Assembly: GCF_001187785.1 (NCBI RefSeq)
Contig: NZ_CP012154.1
Coordinates: forward strand, 62,001-126,000
DNA: 64,000 nucleotides
Direction: 5' to 3'
DNA from: Wenzhouxiangella marina
Lineage (GTDB): Bacteria > Pseudomonadota > Gammaproteobacteria > Xanthomonadales > Wenzhouxiangellaceae
The position numbers were made by a program, and so were the translations under genes. Below are positions 1 through 64,000 of this stretch, in pieces. Within the stretch, counting starts at the first letter, position 1, and each line of letters begins with the position of its first letter. The notes below the pieces were generated by a model. That model ran no database searches. It was given only the letters and a program-made list of their open reading frames with translations, and was not told where the DNA came from.

Positions 1-416
1 ATCACGATGCGATCGGCGTCGATCCGGTCGCCATTCTCCAGTTCCAGCTCCATCGGAGCCGAGAAGCGCGCTCGCGCCAGCAGGCGTTGCTCCGCCGGAA
101 TCTTCTCGATCGTTTCGAGCACGCCATCGACGAACTGATCCCGATAGCGACGGACCCGCGCCATGACGGCTGCACCGTCAACGCGATACTCTCCGTGTTC
201 GATGCCGAAGCGGCTGGATTGGCGGACTTCGTGCGCTGCCTCCGCCGCCCGGATCAGCAGCTTGCTCGGCATGCAGCCGACCCGGGCGCAGGTCGTGCCG
301 AAGCGATCGCCCTCGATCATCAGCACCGACTCGGTGTGCTTGCGTGCCTGGCGCCAGGCCACCATGCCGGCCGTGCCACCGCCGATGATTGCTACATCCA
401 CCTTGCGCCTTGCCAT
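1..416 (-). CDS. Dihydrolipoyl dehydrogenase-like pyridine nucleotide-disulfide oxidoreductase, N-terminal part
   Basis: The gene starts at an ATG at 416 and runs off the left edge, so only about 138 residues are visible. An N-terminal Rossmann FAD site is clear (G12-G-G-T-A-G17, with the acidic E35 ending beta-2). It is followed by a redox-active pair C43-A-R-V-G-C48 and the family motif M-P-S-K-L-L. These mark a flavoprotein disulfide reductase of the dihydrolipoamide dehydrogenase / mercuric reductase / glutathione reductase superfamily. The text after C48 (PSKLLI) fits dihydrolipoyl dehydrogenase-type enzymes best. Substrate specificity cannot be decided because the NAD(H) and interface domains lie outside the window. 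No signal peptide is seen, so it should be cytoplasmic. Confidence 0.85.
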   Translation of the reverse strand, partial: MARRKVDVAIIGGGTAGMVAWRQARKHTESVLMIEGDRFGTTCARVGCMPSKLLIRAAEAAHEVRQSSRFGIEHGEYRVDGAAVMARVRRYRDQFVDGVLETIEKIPAEQRLLARARFSAPMELELENGDRIDADRIV

Positions 417-516
417 TGCCCTACGCTCCTCGATCAGGATTCGATACGAACCATGAGCATAACGCGCCGGTCCCGTCGACCGGGGGACGGAATACGCCCG
501 GGTACACTAGGGCGGC

Positions 517-657
517 ATGAAGAAATCCGATCTGCCAAGCAAGCAATGCCCCGTCTGTCAGCGACCCTTCGCCTGGCGGAAGAAGTGGAAGCAGTGCTGG
601 GACGAAGTGAAGTACTGCTCGGAGCGCTGTCGTCGCCAGCGCCGGCCTGCCCGCTGA
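517..657 (+). CDS. DUF2256 small zinc-ribbon-like protein
   Basis: This 46-residue ORF is rich in Lys, Arg and Cys. It carries two Cys pairs, C-P-V-C near residue 11 and C-S-E-R-C near residue 34, plus a further Cys at 27 and the aromatic stretch F-A-W-R-K-K-W. This pattern and length match DUF2256, a family of small proteins often found beside photolyase or cryptochrome genes. The Cys pairs suggest metal binding, which is an inference. It lies divergently from the flavoprotein reductase, with about 100 bp between the two starts. A TACACT box at 501-506 is a possible -10 element. Function is unknown. Confidence 0.72.
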   Translation: MKKSDLPSKQCPVCQRPFAWRKKWKQCWDEVKYCSERCRRQRRPAR

Positions 658-668
658 CGGCCACAAGT

Positions 669-700
669 CTGTCATGGTTTCGCCAGAACGCCCGTATACT
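669..700 (+). promoter_or_regulatory. Possible sigma-70-type promoter for the PPC-domain protein
   Basis: A TATACT box at 695-700 resembles a -10 element. The best -35 choices, CTGTCA at 669 or TCATGG at 672, are weak. It lies about 43 bp before the ATG at 743, which has an AAGGAG ribosome-binding site at 728-733. This is pattern-based only. Confidence 0.35.
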
Positions 701-742
701 CTGGAGGTGAACACCATCACAATTCATAAGGAGTTCGGAGCC

Positions 743-1720
743 ATGATTCGATCCAGCCTTGCCGTGGCCGCCCTGCTGGCCGCGTCCTCCCTGTCCGCGC
801 AGGAAGAGATCTACTCTGCCGAGGGCAGCTTCGTTGCCGGTGGCGATCCCTCGGCCAACCGTCACGTCATCCCGGTCGAGGCCGGCATGAGCATCGAGGT
901 CATCGTCTACGGTGACAACATCGACACCACGGTCAACGCCACCCTGCCTGATGGCGAGACCCTCTACAACGACGACTACGAAGGCCTGGACGCCGGCTTC
1001 ACCCGCACCATGACCAGCGGCGGTGCCCTGGAGATCGTGGCCGCGCCCCTGTCCAGCGGCACGACCGGCACCTACCGGGTCGTCGTCCGCACCCTGCCGC
1101 CGCCCGAGTCGATCGAGGTCGGTGATGTCGTCAATGGCCGCCTGAGCGATGGCGGTGGCATGCGCTACGAGCTCAGTGGCCAGGCGGGCGATCGCATCGT
1201 GATCGATCTGAAGTCCTATGACTTCGACGCCTACCTGACCCTGACCGAGGCCAATGGCAACGAGCTGACCGATGACGACGGCGGTGATGAAGGCTACAAC
1301 AGCCGCCTGCACTACATGTTCAAGGGCGACGAGACCATCACCATCACCGCCAGCAGCCTGGGTTCGGACAGCGGCCGCTTCGAGCTGAGCGTCTCCGCCC
1401 TGTCGAACGACGTCGCGGCCAGCATCAGCGGGCGCCTGACGGCGGACTCCCCGCGCGGCTACGACGGCACGCGCTACGAGCGCCACGAGATCGAAGGCGA
1501 GGCCGGTGAGACCCTGACCATCATGCTCGACTCCGACGAGTTCGATCCGGTGCTCTACGTCTCCAATCCGGACGGCAGCAACCTGATCCGCGATGACGAC
1601 GGCGGCGAGAACAACAACAGCCTGGCCGTGGTCAGCCTGGTCGAGGACGGCGTCTACGCGATCTACGTCACCTCCTTCTCCGAAAGCCAGGGCGCCTACA
1701 CGCTGACGATCTACCGCTGA
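743..1720 (+). CDS. Secreted protein with PPC-like beta-sandwich repeats
   Basis: The start at 743 is chosen for its AAGGAG ribosome-binding site at 728-733 and because it opens directly with a signal peptide (MIRSSLAVAALLAASSLSAQ). The 325-residue product has three repeats of about 90 residues. The second and third have the form 'Y-E/R-x-x-G-x-A-G-[DE]-x-[IL]-x-[IL]-x-L-x-S-x-[DE]-F-D-x-x-L', followed by an acidic D-D-D-G-G turn and a closing 'Y-x-[LIV]-x-[IVL]' strand. This is the pattern of bacterial pre-peptidase C-terminal (PPC) domains. The acidic turns could bind calcium. No catalytic domain is present, so it is probably a free-standing periplasmic or extracellular PPC protein rather than a protease tail. 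The substrate is unknown. Confidence 0.7.
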   Translation: MIRSSLAVAALLAASSLSAQEEIYSAEGSFVAGGDPSANRHVIPVEAGMSIEVIVYGDNIDTTVNATLPDGETLYNDDYEGLDAGFTRTMTSGGALEIVAAPLSSGTTGTYRVVVRTLPPPESIEVGDVVNGRLSDGGGMRYELSGQAGDRIVIDLKSYDFDAYLTLTEANGNELTDDDGGDEGYNSRLHYMFKGDETITITASSLGSDSGRFELSVSALSNDVAASISGRLTADSPRGYDGTRYERHEIEGEAGETLTIMLDSDEFDPVLYVSNPDGSNLIRDDDGGENNNSLAVVSLVEDGVYAIYVTSFSESQGAYTLTIYR

Positions 1721-1837
1721 CCGATCCAAGCCGCGCCGGCCCGCAAGGGTCGGCGCTGGCGCAGTTACCGGCGGCTTTCCGCATGAGACGGTAGCAGTGG
1801 CAACGCTGCTGCCGTTTTCATTTCCGGGGAGTCGATC

Positions 1838-4246
1838 ATGCCGTGGATGCGAGTCTTTCTTGGTCTGATGCTGGGGCTGCTGGCGGGCGGTACGGTAGCC
1901 CTCGAGCAGTCGGATTTCGACACGGTGGCGTTCAAATGGAATACGGGGGAGTCCGTTTCCGACGGGCCCTTCGGCATCGAAGCCAGTCCCGCTCCCGTGC
2001 TCGATGCCGCCGTCAACTTCCAGGCTCTGGATCGCGGGGTGGATCTGGTGCTGACCGAAGGCCCGACGGGCGGCGGCATCGTCGCCTTCGGCTGGCTGGA
2101 CAGCGGTCTCTGGACGCCGGGCGATGGCGACGGCATCGACCTGATCGCCGACAACCCGGCCCACCGCGTCTACGCGACGGTATCCGACGCTGGAGCCGTG
2201 GCGATCCGTTCCGCCGCCCCCTTCAGTGCCGGCATCCAGGTCGGCAGCGCGAACGTGAGCCTGGATCCACAGGCGACCTGGCGCTTGAACGTGATGCTCG
2301 AGGTCGGGCTGGTCCAGCTCTGGTTCGATGATCAATTGCTGATCGAGGCGCCGGCCTTTCCCTCCGGCGGTGCCGATCCCGATCTGCTGGGCGATGACTA
2401 CGTCGTGTCCGTGCTGAGCGGACCGATGGAAACCGGGCAGGCCACCCTCAACGATCTGGCCCGCAATCCGAGGCTGACGGTGGAACGCTACGCGCGCGTG
2501 CTGCCCCATCGACCGACCACGCCGGTGATCATCGCCCCCCGCACCGCCGACATGATGCTGAAGGACGAGACCGTCGAACTCGGCATCTTCCTCAGATCCA
2601 GCGGTTCCTCTCCCGCGACCGGAGTCACGGCCACCCTGCTGCCGCCGCCGGGGCTGGGTCTGAGCGTCCTGTCCGGCCCGCTGTCCGTCCCGGCCATCGA
2701 GCCCGGCGCCTCGACCCTGCTGACCTACACGGTGCAATCCTCGCCGGGCACGCCGGTCGGATCGCATGCCTTCACCCTGCAGCTCAGTGGTGGGTTGTCC
2801 GATTCGATCGAGGTGGCGGTTCCCGTCTGGGACATCGACGTCACCCTGACCGATCTCCCCGGCGGCATTGCCAACGGCACGGCCGAGACCGCCTTCAACA
2901 CCTGGACCTTCGATCTGGTCGCCCCGGAGCAGTTCGATGGTGAGGGCCTGCCGTCCTGGTTCGACATCCAGGTGCTGGACTTCGAGGTCAGCCACAAGTC
3001 GCCCTTCTCCGGCACGCTCTGGGAAGAGGCCGTGCTCGAGCAGATCATGGTGCCCCGCGATGGGACGATCCGGGCCCTGTTCCTCAACGGCACCGTGCGA
3101 TCGAAGGATGCCGCCAATCAGCCCATCGTCCTGCCCGGTTCGACGGTGGCCCTGTTTCCCGTTCCGGGCAACCAACCGCGGATCGATATCGCCGATGCCC
3201 AGGGGCAGTTCGAGTTCGTCAATGTGCCCCCCGGTCTGTACCGCCTGGTCGTGCTGCCACCGCAGCCGTTCCGAAAGAACTCCGGACTGGTTCAGTCGCA
3301 GCCCTTCGAGGTCGGTACGGACAGCATGACCCTGAACGTGACCGTGCCTCGGCCGCCCCCCGAGGCCGACCCGCGCTTCATCGGCCCGCCGGCCGTGGCC
3401 CAGGGCCAGACGGGTACGGCCACCCGGCCGCCGCCCCCGCCGCCCGCGGCCCCGCCACCGCCGGCGAAGGGCGGCAGTGGTGCGCGCAGCTTCGGCGTCG
3501 GCGTCGTCGCAGGCGTGATCTTCGATCTGATCGATCTGGGCCTTGGACCCAAGACGGGCGGCGCCACCCTGGCCTCGATCCTGGCCTGCAACGTGGGTGG
3601 AGGTGCCGCCGGCTGGCTGGCCGATCCGATCGACGAGGACATCTTCTACGTCGGCCGCACCCTGACCCCGCCCCTCGATCCGGCCGAGCGGACCCTGAGC
3701 GAGCGCTTCGAGATGAACGCGCAGATCCTCACCCCGCAGCCCATCTTCGGCCCACCGGTGACGATGTCGACCTCCTCGAGCTTCGATTACACGCGGCAGA
3801 CCGACCAGCGCAGCTACCCGGTCAGCTCGGGCGAGTCACTGAGCTTCCAGCTCAAGTTGCCGACCCAGGTCAGTGCCGTCGTCGACCCGCAGGATGCGTC
3901 CCGGATGGTTGCCGCGGTCGAGGTCGAGGATCCGGGTGGTGCGCCGCTGGGCTGGCCGGACGTGCTGATGCAGGTCTGGATGTTCGAGCCCGACAACGAC
4001 ACCCTGATGGCCAGCGACTATCCTCGCGACGATGGCATCGAGCCGGATGATGTGGCCGGAGACGGCGTCTTCCACGTCCGTCTGCCCTTCGACTGCGAAA
4101 ACGGTGTCCTGCTCTACTTCGCCGGCGCGCGCAGTGGCTATTTCCCCGAGGAATGGCCGACCACCTTTGCCGTCTGGCGAGGTGATCTGGAGGCAATCGG
4201 ATTGTGCGAGGCGCCGATCTTCGAAGATCGCTTCGAGGCGCCCTGA
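1838..4246 (+). CDS. Large secreted multidomain protein ending in an F-x-D-R-F-E tail
   Basis: The 802-residue product begins with a signal peptide (MPWMRVFLGLMLGLLAGGTVA) and has a GGGGAG ribosome-binding site before 1838. Visible parts in order are: a beta-rich N-terminal region (about 25-210), a CARDB/NEW3-like Ig domain (about 230-335), a carboxypeptidase-regulatory-like fold (about 415-505, with 'G-Q-F-E-F-V-N-V-P-P-G-L-Y-R-L'), a Pro-rich hinge (about 528-545), a Gly-rich hydrophobic stretch, and a C-terminal domain. It ends in I-F-E-D-R-F-E-A-P, a tail shared with three other secreted proteins here. No enzyme motif was recognised; a surface or extracellular structural role is inferred. 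It lies alone between two short intergenic gaps. Confidence 0.65.
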   Translation: MPWMRVFLGLMLGLLAGGTVALEQSDFDTVAFKWNTGESVSDGPFGIEASPAPVLDAAVNFQALDRGVDLVLTEGPTGGGIVAFGWLDSGLWTPGDGDGIDLIADNPAHRVYATVSDAGAVAIRSAAPFSAGIQVGSANVSLDPQATWRLNVMLEVGLVQLWFDDQLLIEAPAFPSGGADPDLLGDDYVVSVLSGPMETGQATLNDLARNPRLTVERYARVLPHRPTTPVIIAPRTADMMLKDETVELGIFLRSSGSSPATGVTATLLPPPGLGLSVLSGPLSVPAIEPGASTLLTYTVQSSPGTPVGSHAFTLQLSGGLSDSIEVAVPVWDIDVTLTDLPGGIANGTAETAFNTWTFDLVAPEQFDGEGLPSWFDIQVLDFEVSHKSPFSGTLWEEAVLEQIMVPRDGTIRALFLNGTVRSKDAANQPIVLPGSTVALFPVPGNQPRIDIADAQGQFEFVNVPPGLYRLVVLPPQPFRKNSGLVQSQPFEVGTDSMTLNVTVPRPPPEADPRFIGPPAVAQGQTGTATRPPPPPPAAPPPPAKGGSGARSFGVGVVAGVIFDLIDLGLGPKTGGATLASILACNVGGGAAGWLADPIDEDIFYVGRTLTPPLDPAERTLSERFEMNAQILTPQPIFGPPVTMSTSSSFDYTRQTDQRSYPVSSGESLSFQLKLPTQVSAVVDPQDASRMVAAVEVEDPGGAPLGWPDVLMQVWMFEPDNDTLMASDYPRDDGIEPDDVAGDGVFHVRLPFDCENGVLLYFAGARSGYFPEEWPTTFAVWRGDLEAIGLCEAPIFEDRFEAP

Positions 4247-4276
4247 TCAAGGATCGGGGCGGGCGAGGGGTCGGTC

Positions 4277-4495
4277 CTAGAGGACGTACTCGTCGATCAG
4301 ATCGACCAGTTCGTCGCGGGAGATGCCGCCGTCGTGGTCGGCGTCGAACTTGTCGAAGATGCGCGAGCTGGTCTTGATGCCGTGCTCGCCGAGCAGGTAG
4401 CGGACCAGTTCGACGAACTCGCCGCGGGACAGCTCGCCGTCGCCGTTGCGGTCGAATTCCTTGAACAGTGCGTCGACCAGTTCCTCGGTGTTCAT
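4277..4495 (-). CDS. Two-EF-hand calcium-binding protein
   Basis: This 72-residue acidic protein has two canonical EF-hand loops, D-R-N-G-D-G-E-L-S-R-G-E near residue 15 and D-A-D-H-D-G-G-I-S-R-D-E near residue 50. Each is flanked by amphipathic helices (VDALFKEF and SSRIFDKF before the loops). Acidic residues at loop positions 1, 3, 5 and 12 predict Ca2+ binding. No signal peptide is present, so it is a small cytoplasmic calmodulin-like sensor or buffer. An upstream GGAGGGTGGACCC gives a plausible ribosome-binding site. It lies convergent to the preceding large secreted protein and on the same strand as the ABC exporter upstream. Confidence 0.85.
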   Translation of the reverse strand: MNTEELVDALFKEFDRNGDGELSRGEFVELVRYLLGEHGIKTSSRIFDKFDADHDGGISRDELVDLIDEYVL

Positions 4496-4584
4496 GGGTC
4501 CACCCTCCTGCGGGTTGTGTCTGTGTCCTCGGCTCTGCGCGAATCATGCCGCAAAGGCGGGCCGGCCTCAACCGGCCCGGCGGT

Positions 4585-5364
4585 TCAACTCTTCAATCGA
4601 AAGCCCGAGCGGATGATCCAGGCGATGATGCCAAGGCCGACGAGCACGAAGCCGCCCAGCGCCGTGAGGCTGACCCAGATACTGACGTCGCCGGTGCCGA
4701 AGAACACGAAGCGGAAGCCGGAGATGATGTAGACGATCGGATTGAACAGGCTGATGGTCTGCCACAGCTCGGGCAGCATCTCGATCGAGTAGAACACGCC
4801 ACCGAGGAAGGTCAGGGGCGTGACCACGAGCATCGGCACGAACTGCAGGGACTCGAAGCCGTCGGCCAGCACGCCGATGATGAAGCCGGCCAGGCTGAAG
4901 GCGAAGGCCACCAGCAGCAGATAGGCCAGCATGCCGATCGGGTGGGCGATGGACAGATCGATGAACAGGCTGGCGGTAGCCAGGATGATCAGGCCGAGCA
5001 ACACGGACTTGGTCGCGGCGGCGCCGACGTAGGCGAGCACCAGTTCCAGCGTCGAGACCGGCGCCGAGAGGATCTCGTAGATCGTGCCCGTGAAGCGCGG
5101 CATGTAGATCCCGAAGCTGGCGTTGTTAAGGCTTTCCGTGAACACGGTCAGCAGGATCAGCCCTGGCACGATGAAGGCCGCGTACTGCACGCCGTCGATG
5201 TCGCCGATGCGGCTGCCGATGGCCGAGCCGAAGACGACGAAGTAGAGCACCGTGGTCAGCACCGGCGTGGCCACGGACTGCCAGAGGGTTCGCTTGAAGC
5301 GCGCCATCTCGAAGCGGTAGATCGCCAGGGCACCGCGGGCGTTGAAGGCGGGGACTGCACTCAT
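4585..5364 (-). CDS. ABC-2 type transporter permease (YadH-like)
   Basis: The open frame extends further upstream, but the ATG at 5364 overlaps the stop of the ATPase gene (ATGA) and gives the usual size of 259 residues. The product has six predicted membrane segments and the family-typical '[19 protein letters not shown]' cytoplasmic stretch. A late '[11 protein letters not shown]' loop resembles E. coli YadH. It should form the membrane channel of an ABC exporter with the ATP-binding protein translated just before it. Substrate is unknown; related systems are annotated for drugs or polysaccharide. Confidence 0.85.
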
Positions 5365-6308
5365 GGTTCGCGCACCAGGTCGACGAAGATTTCTTCCAGG
5401 GAGCTCTGCCTTGTATCCAGATCGCTCAGCTCGATGCCGGCCTCGTGCACTCGCCGGATCAGGCCAGGCAGGCGAAGCTCGCTGTCCTCGGGGTGGAAAC
5501 TGTAGCGGATGGACCGCCCCCCGTTGACCAGCTCCAGATCCCAGCCAGCCAGGGACTCGGGCAGTTGCTCGAGGGCCTGGGTCAGGTGCAGGGTCAGGCG
5601 CTTCTGACCGAGGCGGCGCATCAGGGCCTGGGTCTCGTCGACCACGATCAGCTCGCCCTTGTTGATCACCCCGACCCGATCGGCCATCTGCTCGGCCTCC
5701 TCGATGTAGTGGGTGGTCAGCACGATGGTGACACCGGACTGGCGCAGGCGGCCGATCAGCTCCCACATGCCCCGGCGCAATTCCACGTCCACGCCGGCGG
5801 TGGGTTCGTCGAGGAACAGCAGTTCCGGTTCATGGGCCAGGGCCTTGGCGATCAGCACGCGTCGCTTCATGCCCCCGGACAGGGTCATCAGGCGGTCGTT
5901 GCGCTTGTCCCAGAGCGACAGGTCCTTCAGCAGGGACTCGATATGCGCCTCGTTCGGCGGCAGGCCGAACAGGCCGCGGCTGAAGCGCACCGTGTCGAGC
6001 ACGGTCTCGAACATGTCGATGTGCAGCTCCTGCGGCACCAGGCCGATCAGGCGCCGCGTGTGGCGGAACTCGCTGAGAATGTCGCGGCCGGCCACGCGGA
6101 TCGAGCCGCTGCTCGGTGTCACCAGGCCGCAGATGATGCTGATCAGGGTCGTCTTGCCGGCGCCATTGGGTCCCAGCAGGGCGAACATCTCGCCCCGACG
6201 GATGTCCAGGCTGATTTCCCCGAGCGCGCGAAAGCCGCCCGCGTAGACCTTGCCGACGCGGTCGATGCTCAGGATGGCCTCATTGGCCGCCGCTTTCGAT
6301 TCGCTCAT
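5361..6308 (-). CDS. ABC transporter ATP-binding protein (YadG-like)
   Basis: The 315-residue product has a complete ABC nucleotide-binding domain: Walker A G46-P-N-G-A-G-K-T53, Q-loop Q93, signature L143-S-G-G-M, Walker B L163-L-F-L-D-E-P169, and the switch H200. A C-terminal extension of about 90 residues follows, as in YadG and other ABC-2 exporters. The ATG at 6308 is chosen; a GTG two codons earlier (6314) is possible and neither has a strong ribosome-binding site. The stop overlaps the permease start by 4 bp, so the two subunits are translationally coupled and form one exporter. Confidence 0.9.
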
Positions 6309-6344
6309 GGGCACAGCATAGCGGCCCCGTGGGCGCTTCGGGGC

Positions 6345-6974
6345 TCAGGCTTCGGCAAAGCGCTCACGCATGCGTTGATGCCAGTCCGAGAGCGCGGTCT
6401 GCTGCGGGTCCGGAGCGATCCGGATCGCACGGGCCGCGAAGTCGATCGTGACCAGGGCATCGATGTCGGCCACGCTGAACTCGGCACCACCGACCTGCTC
6501 CTGGCTTTGCAGACGTTCATCGAGCAGGTTGAGGAAGCCGGCGTAGCGATCGCGGGCGCGCTCGGCCAGGGCCGGAATCTGGGCCACCGGCCGCCGGCCC
6601 GTCAGAGCGTGGTCCTTGAAGCCCGGCGAGGCGTTGCGGAAGGCGTCCATCACCGACAGCAGGCCGTGGGCGAAGACCCGATCGGTCCACTGGTTGATTT
6701 GTGCCCTCGATTCGGGGCTCGATCCGAACATCGGCGGCTCGGGATGAAGCTCCTCGAGGTAGCGGCGAATCGCACCGGTCTCGAACAGGTGCTCGCCGTT
6801 GTCCAGCTCGAGCACCGGCACCGTGCAGTCCGGCGAGCGCGCCGCGAAGTCGTCGCTCAGATGCTCGCCGGCGCGCAGGTCGACCTCGACGGTCTCCAGC
6901 TCGATACCCTTGGCGGCCAGGTACAGGGTGACGCGGCGCGGGCTGGGTGCCCCGGTGCAGGTGTAGAGCTTCAT
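6345..6974 (-). CDS. Glutathione S-transferase family protein
   Basis: The 209-residue product has an N-terminal thioredoxin-like GST domain (MKLYTCTGAPSPRRVTLYLAAKG) and 'C-T-V-P-V-L-E-L' with the conserved cis-Pro. The glutathione-binding 'L-F-E-T-G-A-I-R-R-Y-L-E' follows, and then an all-alpha C-terminal domain with 'F-S-V-A-D-I-D-A'. Length and order fit cytosolic GSTs. Ser11 or Cys6 near the N terminus could be the activating residue. A GGAGAACCAC ribosome-binding site precedes the ATG. It probably conjugates glutathione to electrophiles; substrate is unknown. It is followed 36 bp downstream by the ABC exporter genes on the same strand, which may indicate a shared transcript. Confidence 0.88.
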   Translation of the reverse strand: MKLYTCTGAPSPRRVTLYLAAKGIELETVEVDLRAGEHLSDDFAARSPDCTVPVLELDNGEHLFETGAIRRYLEELHPEPPMFGSSPESRAQINQWTDRVFAHGLLSVMDAFRNASPGFKDHALTGRRPVAQIPALAERARDRYAGFLNLLDERLQSQEQVGGAEFSVADIDALVTIDFAARAIRIAPDPQQTALSDWHQRMRERFAEA

Positions 6975-6997
6975 GTGGTTCTCCTCGGCGGTAGGGG

Positions 6998-7615
6998 CTA
7001 TTCAAGGATGGCGTCGACAACCAGTTCTACGCGTTCGCTGTCCGGGCACTCCGGATCCCCTTCGCAGCTGGCGGCGGCCACCCGAGCGGGCTCGAGGATC
7101 AGCTGCACGGTCTCCCCGATCAGGGCCCCGCGTTCACACATTTCGAAGTCGGCCAGGTAGTCGACGGTCTGCCCGTCGCGCGTTTCCAGCTGCAGGTAGC
7201 ATGCGCGGTCGCCCATCGTCAGCGAGCGAATGACTCCGTGCGCGCTATCTGTCCGGTCCATGGTGTAACCGAGGACGGCGAACTCCATGATCTCCTGCCC
7301 CATCAGCAGGCAGTCGTCGGGGAGTTCGGCGTACTGGAAGCGCATCCGGTAGCGGCCCTTGTAGATATGGCCCCAGACTTCGTAGTGCTGGAAGGCTTCG
7401 TCCGAGGCGGCGGGGTTCGGGTGCGGTCCGAGGGAGTTCACGTCCTCTTCGATGTAGATGCGCTCGTCGTCGCCGCGATGGAATCGCAGCAGGGCCTCGG
7501 CGTCGGTGGGCACGGCGCTGGCGCAGTCGACCGCATGACTCTCGCTCGCCAGGCCGATGATCAGCGACAGCATTCCGAGAATCAGCACGAGCCTGAGGGT
7601 CGGATTGGCGGGCAT
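6998..7615 (-). CDS. Secreted protein of unknown function
   Basis: The open frame is longer, but the ATG at 7615 gives a clean signal peptide (PTLRLVLILGMLSLIIGLASESHA) before a mature domain of about 178 residues. The mature part has five Cys (C-A-S-A-V, D-D-C-L-L, R-A-C-Y-L, E-M-C-E, and a late A-S-C-E-G-D-P-E-C-P pair), which suggests disulfides in the periplasm. A central 'H-Y-E-V-W-G-H-I-Y-K-G-R-Y-R-M-R-F-Q-Y' stretch is beta-rich. No family was recognised. It precedes the GST gene by 23 bp on the same strand and is divergent from the 197-residue gene at 7716. Confidence 0.6.
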   Translation of the reverse strand: MPANPTLRLVLILGMLSLIIGLASESHAVDCASAVPTDAEALLRFHRGDDERIYIEEDVNSLGPHPNPAASDEAFQHYEVWGHIYKGRYRMRFQYAELPDDCLLMGQEIMEFAVLGYTMDRTDSAHGVIRSLTMGDRACYLQLETRDGQTVDYLADFEMCERGALIGETVQLILEPARVAAASCEGDPECPDSERVELVVDAILE

Positions 7616-7715
7616 GGCGGGCGGTCCCCGGCGGTGGAAGAATGCCCAGCATACTCTTTGGTATCGTTTCGGGCCGGTAAAATGAAAGGCGAATCGAACC
7701 CCGGAATCGCCGCCC

Positions 7716-8309
7716 ATGAGCTCCACCGACCCTTCGACGATCGCTTCGGCACCAGGCCGCGACGATCTGATCGCCGCCTGCGAACTCGCCCGCCTCCGCC
7801 TGGGGCTCGAGGCCTTCCCGCCCATGGTCAGCCGCAACCAGTACGATCGGATCGGCGAGCAGCTGTTCGAGGTGCTCGACCGCGCACCCCTGCTGTCGGC
7901 CGAGGACCGTGCCGCGCTCGAAAAGGGCTTTGCCGACGAGATGGGCCAGCGCGAGCTGTCCATCGCCATCAACGGGGTGATGCACGGCAAGCGGGCCATG
8001 GAGGAACGCTTCAAGCACCTGCTGCACGTGTTCGCGCACTACGGTCTGACGGGCTGGCCCCTGGCCACCCTGTGGTTGTTCCTGGCGTTTCCGGACCGTT
8101 TCGTGATGATCGAGCCGGTCGGCTTCGCGCGCCTGCTGGCCGAGCACGCGCCCGACCAGGCGCTGCCGACGGCGCCGGACTGGGCCGCCTATCAGCACAG
8201 CCAGCGCCTCGCGCATTCACTTAAAGCCAACCTGGCCGCCCGTGACCCCGTCGATCTGGTCCTCGCCCAGATCGCTTCCCCCACTCCGCCTGCAGGAGAC
8301 CGAGGATGA
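7716..8309 (+). CDS. Conserved-looking cytoplasmic protein of unknown function
   Basis: The 197-residue product has no signal peptide and is helical and acidic. Its central part (MGQRELSIAINGVMHGKRAMEERF shortened: R-E-L-S-I-A-I-N-G-V-M-H-G-K-R-A-M) is followed by a hydrophobic helix (LTGWPLATLWLFLAFPDRF). No motif was recognised. Its stop overlaps the start of the following lipoprotein gene by 4 bp (ATGATG/TGA), so the two are translationally coupled. TAAAAT at 7678-7683 could be a -10 element. Confidence 0.6.
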   Translation: MSSTDPSTIASAPGRDDLIAACELARLRLGLEAFPPMVSRNQYDRIGEQLFEVLDRAPLLSAEDRAALEKGFADEMGQRELSIAINGVMHGKRAMEERFKHLLHVFAHYGLTGWPLATLWLFLAFPDRFVMIEPVGFARLLAEHAPDQALPTAPDWAAYQHSQRLAHSLKANLAARDPVDLVLAQIASPTPPAGDRG

Positions 8310-9292
8310 TGTACCGTGCCGCCTGGATCAGTCTGTGCGCCCTGGCGCTGATCGCCTGCGACGCACGAGAAGCGCCCATGGAGGGTGATGCGCAATCCTC
8401 GGCTTCCGGCCCCGTGATCGTCGGCGAGCTCTTCTATCCGGAGCGCATCGCCCTGCCGCCGGATGCCGAGCTGGTCCTCGAAGTTCGCGATGCGGCGACG
8501 GCGGACCAGGCCTTGCTCCTGCTGAGCCGGCGGCCCCTCGAAGGCCGGCAGGTCCCGATTGCCTTCGAGCTGACGCTCCCCGAGCTGGCGGAGGTGGGTC
8601 AGGCCGTGTTTCGCGCCGGTCTGGTGGCCCCGGGCGGGCTGCTTCGCGTGACCGAGGCGGTGCCCGTCTCGGCCGAGGTCGATGTGCTGACGCTGAGTAA
8701 CCTGCGCGCCTATACCTTGCCGGGCCCGGCCTTCGGCTCGTCCTGGCGCTGCGGGGATCAGCGCTTCCTGTTCGGCCCGCTCGGTGAGCAGCAGTACCTG
8801 GTCGCTGCCGGTCAGTCCTTCGAGCTGCTTGCCGATGGCGACGCCTATCGAAGCGCCGACGGGACGGTCGCCTTTCGAATCGATGGTGACACGGCGCGCC
8901 TCGAGCGCGGCGATGGCGATCCCCTGTCCTGCCGGCGTCTGCCGGATCTGGATCGACTGAGCTACAGCCCCTGGCGCGTGATCGAGATCGAGGGCGAACC
9001 GGTGGCCAGCGAAGGCGCGCCGAACATGAGCTTCGACGCCGACGAAGCCAGCATCGCCGGCGGCGCCGGCTGCAACCGCTATCGCGGCGCCATCAACGCC
9101 GAAGGAAAGCGCCTTCGAATCGGGCCGGTGACCAGCACCCTCATGGCCTGCCCGGACGATGGGCGCGGCGATCAGGAGCGGCGCTTCCTGGCCGCCCTGG
9201 GCCGGGTCGATGACCATCGTGTCAGCGAGGACGGACGGCTCCTGCTGCTCAGCGGTGACCAGGCGGTGATCGTGGCCGAACCGCTCCGCTGA
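8306..9292 (+). CDS. Three-domain YbaY / MliC-like / META lipoprotein
   Basis: The 328-residue product has a lipoprotein signal with lipobox L15-I-A-C18 and Asp at +2. Three known envelope domains appear fused: a YbaY-like beta domain (about 33-130, 'V-I-V-G-E-L-F-Y-P-E-R-I-A-L-P-P-D-A-E-L-V-L-E-V'), an MliC-like domain (about 145-210, 'W-R-C-G-D-Q-R-F-L-F' to 'L-S-C-R-R-L'), and a C-terminal META/HslJ-like domain (about 215-327, with 'G-A-G-C-N-R-Y-R-G' and 'T-L-M-A-C-P'). MliC proteins inhibit C-type lysozyme, and META proteins are linked to novobiocin and heat-shock responses. A role in envelope protection is inferred. A GGAGACCGAGG ribosome-binding site sits inside the upstream gene's end. 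Confidence 0.75.
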   Translation: MMYRAAWISLCALALIACDAREAPMEGDAQSSASGPVIVGELFYPERIALPPDAELVLEVRDAATADQALLLLSRRPLEGRQVPIAFELTLPELAEVGQAVFRAGLVAPGGLLRVTEAVPVSAEVDVLTLSNLRAYTLPGPAFGSSWRCGDQRFLFGPLGEQQYLVAAGQSFELLADGDAYRSADGTVAFRIDGDTARLERGDGDPLSCRRLPDLDRLSYSPWRVIEIEGEPVASEGAPNMSFDADEASIAGGAGCNRYRGAINAEGKRLRIGPVTSTLMACPDDGRGDQERRFLAALGRVDDHRVSEDGRLLLLSGDQAVIVAEPLR

Positions 9293-9427
9293 TCACCGCA
9301 ATACACTGCGGCTGCGACATTTCTTGACACTCCTTGACTTGCACCGGTCGCTGGCCCGGGGCTAGGGTGAAGCGTCGATCGCCGGCGGGAGCGCGCGATC
9401 GGCTCGGTTCCCCAGAGGAGAGCTCGT

Positions 9428-10780
9428 ATGTCAGCAGCCACCACCGAACTGGTTCGGCTGGTCGATCGGATCACCTACGGTGCCAACCGTGGCTGGATGC
9501 GCCTGGCCGAATCGATGGGCTACGAGGCCTTCATCGACTGGCAGCTCGAGCCGGACCGGATCGATGACGGCGGCCTCGAGTCCGCCCTGCTCGAACTGCT
9601 GCCCACCCTGTCGATGGACGCCGCCGCTCTGGCTCGGCACATATTCGAGGAGCAGAACTTCGGTGCGGCGCAGCGTGATCTCACCATCGCCACTCTGATC
9701 CGGCAGATCTACAGCCCGCGCCAGCTGCACGAACGCATGGTCGAATTCTGGTCCGATCATTTCAACGTCACCATGAACAGCGCGGCCACCGGCTACTTCA
9801 AGTTCCTGGAGGACCGAGACCTGATGCGCCCGCTGGCCCTGGGCCGCTTCGAAGACCTGCTCCAGGCCGACGCCAGGAGCCCGGCGATGCTGTTCTATCT
9901 GGACAACTACCTGAGCACCGCCGACGGGCCGAACGAGAACTACGCGCGCGAAATGCTCGAGCTGCACACGCTCGGCGTCGACGGCGGCTACACGGAAGAC
10001 GACATCAAGGAGACCGCGCGAGTCTTTACCGGCTGGACGATTCGTCAGCCGGCCAGCTTCTTCTTTGCCGCAGGCCTGCACGACTACGGCACCAAGACCG
10101 TGCTCGGCCAGCGCTTCGCGCCCAGCGGTCTGAGCGAGGGCGAGGCCCTGCTCTCGATGATCGCCGCCCACGAATCCACCGCCCGGCACATCGCCACCAA
10201 GCTCTGCCGCCGCTTCGTCGACGACTGGCCCGAGCCGGCACTGGTCGACAAGGTCGCCCAGGCCTTCAGTGATTCCGACGGCGACATCCGGATCACGCTC
10301 AAGGCCCTGCTGATGGATGCAAGCGTGCGCGCCCGCCTGCCGATGAAGCTCAAGCGACCGAACGAATTCAGCGCTGCCGCCCTGCGCGCCCTCGAAGCCG
10401 AGCTCGACGCGGCGGTGCTGACCAGTCACTACGACTCCCTGTCGGCCGGTGGCCAGCTGCCCTTCACCTGGCCGGCACCGAATGGCTACCCGGACCAGCG
10501 CGGCTACTGGCAGTCGACGAATGGCTTCCTGATGCGCTTCAACCAGGCCGCGCGCTGGACCGATGCCCTGGCCGATCGCTCGCCCGTGCTCCGCGAGGCC
10601 GCCCGCTTCGCCAGCCTGGATGATCAGATCGACTATCTCGAGCAGGCCCTGCGTCCATCCGGATTGAGCGGCGAGGCGCGGGCGTTGCTCAAGCGCTACA
10701 GCCGCCGCCTGTCCCCCGAAGGCCGGCTTCAGGCCATGGCCGGCTGGATCCTCGGCAGCGCCGAGACCCAATGGAGGTAA
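9428..10780 (+). CDS. DUF1800 family protein
   Basis: The 450-residue product matches DUF1800. It has the N-terminal 'R-I-T-Y-G-A-N' element, 'H-E-R-M-V-E-F-W-S-D-H-F-N-V' and the hallmark 'N-E-N-Y-A-R-E-M-L-E-L-H-T-L-G-V' at about 169-184, followed by 'T-A-R-V-F-T-G-W-T'. Length is close to the family norm. No signal peptide is present. It lies 3 bp upstream of a DUF1501 gene, the usual partner of DUF1800 across bacteria. The pair is often found in organisms with large secreted proteomes, but its function is not established. A GAGGAGAGCTCGT ribosome-binding site supports the start. Confidence 0.9.
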   Translation: MSAATTELVRLVDRITYGANRGWMRLAESMGYEAFIDWQLEPDRIDDGGLESALLELLPTLSMDAAALARHIFEEQNFGAAQRDLTIATLIRQIYSPRQLHERMVEFWSDHFNVTMNSAATGYFKFLEDRDLMRPLALGRFEDLLQADARSPAMLFYLDNYLSTADGPNENYAREMLELHTLGVDGGYTEDDIKETARVFTGWTIRQPASFFFAAGLHDYGTKTVLGQRFAPSGLSEGEALLSMIAAHESTARHIATKLCRRFVDDWPEPALVDKVAQAFSDSDGDIRITLKALLMDASVRARLPMKLKRPNEFSAAALRALEAELDAAVLTSHYDSLSAGGQLPFTWPAPNGYPDQRGYWQSTNGFLMRFNQAARWTDALADRSPVLREAARFASLDDQIDYLEQALRPSGLSGEARALLKRYSRRLSPEGRLQAMAGWILGSAETQWR

Positions 10781-10783
10781 GCC

Positions 10784-12115
10784 ATGAATCGACGCGAACT
10801 CTTGAAATGGATGGCGATTTCCGGCGCGGCTGCCTCGGCCCCGGGCTGGGTCTGGGCCATGGACGCGAGCGAGGGCAGCCACCCGGAACGCCTGATCGTG
10901 CTGTTCCTGCGCGGCGGCGCGGATGGACTGAGCTTGTGTGCGCCATTGGGCGACAGCGCCTATTTCGATCGGCGCCCGGCCCTGGCCATCCGCGAAGCTG
11001 ACGGCCTGCCCCTGGACGCCTTCTTTGCTCTCCATCCTTCGGCCGGCTCCCTGAAGACCCTGTACGACGCCCAGGAGCTGGGCGTGGTCCATGCCGCCGG
11101 CCTGTTCACCGCCGAGCGTTCGCATTTCGAGGCCCAGGCGGTGATGGAGCAGGGCATCGACAGCCTGGATGCGGCACCCGGCGAGGGTTGGCTCGGGCGC
11201 TATCTGGCCAGCCTCAACGGTGGCACGCCGCTTCAGGCCGTGGCCCTGGACAAGGCCGTGCCCCTGTCGATGGCCGGTCTGGGCAGCGCCCTGGCCCTCG
11301 GCGCGATCGACGACTTCAGCCTGGCGCTCGATGCCCGGACCCGCCTGGCCCTCGCCGATCTTTATCGCCTCGACCCCCTGCTCGATCCCACCGCTCAGGC
11401 GGTCTTCGACGCAGCCGGCGCCCTCGGCCCCGTGCAGGCTCTGCCCATCGGCGCTGACTACCCGCCAAGCCCCCTGGGCACGGCCCTGGCCGATGCCGCA
11501 CGTCTGATCAAGTCGGGCTCGGGTCTGAAGGCTGCTGCAATCAACACCGGCGGTTGGGACACGCACGAAAGCCAGAACGACGAGATCGCCGGCCTGATCG
11601 CGGGCCTCGGCGATGCCCTGCTCGCCTTCCGCAACGATCTGGGCGAGGAATGGGCGCGCACGACGGTGGTCGTGCAGACCGAGTTCGGCCGCCGCGTCGC
11701 GGAAAACGCCTCCGCCGGTACCGACCACGGCCACGGCGGCGTGATGTTCCTGGCCGGTGGCACGGTCAATGGCGGCCAGGTCCACGGCGACTGGCCGGGC
11801 CTGCATGACAGCGCCCTGTCCGATGGTCAGGACCTGACGGTCACGACGGACTACCGCCAGGTCTTCGCCGAGCTGCTGGCGACCCGCTTCGGCGTCACCG
11901 ATTTCGCGCCGATCTTCAACGGCTGGCAGCCCGGCCCGTGGCAGGGCCTGTTCCTCCCTGCGGGTGAAGCCGCCGCCTTGCCGGCTCTGGGCGCACCGGC
12001 CCGTCTTGCCGTGCCGACCGAGGCCTGGACGCCTCCGGCGAGCCTGGACCTGGGCGGCCTATCGCTCGATCGGCTCGCTGCGGTTCGCTCGATCCGTTCC
12101 GAATCCGTTCGCTGA
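10784..12115 (+). CDS. DUF1501 family protein with Tat-type signal
   Basis: The 443-residue product begins with a twin-arginine leader (N-R-R-E-L-L-K-W, hydrophobic core, G-W-V-W-A). The DUF1501 signature 'L-F-L-R-G-G-A-D-G-L-S' is near residue 40. 'G-G-W-D-T-H', 'Q-T-E-F-G-R-R' (about 298) and 'D-H-G-H-G-G-V-M-F-L-A-G-G' follow. The fold is sulfatase/alkaline-phosphatase-like by family knowledge. It is probably exported folded through Tat and acts in the periplasm. It is co-transcribed with the upstream DUF1800 gene (3-bp gap). Its stop faces the convergent anti-sigma-like gene. Confidence 0.9.
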   Translation: MNRRELLKWMAISGAAASAPGWVWAMDASEGSHPERLIVLFLRGGADGLSLCAPLGDSAYFDRRPALAIREADGLPLDAFFALHPSAGSLKTLYDAQELGVVHAAGLFTAERSHFEAQAVMEQGIDSLDAAPGEGWLGRYLASLNGGTPLQAVALDKAVPLSMAGLGSALALGAIDDFSLALDARTRLALADLYRLDPLLDPTAQAVFDAAGALGPVQALPIGADYPPSPLGTALADAARLIKSGSGLKAAAINTGGWDTHESQNDEIAGLIAGLGDALLAFRNDLGEEWARTTVVVQTEFGRRVAENASAGTDHGHGGVMFLAGGTVNGGQVHGDWPGLHDSALSDGQDLTVTTDYRQVFAELLATRFGVTDFAPIFNGWQPGPWQGLFLPAGEAAALPALGAPARLAVPTEAWTPPASLDLGGLSLDRLAAVRSIRSESVR

Positions 12116-12156
12116 ATACCGGGGCCTGCGGGCCCTTCGGGTTCGCAGCGAAAACC

Positions 12157-12969
12157 TCAATCGCCTTCGGCCAGCTCGCGCCAGTGCGCCTCCAGGGCTT
12201 CCAGATCGGGGTGGTCCGGCTGCGCCTCGCGCAGAGCGTCGATGGCCGCGCGAGCGTCTTCGAGTCGGCCCGCCTCCAGTGCTTCGCGAATCGCTTCCGC
12301 CGGGTCGACGGCATCCTCCAGCGGGCCTGCGTCCAGCTCCGCTTCGCGGAGTTCCATGGCCGCCGAGTCGGCGAGCGCATCCTGATCCGCCGCTCGGCGC
12401 TCGGCGGGCTCGGGGAGCGGTGCGAGCGAACTGGACAGGGCCGGCGCCTCGGGTGCGAATTCGGCCTCGCGTTCCGGGACGAGCGCTTCCTCCACTGCCG
12501 AATCCATCGTCTTGCCGCTGTACTGCTGCAGGCGCGAGAGCTGCCGTTCGGCGGCCGCGGGGGGCGGCGGTGCCGGAGGGGCGGACCGAGCGACCGGTTC
12601 GGCTCGATCGCTCAGGACCGCGCGCGATTCGGCCATCGGCGCGACTCGGCTTGATTCGGCTTCCTGCAGGCTGTCCTGCATGAAGCGCTCGCGCCCCTCG
12701 TCAGCGGCTCCGATTTCGGGCAGGGCCTCCGGCGCGGGGGGCGGGGTCTGGATGACCACGCCGATGGCCAGCACCAGCACCGCGGCCGTGGCTAGGCCGC
12801 CCATCCAGGGCAGCGGGCCCTTCAGCCGGCGATGCTTCACCGCCTCCTCGGCCCGGGCGCGAATCATCCGATCCAGACCGGCGGGCGGTTCGGCCTGGCC
12901 GTGCTCGCGGTACTGCCGCGCCAGCGCCTGCATGTCCTCGTCCATCGCCTTGTTCGTCGAGTTCGTCAT
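12157..12969 (-). CDS. Single-pass membrane protein, probable anti-sigma partner of the ECF factor
   Basis: The 270-residue product has an N-terminal cytoplasmic helical region of about 55 residues, one membrane helix (about 56-76), a long Pro/Ala/Glu-rich periplasmic linker, and a C-terminal helical TPR-like pair ('A-I-R-E-A-L-E-A-G-R-L-E-D-A-R-A-A-I'). No zinc-binding H-x3-C-x2-C anti-sigma motif is visible. The start overlaps the stop of the ECF sigma gene (ATGA), so it is translationally coupled and a sigma regulator by context. The assignment as anti-sigma is inference; the family was not recognised by sequence. Confidence 0.6.
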   Translation of the reverse strand: MTNSTNKAMDEDMQALARQYREHGQAEPPAGLDRMIRARAEEAVKHRRLKGPLPWMGGLATAAVLVLAIGVVIQTPPPAPEALPEIGAADEGRERFMQDSLQEAESSRVAPMAESRAVLSDRAEPVARSAPPAPPPPAAAERQLSRLQQYSGKTMDSAVEEALVPEREAEFAPEAPALSSSLAPLPEPAERRAADQDALADSAAMELREAELDAGPLEDAVDPAEAIREALEAGRLEDARAAIDALREAQPDHPDLEALEAHWRELAEGD

Positions 12970-13529
12970 GGTCCGGATGCCTCTCTGGCGGGTCCCAGTG
13001 CGGTCCGCAGCTTCGCCACCGCGTAGCGCAGCCTGGATTTGATCGTTTCGCGGCCGACCCCGTCCTGTTCGGCGATGTCGGCCAGGCTCAGGCCCGCCTC
13101 CTGCTGCAGGAGAAAGGCCTGACGTTGATCGCGCGGCAGCTGCATCAGCGCGTCTCGAAGACGGCGCGCGTCTTCATCCTTCTCGGCCTGGCTGTCCGGC
13201 TGGCCGCGCTCGTCGCTGGCCAGATGGTCCATGCCCTCGGCGGCATCGGTGGCCTGCCGGTCGAGCTTTCGCCAGTGGTCGACCAGACGGTTGTGCGCGA
13301 TCCGGAAGGCCCAGCGCTTGAAGCCATTGCCGCGCTCGAAGCCATCGCGAGCGTGGATGATCCGCGACCAGACGTCCTGGTAGAGATCGTCGGCCAGGGC
13401 CCGCTCGCCGACCGCGTGCAGCAGGTAGCGATACAGCGGCTGACGGTAGCGCTCGTAGAGCTGATCGAATGCCGCGGCATCGCCTGCCGCGTAAGCCAGC
13501 ATGAGCTCGTCGTCCGTGGCCTGGCTCAA
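12966..13529 (-). CDS. ECF-type RNA polymerase sigma factor
   Basis: The 187-residue product has sigma region 2 ('F-D-Q-L-Y-E-R-Y-R-Q-P-L-Y-R-Y', then 'D-L-Y-Q-D-V-W-S-R-I-I-H', then 'F-K-R-W-A-F-R-I-A-H-N-R-L-V-D-H-W-R'). Region 4 has a helix-turn-helix ('L-S-L-A-D-I-A-E-Q-D-G-V-G-R-E-T-I-K-S-R-L-R-Y'). The start is a TTG at 13529 with a GGAG site ten bases upstream; the first ATG (codon 10) would cut into region 2.1. It is coupled to the downstream membrane partner. It may control nearby envelope genes, but its promoter targets cannot be read from this window. Confidence 0.93.
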   Translation of the reverse strand: MSQATDDELMLAYAAGDAAAFDQLYERYRQPLYRYLLHAVGERALADDLYQDVWSRIIHARDGFERGNGFKRWAFRIAHNRLVDHWRKLDRQATDAAEGMDHLASDERGQPDSQAEKDEDARRLRDALMQLPRDQRQAFLLQQEAGLSLADIAEQDGVGRETIKSRLRYAVAKLRTALGPAREASGP

Positions 13530-13883
13530 TTCGTCTTGTCTCCGTCCTTGTTCAGCAGGATCGGGGTCGCGGTTCCCGTGCCTTGTGGCCCGGGCCTGGC
13601 GGATTCCGCGCCCCGAATCACGTCAGCTTCATCCAAACAACGACTCAGATCAAGCAAAGGGGTTAAAGCGCCGGCGAATGTTTCTGCGCTTGGCTATCCG
13701 GAGTCCGCTGGAGGCGTGGCCGCATCTCCGCCCGAAAGTTGATCTGTATTTTCAGCTATCTCGATTATTTCATTTACAACCAAGCCGTCTGCGGCTAGCA
13801 TGCGCACCGTGCTGGCGCAGTACCTTTTACCAAGGGGTTGGCTTTTTTCGGGAACGAATACAGTGATCGAATCTTCGAAAATC
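13530..13883. other. Divergent intergenic region, 354 bp
   Basis: This stretch separates the ECF sigma gene (leftward) from the secreted protein at 13884 (rightward). It is less GC-rich than its surroundings near 13735-13800, as expected for promoters in both directions. An open frame reaches back to 13800, but its translation there has no signal-peptide character. No RNA gene or repeat was recognised. Confidence 0.4.
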
Positions 13884-14993
13884 ATGGCAGCGATGCTTGC
13901 CAATGTTCGTCTGGCTTGTGTGTTCGTCGTGCTGGTCTGGTGCCAACCGCCTGCAAGCGCTTCGAACGATCCTCTGGGCCTCTTCTGTCCGCAGTGCTAT
14001 GACCTGAACTCGGCGAGACTGCTGGCTGAAAACCATGCGCCACCGGGGCCATCGGGACCGGGCTGTGGCGGCCTGTCGCCGGATGGGGAGGACGAGGATA
14101 CGCACTCTGGAGAGCGCGCCTCGTTCGGAGGCTGCCAGACACCGATCCGGCGAGTGTTTCTGATCAATCAGACGTCTGGCCAGGTGTTTTCCTTTCGCGT
14201 CTGGCAGGAAGGAGGGCTCCCCGTGGCGATTTCTGAGCCGCTGAGTTCCGCCGAATCATTGGTCACCGACCGGATCATCGAGCTTCGAGTGGCCTGGGAT
14301 GAATTGCTCCAGGGGATGACCATCGCCGGCGATCGACCCTTGGTCGCGAGCTACAGTCGGCCGGCGGGCTCGATTCGGACTACCGGCAGCTGCCCCGAGG
14401 GGACTGCGCTGGACGCCGTTCTCGATCCTGCGGTGATGATCCAGTACGAAGAACTGATCCGGCTGGCCGCCGTTCAAGGACTGCCTCCTTTCAATGAGGG
14501 CCAGTCATGGGTCAACAACATCAACGGCGTAGGCGCTTCGGCGTTCGGCTTCGGACTCTCGGCTCAATGGGAAGTCGGCGCCCAGACCTACTACGAGTTC
14601 ACCTTCGAACGCAGCGAAGTCCCGACCCCGAATATTCCGGATCAATTGATCTTCGAGGTGGAATACCTCGGCAACGCCCCCGCGTCCGGGACGCCGCTGT
14701 TGAACATCCAGTTCAATCGAGACTTGAGTCGGGCGGCGGGTCAGCCAGCGCGCAACCTCGAGCGCGGCGGCTCCTATACCAATGAATGCGTGCTGGCCAA
14801 GATCGAGAGCGCGTTGACGGACCAGGGTTTCACCTTCCACTATCCGCCACACGATCCCACGCCTCGGCCCTTTCCCGAGTCTGGTGGTGGCTCGGGCTTC
14901 AATGTCGGCCGGTGCTCGAAGCGCCTGACGGCCAGGGTCAACGGCGAAGCTCAGTACAGCTTCATCATCTTCGTCGATTGCGTCCGGCCCTGA
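13884..14993 (+). CDS. Secreted protein of unknown function
   Basis: The ATG at 13884 gives a 369-residue product opening with a signal peptide (A-N-V-R-L-A-C-V-F-V-V-L-V-W-C...A-S-A). A GTG at 13863 is an alternative start; neither has a strong ribosome-binding site. The mature N terminus carries L-F-C-P-Q-C-Y-D-L, and there are paired Cys later (G-G-C-Q, G-S-C-P-E, N-E-C-V, R-C-S-K, D-C-V-R). Disulfides in the periplasm or outside are therefore likely. A Gly/Pro segment near residues 330-345 links to the last domain. No known family was recognised, and the tail lacks the F-x-D-R-F-E motif. It lies between the ECF operon and a repeat-bearing gap. Confidence 0.6.
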   Translation: MAAMLANVRLACVFVVLVWCQPPASASNDPLGLFCPQCYDLNSARLLAENHAPPGPSGPGCGGLSPDGEDEDTHSGERASFGGCQTPIRRVFLINQTSGQVFSFRVWQEGGLPVAISEPLSSAESLVTDRIIELRVAWDELLQGMTIAGDRPLVASYSRPAGSIRTTGSCPEGTALDAVLDPAVMIQYEELIRLAAVQGLPPFNEGQSWVNNINGVGASAFGFGLSAQWEVGAQTYYEFTFERSEVPTPNIPDQLIFEVEYLGNAPASGTPLLNIQFNRDLSRAAGQPARNLERGGSYTNECVLAKIESALTDQGFTFHYPPHDPTPRPFPESGGGSGFNVGRCSKRLTARVNGEAQYSFIIFVDCVRP

Positions 14994-15145
14994 TCGAGCT
15001 GGAACCGGCCGTCTGCTCAGGAGCGCAGGCGGCCGGCCCGAAGCCTGCCGTAAGTGAAGTCGGCCCTTCAGGCTGCTCGCCAGCACCCGGGACGCCCAAT
15101 ATCCCTGCAGTCTCCAGGATCGAGCGCGCCCGACCGGAGCCATGA

Positions 15146-15177
15146 GTAGGTCGGGGCCACGTCCCCGACGGTCCATG
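15146..15177 (+). repeat. Dispersed 32-bp palindromic repeat, copy 1
   Basis: The element reads GTAGGTCGGGGCCACG followed by TCCCCGACGGTCCATG. Arms GTCGGGG and CCCCGAC can pair around a 6-nt loop. Near-identical copies occur at 61157-61188 (opposite strand) and 61295-61392 (interrupted). Confidence 0.65.
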
Positions 15178-15241
15178 TCCAAGCATTCACCATGATCTGA
15201 ATTGCCGGGCAAGCGGGTCTGGGTTGAGATGAAATCACGTC

Positions 15242-15302
15242 GGGCACGAAGACACGAAGACCCTCACCCTTCCCTTCGTGTCTTCTTCGTGCCCTTCGTG
15301 TT
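15242..15302 (+). repeat. CACGAAG-type imperfect inverted repeat
   Basis: The left arm GGGCACGAAGACACGAAG (15242-15259) pairs with CTTCGTGTCTTCTTCGTGCCC (15274-15294), with a 2-3 nt slip. Further CTTCGTG units continue to about 15302. The simple internal CACGAAG periodicity resembles short dispersed repeats I recall from other bacterial genomes. It sits just beyond the stop of the VWA gene. Confidence 0.6.
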
Positions 15303-15329
15303 CATGCTTTTGGCCTTTTGACCCGGATC

Positions 15330-17060
15330 CTACTTCTCGCCGCGCTGGGCCATGCCCACGCTGTCGGCCAGGCGCACCAGCTGCAGGAACTCACCGCGGT
15401 AGCCGAAGGGGTCCTCGCCGCGGGCCGGCGTGGCCAGGGCCAGGATCTCGTCCAGGCTGTAGCCTTCCAGGTACTGCCCGCCACGCAGGTGCTGGCCGAA
15501 GGCCGAGACGGCGGCGGCGAAGGCCAGGCGCTCGGACATGCCACCGTCTTCCGGCCGGATGGCCTGCTCGATCAGGCGGCTCGTGTCCCCATCCGGGGCC
15601 TTGTAGCGCAGACGCAGGAAGGCGAGTTCACCGGAAGGATCGCCGCCGGTGCTCTCGGTCTGGTAGCGCAGCGGGTCGACGCGCTCGCCGCCGGAGCCGA
15701 CCAGGGCGATCTCGTACAGGGCCGTGACCGTGTGGCCCGCGCCGATGTCACCGGCGTCGACCGCGTCGTTGTTGAAGTCTTCCCGTGCCAGCATGCGGTT
15801 CTCGTAGCCGATCAGGCGGTACTCGGAGACCAAGGCCGGGTTGAACTCGATCTGGATCTTGACGTCCTTGGCGATCATCATCAGGGTCGAGCTCAGCTCG
15901 TCGACGAGCACCTTGCGCGCCTCGTTCAGGCTGTCGATGTAGGCGTGCTGGCCATTGCCGGCGTCGGCCAGCTGCTCCATCAAATGGTCGTTGTAGTTGC
16001 CGGTGCCGAAGCCCAGGGTGGTGAGCGCTACGCCCGACTCGCGCTGGCGCTCGACCAGATCGATGAGGCTGTCGAAGTCCACCTGGCCGACGTTGAAGTC
16101 GCCGTCGGTGGCCAGGATCACGCGGTTGACGCCGCCTTCGATGAAGCCCTGACGGGCCTGGGCGTAGGCCAGCTCGATGCCCGCGCCGCCGTTCGTGCTG
16201 CCACCGGCCGACAGGCGGTCGAGAGCTGCAGAAATCGTGGCGTGCTCATTGCCCGGCGTCGACTCGAGTACCAGGCCCGAAGCGCCGGCGTAGACGACAA
16301 TCGCCACGCGGTCGTCTTCATCGAGCTCGCGGGTCAGCATCTTCATCGAGTTGACCAGCAGGGGCAGCTTGTCCGGGGAATTCATCGAGCCCGAGACGTC
16401 GAGCAGGAAGACCAGGTTGGAGGCCGGGATACTGCCCGGGTCCGGGCGGTAGCCCTGCAGGCCGATCTGCAGCAGGCGGGTGTTGGCGTTCCAGGGCGTG
16501 GTGGCCTGCTCCACGGTCACGCTGAAGGGCGCGCCCCCGGCCTCGGGCACCGGGTAGTCGTAGCTGAAGTAGTTGATCATCTCTTCCACGCGCACGGCAT
16601 CTTCCGGCGGCAGGCGGCCTTCGCGCAGCATGCGGCGGATGTTCGAGTAGCTGCCCGTGTCGACGTCGATGCTGAAGGTCGAGACCGGGGTTTCGACCAC
16701 TCGGTGGACCGGGTTGGTGTCGATCTCGGCGTAGTTCTCCCGGTCGACGGGCCGGTCCGCTTGGCGCTGGGGCATGGCCATCGGCGGCGGGGCCGGTTGG
16801 CTGCTGAAGGTCTGTGCGCCGCTGACGGCCAGATCGCTCATCACGCGCTGCGCCAGCTCGGCCTGCGGCTGCGCCCGCCGTTCGCTGATCACCTTCTGCT
16901 CGGCCTCGGCGACCTGCCGGTCCGCCTCCTGGCGCTCCTCGACGACCGGCGTTTCCGGCCCCTGCGGCTCATTGGTGGTGGACGGCGCGCAGCCGGCGGC
17001 GAAAAAGGCCAGGCCTGCAGTCATCAGCGCCAGACTTCCATGACGTTGCCAGTGATTCAT
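15330..17060 (-). CDS. YfbK-type von Willebrand factor A lipoprotein
   Basis: The 576-residue product has a lipobox A-A-G-C24. A VWA-associated N-terminal domain (about 100-180, 'S-T-F-S-I-D-V-D-T-G-S-Y-S-N-I-R-R') is followed by a VWA domain with a complete MIDAS D221-V-S-G-S and 'A-T-D-G-D-F-N-V-G'. The C-terminal region (about 390-570) matches DUF3520. This order is the YfbK family. MIDAS motifs bind Mg2+ and mediate protein contacts, so a role as a periplasm-facing membrane-anchored adaptor is likely. Cognate partners are unknown. Start has a clear GAGGAGCACATC site before the ATG at 17060. Confidence 0.9.
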   Translation of the reverse strand: MNHWQRHGSLALMTAGLAFFAAGCAPSTTNEPQGPETPVVEERQEADRQVAEAEQKVISERRAQPQAELAQRVMSDLAVSGAQTFSSQPAPPPMAMPQRQADRPVDRENYAEIDTNPVHRVVETPVSTFSIDVDTGSYSNIRRMLREGRLPPEDAVRVEEMINYFSYDYPVPEAGGAPFSVTVEQATTPWNANTRLLQIGLQGYRPDPGSIPASNLVFLLDVSGSMNSPDKLPLLVNSMKMLTRELDEDDRVAIVVYAGASGLVLESTPGNEHATISAALDRLSAGGSTNGGAGIELAYAQARQGFIEGGVNRVILATDGDFNVGQVDFDSLIDLVERQRESGVALTTLGFGTGNYNDHLMEQLADAGNGQHAYIDSLNEARKVLVDELSSTLMMIAKDVKIQIEFNPALVSEYRLIGYENRMLAREDFNNDAVDAGDIGAGHTVTALYEIALVGSGGERVDPLRYQTESTGGDPSGELAFLRLRYKAPDGDTSRLIEQAIRPEDGGMSERLAFAAAVSAFGQHLRGGQYLEGYSLDEILALATPARGEDPFGYRGEFLQLVRLADSVGMAQRGEK

Positions 17061-17164
17061 GATGTGCTCCTCGATGATGTTGGTTTCGGACTGAATTCGG
17101 GTGCTTCAGTCGAAACAACGCGCGGGAGCGGGAGAAGGGGTTAAGGATTTCGCGAGCCGCTTTT

Positions 17165-17626
17165 TCAACGACGGTTCAGGCGCTCTCGAAGGCGCTCTCG
17201 AAGGCCCTCGCAATGGTGTTCGGCGGCGGCCTCGATATCGGTAATCTGGCCGATTTCAACCGGCCAGAGCATCCAGTTGCCCTCTGGACCGACCCGGATC
17301 GTTCCCGTGATGCTGACGCACCGACCGTTGAGGGGCGCTGCTTTCTCTCGCATGGGTCTCGAGGCCTCCAGCGCGGCGCGTATGGCGTTGCGGTCATGGC
17401 CATGGTGTCCGATGAAATCCACCCACAGGGAACCGGTCTGTCCTCGGAGGGCCTGCGATTCGAACTCGAGATCCAGCAGCCCGACGACCGTCAGGCGGCG
17501 GTCGTGGAAGAACCGTTCGCCACCAAGCACCGCGTCGACACCGAATCGGTCAGGCTCGTCTGCAAGCACTGAACTTGCCGCCAGGCAGACGATCAGGGTC
17601 AGCAATGGATAGCTGCGCGCATGCAT
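17165..17626 (-). CDS. Small secreted protein of unknown function
   Basis: The 153-residue product has a signal peptide (Y-P-L-L-T-L-I-V-C-L-A-A-S-S-V-L-A). A beta-rich domain follows, with 'R-R-L-T-V-V-G-L-L-D-L-E-F-E-S-Q-A-L' and 'G-R-C-V-S-I-T-G-T-I-R'. The alternation of strands and Gly turns resembles an OB-like fold, but this is weak. It ends in an Arg-rich tail with two L-R-E-R-L repeats. It sits just upstream of the VWA gene on the same strand, after a 104-bp gap. No assigned function. Confidence 0.55.
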   Translation of the reverse strand: MHARSYPLLTLIVCLAASSVLADEPDRFGVDAVLGGERFFHDRRLTVVGLLDLEFESQALRGQTGSLWVDFIGHHGHDRNAIRAALEASRPMREKAAPLNGRCVSITGTIRVGPEGNWMLWPVEIGQITDIEAAAEHHCEGLRERLRERLNRR

Positions 17627-18029
17627 CCCCGGATTCTATCGTGCCATGCAGACAGACGCGCATGGCAGGCTCAGGGGAAGCAGGATGCGCGCGCCAAGCG
17701 GCCGATCAATGCAGGACCCTTTCAATCGCATCCGTGATGCCGCCGCCATAGGGCCGGGTCATGACCTTCGGGCACTCCATCGCAGGCGGTCTCGCCGCAG
17801 CCTCGCAGGCGGCTGTACCGGTCCAGTTGCTCGTCGCTCAGCAGCGGCAAGGTCTCGAGGTGCGCGTGGGGATGGACGTAGCGTAGCTCGCTTGACCGGC
17901 GTCCTCTGTTGGCGAACCGTCCCCCTCTCCTTGACCGATTTCCCGCCCGAATGCCGCTAGACATGGCTAAGGAAGCGGCCGATTCAGACCTTCGAGCCGC
18001 ATTGCTTGACTCTGAAGGAGATGAAAACG
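17627..18029. other. Intergenic region with a possible gene remnant, 403 bp
   Basis: The region lies between the leftward secreted protein and the rightward gene at 18030. Apart from the possible remnant described at 17722-17890 and the ribosome-binding site AAGGAG at 18015-18020, nothing clear was seen. Confidence 0.4.
17722..17890 (-). pseudogene. Possible 3' remnant of a His-rich periplasmic (Spy/CpxP-like) gene
   Basis: In one frame the last 54 codons read 'L-R-Y-V-H-P-H-A-H-L-E-T-L-P-L-L-S-D-E-Q-L-D-R-Y-S-R-L-R-G' and end in a His/Asp-rich tail. The 'L-S-D-E-Q-L-D-R-Y-S-R-L-R-G' pattern resembles the C-terminal helix of LTxxQ/Spy-type proteins. Upstream codons become Arg/Gly-rich junk with no signal peptide, so if real it is a truncated remnant. 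Confidence is low. Confidence 0.25.
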
Positions 18030-18560
18030 ATGTTGCGTTGGAGTGGTCTGCTCTTTGTTTCGATGATTGGATGGCTTGGCGCGGCTCAGGCGGAGACCGT
18101 GACCATGTCCTTCGGCGGCCTGACGTCGGGAGTGACGGTCTACGAGGAGAATCAACTCCGGCTCGTCAGCAACGCCGCGATGTTCGTCAGCGGCACCTCA
18201 CTGCCGGATCCACCGGGCTTGCTCCCGAGCAGCTTGGGCATGCAGTTCACGCTGACCGCGCTGCACGGCGGCACCTTCGACATGATCAGTATCGACATCC
18301 GCGAGCTGAATGAAAGTCTGGGCCCGCAGTCCCTGAGCTTCATCGGCACGCGTGAGGACAACAGTACCGTTCAGGTCTCGATCAACACCGACGGGGTCTG
18401 TTGTCAGGCCGGCGACAATTTCGGCGTGGAGACCTTCGATCTGTCCGCGATGACGGGTCTGGTCTCCCTCCAGTGGTTCAGTAGCCTGGTCTCCTACGAC
18501 GACATCGTCGCCACGCTGATCCCTCCTGACGCCGTGTTCGAGGACCGCTTCGAGTTCTGA
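18030..18560 (+). CDS. Secreted beta-rich protein ending in an F-x-D-R-F-E tail
   Basis: The ATG at 18030 is chosen because AAGGAG (18015-18020) sits at proper spacing; an ATG at 18021 is too close. The 176-residue product has a signal peptide ('L-R-W-S-G-L-L-F-V-S-M-I-G-W-L-G-A-A-Q-A'). Its compact beta-sandwich-like domain holds 'F-T-L-T-A-L-H-G-G-T-F-D-M-I-S-I-D-I' and 'G-V-E-T-F-D-L-S', resembling PEP-CTERM-style 'NF038126-like' secreted domains. Only the fold type is suggested, not a function. The C terminus is A-V-F-E-D-R-F-E-F, matching the tail on three other secreted proteins here. It is convergent with the TonB receptor. Confidence 0.7.
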   Translation: MLRWSGLLFVSMIGWLGAAQAETVTMSFGGLTSGVTVYEENQLRLVSNAAMFVSGTSLPDPPGLLPSSLGMQFTLTALHGGTFDMISIDIRELNESLGPQSLSFIGTREDNSTVQVSINTDGVCCQAGDNFGVETFDLSAMTGLVSLQWFSSLVSYDDIVATLIPPDAVFEDRFEF

Positions 18561-18594
18561 CCCGGGCCGAGCGTCGACATCGCCCGGTCCGTGC

Positions 18595-21243
18595 TCAGAA
18601 CCGCTGCCGGTAGCGCAGCCAGGCGATCCGTCCGTAATCGTCGTAGAGGCGGGGGCCATTGATCAATCCGGCATACGGCTGGCGTCGGTCCGCGAGATTA
18701 TCGACGCCAAGCGACACGTGGCCATTCCAGGGCGAATCCCAGGCCAGCTGGACGTCGTGGGTGGTCCAGCTCGGGAGTTCGGTACGGCTGCGTCGGCGTT
18801 GCGAAGCGATATGGTTCACCACCCAGCTCAGGGTCAGATCGCGAAACCGGGCGCGGGTGAACCATTGGCCGCGCCACTCGGGCACACCGGGCAGACCGAC
18901 GAGGTCGGAGCTGGAGTTGTCGCTGGCGCGATCCAGCCAGGAGGCCCGTAGCGTGCTTGCCAGATCGAGCCAGTCGTTGGCCCATCGGCTGTCCACCTGC
19001 AGATCGATCCCACGGCGTTCCGCGCGGCCCCCATTGACCAGGCCGTTCTGCACGAAGATCCAGGCGACTTCGTTCAAGACCGATTGATCCGGATCGATCG
19101 GTTGGATCAAGACTGCCAGCCCCTCCTCCGGGAAGTCCTGGCCAGCGTTGATCAGGGCGATGGACTGGTCGGGGCAACGGATTGCGACGCCGAAGAAGCA
19201 GTCGACGATGCCCGCGGGTCCGAGCCGTCGAGCTCGGCCGGTCAGGTCCAGGTCGAAGGCATCGACGGAAATCGACAGCTGCGGGCCCAGATCGGCACGC
19301 AAGCCAATGCTCCATTGGTGGGCGATTTCGTAACGGAGGGCGGGATTGCGAGTGGTTCGCGATTCAATGCGATAGCGGCAGTCGGTCAGGTCCAGGCCCA
19401 GGTAGTCACACAGCGCCTGACTTTGCGGCAGTGCGGGAACGACAAGATCCGGCTCAACCGGGAACTGAAGCCCCTGCCCGAGCAAGGGCGGTTGGCCGCT
19501 GCGAGTCCATGCTGCTCTGACGCTGAAGGCCTCGTTCAGGGTCCATCGGGTGCTGGCGCGGGCATTCAGGACCGTTCCCAGATCGTCTGCCCGATCCCAG
19601 CGCAGGGCCAGCTGCGACTGCAGGCGCTCTCCCCAGGGCGCTTCGGCTTCGCTGAACAGACTCCAGACATCACGTTCGGCCTGCATCCGGTTGAGGCGCG
19701 GCAACAGCTCGTATCTGGTGTTGATCGATGCAGTGGTCGGCCGAATTTCCAGCTGTTCTTCCCGCCACTCGACACCGATACCCAGTCGAACCGGCCCTCC
19801 GGACAGATTCACGAAACTACCGCGGGCTGCGGCCCGCAGGTGCCAGTCCTGCCAACGGGATCTTGAGCGCAGGTCGGCTTCCATGCCCTCCAGGACCGAC
19901 GGCGGCACATCGCCGATGTCATACAGGTTGTAGCGCCCATCCAGCAGTGCTTCATGGGCGGCCGGCAGGAGGAGGGAATTGGTGCCTTCCGCATCGAGGC
20001 GGGCATTGTTGTAGCCGGCACCAAGATCAAGTGTGACCGGGCCGATCCGTTGAACGAGAGCCAGATCGAGTCTGGATGCGTCGGTGGTTTCGATGCGCTG
20101 AATCGGCCCGTTGGCCGCGAAGCTGTGTTCGATGAAAACTGGCTCGCTGGAGAGAGCGTCGAACTCGTTCCAGTCAGGGTTGAGTCCGCCCTCCTCCGGT
20201 GGCGTCGAGGGATGATTTGGACTCCCGGGGGGCAGAGCCGGAAGGCCGATCCCGGCCACATTGCGAGTAAAAACATGGGACGGCCAGCCCTGGCCGCGCA
20301 GGCGCGTTCTCGTTATGGTGGCAGCGACCGACAGCACTTTGTCAGACCCCATCTCGAAGGTGGCCCTCGAGAACAGGCTGCGGTTGTCGCTGGCCATATT
20401 GCGCTGCACATCCAGGCGTTGATCGTAGGCGCAGTAGCGAGTGCCATCCGCCAGCTGCAGCAGCTCGAAGCCGCGGCCTCGGCATCCAGCGCCATTGGGA
20501 ACTCGCTGCGGACCATCGGCCGAGTCGAACAAGAAGTTGTTGCCGAAAAGGCTGAGACCCGGAAACGCCTGGGCAGGCAGGTCATATTCATGCAGCGCCT
20601 CGCGTTGGTCGTGTCCGACACCGACAAGGAGCTTGCCACCGGCCCAGTGGGTTCCGAAAAGGGCCGAGGCTTCGCGCCGTTCCCCGCCCCGGTCGTTCGG
20701 CGCCGATGCACCGAGAGCGATCTCGCTGCCCTCGAAACCCGAACGTGTCACCAGGTTGATCACGCCGCCGACGGCGCCGGCTCCATGGACGGCAGCTGCA
20801 CCCTCGGGCAGCACTTCGATCCGCTCGATCATCGCCAGCGGCAGGGTCAGCAGGTTGACTGCCTGTCCGCTATGAGGATCGAGCGGCCAGCGCTGACCAT
20901 CCACGAGGACCCGCGTGTAGCCAGCGGGCAGGCCGCGGAGCTCGGCGCTGGCAAGGACTGGCTCATGCGTCAGCAGATTCAGGTAAGCACGCTCGCTGCC
21001 CGAAACGTTCAGCGGCAGGTCCCGCAGTAGTTCGGCCAGTGAGAACTGGCCCGAGGCCTCGATCCAGTCGCGATCGTAGACCTGAACGGGTCGTCCGCCA
21101 TCCGATCCCAGTCTCGAGGCCGTGGTGGATGCCTGCGCCCCACTCGCCGCCTCCGCTGCCGCCTCGTCACCACTGAATCCAAGTGCGGAATTCATAAGCG
21201 CCAGACTCAGACTCAGACCCACCCACATCCATGCATGCTTCAT
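18595..21243 (-). CDS. TonB-dependent outer-membrane receptor
   Basis: The ATG at 21243 has a GGGGAG site and opens a signal peptide (W-M-W-V-G-L-S-L-S-L-A-L-M-N-S-A-L-G). The mature protein has a plug domain ('S-L-A-E-L-L-R-D-L-P-L-N-V', 'E-L-R-G-L-P-A-G-Y-T-R-V-L-V-D-G', 'I-E-R-I-E-V-L-P-E-G-A-A-A-V-H-G-A-G-A-V-G-G-V-I-N'). A large beta-barrel follows, ending in R-Q-R-F with the C-terminal aromatic needed for BAM assembly. Total 882 residues is typical. A Ser/Ala/Thr-rich linker replaces an obvious TonB box. The ligand is unknown. It follows an S41 peptidase and a LytTR regulator on the same strand, suggesting uptake linked to peptide handling. Confidence 0.9.
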   Translation of the reverse strand: MKHAWMWVGLSLSLALMNSALGFSGDEAAAEAASGAQASTTASRLGSDGGRPVQVYDRDWIEASGQFSLAELLRDLPLNVSGSERAYLNLLTHEPVLASAELRGLPAGYTRVLVDGQRWPLDPHSGQAVNLLTLPLAMIERIEVLPEGAAAVHGAGAVGGVINLVTRSGFEGSEIALGASAPNDRGGERREASALFGTHWAGGKLLVGVGHDQREALHEYDLPAQAFPGLSLFGNNFLFDSADGPQRVPNGAGCRGRGFELLQLADGTRYCAYDQRLDVQRNMASDNRSLFSRATFEMGSDKVLSVAATITRTRLRGQGWPSHVFTRNVAGIGLPALPPGSPNHPSTPPEEGGLNPDWNEFDALSSEPVFIEHSFAANGPIQRIETTDASRLDLALVQRIGPVTLDLGAGYNNARLDAEGTNSLLLPAAHEALLDGRYNLYDIGDVPPSVLEGMEADLRSRSRWQDWHLRAAARGSFVNLSGGPVRLGIGVEWREEQLEIRPTTASINTRYELLPRLNRMQAERDVWSLFSEAEAPWGERLQSQLALRWDRADDLGTVLNARASTRWTLNEAFSVRAAWTRSGQPPLLGQGLQFPVEPDLVVPALPQSQALCDYLGLDLTDCRYRIESRTTRNPALRYEIAHQWSIGLRADLGPQLSISVDAFDLDLTGRARRLGPAGIVDCFFGVAIRCPDQSIALINAGQDFPEEGLAVLIQPIDPDQSVLNEVAWIFVQNGLVNGGRAERRGIDLQVDSRWANDWLDLASTLRASWLDRASDNSSSDLVGLPGVPEWRGQWFTRARFRDLTLSWVVNHIASQRRRSRTELPSWTTHDVQLAWDSPWNGHVSLGVDNLADRRQPYAGLINGPRLYDDYGRIAWLRYRQRF

Positions 21244-21561
21244 GTGCTTCTCCCCATCGCCGATTTCCGGAAGGCCGCTCCCGGGTGCGTCCCGAGCGCG
21301 GCCCATCCACGCGGCTTCAGTCTGGGTCGACATCGCTCCGGCCACCATGGATGGCCCGGGAAAAGGCCCTGAAGTTTCTCTGAAAGCTCGCTGAAATCGG
21401 GTCGCGAAGGCGACGTCTGGAGAACGTCCCGTTTCGTTTCCGACCCTCGGCATGCGGAGCAGGGGCTGGAATCGAGCTATCGTCCGACCCCGGCCGAGTT
21501 GTTCTCGATCGAAGCCACGACCGATGCCCTCGAATCGGTCGCCTGGCGGATTGAAGACGGC
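21244..21561. other. Intergenic region upstream of the TonB receptor, 318 bp
   Basis: The gap separates the S41 peptidase stop from the receptor start on the same strand. The receptor frame stays open through most of it but its translation there lacks signal-peptide character. The only sure element is the GGGGAG ribosome-binding site before 21243. A separate receptor promoter is likely in this gap. Confidence 0.4.
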
Positions 21562-22566
21562 TCAGGATTCGTCGATCAAAGCCAGCGCACGATCCAGCGC
21601 GGCCTCCGCGGCGACTTCGATGTCGGGCTCGACGCCTCGGCGATCGAGACGTTCCAGGCTCGGGGTGACATAGTCCGCCACCGGTACGAACAAGCGCAAG
21701 GTGTCGTCCAGCGGGAAATGCTCGGCGCTGAGCATGGCGCCGGCGGTGCGTTCGCCGAGGATGGGAATGCCGGATTCCTGCAGGCGGCGCGCGAGGGGCT
21801 CGCAGGTGCTGGCCGTGTCGCCGTCGACGAGGATCAGGGTCTGTCCCTCGAAGATCGGCTCGTCGTGGGCGGGCAGGATCAGGCGGGCGGCGCCGTCGTT
21901 TCGCAACTTCCGTGCATAGGCCGCCAGATCGAGTTCGTCGAGGGCTTCGATGGCCTCGTATTGATCTGCGCTCGGGTAGTCGCCGTGTCGGTCGAACCAG
22001 CCACGTGCCAGAAAGGCGCCGGCATCGAGGGCGTCCCGATGCAGGGCGCGCGACAGGGCGACGGCCGTCGGGAAGGAGCCACCGGGGTTGCCGCGGAGGT
22101 CGATGATCAGGGCCCGCGGCTGGCGCTCGATGACGGTGGCGAGAATCTCGCTGAACTCGGCGGGATCACCCTCGAACATCCGGATCCGGACCAGTGCGAC
22201 GTCCTCGCGCGGCCATTCCAGGCTGATCATGGCTTCGGCCTCTCCTGCGGGCGTCGGCGGCGACTGCCATTTCAGGCGGAAATGGGTGAAGGGCAAGGCC
22301 TCGGCGGCGTCGTTGAAGGCGCGACGGAAGTCGTCATCGTCGAGGGCCTGGGTGGCCGGATCGCGCAGGATGGCGGTGAAGTTCGCCCATGACTCGCCCT
22401 TGACGAAGGCCGGGTTGGCTACGGCCGCTTCGGCGGTGGCGATGGCGCGTTCGACGAGCGCGGCCCTGGGGCCAGGCTCAGCGGCTCGATCGGCGTGGAC
22501 GCAAGGCGCGCCCAAGGCCAGCATGACCGCAAGGGTGGCGCTTTGGATAAGGGGCTTGAATCGCAT
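21562..22566 (-). CDS. Secreted S41-family peptidase-like protein
   Basis: The 334-residue product starts at the ATG at 22566 and has a signal peptide (F-K-P-L-I-Q-S-A-T-L-A-V-M-L-A-L-G-A-P-C-V-H-A). The S41 core is clear: 'A-L-I-I-D-L-R-G-N-P-G-G', 'V-D-G-D-T-A-S-T-C-E-P-L-A', 'L-G-E-R-T-A-G-A-M' and 'R-R-G-V-E-P-D-I-E-V'. The Ser in the D-T-A-S motif is the expected nucleophile. The Lys of CtpA-type dyads is replaced by Arg in G-E-R-T, fitting IRBP/tricorn-core-like S41 members. No PDZ domain is present. The upstream frame (to 23454) is a shadow across the LytTR gene. It shares its strand with the LytTR and TonB genes. Confidence 0.82.
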   Translation of the reverse strand: MRFKPLIQSATLAVMLALGAPCVHADRAAEPGPRAALVERAIATAEAAVANPAFVKGESWANFTAILRDPATQALDDDDFRRAFNDAAEALPFTHFRLKWQSPPTPAGEAEAMISLEWPREDVALVRIRMFEGDPAEFSEILATVIERQPRALIIDLRGNPGGSFPTAVALSRALHRDALDAGAFLARGWFDRHGDYPSADQYEAIEALDELDLAAYARKLRNDGAARLILPAHDEPIFEGQTLILVDGDTASTCEPLARRLQESGIPILGERTAGAMLSAEHFPLDDTLRLFVPVADYVTPSLERLDRRGVEPDIEVAAEAALDRALALIDES

Positions 22567-22688
22567 GGCAGGACTCGCTGGGTTGACGGACGAAGCTCCA
22601 TTCTTGGGCCCGAAAACCCACCGGTCCAGCGGGGTTTGACGAAGCTGAAGCTTGTTTGACGACGATGAAGGGCCGCTGTGGGCCTGCC

Positions 22689-23534
22689 TCAGACTTCGCC
22701 CGCGGCGGCCTCCAGACGCGCAAGCTCGAAGCGAGGTGACACGGGGACGTCGCGATCGCTGCCTTCGAGTCGGACGAGGCGCTTGCGGGCATTTCCCTCG
22801 ATGGCCTGGACGCGTGCGGGGTTGATGAGATAGGAACGATGTACGCGCAGGGCATCGGGAAGCTGGGACTCGATCTCGGCCAGGGTGGCGCGGAACATCC
22901 GTGCTGCGGTCTGACCACGGCGCCGATAGTGCAGCGTGACGTAATTCTGCTCGGCTTCGGCCAGGATGAACTCCGAGGGTGCCAGCCGCAGGCGATCGTC
23001 CTGGTTGCGCCCGGTCAGCACGATGCGCTCTTCGCCCACCCGATCGCCCAGCATGGCGATCAACGAGCGCCGGATCAGCATCGCGGGCGGCGCCAGCAAG
23101 GGCAGATAGGGAATGGCGATGAACAGGGAAAAATCCTTCCACTGGTCGAAGCGGAGCGGCTGCTGGTTGATGACCAGAGTGTTGTAGAGATAGGCCGCGT
23201 TGAAGACCAGCAGGACCAGCAGAGCCAGGGAGGCCAGTTCGTGGCCCAGCCGCCAGACGCTGCCCCTGCGCTCGATCCACCAGCGCGACAGGCCGTGAAC
23301 CAGCAGGAAGGGCAGCAGCACGCACAGTCCGTAGCCGGACAGTCGCAGGTTGCGAAAAGAGGCTTCGTAGCGGTCGGTGCCGAAGGGCTCGAAGAACAGC
23401 AGGGTAAACACGACCAGGGCGCCGACGGTGCTGCCGACCCCGATCGGCAGCCACCAGGAGTCGACGAAACGCAGCGGCCGCAGAAGCCTCGCGCGGAGCG
23501 TCGAACCGATTCCTCTGTTTCCCTTGCCAGGCAT
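22689..23534 (-). CDS. Membrane-bound LytTR-type transcriptional regulator
   Basis: The ATG at 23534 gives 281 residues. Four predicted membrane helices (about residues 25-50, 65-85, 100-122, 135-155) are followed by a cytoplasmic LytTR DNA-binding domain (about 185-275). The LytTR hallmarks are 'I-L-A-E-A-E-Q-N-Y-V-T-L-H-Y', 'F-R-A-T-L-A-E-I-E-S-Q-L', and 'R-V-H-R-S-Y-L-I-N-P-A-R-V'. There is no receiver domain, so it senses through its membrane part rather than by phosphotransfer. A 122-bp gap separates it from the S41 gene downstream. It probably regulates this cluster, which is an inference from adjacency. Confidence 0.85.
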   Translation of the reverse strand: MPGKGNRGIGSTLRARLLRPLRFVDSWWLPIGVGSTVGALVVFTLLFFEPFGTDRYEASFRNLRLSGYGLCVLLPFLLVHGLSRWWIERRGSVWRLGHELASLALLVLLVFNAAYLYNTLVINQQPLRFDQWKDFSLFIAIPYLPLLAPPAMLIRRSLIAMLGDRVGEERIVLTGRNQDDRLRLAPSEFILAEAEQNYVTLHYRRRGQTAARMFRATLAEIESQLPDALRVHRSYLINPARVQAIEGNARKRLVRLEGSDRDVPVSPRFELARLEAAAGEV

Positions 23535-23697
23535 GAGGCCTAGCTTACCTGCTCGAATTTGCTCACGGCGAACGGCGCCTCCGGATGCATCGCCGCTGCC
23601 TGGGGCTGCTGGCACCATCTCGGTGGCCCGGTCGAACCGCGTCGGCTGCCAGGGCCGAGCGTTTAGCAGAGCCGGGAATCAGCGCCGACAATCAACC

Positions 23698-23717
23698 GGG
23701 GAGTGCGTGCACTCCCC
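23698..23717. other. Perfect 9-bp hairpin after the GFNPQPEPP gene
   Basis: GGGGAGTGC pairs perfectly with GCACTCCCC across two bases, 20 bp beyond the stop of the gene at 23737. No T-tract follows on either strand, so it is not a standard intrinsic terminator. Confidence 0.4.
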
Positions 23718-23736
23718 GAAGGAATTCCAGCGCGAA

Positions 23737-24396
23737 TCAGCGGAGCTGGATCCTATTGCCCCGCGCATCGCTGAGGGCCAGGTCCACGGTGACTGCGTCC
23801 GAGTCCAGTTCGCGCAGATCCACCCGCAGGCCGAAGGCCGGCATGGCAGGCGGTTCGGGCTGTGGATCGAAGCCGACCAGAATGCCGGGCGGGACGAGGA
23901 CGTCGTTCACAGCGGCGCGAATGCTGAGATCTAGATGAACGACTGAACGGTCCGAATAGAGTGCGGCTATGCGGAAGCCGCCGCGGCAGGACTCGGGGAT
24001 GCGAACTTCGCGGAAGACCGGGTAGAGCTTGATGTCGACCGGGAGCTCGCAGGAATCGCCCTCCAGGGACATCTGGATCAAGCGAGCACGGCTGTCACCG
24101 ATGCCGATCAGCATCTCCAATTGCCCGGTTTCGATGCCGCTGAACACGACGCTCGGCGTCGGTGAGGAAAGGTCTCCCGAGATCATCAGTCGTGCCGGCG
24201 GTTCGGGCTGCGGATTGAAGCCCACGAGCACGGCGTCGGGCAAGACGCCGACCAGGTCATCTCGGACTTCAGGTTGATAGATCACGCTGCCGGCGCTGGC
24301 CGTACTGGCGACCAGCAGGCCGACGCTCAAGGCGCAGGCCATCGTGGCGTTGCGGCGGGTTCGCGGGTTGACGAATTTGCGGATCATGGTTTTCAT
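23737..24396 (-). CDS. Secreted protein with two GFNPQPEPP-type motifs
   Basis: The 219-residue product starts at 24396 (GAGGAACGCC before the ATG) and has a signal peptide ('T-M-A-C-A-L-S-V-G-L-L-V-A-S-T-A-S-A'). Two nearly identical motifs, L-V-G-F-N-P-Q-P-E-P-P-A and L-V-G-F-D-P-Q-P-E-P-P-A, occur about 115 residues apart. Each leads into a short beta domain. I recall similar G-F-N-P-Q-P-E-P-P repeats in uncharacterised secreted proteins of other bacteria; function is unknown. The two Cys (D-S-C-E-L, E-S-C-R-G) may pair. It is 255 bp downstream of the large secreted protein on the same strand, but a terminator lies between them. Confidence 0.7.
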   Translation of the reverse strand: MKTMIRKFVNPRTRRNATMACALSVGLLVASTASAGSVIYQPEVRDDLVGVLPDAVLVGFNPQPEPPARLMISGDLSSPTPSVVFSGIETGQLEMLIGIGDSRARLIQMSLEGDSCELPVDIKLYPVFREVRIPESCRGGFRIAALYSDRSVVHLDLSIRAAVNDVLVPPGILVGFDPQPEPPAMPAFGLRVDLRELDSDAVTVDLALSDARGNRIQLR

Positions 24397-24540
24397 GGCG
24401 TTCCTCGATCAGACGATGAATGGGTCTTGTCCTGATCAATGCCGCCGCGGGCAGAATCGCACATCTGTCTCTGTCGGACCGCTTTTGAATCCTGATCCGC
24501 GGAACGCCTTGGTGACGCAGACGCCCTTGCCTTCATTGCA

Positions 24541-24570
24541 TAAAAAAGGCCCCGGCAGTGCGCCGGGGCC
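24541..24570 (-). terminator. Intrinsic terminator of the 1127-residue secreted protein gene
   Basis: A perfect 9-bp stem (GGCCCCGGC at 24548-24556 with GCCGGGGCC at 24562-24570) has a 5-nt loop. Read on the minus strand it is followed by six T. It lies about 80 bp after the stop at 24652. Confidence 0.88.
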
Positions 24571-24651
24571 AGGTTCAGGGATCGGAGGGCAGCGATCCCG
24601 GAAGAAGCTCAGGCTTGCGGGCCGCCGAGCGACCCGCAGCCATCGTCGGTC

Positions 24652-27600
24652 TCAGTTTCCGCCCGAGTAGCGGTTGTCTCCCGGATACGAGGCCGTGCCC
24701 GGCAGCGACCAGCTGTAGGTGTCGGAGATGTAGTCCGGAATGAAGCGGACCTTGCGCCAGACCGCATCCGATTCGCCGGTCAGTTCGTCATCCTGCCCCC
24801 AGACGCCATACAACCAGGAGCCATCCGGGCTTGCCTCGAGGCTGGCTTCTCCCGAAGCTAGACCCTGGGCGCCTTCGAAGGGATCGAATTCGTTGCAGAA
24901 GCCGGAGCCCGGGACCGCCGCCAGGTAGTTGGCCGGCAGCGAGGTTACATCGTGGAGATCGTTTGGATAACAGTTCTCCAGGCCTGCGTTCGGGTCGCTC
25001 GAGCCCGTATCTTCCGCCCAGACCGTGTAATGATCGCCGAAGCGGATGCCGCGGCCGTAGAACAGATCCAGCGGTTCGGCTTCGCCTTCCTCGACCGTGG
25101 AGTTGTCTCCGGTCTCGTAGACGATGAAGTACCGCGAGGCGTCGCGGATGTCGGCCGGATCGGTGCTACCGACGATCGTGTTCGGTGTCGGCGAGTAGCG
25201 TGGATCGAGGATCGTGAACTGCTGCGACTTCAGCTGTGATACGTTGCGAGCCTGTTCCGGCGCGCCGGCCCCGTAGCCGTAGCAGCCCACCGGTTCATCG
25301 GAGGTGCCACCGCCCTGGCCACGGAAGATCTCGCAGTGCACGGTGCCTTGCGCCATGTCGCCGTAGCTGATGCCCTGACGATCCGTGTAATCCGCCGGCA
25401 ACGTGGTCCAGGTCAAGCCACCATCGAAGGATCGGCGGATGTAGAGCTGGTAGCGGTCCTGACCGCGGGAGTTCAGCTTCCAGTTCGGCGCCCAGGCGTA
25501 GAGCATCATCACGAAGTCGCCGTCCAGGAAGCCACGGTGGCCCTTGGCGACGTCGAGCGGGTTGTACCAGCTCTGATCGGTCAGGTTGTTCGTGCGGTTG
25601 GTGAGCGAGTCTTCGCAGGTGAAGCTCGCATCCGGGTCGCTGAGCCCGTCGAAGCCCGCCGCGCTGACCGCGGTGCCGCCGGTCATGCCCGGCTGGCACT
25701 GGTGCCAGGTCAGCACCTTGGTCGTGTTGGGCTCGGGTATGTCGGAGCCTTCCAGGATCGGGTTGGTGTCGCCGATGCCGGTGACCGGATCGACGGTCGG
25801 GCAGGCCGTGCTGCCGAGGGTCGAGGTGTCGAAGCAGACGTCCGGCGTGACCGAGGACAGATTGATCGCCGGATCGAGACAGAGGCCATCGGGATAGAAG
25901 GGGTTGGAGCCGTCCGCATAGGCCCAGGTGTCGCAGGCCATGTTCGTGAAGGCATATGGGTTCTTGACGCCGTTCGTCGTGTCATCGAAATCGGCCGGCA
26001 ACAGGATCCGGCGGGCCATCACGTCGGCGGGTCCACCCTGCTGCATGGCGCCCTGCTTCCATGTCGGGAAGGCGACCAGGCCCAGAGTTTCGGGTGCGGC
26101 GCCTGCCAGCCGAACGGTGGACTCGAAACGGTCGGCGAAGATCAGGTCGCTGAGCGCCGTGGTGGCGACCTTCGCGAAGGGCTGCGCAAGCAGGCTGCCG
26201 CGACGGGCGATCTCGGTGCGGTAGATGTCGAAGTTGCCCGTGTCGAAGTCCCACAGGGACCCGGTGCTGACCGGAGCGAACATCGTGCCCGTCTCCCAGT
26301 CGATCTCGGGCTGGTTCAGCATGTTGCCGTGGCTGCCAAGGTTCTCGATCAGCTGCGCCGATTCCTCGACGCTGGTATCGCTCAGCGCCATGCTGAAGCT
26401 GTGGTACCACATGTTCTTGCCGATATCGAAGGTCTCGCAGTTCGCGTCCACTTCCGGATCGCAGCCCACGATGCCGGTCTCGGTGTCCACACCGAACTGG
26501 CCCAGGCCCTTGCTTTCTTCGGCAACGAGCACGACCCAACCGCTGTCGGTGATGTCGTCGTCGTTGGAATCGAAGCCATACAGTCCGACGCGCGGACGGG
26601 TCGAGGCGGTATTGCCGACCAGGGGCAGGCCGTCTTCGGTCACGCAGACGTTGGTCTGGACGCGTTCCTGGCCGATCCGCACGGTGGCGTTGGCGATCTG
26701 GGCGCACATGTCCCGCATGCCGTAGTCACCGACCGGATCCGGCAGTCCCGGATTGTTCGCCACCAGGGCCGAGCCGTTGCAGTAGGGGGCCGGGTTGTCG
26801 ACGTTGCAGGGGGCGTTGTCTGTCAGGCGCATCGGCATGGCGAAGGGAATGCCCGGCTTTGGTCGGTTCGATTCACCGGTGTAGGCGGCGTACTCGACGA
26901 TGGTCCCGTCGTCCTGCTGCACTTCGTCGAAGTATTCCCATTCGATGTAGGAGTACCAGACGTCGGTCTGGGAGTTCGCGACCGCGCCGCTCCAGCCCTC
27001 ACCCGGGCCTTCGCCCTGGCCGGCGCGCAGGCCTTCCGGGTCCTCCTGCCAGGTGATCACGGCACCCGCGCCCTCGACCATGGCCACTTCGACGCGGTTG
27101 ACGTCGCGGCGGCCGGAGGTCAGACGCTCGGCCTTGCGCCAGATCATGTCGTAGGTGCCGTCGTCCATCAGCTCCAGCGAGCCGCGTGCAGTCCACAGAC
27201 AGCTGAAGGGCACTTCACCGACGGGATGGTTCTGTTCGAACTGATCCTGCGCATAGTCCACCGAACCCTGCGAGCCGGCGACCAGGAACATGTCGATCAG
27301 GTAGAGGTCATCGGGTGACGGCGTGTTCAGATCGATGCCCATGTAGGCGGCGATCGCGTCGCGGCGGGTCGGATCACTGCTCTCGAGCGTGTAGTTGGGC
27401 TCACCGCCATCGCAGTAGCGGCTGAACCAGGCGACCAGGGCCTGATTGCCGGCCGTGGCCTGGAAGATATTGATGACGTCACCGGGGTAGTTGATGCCGT
27501 CGTCGGCATAGAGAGCGACATCCGGGCGGTCGAAGTCGGCCGAGCTGAGGTCGGAGGATTCTGACAGGTCCGTGCGCTTCCAGGTCAGGCCGTCATCCAG

Positions 27601-28035
27601 GGTCACGGCCGCGTAGGCCTCGCGCTTGCCGTGGCCGGCAAAGCCGATGCCTTCGAGGGTCACGGGATACTCGACATCGCCGTAGACGAACACGCCAATC
27701 TGCGGTCTCGCCTCGGAGTAGACGTCGACCTGGTCGCCGTCGATGTTGTAGCGCGGAACGTCGGTCACCAGGGTGCCGTCGGCGCGCTGGGCCGGGATGT
27801 AGGACCGCATGACGTCGATGAAGGCGTGCGATGCCTCGCCACCTGGCGTCAGATTGTCGGTCATCATGCGCTCGAAGCGCGATCCCGGCACCCCGTTCGG
27901 GCCGGCGCCATCATCGGCCAGGGCCGGCCCGCCGGCCAGCAGGGCGATGGCCAGGCCGGAAGCCAGGCTGTTTCGAATGAAATTGGATTTCGGCCCCCGA
28001 TCAGGCGCGACCGAATGTACAGTCCGTGTACGCAT
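24652..28035 (-). CDS. 1127-residue secreted protein (choice-of-anchor O-like)
   Basis: The ATG at 28035 is certain by an AGGAGGG site and a following signal peptide (S-L-A-S-G-L-A-I-A-L-L-A-G-G-P-A-L-A-D). The mature protein is acidic and rich in aromatic and Asn/Asp residues, with many exposed-loop features and repeated S-F-D-G-G-L-T-W / L-D-D-G-L-T-W segments like BNR/sialidase Asp-box turns. The N-terminal 'S-R-F-E-R-M-M-T-D-N' and overall plan recall the family NCBI names choice-of-anchor O, from memory only. The sequence L-I-F-A-D-R-F-E-S lies internally (about residue 632). No transmembrane anchor is visible at its C terminus. It has its own terminator and a divergent promoter region. 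Function unknown. Confidence 0.7.
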   Translation of the reverse strand: MRTRTVHSVAPDRGPKSNFIRNSLASGLAIALLAGGPALADDGAGPNGVPGSRFERMMTDNLTPGGEASHAFIDVMRSYIPAQRADGTLVTDVPRYNIDGDQVDVYSEARPQIGVFVYGDVEYPVTLEGIGFAGHGKREAYAAVTLDDGLTWKRTDLSESSDLSSADFDRPDVALYADDGINYPGDVINIFQATAGNQALVAWFSRYCDGGEPNYTLESSDPTRRDAIAAYMGIDLNTPSPDDLYLIDMFLVAGSQGSVDYAQDQFEQNHPVGEVPFSCLWTARGSLELMDDGTYDMIWRKAERLTSGRRDVNRVEVAMVEGAGAVITWQEDPEGLRAGQGEGPGEGWSGAVANSQTDVWYSYIEWEYFDEVQQDDGTIVEYAAYTGESNRPKPGIPFAMPMRLTDNAPCNVDNPAPYCNGSALVANNPGLPDPVGDYGMRDMCAQIANATVRIGQERVQTNVCVTEDGLPLVGNTASTRPRVGLYGFDSNDDDITDSGWVVLVAEESKGLGQFGVDTETGIVGCDPEVDANCETFDIGKNMWYHSFSMALSDTSVEESAQLIENLGSHGNMLNQPEIDWETGTMFAPVSTGSLWDFDTGNFDIYRTEIARRGSLLAQPFAKVATTALSDLIFADRFESTVRLAGAAPETLGLVAFPTWKQGAMQQGGPADVMARRILLPADFDDTTNGVKNPYAFTNMACDTWAYADGSNPFYPDGLCLDPAINLSSVTPDVCFDTSTLGSTACPTVDPVTGIGDTNPILEGSDIPEPNTTKVLTWHQCQPGMTGGTAVSAAGFDGLSDPDASFTCEDSLTNRTNNLTDQSWYNPLDVAKGHRGFLDGDFVMMLYAWAPNWKLNSRGQDRYQLYIRRSFDGGLTWTTLPADYTDRQGISYGDMAQGTVHCEIFRGQGGGTSDEPVGCYGYGAGAPEQARNVSQLKSQQFTILDPRYSPTPNTIVGSTDPADIRDASRYFIVYETGDNSTVEEGEAEPLDLFYGRGIRFGDHYTVWAEDTGSSDPNAGLENCYPNDLHDVTSLPANYLAAVPGSGFCNEFDPFEGAQGLASGEASLEASPDGSWLYGVWGQDDELTGESDAVWRKVRFIPDYISDTYSWSLPGTASYPGDNRYSGGN

Positions 28036-28342
28036 AGACCCTCCTAGAAGAATGGTGTCGATTTCCTCGAAATCGGTGTCCTCCGGAGGGGCTTCGTACC
28101 CGAAACCGTGCCAGCAGACGCCGTCCGATACTCGCAGTAGTACGATTCGGGGCCCTGACAACAAACTCTGAAAACCCCGAATTCACGCTAGCATCATCAA
28201 TGCTTATTAGCAATCACTTGTTGAGCAGGATCAAATTTAGGGAAATTCGATAACCTGCCTCCCCCCGCAGCGCTTGCAAGCGGTCGTGGTCGCTGCCTAT
28301 GCTGCATCGATCCGGTTACGAAACCGCTACAGGCAGAAGTCC
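28036..28342. other. Divergent intergenic region, 307 bp
   Basis: The gap separates the leftward 1127-residue protein from the rightward amidohydrolase. The stretch at about 28165-28260 is clearly richer in A and T than the surroundings and is the likely site of both promoters. No -10/-35 pair was convincing. No RNA gene was seen. Confidence 0.45.
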
Positions 28343-29677
28343 ATGACGTCTCTCATCCGGGCCTTCGCGGCCCTCCTGCTCGCTTTCACGTTCAGCCCCG
28401 GCGAGGCCCGCGCCGAGACCTGGGTCGTCGTTCATGCCGGCTGGCTTCTCGATCGGCCCGGCGAGGCGCCCCGCCGAGAGGCGTCGGTGATCATTCGAGA
28501 TGGATCGATCGAGCGGGTCGAATCGGGCTATGTCCAGCCCGAGCAGCTTGCCTTGGCCGACGGTGATTCGGTCACGGTGCACGATCTTCGCGACCACCAC
28601 GTCCTGCCGGGCCTGATCGATGGCCACGTGCACCTGACCCTGGAGTTCGCGCCGGGCTACCGTCAGCAGTGGGTGGACTATTCGGACGCCGACATGGCGA
28701 TGGTGGCCGCGGGGCATGCGCGCTCGACCCTGATGGCGGGCTTCACGGCGGTGCGCGATCTGGGTGCCGCCGAGGGCGATGCGATCTTCGCGGTCCGTGA
28801 CGGCATCGAGCGCGGTGACGTGATCGGGCCTCGGGTCTTCGCCGCCGGCAGCACGATCAGCATTACCGGAGGGCATGGTGACTTCAGCCTGGGCTTCAAC
28901 GAAACCGTCGCCGCCACGATGCGTAGCTCCGGCATCTGCGATGGCGCGGATGATTGCCGCCAGGCGGTCCGTGATCAGGTTCGTCGCGGTGCGGATCAGA
29001 TCAAGCTGACCGCCACGGCCGGCGTGTTGTCCGAAAGCGCCGCCGGTCTCGAGCAGCAGTTCTTCGATGACGAACTCGAGGCGATCGTGGCCACCGCTCA
29101 CTCCATGGGCCGGCGCGTGACCGCACATGCCCATGGCGCCGAAGGCATCAAGGCCGCGCTCCGCGCCGGGGTCGATGCGATCGAGCACGGCACCTTCCTC
29201 GACGACGAGGGCATCGAGCTGTTTCGCGAAAGCGGCGCCTTCCTGGCGCCGACCCTGATGCCCAACTTCGCCCTGCAGCCGGTCATCGATAGCCCGGATT
29301 CCTGGATGTCGCCGATCCAGCGGGCCAAGGCACGCCAGGCCCTGACCCTGGCCCAGCAGTTCGCCCGCCGCGCGCATCAAGGCGGCGTTCGCATCGCCTT
29401 CGCCACCGACGCCGGTGTCTTCCCGCACGGCGACAATGCCCGCGAGTTCGGCCTGCTGGTCGATTGGGTCGGCATGACGCCCATGGAGGCCATCGTCAGC
29501 GCCACCGTCGACGGGGCCGAGAATCTGGGTCAGGCCGACGTCCTCGGGTCCCTCGAACCCGGCAAGCACGCCGATCTGATCGCCGTGGCCTCCGATCCGC
29601 TGGCGGATGTCCGTTCCCTGGAAAACGTCGTGTTCGTGATGAAGGGAGGTCAGGTCTACAAGACGCCGCCACCTTGA
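28343..29677 (+). CDS. Secreted amidohydrolase (imidazolonepropionase/prolidase-like)
   Basis: The ATG at 28343 gives 444 residues with a signal peptide ('L-I-R-A-F-A-A-L-L-L-A-F-T-F-S-P-G-E-A-R-A'). The amidohydrolase metal site is visible: 'V-L-P-G-L-I-D-G-H-V-H-L' (about residue 95), a central Lys in 'D-Q-I-K-L-T-A-T-A-G' (likely carboxylated), 'V-T-A-H-A-H' and 'A-I-E-H-G-T' His residues, and 'I-A-F-A-T-D-A-G' with the catalytic Asp. Order and size fit Xaa-Pro-dipeptidase/organophosphate-acid anhydrolase-like amidohydrolases that are exported in many proteobacteria. The substrate is probably a peptide or cyclic amide. The stop TGA abuts a gene remnant. Confidence 0.88.
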   Translation: MTSLIRAFAALLLAFTFSPGEARAETWVVVHAGWLLDRPGEAPRREASVIIRDGSIERVESGYVQPEQLALADGDSVTVHDLRDHHVLPGLIDGHVHLTLEFAPGYRQQWVDYSDADMAMVAAGHARSTLMAGFTAVRDLGAAEGDAIFAVRDGIERGDVIGPRVFAAGSTISITGGHGDFSLGFNETVAATMRSSGICDGADDCRQAVRDQVRRGADQIKLTATAGVLSESAAGLEQQFFDDELEAIVATAHSMGRRVTAHAHGAEGIKAALRAGVDAIEHGTFLDDEGIELFRESGAFLAPTLMPNFALQPVIDSPDSWMSPIQRAKARQALTLAQQFARRAHQGGVRIAFATDAGVFPHGDNAREFGLLVDWVGMTPMEAIVSATVDGAENLGQADVLGSLEPGKHADLIAVASDPLADVRSLENVVFVMKGGQVYKTPPP

Positions 29678-29971
29678 TGCGGCCGTTCGCTGTTCGCCGT
29701 TCGTCTGGCGCTGCTCGTCCTGACCACGGCGGCTTGCTTCCCGGCCTTCTTCAACGGCTTCCATCCGCACTGGGACGACGTGTGGATGGTGGTGCGCAAT
29801 CCCTTCGTGGTCGATTTCAGCGCCACGAAGCCCGGGCCCTTGCTGACCGAACTCAACTTCGGTCAGTATTCGCTGGTCAACGCCCTCTACTACATCGCCC
29901 TGTTCGAAGGCTTCGGTCTGCGGTCGGGGGGCCCTCCGTGCAGCCAGTCTGCACGTTCGTCAAGCGAATGA
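29678..29971 (+). pseudogene. Truncated 5' remnant of a polytopic membrane protein
   Basis: Directly after the amidohydrolase stop, the same frame encodes 'L-F-A-V-R-L-A-L-L-V-L-T-T-A-A-C-F-P-A-F-F-N-G-F' as a first membrane helix. This leads into 'H-P-H-W-D-D-V-W-M-V-V-R-N-P-F-V' and 'N-F-G-Q-Y-S-L-V-N-A-L-Y-Y-I-A-L-F', then about 15 junk codons and a stop. The order (membrane helix, D-D-x-x-x-x-x-x-N-P, second helix) resembles the start of TPR/dolichyl-mannosyltransferase (TMTC)-like proteins, which normally exceed 500 residues. No ATG opens the frame; an ATG at 29677 is out of frame. It is therefore a decayed fragment. Confidence 0.55.
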
Positions 29972-29975
29972 GCGA

Positions 29976-30191
29976 ATGAATCGAATTCACCCCAAGAAGC
30001 TCCTCCACAGCAAGTGGACGGCGCAGCACCCGGAACGGCGGGAAAAGCACTTCATCGTCCGGGAAGTGGACTTCGATGAGGACGGAAACGTCACCCACTG
30101 CCTGATCGAGGCCGTGCTGACCGGCCGTCAGTTCGAGATCGACTGGCGAAGCCTGCAGGACGCCGAGCGCTGGCGGCAGGGATGGAGCTAG
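29976..30191 (+). CDS. TIGR02450-family small tryptophan-rich protein
   Basis: The 71-residue product starts MNRIHPKKLLHSKWTA and carries the family pattern: 'K-L-L-H-S-K-W-T-A' early, 'R-E-K-H-F-I-V' in the middle, and 'A-V-L-T-G-R-Q-F-E-I-D-W-R-S-L' near the end. It matches TIGR02450, a small conserved family of unknown function. Basic N terminus, no signal peptide, so cytoplasmic. The gene follows the membrane-protein remnant by 4 bp, which may have deleted its original neighbour. Confidence 0.82.
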   Translation: MNRIHPKKLLHSKWTAQHPERREKHFIVREVDFDEDGNVTHCLIEAVLTGRQFEIDWRSLQDAERWRQGWS

Positions 30192-30274
30192 GGATTCTCT
30201 GAACAACCCTGCTCGGAACGCGATCCTTCTCCGGCAAGGCTGCCTCGGTCGGGCCTGTGATCGCGGGCTTCGGA

Positions 30275-30286
30275 GGCTGAGGTACA
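30275..30286 (+). promoter_or_regulatory. Possible -10 element upstream of the subtilase
   Basis: A TACACT box at 30281-30286 in a GC-rich context resembles the boxes seen before the genes at 517 and 743. It lies 170 bp before the ATG at 30456, and no convincing -35 was found. The element is weak. Confidence 0.25.
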
Positions 30287-30455
30287 CTCGTGGTAGGGGG
30301 TGAAGACACTCCCTCCATGATTTCAGCCCGGTTCCCAATCGGGACGAGTCGCCCGGGCCGATGGCAACGGCGCCGATCGGCTCACCCGGGCGCCACCGTT
30401 GCTGCCGATTTTCCGATCCGGCCCACCGCCTGGATTCCTTGATACTGGGTTACTC

Positions 30456-33194
30456 ATGACATTGATTCGAACGATTCTCCCCGCCGCCCTCCTCCTGGCG
30501 GTTACCGCTGGCTGGGCCCAGATCGACCCGGCGCTGAGCCAGGCCCTTGAAGGCTCGGAGCGCGTCCCGGTGATCGTGGCGATCGAGGATACCGGGGGGA
30601 GCACCGAGCTGAACCGCCGCCTCCAGCCCGAGGCCATGGCCGCGCGCCTGGCGCGCCAGGACGCGATCATCGAGCGCGCGCTGAACCGGCCGATTGCCGA
30701 GCTCGAGACCGCGTCGGCGACGGAATCGCGGCTACGCCGCCGCTTCCGGAGCGTGCCGTTGGTGTCGATGCTTCTGAACGGCGCGGAAATTTCCGCACTG
30801 CTCGCCGATCCTGCCGTGACCTCGATCGTGCTCGATGACCTCGTGGCTCCGGCGAGCGATGGCACCATGCCCCTGATCGGGGCCAGCGCCTTGCACAGCG
30901 CCGGTCTGACCGGTGCGGGCGTGAGCACCGCCATCCTCGATACCGGGGTCGATCATGAACACCCGATGTTTGCCGGTCGCATCATCGAATCGGTCTGCTT
31001 CTCGAGCAATGTGGATGAACAATCCATCAGTCTGTGCCCCGGGGCGGCAGAAGAAGACCTCACCACCCCGGATGCGGGCGATGACTGCGCCTATTCAGGT
31101 GATTCGACGACGCCGATCGGCGGCTGTGGCCATGGCACGCACGTGGCCGGCATTGCGGCGGGTGCTGCCTTCGTCGATCCGGTGGGCGGTGCGACCCTGA
31201 TCGGCGTCGCGCCATCGGCGGGCATCGTGGCCGTTCAGGTCTTCTCCCGTTTCGACAGCCTGTGCGCCGGCTTCGGCCTTTCGACCCCATGCGCCCTGTC
31301 CTACACGAGTGATCAGATCGCGGCCCTGGATTGGCTGCTGATCAACCGTGCCAGCCTGAGTCTGGCCTCCGCCAACATGAGTCTCGGCGGTGGACAGTAC
31401 ACGGGCTACTGCAACACCGACCCGCGCTTCGGCGTCATCAGCAACCTCCGTGACCTGGGCGTGGCCACTGCCATCGCCTCCGGCAACAGTGGCTTCAACA
31501 ATGCCGTGGGTGCACCCGGTTGCATCGAGCCCGCCATCACCGTCGGGGCCACGAACGATTCGGACGTGGTGGCCAGCTTCTCGAACTCGGCGACCATGAT
31601 CGATCTGCTGGCGCCGGGCGTGGCGATCAATTCCGCCGAGCCGACGATCGACGATACCCTGCCCGGCCGTGCGCGATCGATCAGTGGGACCTCGATGGCG
31701 ACGCCGCATGTGGCCGGGGCCATCGCGCTGCTGAAGTCTGCCCACCCCAACGCATCCGTGGACCAGATCGAGGCGGCGCTGGCATCGACCGGTGTGCCCG
31801 TGACCGAATCGCCTTCAGGTCTGGTTCGGCCCCGGATCCGCGTTGACCTGGCGCATGCCGTCATCGATGCGACCCCCCCGGGGGTGGAATCCATTCTTCG
31901 TCTGTCACCGTCGAACGAATTCACCAACGTCGCGAGCGTTACCTGGCGGGTTCGCTTCACGGAAGTCGTCGAGAACGTGACGGCCGATGATTTTCTGGTG
32001 TCGGGCACGACGGGCACGGTCAGCATCGGTCAGCTGAGCGCCCAGGAAGCGGACGTGACCGTGTCCGGGGGTGACATGGCCAGCGTCGATGGTGTCGTGT
32101 CGCTCGGCTTCGCGGTCGGGCAGGACATCCAGGATCCGGCAGGCAACCCCCTCGACGACACCACGCCCATCGGCGCGAATCAGTCCTATACGCTCGACCA
32201 CACGGCGCCGATCCTGAACGGCTTCGTGCGCTTCTCTCCGAGTGATGAACAGACCGATGCCGACGTGCTCGTCTTCGAGCTCTCCTTCAGCGAGGCGGTC
32301 ACCAGCATCTCGATCGACGATTTCGACATCGTCGGGACGACTGCGGTGGGCAGCTTCATGCCCGTCAACGCCAGCACCTATCAGATCACGCTCTCCGGGG
32401 GTGACCTGGCTGATCTGAACGGCACCGTTGGCCTGAACCTGTCCTTCAGCCAGGACGTCCGCGATACCGTCGGCAACTTCCTGGGCACGGTGGAGCCGGC
32501 CATCGACGAGACCTATTCGATCGTCAATGGAGCGACCGTCGGGGGTGCCGTGACGGGGCTGGTAGGCACCGGCCTGAGGCTTCAGAACAACGGCGGCGAC
32601 GATCTGCTCGTCAGCGGCGATGGTCCCTTCGTTTTCGGCTCGGTCGTTCCCTTCGGCGATAGCTACGAGGTCACCGTGGCCACCGATCCGAGCGAGCCAG
32701 CGCAGCGCTGTGAAGTGACGAACGAGTCCGGGCAGGCCGGGATGACACCGATCGATAACGTTCAGGTCGACTGCCGGACGATCATCGATCTTTCGATCAG
32801 CATCAGTAGCGATGCAGCCGTTCTCGAGCCCGGTGCCGGGCTGAGCTATGTGATCACGGTCATCAATCAGGGGCCGGTGGCCGTCAGCAGTGCGCGCGTC
32901 ACCAATCTGCTCCCCGCCGAACTGGTGGATGCGTCCTGGGTCTGCATGCCTTCGGCAGGGTCGGTCTGTGCGATGGATGGATTCGGATCCATCGATGAAC
33001 TGGTCGACCTTCAGCCCGGTGGACAGGTCACGTTCCTGCTCAGCGCCGTCGCGGCGGTGGGCGAGCAGCATGTGCTGTTCAATGTGGCCGAGGTCTCGGC
33101 CCCGGGCGATGTGCTCGAGGACGAGGTGTCCAACAACAGCGCCAGCGACCGGCTGGCCACCGACAGTGCCTTCGATGATCGCTTCGAGCCCTGA
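30456..33194 (+). CDS. Secreted subtilisin-like (S8) protease with Ig-like and DUF11 domains
   Basis: The 912-residue product has a signal peptide ('L-I-R-T-I-L-P-A-A-L-L-L-A-V-T-A-G-W-A'), an N-terminal propeptide, and a complete S8 triad. D162 lies in I-L-D-T-G-V-D, H226 in G-H-G-T-H, S413 in S-G-T-S-M-A-T-P-H, and the oxyanion Asn in A-S-G-N-S-G. Two repeats of about 95 residues follow ('F-S-E-A-V-T-S-I-S-I-D-D-F', about 485-680), resembling the Ig-like bacterial SwmB/Big domain. A DUF11-type domain ('I-T-V-I-N-Q-G-P-V-A-V') precedes the tail. The C terminus is A-F-D-D-R-F-E-P, the shared tail. The protease probably acts outside the cell; its target is unknown. Confidence 0.9.
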   Translation: MTLIRTILPAALLLAVTAGWAQIDPALSQALEGSERVPVIVAIEDTGGSTELNRRLQPEAMAARLARQDAIIERALNRPIAELETASATESRLRRRFRSVPLVSMLLNGAEISALLADPAVTSIVLDDLVAPASDGTMPLIGASALHSAGLTGAGVSTAILDTGVDHEHPMFAGRIIESVCFSSNVDEQSISLCPGAAEEDLTTPDAGDDCAYSGDSTTPIGGCGHGTHVAGIAAGAAFVDPVGGATLIGVAPSAGIVAVQVFSRFDSLCAGFGLSTPCALSYTSDQIAALDWLLINRASLSLASANMSLGGGQYTGYCNTDPRFGVISNLRDLGVATAIASGNSGFNNAVGAPGCIEPAITVGATNDSDVVASFSNSATMIDLLAPGVAINSAEPTIDDTLPGRARSISGTSMATPHVAGAIALLKSAHPNASVDQIEAALASTGVPVTESPSGLVRPRIRVDLAHAVIDATPPGVESILRLSPSNEFTNVASVTWRVRFTEVVENVTADDFLVSGTTGTVSIGQLSAQEADVTVSGGDMASVDGVVSLGFAVGQDIQDPAGNPLDDTTPIGANQSYTLDHTAPILNGFVRFSPSDEQTDADVLVFELSFSEAVTSISIDDFDIVGTTAVGSFMPVNASTYQITLSGGDLADLNGTVGLNLSFSQDVRDTVGNFLGTVEPAIDETYSIVNGATVGGAVTGLVGTGLRLQNNGGDDLLVSGDGPFVFGSVVPFGDSYEVTVATDPSEPAQRCEVTNESGQAGMTPIDNVQVDCRTIIDLSISISSDAAVLEPGAGLSYVITVINQGPVAVSSARVTNLLPAELVDASWVCMPSAGSVCAMDGFGSIDELVDLQPGGQVTFLLSAVAAVGEQHVLFNVAEVSAPGDVLEDEVSNNSASDRLATDSAFDDRFEP

Positions 33195-33211
33195 AGCGCG
33201 GCCTGGCCTTC

Positions 33212-33228
33212 GGTCCGCGAGACGGACC
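33212..33228. other. Hairpin between convergent secreted-protein genes
   Basis: GGTCCG (33212-33217) pairs with CGGACC (33223-33228) across 5 bases, 17 bp after the protease stop. There is no T-tract; if it terminates transcription it would need Rho or act as a processing barrier. Confidence 0.35.
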
Positions 33229-33411
33229 GGGGCCGGCTGGCCGTTCGAAAGGCGCTGAAGATCGACGCGGCTTGTCGCCGTCGAGCTTCACTCCAGGCCG
33301 GGCGACCTTGCTCGGTCAATCCGCCGCCACGATCCTCAGCCGCGGCATCGCTGTCGGGTCAGGGCCCGCATGGCGGCCAGCAGGCATCTGGCCGCCTTGG
33401 TTCGAGTGCGG

Positions 33412-36400
33412 TCAGCTCCGCCGAAGGACCAGTACGCCGACGCCGAGGCTGAGCAGCATGAGCAGCAGCAGGCCCAGGGGTCCGAAGATCGGCACCGGAA
33501 TGCCCGCAATGCCGAAGATCAGCTCGCCGCTGTTGTTGACCGGATCCGGATCGGCCGTCTCGGTGGCGACGCTGGCCGTGGCCAGGATGGTGCCCGCGCC
33601 GGTCACCAGCACCGTGATCTCGCAGCTGGTCGAATCGAACTCGGCCAGGCTGGCCACGCTCCAGCTGAGCGTGTCACCACTCAGGACGGCGCCGCAGGTG
33701 CTCGAGACGAACGAGGTTCTCGCCGACAGGACCAGGGTGAAATCCAGGCCCGTGGCCGTGCCGGGCCCGTTGTTGGTGCCGGTGACCGTGTAGGTGAAGC
33801 TGTCACCCGGGCCCAGGTCGGGGCTGGCATCGCTCGTCAAGGTGATGCCGACGTCGGTGGCCTGGGCACCGATGAGGACCGCGGTGTCGGCGTTGTTGGC
33901 GCCATCGGGGTCATTGCTGTCGCTGGAGATGCTGACCGTGTTGCTGATCGCGCCCAGGGCGCTCACGCTGACCTCGAGGGTGCAGCTGGCCGAATCGCCC
34001 GAGGCCAGGTTGCCGATGGTCCAGGTCCAGTCCGGTGCCGAGAAGCTCGCACCGCAATCGTCGGAGACGTAGTCCAGGCCGGCCGGCAGGCTGTCGAGGA
34101 CCACGACGTTGGTGGCATCCGAGGGGCCGGCGTTGTCGGCGCTGATCAGGTAGCTGAAGGTCGAGCCGATCAGGATCGGGTCCGGAACCCCCTGGGCGAG
34201 CTTGCTGATCGACAGATCGCTGCTGGCGCCGAGCGTGTCGCTGTCCGTCGAGCTGTTGTCGGTGCCGTTCACTTCGGTGATGCCCGCTGCGGTGGCGACA
34301 CTGACCGTGTTGTCGAGCGTTCCGGTGGCGGCCGGGTCGATGGTGCAGGTGGCCGAGTAGCTCAGCGAGGCGCCGACCGGGAGATCGACGGTGTCGGAAA
34401 TGCTGCCGGATCCGGCCGCCGTGCAGCTGCCGCCCCCGCTGGCCACGCAGGTCCAGTCGAAGGCGGTACAGGCGGCCGGGGCGGTGTCGGTGACCAGGCT
34501 GCCCGGCGCATCGGAAGGTCCGACATTGCTCACGCCGATGCTGTAGGTCACCGATTCGCCCGGCGTGGCCTCGGTCTGGCCATCGCTCTTGGTGGCGAAC
34601 AGGTCGGCCTGCGGGTTCAGGGTATTGGTGTCGGTGGCATTGTTGTTGCCCGGGACGGGGTCATTGATCCCGACCGGCACCGTCACGGTGGCCGTATTGA
34701 CGAGGGTTCCCGTCGCGCTCGCGGCGATGCCGCAGGTCGCGGTGTAGGTCAGCAAGCCGCCGGCCAGGAGATCGACGGTGTCGTTGATGTTGCCGGCCAC
34801 CGGCCCCGCCGTGCAAGCACTGCCGGCGCTGGCCACGCAGGTCCAGCTGCAGCTGGTGCCTGCCGGGAAGCTGTCGCTGACGTTGGCGCCGATCGCATCG
34901 AAAGCGCTCAGATTGCTGACGCTGATGGTGTAGGTCGTGCTCAGTCCCGGCACGACGCTGCTCACCCCGTCGGTCTTGGTGATCGCCAGGTCGACGGCCG
35001 GGTCGACCACGACCGCGGCGGCCGAGAACTCCGAGGTGTTGCCATCGGCGTCGGTGGCCGTGGCAACGATGAAGTCACCGGGTACGGCGCTAAGGGCCGG
35101 CAGGACGACGGTCGGGCTGCTGCCCTCCGCGTAGCTGTCGCTGCCGAGGAAGAAGTTGCCTTCCAGCCCATCGGCATCGGCGATGAAGAACTCGACCCGG
35201 ATCGGGAAGGCGGAATTGGGCGCGATGCTCGGGACCGAGTAGCTCAGCTCCAGGTTCGGGCCGGCGAGGATCGCGGCCGAGATGTCCGGGAAGTTCTGGC
35301 GGCGGTTGGGCCCGCCGTCTGCGTCGTCCACGTCGTTGGCGTTGACGCCGACCGGCGCGATATCGATGCCGAGCCCCACGTTCTGGGAAAAGCGGCTACC
35401 GAGAATCCGATTGCCGTTGCCGGGGCCATTGAGCTGAACGCCAGTCGCGTTGCCGCTGAAGAAGTTGAAATCGGTCGGACTCAGTCCACCGATGAGATTG
35501 TCGCTGCCGACGATCTCGATGCCCGGGCCGTCGAAGTTGGCGATCATAATGCCACGGATCTGGCTGCCGTCGCCATTGATGCTCAGGCCGCTGGCGCCGG
35601 CACCGGCCATCGTGCCAGCCAGAATGACGATCGGCACGGTAGTGAAGTCGGGCTCGGTCGTCCCGTCGATGATGATCGTCTCGGTGATCGTCGGCAGTGC
35701 GCTCGCCGGCTGGATCACGTACGGCAAGGGACCGGCGATATCGAAGTCGATCGTGTCGAGCCCGGGCGTCAGGTTGGCGCAGCTGATCGCATCGCGCAGG
35801 GAGCCGGGTCCGGTGTCATTGGTGTTGCTGACCGTGGTCGAGCACGCGCCGATGCTGACTTCATAGTCTTCGACCTCGCCGTCGACGGCGATGCCGTCGT
35901 AGCTCAGGCCGCCGGCCTGGCTGAAGCGGAAACGCGCGAAGGTCTGGGGCAGGGCCGCAACGACAGGGACGCTGAAGCCCAGGCCGTTGTTGGCACCGGC
36001 CACCAGCGCCAGGTCCGTGAAGATCTGTTCGCCCGGGTCGGCCCAGCTGCCGTTGCCGTTGAAGTCGATCCAGGCATTGAGCAGGCCGGCGCCGCTGGCC
36101 GTGATGTCCACGGTCGCGCCCTGCCCAGCCACCAGCGGCGTGGTGAACACGACGCCGTCCTCGTCATCGCTGCCGCCGAGGTCGTCACCGGTGGCCGTGG
36201 CATCGGGCTGTCCATCGGCTTCGCTATCGCGCAGCGCGCCCAGGAACGGGCCGGCGTCGATGTGACCGGCGCCGTCGTGCTCGATCAAGGACGGGTAGGG
36301 ATTGCCGGTGGCCGCACCACCTGGGCTGTCGGGTGCATCGCCATAGTCGACGGCCGGGCAGCTGATCGCTGCCTCCCAGCCGGGCGCGGTGACGCTGCCG

Positions 36401-37341
36401 TCGCTGGAGAAATAGAAACCCAGGCAGCCGGAGGTGCCGATCAGGGTGCCGGGGTTGTTGGTGCCCCACCAGGTCGACCAGGCGGAACCGGTCGCGCCGT
36501 CGAACAGGACGTTGCCGGGGGGCAGGGTCGGGTCTTCCAGGGTGTTTGCAGGTGGTGCCGTGCTGCGATCCGCGCCATCCCAGATCCAGAGCCCATCGAA
36601 GCCGGCCTCGATATTGAAGCTGCTGAAATCCATCTGGATCGGGCCGCCGTTGTCGGAGCAGACCAGCATCTCCAGCTGTTGATTGTTGCTGTAGTTGGCG
36701 GTGCCGCCATCGTCGTAGAAGGTCCCGGTGCAGGTGTTGATGTCGGTGTTGCCCATGTCGAAGCTGGGGACCTCGGCGGTCACGGTCACCGAGTAGCTGT
36801 CGATGCACAGGGGATCACCAGTGCCGGTGTCTCCCACGCTCAGGCTCCAGCTGGAGACGCCATCGAGGCCGAGGTAGGCATTCAGATCGCCACCGTTGGG
36901 CAGAAAGGTCCCGGTGGTCGGCACGCCGCTGGGAATGGCCGCCGCGGATTGGTCGAAATCGGTGGTGACGCAGCAGTCGATCGAAGTGGCGCCCGACCAG
37001 GTGCCCGGGGGCGCCAGGATCTGGTTGCTGCCGGGTCCGTCGATGCGGAAATTGGTTTCGTCATGGAAGGAGTTGCCGGTGCCCGGCGTGTTGCAGCTGC
37101 CGTCGGTCTTGAACCAGACGACGGAGACGTCGACGTCGGTGATCACGCTGCCCGGGGGGAAGTCGGCGGCCGTGAAGTCCACGCCGGGCAGGGTCAGGCC
37201 ATAAGTGCCGTTGCCATCGACGCTGATCAGTCCGGCCGGATCGTAGGTCTTGGTGACCGTCTGCGCCAGGGCGGACGGGACGGAAAGGACGGCGGCGATC
37301 AGCGCAATCGCGATGGCCGGGAATCGAGTCTTGCAGCGCAT
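33412..37341 (-). CDS. Giant secreted GEVED / DUF11 protein with IPTL-like C-terminal tail
   Basis: The ATG at 37341 has a GGGGGGAG site and gives 1309 residues with a signal peptide ending A-L-A-Q. Visible parts in order: a proprotein-like beta domain with a pair of Cys, a CUB-like region, a GEVED domain ('D-Y-G-D-A-P-D', 'A-W-I-D-F-N-G-N-G-S-W', 'G-E-V-E-D-Y'), a CSLREA/right-handed beta-helix-like region ('S-N-T-N-D-T-G-P-G-S-L-R-D-A-I'), and four DUF11 repeats. The last 27 residues (P-I-F-G-P-L-G plus a hydrophobic helix and L-R-R-S) form an IPTL-CTERM-like sorting tail. IPTL proteins are processed by an exosortase-H-type enzyme by family knowledge; the enzyme is not in the window. Confidence 0.85.
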   Translation of the reverse strand: MRCKTRFPAIAIALIAAVLSVPSALAQTVTKTYDPAGLISVDGNGTYGLTLPGVDFTAADFPPGSVITDVDVSVVWFKTDGSCNTPGTGNSFHDETNFRIDGPGSNQILAPPGTWSGATSIDCCVTTDFDQSAAAIPSGVPTTGTFLPNGGDLNAYLGLDGVSSWSLSVGDTGTGDPLCIDSYSVTVTAEVPSFDMGNTDINTCTGTFYDDGGTANYSNNQQLEMLVCSDNGGPIQMDFSSFNIEAGFDGLWIWDGADRSTAPPANTLEDPTLPPGNVLFDGATGSAWSTWWGTNNPGTLIGTSGCLGFYFSSDGSVTAPGWEAAISCPAVDYGDAPDSPGGAATGNPYPSLIEHDGAGHIDAGPFLGALRDSEADGQPDATATGDDLGGSDDEDGVVFTTPLVAGQGATVDITASGAGLLNAWIDFNGNGSWADPGEQIFTDLALVAGANNGLGFSVPVVAALPQTFARFRFSQAGGLSYDGIAVDGEVEDYEVSIGACSTTVSNTNDTGPGSLRDAISCANLTPGLDTIDFDIAGPLPYVIQPASALPTITETIIIDGTTEPDFTTVPIVILAGTMAGAGASGLSINGDGSQIRGIMIANFDGPGIEIVGSDNLIGGLSPTDFNFFSGNATGVQLNGPGNGNRILGSRFSQNVGLGIDIAPVGVNANDVDDADGGPNRRQNFPDISAAILAGPNLELSYSVPSIAPNSAFPIRVEFFIADADGLEGNFFLGSDSYAEGSSPTVVLPALSAVPGDFIVATATDADGNTSEFSAAAVVVDPAVDLAITKTDGVSSVVPGLSTTYTISVSNLSAFDAIGANVSDSFPAGTSCSWTCVASAGSACTAGPVAGNINDTVDLLAGGLLTYTATCGIAASATGTLVNTATVTVPVGINDPVPGNNNATDTNTLNPQADLFATKSDGQTEATPGESVTYSIGVSNVGPSDAPGSLVTDTAPAACTAFDWTCVASGGGSCTAAGSGSISDTVDLPVGASLSYSATCTIDPAATGTLDNTVSVATAAGITEVNGTDNSSTDSDTLGASSDLSISKLAQGVPDPILIGSTFSYLISADNAGPSDATNVVVLDSLPAGLDYVSDDCGASFSAPDWTWTIGNLASGDSASCTLEVSVSALGAISNTVSISSDSNDPDGANNADTAVLIGAQATDVGITLTSDASPDLGPGDSFTYTVTGTNNGPGTATGLDFTLVLSARTSFVSSTCGAVLSGDTLSWSVASLAEFDSTSCEITVLVTGAGTILATASVATETADPDPVNNSGELIFGIAGIPVPIFGPLGLLLLMLLSLGVGVLVLRRS

Positions 37342-37507
37342 TGGGTCTCCCCCCTCCATAGATCAAGTCCCCAGCATCCCCCAGGGGACACTGGCCGGTC
37401 AAGAGAGGACGGTGCCGGCGAGCCTTCCGGTCGGGCTTTCCGGCTGGGATTTCCGGCTGGGATTTCCAAGTATCCTTGTGCAGGACCATTCTTCGGCTGC
37501 AACACCC

Positions 37508-37795
37508 ATGAAAGACTTCCGTCGCCCGATCGGGCCGCTCGATCAGCAAGCGCAGCTTCGATCGCTGAAGATCAAGCTCATCGTCGCGCAGATCATCGGT
37601 GGTCTATTGGCCATCGTCCTGGCCCTGTCGGCGCTGGCCTACTTCACCGGTGATGATCTATTCCCTATCGAGATCGATCGGCAGACCGCGCTGATCGCGA
37701 TGGTCATCGCGGGCCTCGGCACGGTCGCCGAGAGCCTCGTCACCTTCCTGCTTCGCCTTCGCATCCGACGCCTGGAAGCCTCAGACGAAGCCTGA
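37508..37795 (+). CDS. Small two-helix membrane protein
   Basis: The ATG at 37508 gives 95 residues. Two membrane helices are clear (about 25-48 and 62-85), with a short extracytoplasmic loop holding Y-F-T-G-D-D-L-F-P-I-E-I. The tail is basic (R-L-R-I-R-R-L-E). No known family was recognised. It lies just upstream of decayed genes that look like an ECF-sigma/DUF6768 pair, with which such small membrane proteins can be associated; that link is speculative. Confidence 0.6.
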   Translation: MKDFRRPIGPLDQQAQLRSLKIKLIVAQIIGGLLAIVLALSALAYFTGDDLFPIEIDRQTALIAMVIAGLGTVAESLVTFLLRLRIRRLEASDEA

Positions 37796-37944
37796 GCCAG
37801 CTGCTCGCGGCGCGTTCTCCGCCCTTCGTCCGCTCCGATGGTTGGGACATTCGCTACGAGCCCAACGCTCTGTGCTGGATACTGATGCCCGAGACCTCGA
37901 TCGACGAGCTGGTTGAATCCGCAGTTCCGGCAGCAGAAGCGCTC

Positions 37945-38044
37945 GATGTCGACCTGTCTCTCTAGTCTCCGGACCGCCATGCAGGCCCTGCCCATGCTGG
38001 AGCGGGAAACGCTGGAGCTGTTCTACGGTCGCGGCAGCAACTGA
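37945..38044 (+). pseudogene. Remnant of an ECF sigma factor C terminus
   Basis: The frame carrying 'L-R-T-A-M-Q-A-L-P-M-L-E-R-E-T-L-E-L-F-Y-G-R-G' to a stop at 38044 matches the start of sigma region 4 (x-A-x-x-x-L-P-x-x-E-R-E-x-L-x-L-x-Y). No region 2 and no intact helix-turn-helix follow. A second frame from about 37798 to 37965 looks like another gene fragment (W-D-I-R-Y-E-P-N) that was not identified. Both suggest decay of an operon. Confidence 0.45.
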
Positions 38045-38068
38045 AAGACTCGATCGAAGGAGATCGCT

Positions 38069-38373
38069 ATGAACATCGACGACAAGATTCGCCAAGAACT
38101 CGCACGACGTGACGCCGAGCCTGGAGATGTCAGCACAGCAGATGCCGGCGTATTCGGGCGTTGTTCCAGGTCTTTACCGCAGGCGACCTGGAGCAGCTTC
38201 TGTTCTGCGGGCTGATTGCCGTGGCCGCCTTCAACGGTCTCGGATTGCTCAAACTCTGGTTCTTCCTCGAGATGAACCTCGAGCGCGACCGCAACTGGAC
38301 CGCGCGGGAGCTCAAACGCCTGGAGATCGCGCTGACCAGTGATCGCCTGAATGCGGCGGCCGACTTGAAGTAA
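38069..38373 (+). pseudogene. Frameshifted DUF6768-like membrane protein
   Basis: A good GAAGGAG site leads to an ATG at 38069 and M-N-I-D-D-K-I-R-Q-E-L, a typical DUF6768 start. That frame stops after about 48 codons. The expected continuation ('L-F-Q-V-F-T-A-G-D-L-E-Q', then a membrane helix and 'F-F-L-E-M-N-L-E-R-D-R' and 'L-K-R-L-E-I-A-L') appears in another frame from 38161 to 38373. The first membrane helix of the family is missing, so there was a deletion as well as a frameshift. In intact genomes this family often follows an ECF sigma gene, matching the sigma remnant just upstream. Confidence 0.6.
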
Positions 38374-38394
38374 TCTGCAGTTGTCCGCTGCTAT

Positions 38395-39345
38395 TCAGGG
38401 GCGTCGGACCTGGCTGATGCGCCGGTGAATCTGTTGGTAGAGGGACAGAAAGGCCTCGTACTCGAGCGGCGGGGTGGTCTGGCGTACGGCATCGAAGTAG
38501 TCGGACGGGGCCAGGCAGCCGTGACGGCTGGCGATACAGTGGCGAAGGGTCAGGGGGTGTTGTCCGTAGCAGCCGCCGATCCGGTCGCAAAGCAGGGCCG
38601 TGACCACCGTGCCCTGGAGTACGGGGTCGTACATGAATCGAGTCGCCGGGTAATCAGCATAGGGTGGGTCGACTTCTTCATTCGTCACCAGAAAATCCAG
38701 CGCCGCCAGCATGGCGCCCTCATCCACGCTGCTGCCGAGAATGTTCAGCGCATCCCGGCTAGCTGCATCGACCGAGATCGACTCGGACGTGGCCTGTAGC
38801 GCGTCGCTGGTCGAGAACAGCGAGCCTTCGAAGAGGTAGTCTTCCGAGAGTGACTGCATTGCGGTTGCGTCGATCGCATCCGCCGGGTCGAGGCCGGGAG
38901 GAAGTGCTTCGGCACAGAACTCGGCGGCCTCGGCGAGAACGGGGCCGCGCAGGCCGAGTTGCGTTCTGGCCGCCTCGCTCATGCCTTCGATCTGTACGGC
39001 ACGGAAACAGGGCTCCAGCCACTGCGAATAGAGGTGCCTGGCTTGCGGCGACAGTTCACCATCGGCGTCAAGTTGGCGCTCCAATGTGGCCGCCAGCGTT
39101 TCTTCGTAAACGATGGGCCTTACTGGATCCGGGGCCACCGTTTCGGCGGCCCCGGATGCATCGACCTCGATCCGTGAAGGCGGTGCAGGTGAATCGTTCG
39201 CCTCCGATTTCGGGGCGAGGGACGATGCCTCCGATTCGACCGCAGCGTCAACGGGTTGAATCGTCGGTTGGGTCCGGTCAAGCCAGGCCCATATCCCGAT
39301 TCCGAAGACGGCCAGGCCAAAAACTGCAGCACTGAGGTATCGCAT
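38395..39345 (-). CDS. Membrane-anchored protein of unknown function
   Basis: The 316-residue product has an N-terminal uncleaved-looking membrane helix ('Y-L-S-A-A-V-F-G-L-A-V-F-G-I-G-I-W-A-W-L'), then a Pro/Ser/Glu linker, then a helical domain with several Cys (P-C-F-R-A, F-C-A-E, L-L-C-D, G-C-Y-G, H-C-I-A, G-C-L-A). It faces the periplasm by topology. No known domain was recognised. It is the downstream partner of the poly-Gly protein on the same strand, after a 56-bp gap. Confidence 0.55.
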   Translation of the reverse strand: MRYLSAAVFGLAVFGIGIWAWLDRTQPTIQPVDAAVESEASSLAPKSEANDSPAPPSRIEVDASGAAETVAPDPVRPIVYEETLAATLERQLDADGELSPQARHLYSQWLEPCFRAVQIEGMSEAARTQLGLRGPVLAEAAEFCAEALPPGLDPADAIDATAMQSLSEDYLFEGSLFSTSDALQATSESISVDAASRDALNILGSSVDEGAMLAALDFLVTNEEVDPPYADYPATRFMYDPVLQGTVVTALLCDRIGGCYGQHPLTLRHCIASRHGCLAPSDYFDAVRQTTPPLEYEAFLSLYQQIHRRISQVRRP

Positions 39346-39401
39346 GATTCCCTGTCAACTCGCTTCTTGAGGATCTGGATGGTCAGCCTCGGCAGCCCCT
39401 A

Positions 39402-40124
39402 TCAGCAGCCTCTCAGGGAGCCCGGGACGGGGTTGTCGTGGATGAAGGGTGAACTGTAGGGCGACAGGACCGGCCAGCGCTCGCTGCTGCCGTCGGAGTA
39501 GGTTACGCGAATCGCCGTACGGTTGTGCATGACCCGATTCCGGGACGTCAAGGTCATCCTGGAGATGTCGTAGCGGGCATGCAGAAAGCGCGTCGTCGTG
39601 TCCGAGTTGCAGGTCGCGTCTACCGGATTGTCCAGCGCAGGAGGAACGATGCCGGCTTCGGTTCGGCTGTGGACGACGGTCCCGCCGCCGCCACCGCCGC
39701 CACCACCACCGCCGCCGATCATGATGCGGCGAAAGCGCGGCCAGCCGAAGGAGGGGCCCGGAGACGGGGCGACCACGGTCATCGGCGGCAGCTCGATCGG
39801 ATCACCGCCGCAGCTGATTGCCTCCTTGCTGCCCGCATCCCGGCCTTGCCGACGCGCGCCATCGGTCCCGCTGGCCGCCGGTGCTTCGGCAAAGTTGACG
39901 CCGGTCATGACGTAGTCGTCCGGGCCGGGAACGTAGGTGCTGTAGCTGGGATCGTACCAGGCGCTCTCGCGTTCCCAGACGCCGGAGTTGGGGTTGTAGA
40001 CATACTCGGCGACGTTCGGGCTTGTGGACTGAATCTGATTCTCACAAGCCAACGCGGCGGGTGTGGCGAGCAACAGGAACATCAGAGCACATGCGCCCCG
40101 CAATAATGCAACGTTCATGGACAT
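39402..40124 (-). CDS. Secreted protein with a twelve-Gly run
   Basis: The 240-residue product has a signal peptide ('A-C-A-L-M-F-L-L-L-A-T-P-A-A-L-A-C'). The mature part has repeated Tyr/Pro segments early (A-E-Y-V-Y-N-P-N-S-G, Y-V-P-G-P-D-D-Y). A run of twelve Gly in the middle is encoded by a GGN microsatellite at about 39684-39719, and a C-terminal beta region follows. The run may vary in length between strains. No family was recognised. It has a divergent neighbour at 40445. Confidence 0.55.
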   Translation of the reverse strand: MSMNVALLRGACALMFLLLATPAALACENQIQSTSPNVAEYVYNPNSGVWERESAWYDPSYSTYVPGPDDYVMTGVNFAEAPAASGTDGARRQGRDAGSKEAISCGGDPIELPPMTVVAPSPGPSFGWPRFRRIMIGGGGGGGGGGGGTVVHSRTEAGIVPPALDNPVDATCNSDTTTRFLHARYDISRMTLTSRNRVMHNRTAIRVTYSDGSSERWPVLSPYSSPFIHDNPVPGSLRGC

Positions 40125-40444
40125 GGGAAAGCCTCCAGTTGTCAGTGATCAACAAGTCCCCCTGGTGGCGCCGCGGAAAAACATAGCTAAGCCGGCAAAG
40201 GCTGTCAATATCAAGAGTATGAAACTTAGCGTATTTCAGGCATATCAATTCCTGCTAATTACGCGACCCGGGTCCGTACTTGCCCGGATCGGTGTCGAAG
40301 CAGAGCAATGCTGGACGTCGAGGAGCCGTTCAAGACGCGATTCGAGCTCTTCGTCGTGCCTGAGCCGGGGTTCATCGCGATGGTCAGCGTCCGACCCGCC
40401 GCTGCGGCAGACTGCAGGCTCGTTCCAAATTCAGGACATCGACC
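40125..40444. other. Divergent intergenic region, 320 bp, locally AT-rich
   Basis: It lies between the poly-Gly protein and the serine hydrolase. The stretch 40180-40260 has markedly lower GC than the rest of the window. Promoters in both directions are expected; none was clearly read. Confidence 0.4.
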
Positions 40445-41815
40445 ATGCAACATAAAAGCGCGCTTTCTGTCACGATCCTGCTGGCTTCAGCATTCTTTTC
40501 AGCGCCATCGGCCGCAAACTGGACGGACGCGGTCGACCAGAGAATTGCTGGCGATCGCTCCGGCGTCTGTCTCGTGGCGACTCGTATCCAGGATGAGGTC
40601 GAGCATGCCGCGAGCTGCGCCGACGCAGGCGTTGATCGGGAGCTCGACGCGCGGTCGCGCTTCGAGATCGGCTCCATCTCCAAGGCCCTGCAGGGGCTGC
40701 TGGTCGCCGTGCTGGTCGAGCGTGGCGAGCTCGATCTTGACCAGCCCGTGGCCGAGATCTGGGCGGAACAGACGATTCCCGGTGACTCCGAGGCACCGAT
40801 CCGTCTTCGTCATCTGCTGACCCATACCTCGGGCCTGCCGCGTCTGCCGACGGGCTTTGTTCCGGCGGACATGAGCAATCCTTACGACGGCTTCGATCGA
40901 TCCGCCTTGCTGGAGGCGCTGGCGAACACCGAGCTCGAGGCGAAGCCGGGCGAGGCCTTTGCCTACTCCAACTTCGGCGCCATGCTGCTGGCACAGGCCC
41001 TGGTCGATCTGACCGGCCAGGGGCTGGAGGCGCTCTTCGATCGGCATGTCTTCGGCCCGTTGGGCATGGAAGACACGGGCCTGAGCGGCCCCACGGTGCA
41101 GGGCCATGACGCCAGTGGCGAGGCGGTGCCGAACTGGGACTTCGATGGCGATCTCGGTGGCGTTGGCGCGATCCGCTCCACGCCGGCGGACATGGCCAAG
41201 TGGCTGGTCGCCCTGCTTCGACCCGAAGGCAGCGAGCTGGCAGCGGCGCTCGAGCGTTCGCAGCAGGCTCTGATCGAGGTCGGCGGACAGACCGTCGGCT
41301 ATGGCTGGTTGCATCTCCCGCTCGGTGATGGGCAGGTCCTCGCCCATGACGGCGGCACGGGTGGCTTCTCGAGTTTCGCTGTCGTGGATCCCGGGCACGA
41401 GCGAGCGTCCCTGATCCTGATGGACACGAGCATGCTGATGCAGAACAGCCTGGCGGATCTGGCCTTCCATCTGATCGATCCCGACTACCCCCTGGCTTCG
41501 CCACAGCGTCCGGCCCTGGCTGCCGAAGGCGAAGTGCTGGAGCATTATGTCGGTCGCTACGGCCTCTATCAGGGCGACGAGCCCTTCTTGGGTGACTTCA
41601 CTCTGGATTTCACCGTCGATCAGGGTGAACTGCTGATCCAGGCCAGCGTCGGGGGTCAGGTCCAGCCGCGCATTCCCCTGAGCTCCGAGGGTGAAGGGCG
41701 CTTCGTGCAGGCGGATCTGGACCTGAGCATCGAATTCGAACGCGATGCCGCTGGACAGGTCGTCGGTCTGGATTTTCAGCAGGGGCCATTGAGCCTCGAT
41801 GGTCGCCGTCAGTAA
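40445..41815 (+). CDS. Secreted class C beta-lactamase-like serine hydrolase
   Basis: The 456-residue product has a signal peptide ('L-S-V-T-I-L-L-A-S-A-F-F-S-A-P-S-A-A'). The class C/PBP4-like motifs are present: S77-I-S-K80, Y174-S-N176, and H301-D-G-G in place of K-T-G. The sequence 'L-R-H-L-L-T-H-T-S-G-L-P' is a hallmark of this family. A further C-terminal domain of about 110 residues ('Y-V-G-R-Y-G-L-Y-Q') resembles a lipocalin-like tail often fused to such hydrolases. It is more likely an esterase or D-peptidase than a resistance enzyme. It lies 14 bp upstream of a two-component pair that may control it. Confidence 0.88.
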   Translation: MQHKSALSVTILLASAFFSAPSAANWTDAVDQRIAGDRSGVCLVATRIQDEVEHAASCADAGVDRELDARSRFEIGSISKALQGLLVAVLVERGELDLDQPVAEIWAEQTIPGDSEAPIRLRHLLTHTSGLPRLPTGFVPADMSNPYDGFDRSALLEALANTELEAKPGEAFAYSNFGAMLLAQALVDLTGQGLEALFDRHVFGPLGMEDTGLSGPTVQGHDASGEAVPNWDFDGDLGGVGAIRSTPADMAKWLVALLRPEGSELAAALERSQQALIEVGGQTVGYGWLHLPLGDGQVLAHDGGTGGFSSFAVVDPGHERASLILMDTSMLMQNSLADLAFHLIDPDYPLASPQRPALAAEGEVLEHYVGRYGLYQGDEPFLGDFTLDFTVDQGELLIQASVGGQVQPRIPLSSEGEGRFVQADLDLSIEFERDAAGQVVGLDFQQGPLSLDGRRQ

Positions 41816-41829
41816 CCTATGCTTGACTG

Positions 41830-43023
41830 ATGGCCATGGATTCCTTCGACCTCAATCAGCATCTGCCGGCGGAAGTCGCCGCCGGCAGGCCGGGCTGGTG
41901 GCTGGCCTACCGCCGCTACCCGGTCTTCTCCTGGCCCTGGGTCTGGCGGCGGGCGCTGTTCATCGGCCTGTTCATCCTGGCCTGGGGCGCGCTGTCGGGA
42001 CTGGGACACTATGCCGCCGGCGGCAGTGCCTCGGAGGCCACGGAGTTGAGCCTGGTCTTCGTTCTCGGTTTCGCCGTGATGGTCAACGCCGGACCGCTGC
42101 TGGCGGCGGGTGTTCGCCATGGCCTGCCGACGCCGCGCTTCGAGCAGGGCGGCGTGCTGCTGGCACTGTTGGTCGGCCTGGTGCTGGCCTTCCTGGCCGA
42201 CAGCTGGTCCTCGGGCCGGATCATGGCGATCACGGGCGAGCGCTTCGACCGTGAGATGAGCGGTAGCGCACTGCTGCTCAACTGGCTGGTCCTGCTGGTC
42301 CTGTACTCCCTGATTGGCGGCGGCCTGGCGCTGCGGGCCTACCTGAGCGAGGGGCGGCGCCTGGCCGAGTTCCGTCAGCAGCAGGCCCTGGCCGATCTAC
42401 GCGCCGACAAGCTGGCGACCGATCAGCAGCTCGCGGTCCTGCAGGCACAGGTCGAGCCGCACTTCCTGTTCAACACCCTGGCCAGTATCCGATCGGAGCT
42501 GCGGCGTTCGCCGGATCAGGCCGAGCAGACCCTGGATGCGCTCTGCGACTATCTGCGATCGGCCATACCGCGCCTGCGCGATGGCAGTGCCTCGGCTGCA
42601 AGCACCCTGGTCGAGCAAGTCGAACTCTGTCGGCACTACCTCGATGTCATGCGTGGTCGTATGGGCGAGCGCCTGTCCTGTCGCATCGACATGGAGGAAG
42701 CGCTGAACCCCGTCGCCTTCCCTCCGTTTCTCCTGCTTTCGCTGGTGGAGAACGCGATCAAGCACGGTCTCGAACCCAAGCCCGAGGGTGGCGAGGTGAT
42801 CATTCGGGTCGAAGCCTTGACGGAGAGCGGCGATCGCCTGCGTGTCGAGGTGATCGACAGCGGCGTCGGCCTGGGTCACACGGTCGGCCACGGTGTCGGT
42901 CTGAGCAATGTGCATGAACAGCTGCGCCTGCGCTATGGGGATGCGGCCCGTCTTCGCCTCGAATCCCGTCCGGGCGGCGGCGTGAGGGCCAGCATCGAAC
43001 TGCCGATGGAGAGCCCGTCATGA
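41830..43023 (+). CDS. LytS/YehU-type sensor histidine kinase
   Basis: The 397-residue product has four predicted membrane helices in its first 180 residues. The His-kinase core ('Q-V-E-P-H-F-L-F-N-T-L-A-S-I', phosphoacceptor H211) and an ATPase domain ('L-V-E-N-A-I-K-H-G-L', 'D-S-G-V-G-L-G', 'G-V-G-L-S-N-V-H-E-Q-L') follow. This is the HisKA_7/PF06580 class that partners LytTR regulators. No extracytoplasmic sensor domain is obvious, so it may sense within the membrane. The stop overlaps the regulator start by 4 bp. Confidence 0.92.
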   Translation: MAMDSFDLNQHLPAEVAAGRPGWWLAYRRYPVFSWPWVWRRALFIGLFILAWGALSGLGHYAAGGSASEATELSLVFVLGFAVMVNAGPLLAAGVRHGLPTPRFEQGGVLLALLVGLVLAFLADSWSSGRIMAITGERFDREMSGSALLLNWLVLLVLYSLIGGGLALRAYLSEGRRLAEFRQQQALADLRADKLATDQQLAVLQAQVEPHFLFNTLASIRSELRRSPDQAEQTLDALCDYLRSAIPRLRDGSASAASTLVEQVELCRHYLDVMRGRMGERLSCRIDMEEALNPVAFPPFLLLSLVENAIKHGLEPKPEGGEVIIRVEALTESGDRLRVEVIDSGVGLGHTVGHGVGLSNVHEQLRLRYGDAARLRLESRPGGGVRASIELPMESPS

Positions 43024-43775
43024 GCCCGGTACGAATCCTGATCGCCGAAGACGAGCGCGCCCAGCGCGAGCATCTCATCGCTCTGATCGACGCCCTCTGG
43101 CCCGAGGCCGAACTGGTTGCCGCCTGCGGCGACGGCGACTCGGCCCTGGCGGCGCTCGAGCGTGACAAACCCCAGGTGCTCTTCCTGGACATCCGGATGC
43201 CGGGCGCCAGCGGCATCGATGTGGCCCGCTCGGCCAGCGGCCGGGCCCACGTCGTGCTGACCACGGCCTACGAGCAGTACGCGATCCAGGCCTTCGAGGC
43301 CGGCGCCCTGGACTACCTGCTCAAGCCGGTCACCGCCGATCGCCTGGCCGCCACCATCCAGCGCCTGCGTGCGCGCCTGAACGCGGCGCCTCCCGATATC
43401 GGCGCCCTGCTCGCCTCCCTCGATGAGCGTCTCGGACAGCCCGCGGTCGAGCGCCTGAAATGGATCACGGCCACCCAGGGTGACACGGTTCGTCTGCTGG
43501 CCGTCGAAGACGTGCTCTTCTTCCGCGCCAGCGACAAGTACGTCCGTGTCGTGACCGCCGAAGAAGAAGCGCTGGTCCGCATGAGCCTAAAGGAACTGGA
43601 AGATCGCCTCGATCCGGAGCACTTCTGGCGCATCCACCGCTCGGTGCTGGTGGCGGCACCCGCCGTCTCCCACATCGAAAAGGACGAACTGGGGCGCTGG
43701 CATGCCCGTTTGCGCGGGCATGCGGAAGCCCTGCCGGTCAGTGATTCGGCGCGGTCGAGATTTCGAGGGATGTAG
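43020..43775 (+). CDS. LytTR response regulator
   Basis: The 251-residue product has a receiver domain with D57 in L-F-L-D-I-R-M-P-G, early acidic E-D-E, and K-P at about 103. A LytTR DNA-binding domain follows (about 145-248, 'I-T-A-T-Q-G-D-T-V-R-L-L', 'D-K-Y-V-R-V-V-T', 'F-W-R-I-H-R-S-V-L-V'). It is the cognate regulator of the kinase with which its start overlaps (ATGA). Targets may include the upstream serine hydrolase. The gene ends 20-30 bp before a large extragenic inverted repeat. Confidence 0.93.
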   Translation: MSPVRILIAEDERAQREHLIALIDALWPEAELVAACGDGDSALAALERDKPQVLFLDIRMPGASGIDVARSASGRAHVVLTTAYEQYAIQAFEAGALDYLLKPVTADRLAATIQRLRARLNAAPPDIGALLASLDERLGQPAVERLKWITATQGDTVRLLAVEDVLFFRASDKYVRVVTAEEEALVRMSLKELEDRLDPEHFWRIHRSVLVAAPAVSHIEKDELGRWHARLRGHAEALPVSDSARSRFRGM

Positions 43776-43781
43776 GTTTTC

Positions 43782-44600
43782 GGGCTGGCGCCCGGGTTGG
43801 TGTGGCTCGCAGGCTGCGCCTGCATTGCTCTTCAAGCAGGCTGTCGCCTGCCCGCTGCGCGGGAAGTCAAAGTCAAAGGCTTTCGCCCCCGCTTCGCTTG
43901 CGGGGCGAGTTTCTTTTGGCAGACGAACCAAAAGAAACCAAAAGTTCTGACGGCCATGAAGCCGCCCAGCGCAAAAGGCCGCGCTGGGTCCCCTGCGATG
44001 CTCAGCCGGGTCGGGCGGTTTCGAACTCGCTTCGCTCAGACATGCGAAACCGCTTTTTCCGACCCGGCCTGCGCTTCTCGGCGTCTCCAACGCCTAAGGC
44101 AAGATCAAAATCAACACCAGTCGGAGCATCGCTTCGCTCGCTCTAGTCCGTTTGGGTCGAGCGAAGTGCAGCTGGAAGCGATGTGGCGATTTGCACGAAG
44201 CGGAGAAAGTCCGTGAGCGTATCCGTCCGCCCGTGATGCTCTGTGTGCTTTTGCCTTTGATCTTGCCTTAGCCGTTGGAGTCGCCGAGAAGCGCAGGGCC
44301 AGGCGGATCAGCGTCGCCGCGATGTCTGAGTGGAGAGAGCGCAGCGAACGGAGCGAGTTCGGCGACGCCCGCCTGGACCGAGCATCGCAGGGGACCGGGC
44401 GAAGCCCGGCGACTTCATGGGCGTCAGATCTTTTGGTTCCTTTTGGATCATCTGCCAAAAGGAACCCGCCCTCAGCGAAGCGGGGCGGAAGCCTTTGACG
44501 TTCCCGCGAAGCGGGGCAAGCGCCAGCTTGCGGCCTTTGGCGATGCAGGCGCCGCCTGCGAGCCAGACACCCCGCGGCGCCAGCCGCAAACCCCACCCCT
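43782..44600. repeat. Extragenic inverted repeat of about 820 bp
   Basis: Two arms of about 350 bp (roughly 43782-44135 and 44215-44600) are imperfect reverse complements around a centre of about 80 bp. Clear paired blocks include GCGCTTCTCGGCGTCTCCAA (44071-44090) with its complement near 44274-44293, TTTTGGCAGACGAACCAAAAG with its complement near 44436-44462, and GGCTCGCAGGCTGCGCCTGC with its complement near 44547-44566. It fills the gap between convergent genes (LytTR regulator and selO) and codes for nothing credible, although both strands are open for long stretches because of high GC. It has no transposase or obvious target duplication. Confidence 0.75.
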
Positions 44601-46076
44601 TCAAGTGCCACAAAAGGTATTCGCCACCACTTCTTCGGCCTTCGGCGGCCTCTGGTAATGCGCGTGCTCGGGCTGGTCCTCATAGGGGCGGGCGAAGACC
44701 TTCAGCATCTCGTGGAGCGGTGCGAAATCCAGGTCTTCGACGGCGGCGTCGGCGACGCGTTGCGCCAGGTGGTTGCGCAGGATGAAGGCCGGGTTGACCT
44801 GCTTCATGGCCTGCCGGCGAGCGGCGTGATCGCCGCCTTCGGCGCGCAGTGCCTGGCGCCAATCCCTGGCCCAGAGGTCGAAGCTCTCGGGATCCCGGAA
44901 CCACTGTCTGGCCTTCAGGTCGGCTTCGCCGGGCTCCAGGTCGAGATCGGTCAGAGCGCGGAACAGCAGGGTCATGTCGGCCTCCTGCCCGGCCATTCGA
45001 TCGAGCAGGTCCAGGGCGAGGGCATCGTTGCCACTCGAGGCTTCCCGCAGGCCGATCTTGGCGCGCAGGCGGGCATGGAAGGCCTTATCGAATTCTCGAG
45101 GGATTCGCTGGAGGCGTTCGTTGGCGAACTCCAGCGCCCGATTGGGATCCGCATCGAACAGGGGCAGCAGGCATTCGGCCAGGCGGGCCAGGTTCCAGTG
45201 CGCGATCGTGGGTTGTCGTCCCCAGGCGTAGCGGCCTCGGCGGTCGATGTAGCTGAAGGCCGTGTCGGGGTGGAAGCGGTCGAGGAAGCCGAAGGGGCCG
45301 TAGTCAAGGGTTTCGCCGGACAGGGCCATATTGTCGGTGTTCATCACCCCATGCACGAAACCCACCGACATCCACTGGGCGACCAGGGTCATCGTGCGAG
45401 ACACCACCCGGTCGAACAGCCGTTGGTAGCGATCGGCCTGGCCGGCCAGATCGGGATCATGGCGGTCGATGATGAAGTCGGCCAGGGTCTGCACCTGTTC
45501 GCCCAGGCCGTTGCGAGCCAGGTATTCGAAGCTGCCGATGCGCACGTGGCTAGAGGCCACCCGGCACATCACGCCGCCGGGTTCGGGCCGCTCCCGCATC
45601 ACCATCTCACCGGTCGAGATCACCGACAAGGCGCGCGTGGTCGGGATGCCGAGGGCGGCCATGGTCTCGGTGGCCAGGTACTCGCGCACGGCAGGCCCGA
45701 TGGAGGAGCGCCCGTCACCCCCTCGGGAGAACGGCGTGGGTCCCGAGCCCTTCAGCTGCAGATCGACCAGTCGGCCTCTCGGCGTTTCGACCTCACCGAG
45801 AAGCAGTGCGCGGCCGTCGCCAAGCCGAGGGACCCAGTTCGCGAACTGGTGCCCGGCATAGGCCTGGGCAACGGGCAGGCTGCTGCGGTGCCGCGCATTG
45901 CCGGACAGCATGGCCAGGCCGTCGGGCCCGGCAAGCCAGTTCGCATCCAGACCGAGTTCCTCGGCCAGTGAACGATTGAACGCGACCCATTCCGGATCGG
46001 CCACCGGTGTGGGATCGACGCGAGCCCGGAAGACGTCCGGCAATTCGGCGTAGCGGTTCTGGAATCGAATCGGCAT
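44601..46076 (-). CDS. selO: SelO/YdiU protein adenylyltransferase
   Basis: The ATG at 46076 gives 491 residues, close to the family norm; a TTG at 46094 is less likely. Pseudokinase-fold SelO motifs are visible: 'Y-A-G-H-Q-F-A-N-W-V-P-R-L-G-D-G-R-A', 'L-Q-L-K-G-S-G-P-T-P-F-S-R-G-G-D-G-R', 'H-G-V-M-N-T-D-N-M' (catalytic Asp about 248) and 'D-Y-G-P-F-G-F-L-D'. By family knowledge SelO transfers AMP to Ser, Thr or Tyr of proteins, linked to redox stress. The C terminus T-F-C-G-T keeps the Cys that forms a regulatory disulfide in E. coli SelO; it is Cys rather than Sec here. Cytoplasmic. Confidence 0.95.
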   Translation of the reverse strand: MPIRFQNRYAELPDVFRARVDPTPVADPEWVAFNRSLAEELGLDANWLAGPDGLAMLSGNARHRSSLPVAQAYAGHQFANWVPRLGDGRALLLGEVETPRGRLVDLQLKGSGPTPFSRGGDGRSSIGPAVREYLATETMAALGIPTTRALSVISTGEMVMRERPEPGGVMCRVASSHVRIGSFEYLARNGLGEQVQTLADFIIDRHDPDLAGQADRYQRLFDRVVSRTMTLVAQWMSVGFVHGVMNTDNMALSGETLDYGPFGFLDRFHPDTAFSYIDRRGRYAWGRQPTIAHWNLARLAECLLPLFDADPNRALEFANERLQRIPREFDKAFHARLRAKIGLREASSGNDALALDLLDRMAGQEADMTLLFRALTDLDLEPGEADLKARQWFRDPESFDLWARDWRQALRAEGGDHAARRQAMKQVNPAFILRNHLAQRVADAAVEDLDFAPLHEMLKVFARPYEDQPEHAHYQRPPKAEEVVANTFCGT

Positions 46077-46091
46077 AGGGAAGACTTTAAT

Positions 46092-46124
46092 CAAAAAGAA
46101 AGCGGCCCGCCGAGGCGGGCCGCT
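46092..46124 (-). terminator. Intrinsic terminator of the fasciclin gene
   Basis: A perfect 10-bp stem (AGCGGCCCGC at 46101-46110 with GCGGGCCGCT at 46115-46124) has a 4-nt loop. On the minus strand it is followed by TTCTTTTTGA. It lies 25 bp after the stop at 46149 and just before the selO start. Confidence 0.85.
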
Positions 46125-46148
46125 CGAAACACCTGATCGGTCAGGCGA

Positions 46149-46640
46149 TCAAGGCGTGATGACGGTATCGATCACGTGGATGACGCCATTGCTGGTTTCG
46201 ATGTCCGTGACGGTGACCAGGGCGCCGTCGATCTTGACGCCTTCGTCGGTCACTTCGATGTCCACGTCCGACCCCTGCACGGTGGTGGCGCTGTCCAGGT
46301 TGACCACGTCCGAGGCCATGACCTTCCCGGCGACAACGTGATAGGTGAGGATCGAGGTCAGCAGTTCGGTATCGGCCAGGATGGCCTGCAGATCATCAGC
46401 GGGGATCTTGGCGAAGGCTTCGTCGGTGGGCGCGAAGACCGTGAACGGGCCTTCGCCTGACAGGGTGTCGACCAGGCCTGCAGCCTGCACGGCCGCGACC
46501 AAGGTGTTGAAGTTGCCGGCACTGACGGCGGTTTCAACGATGTTCTTCTTCATCGAGCCGCCGTGATGGTCAGCGCTCGCGAAGGGGCTGATCGCCACCA
46601 GAATCAGGGCCAGAGTGAAAAAAGCTTTGCGAATGAACAT
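46149..46640 (-). CDS. Secreted fasciclin (FAS1) domain protein
   Basis: The ATG at 46640 is set by an AGGAG site 6 nt upstream. The 163-residue product has a signal peptide ('[17 protein letters not shown]') and one FAS1 domain with both hallmark boxes: '[13 protein letters not shown]' (H1) and 'G-V-I-H-V-I-D-T-V' (H2). The Y-H motif (T-Y-H-V-V-A-G) lies between them. FAS1 domains mediate adhesion and protein or polysaccharide contacts at the cell surface. The mature protein is a single-domain secreted form. It has its own terminator and a long divergent promoter gap toward the second subtilase. Confidence 0.92.
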
Positions 46641-47066
46641 GAACAACTCCTAGGGAAAGTGAAACGCTGGCAAGCAGCGAGCGTAGAGTCTGCTGCGGTC
46701 CCCATGGAGAAGAAGTCAATTAAAAATCAAGAGCTTGTGCAGATTCTGTGTGCTGCTTGTGAAGACGGCGGCTTGAGCCTGACTTGTGGTGCCATGCAGT
46801 TTTTCGTCACGAAACCTTGACACGTAGCACATTTCGTGTTCAGACTGAAAAGATCAATCCGAACATAAGCATGTTCGAAACAACAGTACCAGAAGTCATA
46901 CAAGCCATATCTTGCAATTGATTTTCCCCACCCCGGACACTCGAATCGACCGCGCTCTCGCGGCCGCCATTCGTTTGCCCATTGCCATGCGACCGAAGAC
47001 TCGGGGGGACCGGGTGGTCTCGGACGCATGCTCTTTCCAATCCCAGACCAAAGAGGGTAGTTCTAC
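46641..47066. other. Divergent intergenic region, 426 bp, AT-rich
   Basis: It lies between the fasciclin gene and the second subtilase. The part from about 46700 to 46920 is clearly lower in GC than the surroundings and should hold promoters for both genes. No -10/-35 pair, RNA gene or repeat was convincing. The GAGGG site at about 47053-47057 serves the protease. Confidence 0.45.
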
Positions 47067-49127
47067 ATGACCGTTTCCAAACTTCTGGCCGGCGCACTCA
47101 TCGGTGCTGTCGGTCTGGCCTCTGCCATGTCCGCCGTGGCCGAAGACAACCGCTACATTGTCCAGTTCGCACCCGGCGCTGCTGGCAATGGCAAGGCCGC
47201 CATCCAGGCCGCCGGTGGCCGCATCGAGCGTGATCTCACCCAGCACAGCATCAATGCCGTGGCCATCACCATTCCGAGCCAGGCCCTCGAGGCCCTGAGC
47301 AACAATCCGAACGTCGTCAACGTCGAAGTGGACGAGCGCGTCTACCCGATGGCCGATCAGGTTCCCTTCGGTATTCCGATGGTTCAAGCCGATCTGGTCA
47401 GCGATGCCTTTGTCGGCAACCAGAAGGTCTGCATCATCGATTCCGGTTACCAGATCGGGCACTCCGATCTCCAGTCGACCAACGTGACCGGTGATTTCCT
47501 CGCCGGCAGCGGCGACCCGTTCATCGATTCCTGCGGTCACGGCACGCACGTGGCCGGCACCATCGCGGCCCTGGCCAACGGCTCGGGCGTGGTCGGGGTG
47601 ATGCCCAGCGGCAATATCGCCCTGCATATCGTCAAGGTCTTCGGTGACGACAACTGGACCTCCGGTTCCTGTGGCTGGAGCTACAACTCCGATCTGATCG
47701 CCGCCGCCTACGAGTGTCGCGACGCCGGTGCCACGGTCATCAACATGTCCCTCGGCGGTGGCGGTGCCACCTCGGCTGCGGCCCAGGCCTTCCAGGACCT
47801 GGCCGATCAGGGCATCCTGTCCATCGCGGCTGCCGGCAATGACGGCACGACCCAGATGAGCTATCCGGCCTCCTACGACGCCGTGGTTTCCGTGGGCGCC
47901 ATCGACGTCAACGGCAACCTCGGCAGCTTCTCCCAGCGCAACAGCCAGGTGGAATTGGCCGCGCCGGGCGTGGACGTGATCAGCACGGTCCCCTACACCG
48001 CAGCGACCGTGAACGTCGATCGCGACTACACCGTCTCGGCGATGGATCGTTCGGCGCAGACTACCGCCAGCGGTGGCCTGGTCGATGGCGGCCTGTGCAC
48101 CTCGGCCGGCAACTGGTCCGGTCAGGTCGTGCTCTGCGAGCGCGGTAGCGTCAGCTTCAGCGAGAAGGTCTCCGCCGTCGAGGCCGGTGGCGGCGTCGCG
48201 GCCATCGTCTATAACAACGAGCCGGGCGGATTCGGCGGCCTGCTGGATTGCAAGGGCAACCCGAACAGTGCCTGCTCGTCGATTCCGGCGGTCAGCATGA
48301 GCCAGGCCGACGGTCAGAGCCTGGTCGCCAACCAGCTGGGCGCCTCGGCCTTCGTGTCGACGGTCTACACCGCGCCGGCCGATGGCTATGACTCCTACAA
48401 CGGCACCTCGATGGCGACCCCGCACGTGGCCGCTGTCGCAGCCCTGGTCTGGAGCTACGCCCCGGACATGACCGTTCCCGAGATTCGTCAGCTGCTGACG
48501 TCCACCGCCCTGGATCTGGGCACGCCGGGTCGCGACAACGACTTCGGCTTCGGTCTGGTCCAGGCGCAGGCGGCCATTGACGCTCTGGGTGGCGGTGGTC
48601 CCGATCCGGACCCGAATGCGGCGCCGACGGCAGCCTTCAGCTTCAGCTGCAACGAACTGGCCTGCAGCTTCGATGGTTCCGGCAGCTCGGATTCCGATGG
48701 CAGCATCGCCAGCTACAGCTGGAACTTCGGTGATGGCAACGGCGCCAGCGGCGCGTCCGCCAGCCACAGCTTCGCGGCCGACGGCAGCTACTCGGTCACC
48801 CTGACCGTCACCGACAACGACGGTGCCAGCGACTCGGTCACCCAGCAGGTGACGGTGGCCACCAATGGTGGTGGCGGAGATCCGAGCGGCATCGAGCTGA
48901 CGGGTGTGGGCTACAAGGTCCAGGGACGCTGGCGTGCGGACCTGAGCTGGAGTGGTGCCCAGGGCGGCAGCGTCGACATCGTTCGTAACGGGTCTGTCGT
49001 GACCACGACGGCCAACGATGGCGCCTACACTGATGCGACGAGCTTCAAGGGTGGTGGCACCCTGACCTATCAGGTCTGCGAAGCCGGCACCAGCAACTGC
49101 TCGGCAACGGTGACCCTGATCTACTGA
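47067..49127 (+). CDS. Secreted subtilisin-like protease with PA and PKD domains
   Basis: The 686-residue product has a signal peptide ('L-L-A-G-A-L-I-G-A-V-G-L-A-S-A-M-S-A-V-A'), an I9-type propeptide ('Y-I-V-Q-F-A-P-G', 'V-V-N-V-E-V-D-E-R-V') and the S8 triad. D125 lies in I-I-D-S-G, H158 in G-H-G-T-H, S448 in N-G-T-S-M-A-T-P-H, and the oxyanion Asn in A-A-G-N-D-G. A PA domain is inserted before the Ser motif (about 335-430, 'A-I-V-Y-N-N-E-P-G-G'). A PKD domain (about 513-605) and a final Fn3-like beta domain follow. It is an extracellular protease. Unlike the first subtilase it lacks the F-x-D-R-F-E tail. Confidence 0.93.
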   Translation: MTVSKLLAGALIGAVGLASAMSAVAEDNRYIVQFAPGAAGNGKAAIQAAGGRIERDLTQHSINAVAITIPSQALEALSNNPNVVNVEVDERVYPMADQVPFGIPMVQADLVSDAFVGNQKVCIIDSGYQIGHSDLQSTNVTGDFLAGSGDPFIDSCGHGTHVAGTIAALANGSGVVGVMPSGNIALHIVKVFGDDNWTSGSCGWSYNSDLIAAAYECRDAGATVINMSLGGGGATSAAAQAFQDLADQGILSIAAAGNDGTTQMSYPASYDAVVSVGAIDVNGNLGSFSQRNSQVELAAPGVDVISTVPYTAATVNVDRDYTVSAMDRSAQTTASGGLVDGGLCTSAGNWSGQVVLCERGSVSFSEKVSAVEAGGGVAAIVYNNEPGGFGGLLDCKGNPNSACSSIPAVSMSQADGQSLVANQLGASAFVSTVYTAPADGYDSYNGTSMATPHVAAVAALVWSYAPDMTVPEIRQLLTSTALDLGTPGRDNDFGFGLVQAQAAIDALGGGGPDPDPNAAPTAAFSFSCNELACSFDGSGSSDSDGSIASYSWNFGDGNGASGASASHSFAADGSYSVTLTVTDNDGASDSVTQQVTVATNGGGGDPSGIELTGVGYKVQGRWRADLSWSGAQGGSVDIVRNGSVVTTTANDGAYTDATSFKGGGTLTYQVCEAGTSNCSATVTLIY

Positions 49128-49157
49128 TCGATCACCCGCCAGCGAGCACACGCTCGA

Positions 49158-49188
49158 GGCCCGGTCGCACAAGCGGCCGGGCCTTTTT
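49158..49188 (+). terminator. Intrinsic terminator of the second subtilase gene
   Basis: A 7-bp stem (GGCCCGG at 49158-49164 with CCGGGCC at 49177-49183) with a 12-nt loop is followed by five T. It lies 30 bp after the stop at 49127. Confidence 0.82.
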
Positions 49189-49248
49189 ACGTTTTGCCCA
49201 CTGCGTACCGGATAGCGTGAGGCCACATCACTTTCGCGAAGCTCGACG

Positions 49249-50490
49249 ATGCACCCCACCCGCAAGGCCGGCCTGGATCGACTGAAGGAATTTCTGCCCC
49301 GTGCGGGACGCGACTATGCCCGCGAGCGCAACCACGATCACGGACCCGGCCGGCACGACCGGGTCTCGGCACTTTCGCCCTGGATCCGCTACCGCCTGAT
49401 CACCGAACAGGAGGTGCTCGCCCGGGTGCTGGAGCAACACTCCGTGACCGCCGCGGAAAAATTCGTCCAGGAGGTCTGCTGGCGCAGCTACTGGAAGGGC
49501 TGGCTGCAGATGCGCCCTTCCGTGTGGCGTGATTTTCTTTCCGAGCGGACTCGAGCGGTGCATCGGATCGAGGGCAATGGCGGCCTGGCCAGGGCCCTGG
49601 AACAAGCCGAAGCCGGGCAGACCGGCATCGAGGGTTTCGATGATTGGGCAAAGGAGCTGATCGAGACCGGCTACCTGCACAACCACGCCCGGATGTGGTT
49701 CGCCTCGATCTGGATTTTCACCCTGAAGCTGCCCTGGACCCTGGGCGCCGACTTCTTTCTGCGGCATCTGATCGACGCCGATCCGGCGTCCAACACCCTG
49801 AGCTGGCGCTGGGTCGCCGGCCTGCAGACCCAGGGAAAGACCTACCTGGCCCGCCCCGACAACATCGAGAAGTTCACCGCCGGCCGCTTTCGTCCCGCCG
49901 GCCTTGCGACCGAAGCCCCGGCACTGGACGGCCCCAGCCCGCCGCCACCGGGGCCACTGCCGCCGGCGCTTCGGGCCGAAGCCCCGATGGACGGGCCGGC
50001 GCTTCTGTTGCTGACGCCCGAAGATCTGCATCCGGAATCCCTGCTGCCCGGATCGGCGGAAATCGCCGGTCTGTTGGGTGCCCGAGGGGTTCACAGCCTG
50101 TCATCCTGGCCCTGGGGTGAGCAGGCTCGGCGTTTCGTGAGCGGCGCCCTGGACGATGCCCTGGGGCGTGCCAGCGAGCACTTCGGTCTGAGCGGCAGAG
50201 CGCTCGAGACCCTGGATGCCGCCATGCTCGTCGATGCCTGCCGAGACGCCGGCGTCGACCGGATCGTGACCGCCGATGCCCCGGTGGGTCCGGTCGACGA
50301 CGCATTGGATCAGCTCGAGCTGCAGCTGGAAAAGGAAGGCATCCAGCTCGAACGCCGACGCCGCGAATGGGACGCCCTGGCCTGGCCGCAGGCGACCAAG
50401 GGCTTCTTCCCCTTCAAGAAGAAGATCCCGGCGCTGCTGGATGCCGTGGGTCTGGGTGATCGACAGGGGCTTCTCGATCTGGGTGCGTGA
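49249..50490 (+). CDS. Photolyase/cryptochrome-like protein with FAD domain first
   Basis: The 413-residue product begins directly with the helical FAD-binding domain of photolyases (about 10-220): 'S-A-L-S-P-W-I-R-Y-R-L-I-T', 'F-V-Q-E-V-C-W-R-S-Y-W', 'L-I-E-T-G-Y-L-H-N-H-A-R-M-W-F-A-S', and 'N-T-L-S-W-R-W-V-A-G'. After a Pro-rich linker (about 222-240), the second half (about 245-405) looks like a diverged alpha/beta photolyase antenna domain, ending in 'L-A-W-P-Q-A-T-K-G-F-F-P-F-K-K-K-I-P'. Normal photolyases have these domains in the opposite order, so this is a permuted arrangement. Repair or light sensing is plausible but unproved. The DCC gene follows 7 bp later. Confidence 0.8.
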   Translation: MHPTRKAGLDRLKEFLPRAGRDYARERNHDHGPGRHDRVSALSPWIRYRLITEQEVLARVLEQHSVTAAEKFVQEVCWRSYWKGWLQMRPSVWRDFLSERTRAVHRIEGNGGLARALEQAEAGQTGIEGFDDWAKELIETGYLHNHARMWFASIWIFTLKLPWTLGADFFLRHLIDADPASNTLSWRWVAGLQTQGKTYLARPDNIEKFTAGRFRPAGLATEAPALDGPSPPPPGPLPPALRAEAPMDGPALLLLTPEDLHPESLLPGSAEIAGLLGARGVHSLSSWPWGEQARRFVSGALDDALGRASEHFGLSGRALETLDAAMLVDACRDAGVDRIVTADAPVGPVDDALDQLELQLEKEGIQLERRRREWDALAWPQATKGFFPFKKKIPALLDAVGLGDRQGLLDLGA

Positions 50491-50497
50491 GGGACGG

Positions 50498-50845
50498 ATG
50501 GCTCGGGAACTTACGGTCTATTTCGATGGCGCCTGCCCCCTATGCCAACGGGAAATTGCCCTGATGCGTCGCCTCGACCGTCGCCGTCGAATCGCCTTCA
50601 TTGACGTCAGTCGTCCGGACGCGAGCTGTCCCATCGACCGCGAAGCGCTGCTGGCCCGCTTCCATGCCCGTGAGGGTGAAGTCATGCACGATGGCGCTGC
50701 GGCCTTTGCCGCCATGTGGCGACAGATCCCCTTGCTGCGTCCCCTGGGTCTGCTGGCGAAGCACCGCTGGATGCTCGCCGTACTGGAATGGACTTACCTG
50801 CGTTTTCTGACGATTCGCCCCCGACTCCAGCGCTTGTTCGATTGA
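50498..50845 (+). CDS. DCC-family thiol-disulfide oxidoreductase-like protein (DUF393)
   Basis: The 115-residue product opens with 'V-Y-F-D-G-A-C-P-L-C-Q-R-E-I', the D-G-x-C-P-x-C hallmark of the DCC family. Conserved 'I-A-F-I-D-V' and 'A-A-F-A-A-M-W-R' segments follow. The C-x-x-C suggests a redox role, but family function is not proved. The ATG at 50498 has a GAGGGACGG site; an upstream GTG overlaps the photolyase stop. Coupling with a photolyase-like gene is a common arrangement for this family. Cytoplasmic. Confidence 0.88.
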   Translation: MARELTVYFDGACPLCQREIALMRRLDRRRRIAFIDVSRPDASCPIDREALLARFHAREGEVMHDGAAAFAAMWRQIPLLRPLGLLAKHRWMLAVLEWTYLRFLTIRPRLQRLFD

Positions 50846-51004
50846 TCCTGAGCGCTTCCGAAACGACCCATCATCTGGATTGATTCACGTCAAGTCCGAC
50901 CCCCGAAGGAGCTACTAATCTTCGGATTCGCTCATGCTCAGCCTGGGGGCCCGGGACCACTCCTGGTCTCGCAGCCGAACTCGGTTCAAGAGAGGGTGCT
51001 TTCG

Positions 51005-54000
51005 ATGCAACGTTCTGTGTTTGTCGCCTTTCTAGGCCTGCTTCTGACCTTCCATGGCGAAGCCTTCGGCCAGACCCCCATCGGTGGAACACTTGCAGGC
51101 GATACCAACTATGCGGCAGGGACCTATCATCTGGTCTCCGATCTGATTGTGCCGAATGGCGTCACGTTGACGCTGTCACCAGCTGCCATCATCAAGAGCG
51201 ATCCGGGGCGGCGGATCATCGTTGATGGCGCGCTGGCGGCGACGGGAAATGCAGTCGACCCCATCGTCTTCACGGAAGCGCGCGACGACAGCGTCGGGCT
51301 CCCGATCACGCCTGGTCCACCGGCACCGGGGACCTGGAACGGCATCGAAGTGCGCGCCGGCGGCAGTGCGGTGCTGGAGCACGCCCGCATCCGCTACACG
51401 GGCAACTCGAGCTTTCTGAACTGGGGCATCCGCAAGGACGGCGCCGGTAGCCTGACGATCAGCCAGTCCGAGATCACCCTCGGCTCTCGCCAGGGCCTGG
51501 TCGTGACCGGCAGCGGCGGAGTGGTCTCGGTCAGCAACACGCTGATCGACAGCAACGGACAGACCGGCGTCTACGTGGAGGACTCCAACGCCACCCTCAG
51601 CCTGGTCGACAACCAGATCACGGCCAACGGGAACGGTCTGCAGTTCGGTCAGTTCGTCGGCTTCTCGGGCGCGCTGACCATGACCGGGAACCAGGTCACC
51701 GGCAACAGCCTCTCGGGTCTGTATGTGACGGTTCTGCCGATCGCCGGCGGTATCAGCGGCAACACCTTCAGCGGCAACGACCAGAACCTGGCGCCGATCC
51801 GCCTTGCCCCCAACGCGTCGGGCACGGTCATCGACGCCAGTAACGTCCTCGATGGACCGATTCGGGTCGATGGCGGCAACCTCGCGGCCGGTCTGACCAG
51901 CTGGAGCAGTCCGTTCACCTATCGCCTGACCGGCGAGGTCGCGGTGCCGGCCGGCGCGACCCTGACCCTGCCGCCGGGCACGGTGGTCAAGGCCGATGTG
52001 GGATCGAGGCGCCTGATCGTGGATGGCGACCTGAGCGCGATCGGCACCGGTGTCCAACCGATTGTCCTGACCGAGATCCGTGACGACACGGCCGGCGGCG
52101 ACAGCGGCTTTGCCGGCGATCCCGCCCCCGGAGCCTGGAACGGCATCGAAGTCCGGGACGGCGGCAGCGCGGTGCTGGAGCATGCCCGCATCCGCTACAC
52201 GGGCAACTCGAGCTTTCTGAACTGGGGCATCCGCAAGGACGGCGCCGGCAGCCTGACGATCAGCCAGTCCGAGATCACCCTCGGCTCTCGCCAGGGCCTG
52301 GTCGTGACCGGCAGCGGCGGAGTGGTCTCGGTCAGCAACACGCTGATCGACAGCAACGGACAGACCGGCGTCTACGTGGAGGACTCCAACGCCACCCTCA
52401 GCCTGGTCGACAACCAGATCACGGCCAACGGGAACGGTCTGCAGTTCGGTCAGTTCGTCGGCTTCTCGGGCGCGCTGACCATGACCGGTAACCAGGTCAC
52501 CGGCAACAGCCTCTCGGGTCTGTATGTGACGGTTCTGCCGATCGCCGGCGGTATCAGCGGCAACACCTTCAGCGGCAACGACCAGAACCTGGCGCCGATC
52601 CGCCTTGCCCCCAACGCGTCGGGCACGGTCATCGACGCCAGTAACGTCCTCGATGGACCGATTCGGGTCGATGGCGGCAACCTCGCGGCCGGTCTGACCA
52701 GCTGGAGCAGTCCGTTCACCTATCGCCTGACCGGCGAGGTCGCGGTGCCGGCCGGCGCGACCCTGACCCTGCCGCCGGGCACGGTGGTCAAGGCCGATGT
52801 GGGATCGAGGCGCCTGATCGTGGATGGCGACCTGAGCGCGATCGGCACCGGTGTCCAACCGATTGTCCTGACCGAGATCCGTGACGACACGGCCGGCGGC
52901 GACAGCGGCTTTGCCGGCGATCCCGCCCCCGGAGCCTGGAACGGCATCGAAGTCCGGGACGGCGGCAGCGCGGTGCTGGAGCATGCCCGCATCCGCTACA
53001 CGGGCAACTCGAGCTTTCTGAACTGGGGCATCCGCAAGGACGGCGCCGGCAGCCTGACGATCAGCCAGTCCGAGATCACCCTCGGCTCTCGCCAGGGCCT
53101 GGTCGTGACCGGCAGCGGCGGAGTGGTCTCGGTCAGCAACACGCTGATCGACAGCAACGGACAGACCGGCGTCTACGTGGAGGACTCCAACGCCACCCTC
53201 AGCCTGGTCGACAACCAGATCACGGCCAACGGGAACGGTCTGCAGTTCGGTCAGTTCGTCGGCTTCTCGGGCGCGCTGACCATGACCGGTAACCAGGTCA
53301 CCGGCAACAGCCTCTCGGGTCTGTATGTGACGGTTCTGCCGATCGCCGGCGGTATCAGCGGCAACACCTTCAGCGGCAACGACCAGAACCTGGCGCCGAT
53401 CCGCCTTGCCCCCAACGCGTCGGGCACGGTCATCGACGCCAGTAACGTCCTCGATGGACCGATTCGGGTCGATGGCGGCAACCTCGCGGCCGGTCTGACC
53501 AGCTGGAGCAGTCCGTTCACCTATCGCCTGACCGGCGAGGTCGCGGTGCCGGCCGGCGCGACCCTGACCCTGCCGCCGGGCACGGTGGTCAAGGCCGATG
53601 TGGGGGGCCGATCGCTGACCGTGCTGGGTCTGCTCGAGGCCGTGGGCACTTCGGCTGAGCCTGTGGTGTTCACCGAGATTCGCGATGACACGGTCGGGGG
53701 CGACAGCGGCTTCCCCGGCGATCCCGCTCCCGGAGCCTGGAACGGCATCGATATCCGCGACGGCGGCAGCGCAGTGCTTGAGCAGGCGCGCATCCGCTAC
53801 ACCGGACAATCGACTTTCCTGACCTGGGCCATCCGCAAGTTCGGCAGCGGTGATCTCGTGCTCCTCGATACCTACATTGCGTTCGGGTCGCGAGACGGGG
53901 TCGTCATCGATGGTGCCGGTGGCAGCCTGCTGCTGCAGGGCAATCGCATCGAGGGCATGGGTGGCAACGGCATGATCATCCGCAACGCCGCCGCTTCGAT

Positions 54001-54457
54001 TCAGATCCTGTCGAACCGGATTCTCGACAATCTCGGCAACGGGGTACTCATCGAGGAGGCCTCACCACTCATTCAGAACAGTCGACTGGCCAGGAACGCA
54101 CAGGCCGGGGTCCGGGTGAGCGGTGCTTCCAGTGCGCCGACCCTGACGGCCAACTGGATCAGCGGCAACAACGTGGGCGTTGACAGCTACAGCGGTGCGA
54201 ACCCGCTGATCGGTGGCAGCGAGGGCAGTGGCAACGACCTCGTCGACAACACGCTGTTCGGTGTCCGCAACAACGACTCGGGTCTGGTCATCGATGCGCG
54301 CTTCAACTGGTGGGGGCATCCCTCCGGGCCCCAGGACCCGATCGGGAACCCGACGGGCCTGGGCGATGCGGTCAGCGAATGGGTGGATTACAGCGATTTT
54401 CTGGATCGCTCCGCTGTCGACGGGCTGTTCAGCGATCGCTTCCTTTCGCAGCCCTGA
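51005..54457 (+). CDS. Secreted beta-helix repeat protein with three near-identical 267-residue units
   Basis: The ATG at 51005 is set by an AGAGAGGG site and gives 1150 residues with a signal peptide ('S-V-F-V-A-F-L-G-L-L-L-T-F-H-G-E-A-F-G-Q'). The body is right-handed beta-helix-like (repeating N-x-[IL]-x-x-N-G, 'G-V-Y-V', 'G-L-Y-V' turns, as in NosD/pectate-lyase folds). Three copies of a 267-residue unit are almost identical; a fourth, diverged unit follows. It ends in G-L-F-S-D-R-F-L-S-Q-P, a variant of the shared tail. No catalytic motif was recognised; a surface adhesin or glycan-binding role is inferred. Copy number probably varies between strains. Confidence 0.75.
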   Translation: MQRSVFVAFLGLLLTFHGEAFGQTPIGGTLAGDTNYAAGTYHLVSDLIVPNGVTLTLSPAAIIKSDPGRRIIVDGALAATGNAVDPIVFTEARDDSVGLPITPGPPAPGTWNGIEVRAGGSAVLEHARIRYTGNSSFLNWGIRKDGAGSLTISQSEITLGSRQGLVVTGSGGVVSVSNTLIDSNGQTGVYVEDSNATLSLVDNQITANGNGLQFGQFVGFSGALTMTGNQVTGNSLSGLYVTVLPIAGGISGNTFSGNDQNLAPIRLAPNASGTVIDASNVLDGPIRVDGGNLAAGLTSWSSPFTYRLTGEVAVPAGATLTLPPGTVVKADVGSRRLIVDGDLSAIGTGVQPIVLTEIRDDTAGGDSGFAGDPAPGAWNGIEVRDGGSAVLEHARIRYTGNSSFLNWGIRKDGAGSLTISQSEITLGSRQGLVVTGSGGVVSVSNTLIDSNGQTGVYVEDSNATLSLVDNQITANGNGLQFGQFVGFSGALTMTGNQVTGNSLSGLYVTVLPIAGGISGNTFSGNDQNLAPIRLAPNASGTVIDASNVLDGPIRVDGGNLAAGLTSWSSPFTYRLTGEVAVPAGATLTLPPGTVVKADVGSRRLIVDGDLSAIGTGVQPIVLTEIRDDTAGGDSGFAGDPAPGAWNGIEVRDGGSAVLEHARIRYTGNSSFLNWGIRKDGAGSLTISQSEITLGSRQGLVVTGSGGVVSVSNTLIDSNGQTGVYVEDSNATLSLVDNQITANGNGLQFGQFVGFSGALTMTGNQVTGNSLSGLYVTVLPIAGGISGNTFSGNDQNLAPIRLAPNASGTVIDASNVLDGPIRVDGGNLAAGLTSWSSPFTYRLTGEVAVPAGATLTLPPGTVVKADVGGRSLTVLGLLEAVGTSAEPVVFTEIRDDTVGGDSGFPGDPAPGAWNGIDIRDGGSAVLEQARIRYTGQSTFLTWAIRKFGSGDLVLLDTYIAFGSRDGVVIDGAGGSLLLQGNRIEGMGGNGMIIRNAAASIQILSNRILDNLGNGVLIEEASPLIQNSRLARNAQAGVRVSGASSAPTLTANWISGNNVGVDSYSGANPLIGGSEGSGNDLVDNTLFGVRNNDSGLVIDARFNWWGHPSGPQDPIGNPTGLGDAVSEWVDYSDFLDRSAVDGLFSDRFLSQP
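51331..53602 (+). repeat. 801-bp direct tandem coding repeat, 2.8 copies
   Basis: Identical landmarks recur at exactly 801-bp spacing: the GGCCGATGTG junction ends at 52000, 52801 and 53602. Copies 2 and 3 differ by few or no bases; copy 1 differs by only a handful of silent or near-silent changes. The unit is 267 codons, so copy number changes keep the frame. Beyond 53602 the fourth unit has diverged, mostly at the nucleotide level. Confidence 0.93.
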
Positions 54458-54481
54458 GCGAAGCACCGGCCAGCGGGTCGA

Positions 54482-55936
54482 TCATCCAGTCATGCGCTGG
54501 AAGATCCGCTGGCTGGCCTCGTCCGGCATCGCCTTGCTGCCGATGAAGATCGCGGCCAGGGCGAAGAGCACGGCGGGCAGGATTTCGTAGACGTCGAACA
54601 GGCCGCCGCTGAGCTGACCCCAGACGACCACAGTCAGGCCACCGACCAGCATGCCGGCGATGGCGCCGATCCGGCTCATTCCGGACCAGAGCAGGGACAC
54701 CACGATCACCGGCCCGAAGGCCGCACCCAGGCCGGCCCAGGCGTAGGACACCATGCTCAGTACGGTGCGGTCCGGATCGGCCGCCAGCCAGAGCGCCACC
54801 AGGGCGATGGCGACGACGGAACCGCGCCCCACCCAGACCAGCTCGGCCTGCGAGGCCTGCGGCTTGATCAGGCCCTTGTAGAAATCTTCCGCCACGGCCG
54901 AGGAGGCCACCAGCAGCTGCGAGTCGGCCGTCGACATCACGGCCGCCAGGATGGCGGCCAGACAGATGCCTGCGACGAAGGGGTGAAACAGGACTTCGAC
55001 CAGGCGCATGAACACCTTCTCCGCGTCCGGGCCGTCCAGGGTGCCGGGCAGGCCACCGATGCCGGCCATGCCGACCAGAATGGCCGCGATCAGGCAGATC
55101 GTCACCCAGCTCACGGCGATGCGACGGGCGCGGGTCAGTTCGCCGGCCGCGCGGATGCCCATGAAGCGGGCCAGGATGTGCGGCTGGCCGAAGTAGCCCA
55201 GTCCCCAGGCCAGCAGGGAAAGCACGGCCAGGAAGCTCAATGGATTCCCCTGGGCATCGGTGAAGGGGTTGAGCAGTTCCGGATTCGCGGTACGCACGGC
55301 CTCGAATAGTCCGGGATCGGCCGACCCGAAGACCATCAGCGGCACGGCCACCAGGGCGAACAGCATCAGCAGGGCCTGCAGCGCGTCGGTCCAGCTCACC
55401 GCCAGGTAGCCGCCCAGGAAGGTGTACAGGATGATCGCGGCGCCACCGGCGGCCACCGCCCAGAGGTAGGGCAGCTCGAAGACCGTTTCGAACAGGCGAC
55501 CGCCGGCGACCAGGCCGGCGGAGACATAGAGCGAGAAGAACAGGAAGATGAACAGGCCCGGCAGGATGCGCAGGATGCCGCTGCGGTCGGCGAAGCGGCG
55601 CTGGAAGTAGTCCGGCAGGGTCAGGGAGTCATCCAGCTTTTCCGTGGCCACACGCAGCCGGGTGGCCACGACGCGCCAGTTGGCCCAGGTGCCGATCAGC
55701 AGGCCAACGGCGATCCAGCCGGCTTCCAGGCCGGAGAGGTAGGCGGCCCCGGGCAGGCCGAGCAGCAGCCAGCCACTCATGTCCGAGGCGCCGGCGCTGA
55801 GCGCGGTGACGCCGCTGCCGAGCCTGCGTCCGCCGAGGATGTAGTCGGACAGGTCTCCCGTGCGTTGCCAGGCGATGATCCCCAGGCCGAGCAGGACGAC
55901 GAAGTACAGTCCAAAGGTGACATAGACCGAGTTCAT
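54482..55936 (-). CDS. putP: PutP-like sodium/solute symporter
   Basis: The ATG at 55936 (AGGGATG site) gives 484 residues; the upstream open frame is a shadow. About thirteen membrane helices are predicted. PutP-type motifs are present: 'D-Y-I-L-G-G-R-R-L-G-S-G-V-T-A-L-S-A-G-A-S-D-M-S-G-W-L-L-L-G-L-P-G-A' split over TM2, 'W-G-L-G-Y-F-G-Q-P-H-I-L-A-R-F-M', and 'A-A-V-M-S-T-A-D-S-Q-L-L-V-A-S-S'. The S-T-A-D-S-Q-L motif carries sodium-site residues in the SSS family. It most likely imports proline with Na+. It lies convergent to the beta-helix gene and divergent from the aminotransferase. Confidence 0.9.
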   Translation of the reverse strand: MNSVYVTFGLYFVVLLGLGIIAWQRTGDLSDYILGGRRLGSGVTALSAGASDMSGWLLLGLPGAAYLSGLEAGWIAVGLLIGTWANWRVVATRLRVATEKLDDSLTLPDYFQRRFADRSGILRILPGLFIFLFFSLYVSAGLVAGGRLFETVFELPYLWAVAAGGAAIILYTFLGGYLAVSWTDALQALLMLFALVAVPLMVFGSADPGLFEAVRTANPELLNPFTDAQGNPLSFLAVLSLLAWGLGYFGQPHILARFMGIRAAGELTRARRIAVSWVTICLIAAILVGMAGIGGLPGTLDGPDAEKVFMRLVEVLFHPFVAGICLAAILAAVMSTADSQLLVASSAVAEDFYKGLIKPQASQAELVWVGRGSVVAIALVALWLAADPDRTVLSMVSYAWAGLGAAFGPVIVVSLLWSGMSRIGAIAGMLVGGLTVVVWGQLSGGLFDVYEILPAVLFALAAIFIGSKAMPDEASQRIFQRMTG

Positions 55937-56036
55937 GGCGTGGCATCCCTGTGTTGATTGATGGTCGGACCGCTTGAGCCCGAAGCAGGCCAAGGGTAGC
56001 ATCCGGGGGCTTTGGTTCTGCAAGGAAACCCGCGAG

Positions 56037-56927
56037 ATGACGGCGACCGGCCCCGCTCCGATGAAGATCTGGATCAACGGCCAGCTACTGCCCGAGGATC
56101 AGGCGACCGTTTCGGTCTTCGATTCCGGCTTCGTGCTGGGCGATGGGGTCTGGGAGGGCGTCCGCGTCGTCGGTGGTCGTCCGGCCTTTCTGAGCGCGCA
56201 CCTCGATCGCCTTCGCGAAGGATCCCAGGCCCTGATGCTGACCGGTCTGCCGAGCGAGCAGGCCTTGCGGACCGCGGTGGCCGAGGTCATCGAGGCCAAC
56301 GGTCTGGTCGATGACGCGCATCTGCGCATCATGCTGACCCGGGGCGTTCGCCGCGAGCCCTACCAGAACCCCCGCCTGGCCGGCAGCGGACCGACCCTGG
56401 TCATCATCCCCGGGCACCATCCGGTCACGGAGGCGCAGGCGACCCGGCCGCAGCGCCTGTTCACGGTGCACGTTCATCGAGGAGCGCCGGACGTCCAGGA
56501 CCCCAAGCTCAACAGCCACAGCAAGCTCAACTGCATCCTCGCCTGCATCCAGGCCAACGTGGCCGGCGCCGACGAGGCCCTGATGCTCGATCCCGACGGC
56601 TTCGTGGCGACCTGCAATTCGACCCACTTCTTCATCGTGCGCCGGGGCGAAGTGCTGACCTCGGATGGGCGTTACTGCCTCGGTGGGATCACCCGCGGCC
56701 ACGTGCTCTCCCTGTGTCGCGAGCTCGGCATTCCGGCCCGCGAGACGAGCTTCAGCCTGACCGAGGTCTATTCGGCCGACGAGAGTTTCACCACCGGTAC
56801 CCTGTCCGGTCTGCGCCCGGTCGGCGAGATCGACGGGCGGCAGATCGGCGACGGGCAACGCGGTCCGATCACCGAGCGTCTGCAGCAGGCCTACGCGGAA
56901 CTGATCCGTCGACCCGATGGGGACTGA
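56037..56927 (+). CDS. Class IV PLP-dependent aminotransferase
   Basis: The ATG at 56037 gives 296 residues (an ATG at 56061 is possible). Fold-type IV motifs are clear: 'V-F-D-S-G-F-V-L-G-D-G-V-W-E-G-V-R' , 'H-L-D-R-L', the PLP Lys K163 in S-H-S-K-L-N, E196-like 'A-L-M-L-D-P-D-G-F-V-A-T-C-N-S-T-H-F-F' and 'G-I-T-R-G-H-V-L'. The family includes branched-chain and D-amino-acid aminotransferases and aminodeoxychorismate lyase. Specificity cannot be decided from these motifs. The stop overlaps the start of the sulfotransferase-like gene by 11 bp, and the two domains are known fused in plant proteins annotated as BCAT-like. Confidence 0.88.
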   Translation: MTATGPAPMKIWINGQLLPEDQATVSVFDSGFVLGDGVWEGVRVVGGRPAFLSAHLDRLREGSQALMLTGLPSEQALRTAVAEVIEANGLVDDAHLRIMLTRGVRREPYQNPRLAGSGPTLVIIPGHHPVTEAQATRPQRLFTVHVHRGAPDVQDPKLNSHSKLNCILACIQANVAGADEALMLDPDGFVATCNSTHFFIVRRGEVLTSDGRYCLGGITRGHVLSLCRELGIPARETSFSLTEVYSADESFTTGTLSGLRPVGEIDGRQIGDGQRGPITERLQQAYAELIRRPDGD

Positions 56928-57672
56928 ATTGCGCATCGCCATGTGGTCCGGGCCGCGGAACATCTCCACGGCGATGATGCGCGCCTTCGAGAATCGCTCG
57001 GACTGCGTGGTGTCGGACGAGCCTCTGTACGGTGCCTGGTTGAAACTCACCGGCGCGGATCATCCCATGCGCGAGGCCGTCATCGAGGCGATGGACTGCG
57101 ACTGGGAGCGGGTGGTCGACCGGCTGACCGGCCCGGTGCCGGACGGTGCTTCGATCTGGTACCAGAAGCACATGACCCACCACTTGCTCGACGAGATGAT
57201 CCGGCCCGACTGGCTGTCCCGCCTGCGGCACGTTTTCCTCATCCGGGATCCGACCGCGGTGGTGGCCTCCTATCTGGACAAGCGAGAGACCGTCAGCCCC
57301 GAAGACATCGGCATCCCACAACAGGCGCGCCTGTTCGATCTGATCACCGAGCTCGATGGCACTCCGCCACCGGTCGTCGACAGCGGCGCCTTTCTGGGCG
57401 ATCCCGAAGGCCATCTGCGGGCGCTCTGTCGGGCGCTGGAGATCGACTTCGATCCGGACATGCTCAGCTGGCCTTCCGGGCCACGTGACAGCGACGGTCC
57501 CTGGGCGCCGCACTGGTATCAGACGGTCTGGGCATCGACCGGTTTCGCCCCGCCACGCGAGGCATCGCCAACGCTACAAGGCCAGGCCCTGGAGGTCGCG
57601 GAACGCTGCCGACCGGACTATCAGCGCCTGCACGCCCTGCGCCTTCAGCCCCTGGCGGGCTCCGATGCATGA
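56917..57672 (+). CDS. P-loop sulfotransferase-like protein
   Basis: The 251-residue product has an N-terminal P-loop variant ('M-W-S-G-P-R-N-I-S-T-A-M-M-R-A-F'), which fits the 5'-phosphosulfate loop of sulfotransferases, and 'F-L-I-R-D-P-T-A-V-V-A-S-Y', the 3'-phosphate-binding region. This class of protein is found next to, or fused with, class IV aminotransferases. It is translationally coupled to the upstream aminotransferase (11-bp overlap), so a shared pathway is likely. Whether it transfers sulfate is unproved; some members may use other nucleotides. Cytoplasmic. Confidence 0.8.
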   Translation: MGTELRIAMWSGPRNISTAMMRAFENRSDCVVSDEPLYGAWLKLTGADHPMREAVIEAMDCDWERVVDRLTGPVPDGASIWYQKHMTHHLLDEMIRPDWLSRLRHVFLIRDPTAVVASYLDKRETVSPEDIGIPQQARLFDLITELDGTPPPVVDSGAFLGDPEGHLRALCRALEIDFDPDMLSWPSGPRDSDGPWAPHWYQTVWASTGFAPPREASPTLQGQALEVAERCRPDYQRLHALRLQPLAGSDA

Positions 57673-57790
57673 CTTTCGAGCCATGTGCCTTGACGGTGCC
57701 TGGCGTATCTTCACGAGCCTTGACGCTTTAATTGACTGCGAGCTTGACCGAGCTCCGGTTTTTCGATCGATCCTTCGGAGTACCGATTCC

Positions 57791-60700
57791 ATGAGAAAAC
57801 TGATCCTGGCCGGACTGACCCTGGCCGTGGCGAGCGCCGCCAGCGCCGATGGCACCCGTCTGCTTCGTCAACCCGACCTGTCCGATGAGCACCTGGTCTT
57901 CGTCTACGCCGGCGATCTCTGGCTGGCCCGCGCGGACGGTTCCGATCCGCGCCGTTTGACCAGCCACCCGGCCGATGAACAGGCCCCCTTCTTCTCCCCC
58001 GATGGTCGCCGGATCGCCTTCGCCGCCAACTACGAGGGCAACACGGACGTCTACGTCATCTCCGTCGATGGCGGCAACCCCGCGCGCCTGACCTGGCACC
58101 CGGGTGATGACATTCCCGTGGGCTGGAGCGCCGACGGCGAGGCCGTGGCCTTCGCCTCCCGGCGTGAGACCGACCACGGTCGATCGGCCCAGCTCTATCA
58201 TGTGCCGGTCGAGGGTGGTGCCCCGGAACGGCAGATGGCTGCCCGCTTCTTCCGCGGCCAGTGGGACGAGGACGGCGAGCGCCTGGCCTACATCGACCAT
58301 GGACCGGCCTACAACGGCCTCTACGGTGGCTCGGCCGGTTGGAAAGGCTACCGTGGTGGCACCTCGCCCTCGGTCAAGATCCTCGATATCGACAACGAGC
58401 GACTGGTCGATATCCCCGGCGAGCGGGTCAACGACATCAATCCCTTCTGGGTCGGTGATCAGGTCTACTTCGTCTCCGACCGGGACGACAAGATCTTCAA
58501 TCTGTTCCGCTTCGAGCCCGACAGCGGCGTGATCGAGCGGATCACCGATCAGCCGACCTGGGACATCCGCTGGGCCAATGGCCACGGTGAGCAGATCGTG
58601 TTCGAGGCAGGCGGGGAGATTCACCGTCTCGATACCCGTAGCGGCCGTGAATCGACCTTGAATATCCACGTGCAGCCGGATCTGCCCCAGGCCCGTCCCG
58701 GCTGGCGGGACGTGGCCGGCAACGTGCAGGCCGCACGCCTCTCGCCGAACGGCAAGCGCGCCCTGATCACCGCACGAGGCGAAGTGTTCACGGTGCCGGT
58801 CGAGTACGGCTCGACCCGCAACCTCACCACCAGCGATGGAATCCGCGAGTACAACGCCCTATGGTCGCCCGCGGGCGATCAGGTCGCCTGGGTCGTCGAG
58901 TCCCTGGATGGCCAGACCCTGGTCATCGCCGATCAGAATGGCGCGGTGATCGAGACGCACGAGCTCGGCCCCGAGTACCACCAGCTCGAGATCTGGGATG
59001 CCGAGAACGACCGCATCGTCTACACCGACCATCGTCTGGGCCTGTTCGCCATCGACCTCGATAGCGGCCGCTCGACTGAGATCGATCGCAATCCGCGCGA
59101 ATCCGCTTTCACCCTGAGCCTGTCGCCGGACGGTCGCTTCCTGGCCTACACCCGCATCGAGGCCAACTGGTTCCACGACCTCTACATCCATGACTTCGAG
59201 TCCGGCGAGTCCGTGCGGATCAGCGATGGCATGGCCGACGTGGCCTCTCCGGCCTTCAGTCCGGACGGTGCCTACCTGTTCTTCGCTGCTTCGACCAATA
59301 CCGGTCCGGCCCAGTTCGGTCTCGACATGTCCAGTCAGGAGCGCCCCTACCGCGCCGGACTGTACGCCCTGGTGCTGGCCGCCGACGGCGACTCGCCGTT
59401 GGCACCGCGCCTCGGGGACGAAGAAGCCGCCGCCGATGAGGAAGACGCCGACGCTGAAGAAGGGAGCGAGGGCAACGGCGAGGAGAACAAGCGCACCCGG
59501 ATCGACTTCGACGGTCTGTTCGAGCGCAAGGTCGCCCTGCCGGGCCCGATCGGCAACTACGGCAACCTGGCCGTGACCGCCGATGGATCCCTGTACTTCA
59601 TCGAAGGCACCCAGCCGGGTGCTTCCGTCGAGCCGCCGGGCAGCAGCTGGGGTGCCGACAACAAGCTGTTCCGCTTCGACATGGAAGACCGCGAGGCCTC
59701 GGAAGTGCTGACCGGCCTTCGTGGATTCGACGTCGCGGCCGGCGGCAAGCACCTGCTGATCCAGCTCGCCAATGGCTCGATGGCCGTGGCCGAGGCCGCT
59801 GATTCACTGGAGCCGGAAGCGCTGGACATGTCCGGCCTTCGCATGCGGATCGATCCGAGAAACGAATGGGCGCAGATCTTCGACGAAGGCTGGCGCATGC
59901 AGCGCGACTTCTTCTACGCGGCCAACCTGCACGGCCTGGACTGGGATGCGGTCTACGAGCAGTACCGTCCCCTGGTCGATCATGTCGGCCGGCGCGAGGA
60001 TCTGAACGACCTGATGGTCGAGATGATCGCCGAACTGCATGCGGGCCATAACCGCGTCGGTGGTGGCGACGTCCACCGCGAGTCCGGTCCGGGCGTCGGC
60101 CTGCTGGGCGCGAACTTCGAGATCGACGACGATCGCTGGCGCGTGGCCCGCGTCTACACCGGCGAGTCCTGGAACCCGTTCACCGAGGGGCCGCTCGCCC
60201 AGCCGGGCAACGAAGTCCAGGCTGGCGAGTACATCCTGGCCATCAACGGCCATGAGTTGAGCGCCGACGACAATCTCTTCGCCCATCTGCACAACACCAC
60301 CGGCGAGCAGGTTCGTCTGACCGTCGGTCCGCGCGCCAACGGACGTGACTCGCGCGATGTGATCGTCGAGCCGGTCGACAGCGAGGGCGCCCTGCGCCTC
60401 TGGGGCTGGGTCGAGGACAACCGGCGGAGGGTCGACGAGGCCACGGATGGTCGCATCGGCTATATCTACCTGCCGAACACGGCGGGTGCCGGGTACACCT
60501 TCTTCAACCGCATGTACCACGCCCAGATCGACCGCGAGGGTCTGATCATCGACGAGCGCTCCAACGGTGGCGGCCAGGCGGCCAACTACATCGTCGAAGT
60601 GCTCTCACGCCGTCATCTGTCGAACTGGGTCTACCGCGACGCCATGATGTCGACGACGCCGATGGGCGCCCTGCACGGGCCGAAGCTGATGATGATCGAC

Positions 60701-61060
60701 CAGGACGCCGGCTCGGGTGGTGATTACCTGCCCTACGCCTTCCGCGAGCTGGGCATCGGCCCGCTGCTGGGCACCCGCACCTGGGGTGGCCTGATCGGCA
60801 TCTTCCGCAACCCGCCCCTGATCGATGGCGGGGTCATGACCGTGCCGCATTTCCGCTTCGTCGATGTGGACAACAACTGGTCGGTGGAGAACGAAGGCGT
60901 GGCACCGGACATCGAAGTCCGCCTGGACCCGATCGCTGCCAACGAAGGCCGCGACAGCCAGCTCGAAGCCGCGATCGACGAGATCAAGGAGATGCTCGAG
61001 AACTACAGCGACGACATCCCCCGGGAACCGCCGCCGCTGCCGACCGAATTGGGTCGGTAG
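57791..61060 (+). CDS. Secreted tricorn-type S41 protease
   Basis: The ATG at 57791 gives 1089 residues with a signal peptide ('L-I-L-A-G-L-T-L-A-V-A-S-A-A-S-A'). Two WD40/TolB-like beta-propellers occupy about residues 25-680 ('F-F-S-P-D-G-R-R-I-A-F', 'A-F-S-P-D-G-A-Y-L-F-F'). A tricorn C1 region, a PDZ domain (about 775-850) and the S41 core follow, with H750 in L-H-A-G-H-N and nucleophile S975 in G-S-G-G-D-Y-L-P-Y next to 'G-T-R-T-W-G-G'. An acid-rich insert lies near residues 543-570. Tricorn homologues degrade peptides; this one would act in the periplasm. A terminator follows. Confidence 0.93.
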   Translation: MRKLILAGLTLAVASAASADGTRLLRQPDLSDEHLVFVYAGDLWLARADGSDPRRLTSHPADEQAPFFSPDGRRIAFAANYEGNTDVYVISVDGGNPARLTWHPGDDIPVGWSADGEAVAFASRRETDHGRSAQLYHVPVEGGAPERQMAARFFRGQWDEDGERLAYIDHGPAYNGLYGGSAGWKGYRGGTSPSVKILDIDNERLVDIPGERVNDINPFWVGDQVYFVSDRDDKIFNLFRFEPDSGVIERITDQPTWDIRWANGHGEQIVFEAGGEIHRLDTRSGRESTLNIHVQPDLPQARPGWRDVAGNVQAARLSPNGKRALITARGEVFTVPVEYGSTRNLTTSDGIREYNALWSPAGDQVAWVVESLDGQTLVIADQNGAVIETHELGPEYHQLEIWDAENDRIVYTDHRLGLFAIDLDSGRSTEIDRNPRESAFTLSLSPDGRFLAYTRIEANWFHDLYIHDFESGESVRISDGMADVASPAFSPDGAYLFFAASTNTGPAQFGLDMSSQERPYRAGLYALVLAADGDSPLAPRLGDEEAAADEEDADAEEGSEGNGEENKRTRIDFDGLFERKVALPGPIGNYGNLAVTADGSLYFIEGTQPGASVEPPGSSWGADNKLFRFDMEDREASEVLTGLRGFDVAAGGKHLLIQLANGSMAVAEAADSLEPEALDMSGLRMRIDPRNEWAQIFDEGWRMQRDFFYAANLHGLDWDAVYEQYRPLVDHVGRREDLNDLMVEMIAELHAGHNRVGGGDVHRESGPGVGLLGANFEIDDDRWRVARVYTGESWNPFTEGPLAQPGNEVQAGEYILAINGHELSADDNLFAHLHNTTGEQVRLTVGPRANGRDSRDVIVEPVDSEGALRLWGWVEDNRRRVDEATDGRIGYIYLPNTAGAGYTFFNRMYHAQIDREGLIIDERSNGGGQAANYIVEVLSRRHLSNWVYRDAMMSTTPMGALHGPKLMMIDQDAGSGGDYLPYAFRELGIGPLLGTRTWGGLIGIFRNPPLIDGGVMTVPHFRFVDVDNNWSVENEGVAPDIEVRLDPIAANEGRDSQLEAAIDEIKEMLENYSDDIPREPPPLPTELGR

Positions 61061-61068
61061 TCATCCAG

Positions 61069-61100
61069 CCGGGCGCCCACAGTGGCGCCCGGTTCGGTTT
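61069..61100 (+). terminator. Intrinsic terminator of the tricorn protease gene
   Basis: A perfect 9-bp stem (CCGGGCGCC at 61069-61077 with GGCGCCCGG at 61084-61092) and a 6-nt loop are followed by TTCGGTTTT. It starts 9 bp after the stop at 61060. Confidence 0.78.
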
Positions 61101-61156
61101 TGGGGGCTTCGATCGAGCATGGTCCTTTCTCGTCGGATTGACGGAGATGGATTCCG

Positions 61157-61188
61157 CATGGTCCGTCGGGCGCGTGGGCCCGACCTAC
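61157..61188 (-). repeat. Dispersed 32-bp palindromic repeat, copy 2
   Basis: On the minus strand this matches the copy at 15146-15177 closely: GTAGGTCGGG, then CCCACGCG, then CCCGACGGACCATG. The arms can pair. Confidence 0.65.
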
Positions 61189-61294
61189 GAATCCCGATCG
61201 AGGCCCCGGCGGATCATGCTGGCATGAGTGGCGCCCGGTTCGCTTTCCGGGCTTCGATCGAGCATGGACCTACTCGCGGCTTCGATCGGGCACG

Positions 61295-61392
61295 GTAGGT
61301 CGGGCCCACACGCGTGGCCGCCCTGCACCAAGGCGCTTCTTGCCTGCGGCAAACCGCACCTTGCCTACGGGCTACGCTCCCGACGGTCCATG
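61295..61392 (+). repeat. Dispersed palindromic repeat, copy 3, interrupted
   Basis: The left half (GTAGGTCGGGCCCAC, 61295-61309) and the right half (CCCGACGGTCCATG, ending 61392) match the other copies. About 70 bp of unrelated sequence separates them, so the element was either split by an insertion or is a longer family member. Confidence 0.5.
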
Positions 61393-61592
61393 CCCCAGAC
61401 ATCTCCGCACACCCGACTGCGCAATCTCGCAACCACCGCGGAAAACCCGATACACGCATATTGCAGGCATCGCCGGTCAGCCTACGGAAGATGAGGCGGA
61501 AATCTCAGTCTTCTGGCGGGTTTTTAGGCCACGCCTGACAAGGGAGTAAACTACAGGCTCCGATTCACGGCGGGTTGCCCGCCGGGCCGCCA

Positions 61593-62129
61593 GTGTTCAA
61601 GAAGTTTCTCATCAATCACCGCCGACAGATGGCCACCGGAGAAGGCCCGGCCGGGACCAGTCAGCGCGTGCGTCAGTGGCTGCATCGGTCGGGCTGTCTG
61701 ACCTTCAAGCGCGAGCCCATCGCACGCGGTATCGGCATCGGTCTGCTCGTCGGCCTGACGCCCACGGTCGGCTTCCAGACGGGCATGATGCTGGCCGGCT
61801 GCCTGCTCATTCGCGGCAATTTTCCGGCGGCCTTCGCCATTTCCTGGGTCAGTAATCCCTTCACCCTGCCGCCGATGATCTATGCCTACCACGAGCTTGG
61901 CGAGTGGCTGTTTGGCTCCTGGGTGCGCGCGCATTTCGAGGGCTCGGACGCCACCGATGGTGCTCTGATCGGCTTGATGAACACGGCCCTGGGCACCGTG
62001 CTGATTGCCATCCCGATTGCCCTCATCGGCTACTTCGCTTCCCTGGGCATCTCCGAAGTCTGGCACCGCCGCCGCCACCACGCCCGCGCGAAACGCCGCG
62101 AAGCCGCCCGCCGCAACCGCGATCGCTGA
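61593..62129 (+). CDS. DUF2062 membrane protein
   Basis: The GTG at 61593 gives 178 residues. DUF2062 motifs are present: 'R-G-I-G-I-G-L-L-V-G-L-T-P-T-V-G-F-Q-T', 'R-G-N-F-P-A-A-F-A-I-S-W-V-S-N-P-F-T-L-P-P-M' and 'L-G-E-W-L-F-G'. Three to four membrane helices are predicted. The basic His/Arg tail is cytoplasmic. The role of the family is not established. An ATG at 61629 is a possible later start but would lose the conserved N-terminal K-K-F-L-I-N-H-R-R segment. Confidence 0.82.
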   Translation: MFKKFLINHRRQMATGEGPAGTSQRVRQWLHRSGCLTFKREPIARGIGIGLLVGLTPTVGFQTGMMLAGCLLIRGNFPAAFAISWVSNPFTLPPMIYAYHELGEWLFGSWVRAHFEGSDATDGALIGLMNTALGTVLIAIPIALIGYFASLGISEVWHRRRHHARAKRREAARRNRDR

Positions 62130-62811
62130 GTCGGAATTGAAAAAGCGCAACCGCAGATTACTCAGATGGCGCAGATTGGATTGAATGCACGCACGGCATT
62201 GAAGTTAATCTGCGAGCATCTGCGAAATCTGTGTTTCAGGCTTCATTGAGCATGACCTCGTCTCATGCGCATTTAAACAAGCTATTGACGCTTTTTTCGA
62301 AGTCGGGGGTTAGAAAGGCGCAACCGCAGATTACTCAGATGGCGCAGATAGGATCGAATGAACCCAAGGCATTGAAATGAATCTGCGCGCATCTGCGTAA
62401 TCTGTGGTTCAATCCTCTTCGAGCATGGCTTCGTCTCATGCGCAATTAAACAAGCTATTGACGCTTTAATCGAAGTCGGGGGTTAGAAAGGCGCAACCGC
62501 AGATTACTCAGATGGCGCAGATAGGATCGAATGAACCCAAGGCATTGAAATGAATCTGCGCGCATCTGCGTAATCTGTGGTTCAATCCTCTTCGAGCATG
62601 GCTTCGTCTCATGCGCAATTAAACAACCTATTGACGCTTTATTCGAAGTCGGGGGTTAGAAAGGCGCAACCGCAGATTACTCAGATGGCGCAGATAGGAT
62701 CGAATGAACCCAAGGCATTGAAATGAATCTGCGCGCATCTGCGTAATCTGTGGTTCAAGCCTCGCTGATCATGGCTTGATCTCATTCGTAATCAAGCAAT
62801 CTCTTGACGCC
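62130..62811. other. Intergenic region filled by tandem hairpin repeats, 682 bp
   Basis: It separates convergent genes (DUF2062 and the MacB-type permease) and consists almost entirely of four 173-bp repeats. No ORF here is credible. Confidence 0.7.
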
Positions 62812-62815
62812 TTAT
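62145..62815 (+). repeat. Four 173-bp tandem repeats with an internal hairpin
   Basis: The landmark GCGCAACCGCAGATTACTCA starts at 62145, 62318, 62491 and 62664, an exact 173-bp period. Copies 2-4 are almost identical; copy 1 and the end of copy 4 are diverged. Each unit has inverted arms of about 28 bp: CCGCAGATTACTCAGATGGC against its imperfect complement ending CTGCGTAATCTGTGG. Similar CAGATTACGCAGAT repeats are, from memory, scattered in many bacterial genomes. The last copy runs into the stop codon of the permease gene. Confidence 0.88.
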
Positions 62816-64000
62816 TCAAAGCGCAGGGCTTCGATCGGTTCCAGGCGGGAGGCGCGGCGGGCCGGGTAGTAGCCGAAGAAGATGGCGATCACACAGGCGA
62901 TCAGAACCGCGCCGACGAGTGTGCTCGGGCCGATCAGGATCGGGAATTCACCCAGGTGCGAGGCCAGATGCGCGCCCCCGACGCCGAGCAGCATGCCGAG
63001 CACGCCACCGAGCAGGCCCAGCACCGTCGCCTCGACCAGGAACTGGGTCAGCACGTCGCGCTGCCGCGCACCGATGGCCAGGCGCAGGCCGATCTCGCGC
63101 GTGCGCTCGGTCACCGAGACCAGCATGATGTTCATGATGCCGATGCCGCCGACGATCAGTGAGGTGGCGGAGAAGGCGGCCAGCAGGAAGCCCAGCAGGG
63201 CCTCGGTTTCGTTGCGGGCGCGGATGAACTCGGCGAAGTTGATGACCGCGAAATCGTCTTCGGCGCCGGGCTGCAGGTCGCGACGGATGCGCAGCTGCTC
63301 TTCGAGCACCTGCTGGGCCTCGAGCACGTCCAGGTCGTCCCAGATCTTGATGTACAGGCGTCCGGCATCGTCCGGCACCGTCGTCGAGCCTCGTGAAATC
63401 CCGCGCCGCATCGTCGTGATCGGGACCCAGACCACGTCATCCTGATCCTGACCCCAGCTCGAGGCGCCCTTTTCCTCCAGCACGCCGATCACCGTCACCG
63501 GCGTGCGCCCGACGCGGATGCGCGAGCCGATCGGGTCCGCGCCGCCGAACAGTTCATTGGCCACGGTCTGGCCGATGACGGCCACCTTGGCCGCGCTGCG
63601 GACTTCGCCGGACTCGAACATGCGCCCGCTGGTCATCGACCAGTCCTGGATCACGGGGTAGTCGGCATCGATGCCTTGCGCCGTGCTTGACCAGTTGCGG
63701 CCGTCGGCGACCAGGGTGACATTGGACTGGATCAGGCCGGAGGCGGCCTCGACCCAGTCGCTGTTCTCCCGGATGGCCTGGACGTCCCGGTCCGTCAGCG
63801 GTCGGGCGCTGCCGGCGCCGCGCGAGCGACCACCGAAGAAGCTCGCGCCCGGTCGAACCTGCAGCGTATGCGTTCCGAAGGCGGCGATCTGCTGCTTGAG
63901 CTGTTCACCCGCCCCTTGCGAAATCGACACCGACACGATCGCCGCGCCGATGCCGATGACGATGCCGAGCATGGTCAGCAGGCTGCGCACCGCGTTCGTG
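62812..64000 (-). CDS. MacB-type ABC transporter permease, C-terminal part
   Basis: The gene ends at 62812 and its start lies beyond the right edge, so about 396 residues are visible. The MacB core is clear: 'R-S-L-L-T-M-L-G-I-V-I-G-I-G-A-A-I-V' (membrane helix 1), a periplasmic MacB_PCD domain, and an FtsX-like C-terminal region with 'G-G-I-G-I-M-N-I-M-L-V-S-V-T-E-R-T-R-E-I-G-L-R', and the end 'Y-P-A-R-R-A-S-R-L-E-P-I-E-A-L-R'. It forms part of a tripartite or mechanotransmission ABC exporter with an ATPase probably upstream. Substrate unknown. The repeat array abuts its stop. Confidence 0.92.
   Translation of the reverse strand, partial: TNAVRSLLTMLGIVIGIGAAIVSVSISQGAGEQLKQQIAAFGTHTLQVRPGASFFGGRSRGAGSARPLTDRDVQAIRENSDWVEAASGLIQSNVTLVADGRNWSSTAQGIDADYPVIQDWSMTSGRMFESGEVRSAAKVAVIGQTVANELFGGADPIGSRIRVGRTPVTVIGVLEEKGASSWGQDQDDVVWVPITTMRRGISRGSTTVPDDAGRLYIKIWDDLDVLEAQQVLEEQLRIRRDLQPGAEDDFAVINFAEFIRARNETEALLGFLLAAFSATSLIVGGIGIMNIMLVSVTERTREIGLRLAIGARQRDVLTQFLVEATVLGLLGGVLGMLLGVGGAHLASHLGEFPILIGPSTLVGAVLIACVIAIFFGYYPARRASRLEPIEALRFE

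What the first reader, a model, noticed from the sequence alone, without database searches (positions are those of the whole stretch)
4211..54457. Shared C-terminal F-x-D-R-F-E tail on four unrelated secreted proteins
Four proteins with signal peptides but different domains end in almost the same tail: I-F-E-D-R-F-E-A-P (4211-4246), V-F-E-D-R-F-E-F (18531-18560), A-F-D-D-R-F-E-P (33168-33194) and L-F-S-D-R-F-L-S-Q-P (54425-54457). The rest of the proteins are unrelated, so shared ancestry of the whole gene does not explain it. A terminal position in each case suggests a sorting, processing or secretion signal. I recall similar F-x-D-G-F-E tails in extracellular proteins of Xanthomonadales-like bacteria but know of no described cognate enzyme.
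Basis: partly seen in the sequence, partly recalled or inferred. Interest (0 to 1): 0.72.

Follow-up and report, generated by a model that had tools for sequence, protein, structure and literature searches.

The report
Shared address tag on secreted proteins
This bacterium ends dozens of otherwise unrelated exported proteins with the same very short sequence, F-x-D-R-F-E, in the place where other bacteria put known surface-sorting signals, and what reads it is unknown.

Summary
The own genome (probably Wenzhouxiangella marina, inferred) holds 103 matches to F-x-D-N/G-type-F-(E/D) DNA against 5 for the reversed pattern. Of 100 examined, 79 lie at a C terminus; 65 of those 79 proteins have a crude signal peptide. 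75 of them fall into 45 unrelated clusters, and codons vary, so selection acts on protein. The tag is patchy by genus within one order and near background in the rest of the class. Tagged proteins match families named 'choice-of-anchor' or 'myxosortase/rhombosortase-dependent'; some homologs elsewhere carry transmembrane-type sorting tails there. The fourth residue is R in 77 of 79 own tails but mostly G in a sister genus, suggesting one shared reader. The tag has no transmembrane helix. The genome lacks exosortase and a rhombosortase above cut-off; its one sortase lies in what looks like a dedicated locus. A few copies sit at the mature N terminus or between domains, favouring a tag that is bound rather than cleaved.

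The parts
1838..4246 (+). secreted protein (NPCBM-associated / CarboxypepD_reg-like and choice-of-anchor X matches, all below the curated cut-offs) with tag FEDRFE-AP at 4220-4243
18021..18560 (+). 179-aa secreted protein without a Pfam or NCBIfam match, tag FEDRFE-F at 18537-18557
30456..33194 (+). secreted subtilase (S8) with DUF11 domain, tag FDDRFE-P at 33171-33191
51005..54457 (+). secreted right-handed beta-helix protein, variant tag FSDRFL-SQP at 54428-54454
26122..26139 (-). internal copy (DLI-FADRFE) inside a choice-of-anchor O protein (24652-28164, minus strand); may be chance or an inserted tag
   Evidence: uncertain

Best explanation
The tail is a short linear address tag, consensus D-x-(I/L/V)-F-x-D-(R or G)-F-(E/D) followed by 0-14 residues, on exported proteins of one lineage. 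Shown: it recurs at the C terminus of dozens of unrelated signal-peptide proteins, stands where some homologs carry transmembrane-type sorting tails, and its fourth residue has changed together across the proteome. Inferred: after Sec export and folding, the tag is recognised by one common envelope component and directs the protein to the outside, most likely keeping it at the cell surface. [quoted passage not shown] Because the tag also occurs behind the signal peptide or between domains, recognition is more likely binding than C-terminal transpeptidation, provided those copies work.
For: 103 vs 5 matches; 79 of 100 at the C terminus; 65 of 79 with crude signal peptide, 48/64 vs 124/531, OR 9.8; 45 clusters among 75 proteins; choice_anch_Q in 14 of 68 tagged proteins plus choice_anch_D/J/B, M36, ExeM-GG families, while none of the 25 commonest families in 64 untagged signal-peptide proteins is of that kind (TonB receptors, dipeptidyl peptidase, TolB, beta-lactamase-like); among 80 homologs located with a tag-free query, 9 end in the tag and 10 in TM+basic tails, 8 of the 10 within 37-43 residues of the domain; two of the 10 are Wenzhouxiangella; R in 77/79 own tails versus G in 104 of 129 listed matches in three genomes of a sister genus (for G006 43 of its 51 matches were listed); gspD above cut-off in 41 of 47 genomes. 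In Wenzhouxiangella AB-CW3 no proteolytic activity was excreted and its authors assume outer-membrane-anchored proteases (PMC7691419, section 19 read).
Against: No reader found. Genomes without the tag also have gspD above cut-off (G041, G207, G316), so T2SS does not track the tag. No localisation data for any tagged protein. 21 of 100 matches are not C-terminal: most look like chance or wrong frames, some are real secreted proteins. The signal-peptide rule was crude. 47 of 80 choice_anch_Q homologs end in neither kind of tail and 13 run off the locus.
Confidence: 0.6

Rival explanations
1. Cleavage/transpeptidation signal: an unknown periplasmic or outer-membrane enzyme cuts at or before the tag and joins the protein to a surface molecule, as sortase-like systems or the type IX sortase do.
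For: C-terminal in 79 of 100; sits where sortase-type tails sit; a PF04203 sortase is commoner in tag-rich genomes, 11 of 20 versus 1 of 12 (Fisher p 0.011).
Against: No membrane helix to hold the substrate; exosortase absent in the own genome; no rhombosortase above cut-off in 20 tag-rich genomes; 9 of 20 tag-rich genomes lack sortase, and in the own genome the sortase lies next to a protein with a TM-type tail and a two-component pair, like the dedicated marine sortase systems (that name is recalled). N-terminal, interdomain and tandem copies.
Confidence: 0.2
2. Export signal for the type II secretion system that simply selects proteins for release into the medium, with no anchoring.
For: Signal peptides plus extracellular-type enzymes; gspD above cut-off in 41 of 47 genomes; position tolerance.
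Against: G041, G207 and G316 have gspD above cut-off but no tags above background; no linear T2SS signal is known (recalled); no excreted protease activity in AB-CW3 (PMC7691419).
Confidence: 0.12
3. Stability or folding cap: the tail protects exported proteins from periplasmic tail-specific proteases or closes an exposed edge.
For: Terminal position; acidic end.
Against: Far more sequence-specific than such caps need; found on many folds and also N-terminally; other exported proteins of the same genome do without it.
Confidence: 0.05
4. DNA repeat or paralogy artefact: a mobile or repeated DNA element, or one gene family, spread the 3' ends.
For: Two paralogous clusters of 17 and 14 exist.
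Against: 67 distinct 18-mers in 79 tails, codons close to the tagged genes' usage, upstream 60 nt 33% identical on average, 42 singletons.
Confidence: 0.01

Closest known systems
PEP-CTERM / IPTL-CTERM with exosortase
   Same: Many-to-one C-terminal tag on unrelated signal-peptide proteins; patchy; TM+basic tails of this look are found on the same choice_anch_Q proteins, even in Wenzhouxiangella.
   Different: No membrane helix, no basic end; no exosortase in the own genome.
GlyGly-CTERM with rhombosortase
   Same: Shared client families (ExeM, M36 peptidase); up to thirteen members per genome in PMC3237569 (passages seen).
   Different: No tripartite architecture; 79 C-terminal copies read in the own genome; no rhombosortase above cut-off.
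MYXO-CTERM with myxosortase (T2SS-dependent surface display)
   Same: Dozens of clients per genome, T2SS route proposed there; one internal copy also reported (PMC11980579, abstract and passages seen).
   Different: No invariant cysteine, no TM helix, no Arg cluster.
Type IX secretion C-terminal domain
   Same: Soluble C-terminal sorting signal without TM helix (recalled).
   Different: About 80-residue Ig-like domain (recalled) versus about 9 residues here; machinery not tested.

Membership tests
PEP-CTERM/exosortase | motif + transmembrane helix + basic C terminus | tested here: not met
   0-14 residues follow the motif, no hydrophobic stretch
PEP-CTERM/exosortase | exosortase (PF09721) in the genome | tested here: not met
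   0 matches in the own genome; 23 of 47 panel genomes have one
GlyGly-CTERM/rhombosortase | rhombosortase (TIGR03902) over cut-off | tested here: not met
   0 of 20 tag-rich and 2 of 12 tag-poor genomes over cut-off; weak general rhomboid-type matches in all 32
LPXTG/sortase | LPXTG-like motif + TM + basic tail, sortase co-occurring | tested here: not met
   motif and TM absent; sortase in 11 of 20 tag-rich and 1 of 12 tag-poor genomes, own copy beside a TM-tailed protein
MYXO-CTERM/myxosortase | invariant Cys, TM helix, Arg-rich end | tested here: not met
   no conserved Cys, no helix in 79 tails; myxosortase gene itself not searched
Type IX secretion CTD | folded ~80-aa C-terminal domain | tested here: not met
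   shared region is about 9 residues; no tail model among NCBIfam hits of nine 40-aa C-terminal pieces and one whole tagged protein
Type IX secretion CTD | T9SS core genes | not tested
   no search made
generic many-to-one sorting tag | same terminal motif on unrelated exported proteins | tested here: met
generic many-to-one sorting tag | patchy, nearly all-or-none distribution across genomes | tested here: met
   within family f3, nine g325 genomes hold 31-148 matches and the genera other than g10, g296, g325, g333 hold 0-5
generic many-to-one sorting tag | cognate reader whose presence tracks the tag | tested here: inconclusive
   exosortase, rhombosortase, sortase, gspD tested and none tracks strictly

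The most novel reading that the evidence does not exclude
A sorting system of a new kind: a soluble, about nine-residue, position-tolerant tag without membrane anchor, with up to roughly 150 pattern matches per genome (not all read) in several lineages of one gammaproteobacterial order, read by one unknown envelope receptor that co-evolves with the tag (whole-proteome switch between D-G-F-E and D-R-F-E) and that can replace exosortase-type anchoring. A bolder, untested form: the tag resembles the first strand of a jelly-roll domain (IFADGFETGDTSAW in locus L212; the fold is recalled, with no supporting Pfam match and no PDB sequence match) and might bind by donating a beta strand.
Probability: 0.45. 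Interest if true: 0.88.

Novelty: new variant of a known kind. Interest (0 to 1): 0.76.

Why it matters
C-terminal sorting tags that I know of in Gram-negative bacteria use a membrane helix (PEP-, GlyGly-, MYXO-CTERM) or a folded domain (type IX). A tiny soluble tag used on a large part of the exported proteome would mean an undescribed way of sending or holding proteins at the cell surface, in a group with proteolytic, facultatively predatory members (PMC7691419).

Tried and rejected
Reader search by known families: exosortase, gspD, rhombosortase, sortase: none tracks the tag strictly. Tags per Mb are higher in exosortase-negative family members: p 0.059 for 25 genomes at least 90% complete (medians 12.6 vs 8.1), 0.019 for those at least 80% complete, 0.035 for all 43; relatedness not corrected, so not used as proof. 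Lipobox among signal-peptide proteins: 3/48 tagged vs 16/124 untagged, not significant. Neighbour-gene clustering across 12 tag-carrying genomes (11 others plus own) gave 9 groups in three or more genomes: tagged families, an ECF sigma / Ser-Thr kinase pair and genes of general type. G291 looked enriched (43 vs 6), but its five examined loci do not look like tails of secreted genes (one is 13 residues from a stop, the others in very short frames or inside genes) and it has no match to the stop-adjacent pattern; dropped as background. G403 and G209, slightly high, likewise gave no convincing tails in five loci each. Search for the longer jelly-roll-like form in loci held by then: none; later seen in L212. 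For the two L212 proteins no Pfam match apart from one E 0.25 hit outside the domain, and no PDB sequence match for the one tried. No NCBIfam model of the tail among the hits. Print: no held paper contains IFADGFE, LFADGFE, FADGFESG, IFSDRFE, DGFE-CTERM or FxDGFE; two searches found no paper; some searches gave listings in which I saw no description of such a tail. Structure prediction never ran.
Full report
What is there. The four tails are in the sequence as described: in the window 9 strings of the form F-x-(D/E)-(R/G/S)-F occur in six frames and only these four lie near the end of an ORF. The proteins differ: one with sub-cut-off NPCBM, CarboxypepD_reg and choice-of-anchor X matches, a 179-residue protein without family, a subtilase with DUF11, and a right-handed beta-helix protein.

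Genome scale. The pattern TTYNNNGAYNGNTTYGA has 103 matches in the own genome and 5 for the reversed control; a version that frees the last residue but fixes D-R/S-F after a hydrophobic-type codon has 113 versus 5 (not read one by one). Of the 103, 100 were listed and all 100 were read: in 79 the F lies within 20 residues of the stop. In these 79 the fourth residue, left free to be R, G, S, C or W by the pattern, is R in 77 and S in 2; position -1 is I, L or V in 74; position -3 is D in 45. A crude signal-peptide rule is met by 65 of 79. By reading the other 14, several are cut or fragmentary frames, some have plausible signal peptides the rule missed, and at least one, with S at position four, looks like a cytoplasmic chance match. 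In 595 called genes from the window and the fetched stretches, 48 of 64 tagged and 124 of 531 untagged genes meet a similar rule (odds ratio 9.8, p 5e-16), and 61 of 69 motifs lie in the last 20 residues. Shuffling the last 30 residues of the genes gives on average 0.02 tags against 61 observed. The stretches were chosen for the motif, so the comparison is between genes inside them.

Not ancestry, not DNA. Without their last part, the 75 of 79 tagged proteins that have at least 100 residues form 45 BLAST clusters, 42 of them singletons, the two large ones having 17 and 14 members. The 79 tags are written in 67 different 18-mers with codon choice close to that of the tagged genes, and the 60 bases before them are on average 33% identical between genes. 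Selection is on the peptide.

Where it sits. NCBIfam hits of 68 of these 75 proteins (five of more than 1250 residues and two doubtful ones left out beforehand) are dominated by families whose name records that members carry different anchors: choice_anch_Q 14, choice_anch_D 3, NxxGxxAF 2, choice_anch_J 2, choice_anch_B 1, together with myxosortase-dependent M36 (3), rhombosortase-dependent M36 (2), ExeM-GG (2), rhombotarget A (3, weak) and a MYXO-CTERM family (1). Only 25 of 35 families are shown and one protein may match several. As control I took untagged proteins from the same stretches that meet the rule, have 200 residues or more and no further predicted membrane segment (68, of which 4 with an internal or N-terminal motif were dropped). 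The 64 gave dipeptidyl peptidase, TolB, AmpH, beta-lactamase-like and TonB-receptor families; no choice-of-anchor family is among the 25 commonest of 483, each with 4 members, so a family with fewer members would not show. So the tag marks outward-bound proteins rather than periplasmic enzymes or barrels.

Exchange with known tails. A genome-collection scan with five choice_anch_Q domains, tag removed, returned the best 80 of 304 relatives. 9 end in the tag directly after the domain (six titled Wenzhouxiangella, one Gammaproteobacteria bacterium, one Rhodanobacteraceae UBA703 and one Pseudomonadota MAG, the last two with D-G-F-D). 11 were scored as TM plus basic tails, of which I discard L133 (a Pro/Thr-rich end), leaving 10: eight end 37-43 residues after the domain, two (L136, L173) after 453 and 364 further residues. 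L194 (direct) and L173 are titled Wenzhouxiangella. 47 have other endings and 13 run off the locus. The same domain in the same genus thus carries either a TM-type tail or the soluble tag.

Distribution. All 43 genomes of the family have matches, 1469 in total against 126 reversed, median 34 against 2, though a few small genomes such as G041 are at background. In 398 genomes of the order the narrower pattern is nearly all-or-none by genus: f184, f185, f186 and f192 are rich (10 or more in every genome), f190 mostly (but G425, G463, G527 and G546 have 0-2), f187, f188 and f191 moderate (17; 11 and 11; 9), f189 mostly at background with exceptions such as G534 (26) and G462 (19); in f3 the genera g325 (nine genomes, 31-148), g296 (five, 30-69), g10 (five, 15-41) and g333 (one, 33) are rich and the others 0-5; in f2 only G485 (65), G600 (52) and G734 (14) stand out. 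C-terminal placement was checked by reading in the own genome, in five loci each of G006 (4 terminal), G013 (3, one in a frame cut by the contig end) and G409 (3), and in 11 further genomes (46 terminal tags, beside several non-terminal matches), not in the other f2 and f3 genera. In 369 genomes of the class, the stop-adjacent form occurs 3 times in the own genome, twice in G409 and once in each of 5 others, while the reversed control gives single hits in 6 genomes. In this sample the tag is a feature of one order. The own family is Wenzhouxiangellaceae by the titles; size, GC and one contig fit W. marina in PMC7691419 (passages).

One reader. In the own genome the fourth residue is R in 77 of 79 tags and never G; in three genomes of sister genus g2 it is G in 38/47, 35/39 and 31/43 matches (terminal or not; for the third genome 43 of 51 matches were listed), and in 11 genomes of other families G in 40 of 46 terminal tags. 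Dozens of unrelated proteins sharing a lineage-specific residue is best explained by one trans-acting partner.

Which reader. Exosortase is absent in the own genome and present in 23 of 47 panel genomes. Rhombosortase above cut-off occurs in none of 20 tag-rich and 2 of 12 tag-poor genomes. Sortase occurs in 11 of 20 and 1 of 12, an association (p 0.011) but not a strict one: G500, G644 and G697 carry 89-119 matches and no sortase. The own sortase lies beside a large protein with a TM-type tail and a response regulator/kinase pair, which I recognise from memory as the dedicated marine sortase arrangement. GspD above cut-off occurs in 41 of 47 genomes, among them the tag-negative G041, G207 and G316; weaker matches in the other 6 may be other secretins. 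Type II secretion may be the route but cannot be the specific reader.

Binding or cutting. Against a pure C-terminal cleavage signal stand copies directly behind a signal peptide (own L068; L211, L212, L216), between domains (L229 between a P domain and FG-GAP repeats; own L088 ahead of DUF11 and Big_1), and tandem copies (own locus L022; L228). They are few, and an internal MYXO-CTERM copy is also on record (PMC11980579, passage), so this is a leaning and not proof. For retention at the surface the only support is that AB-CW3 excretes no proteolytic activity and its authors assume outer-membrane-anchored proteases (PMC7691419, section 19), and that tagged families elsewhere use surface-anchoring tails.

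Verdict. A real, strongly selected, lineage-specific sorting tag of unknown reader. It works like the PEP-, GlyGly- and MYXO-CTERM tags but fails their defining features, so it is not filed under any of them.

Noticed in passing
L212:8765-10966 (genome G418): Two nearby secreted proteins start, behind the signal peptide, with a tag copy and then IFADGFETGDTSAW / LFADDFETGDTSAW, as if the tag equalled the first strand of the domain that follows; no Pfam family found for that domain.
   Followed up: partly
window 51005-54457: The beta-helix protein holds several near-identical repeats of a few hundred residues (read), suggesting recent internal duplication.
   Followed up: no
L058, L241, L243; kinases near tags also in L061, L063, L081: ECF sigma factor and Ser/Thr kinase genes recur near tagged genes in several genomes; possibly a regulatory cassette. 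Not tested against the genome-wide number of kinases.
   Followed up: partly
L048:6639-11281 (own genome): Two similar proteins carry the tag followed by a further 87 residues that resemble each other, unlike the tagged proteins that end there.
   Followed up: no
L066:5696-6451 (own genome): A small secreted segment ending in the tag is fused to a stretch with CxxCH-like cytochrome motifs (weak Pfam matches); gene fusion or frame problem.
   Followed up: no
L259-L266: Sortase loci from eight genomes; several show a response regulator/kinase pair and one large TM-tailed protein beside the sortase.
   Followed up: partly
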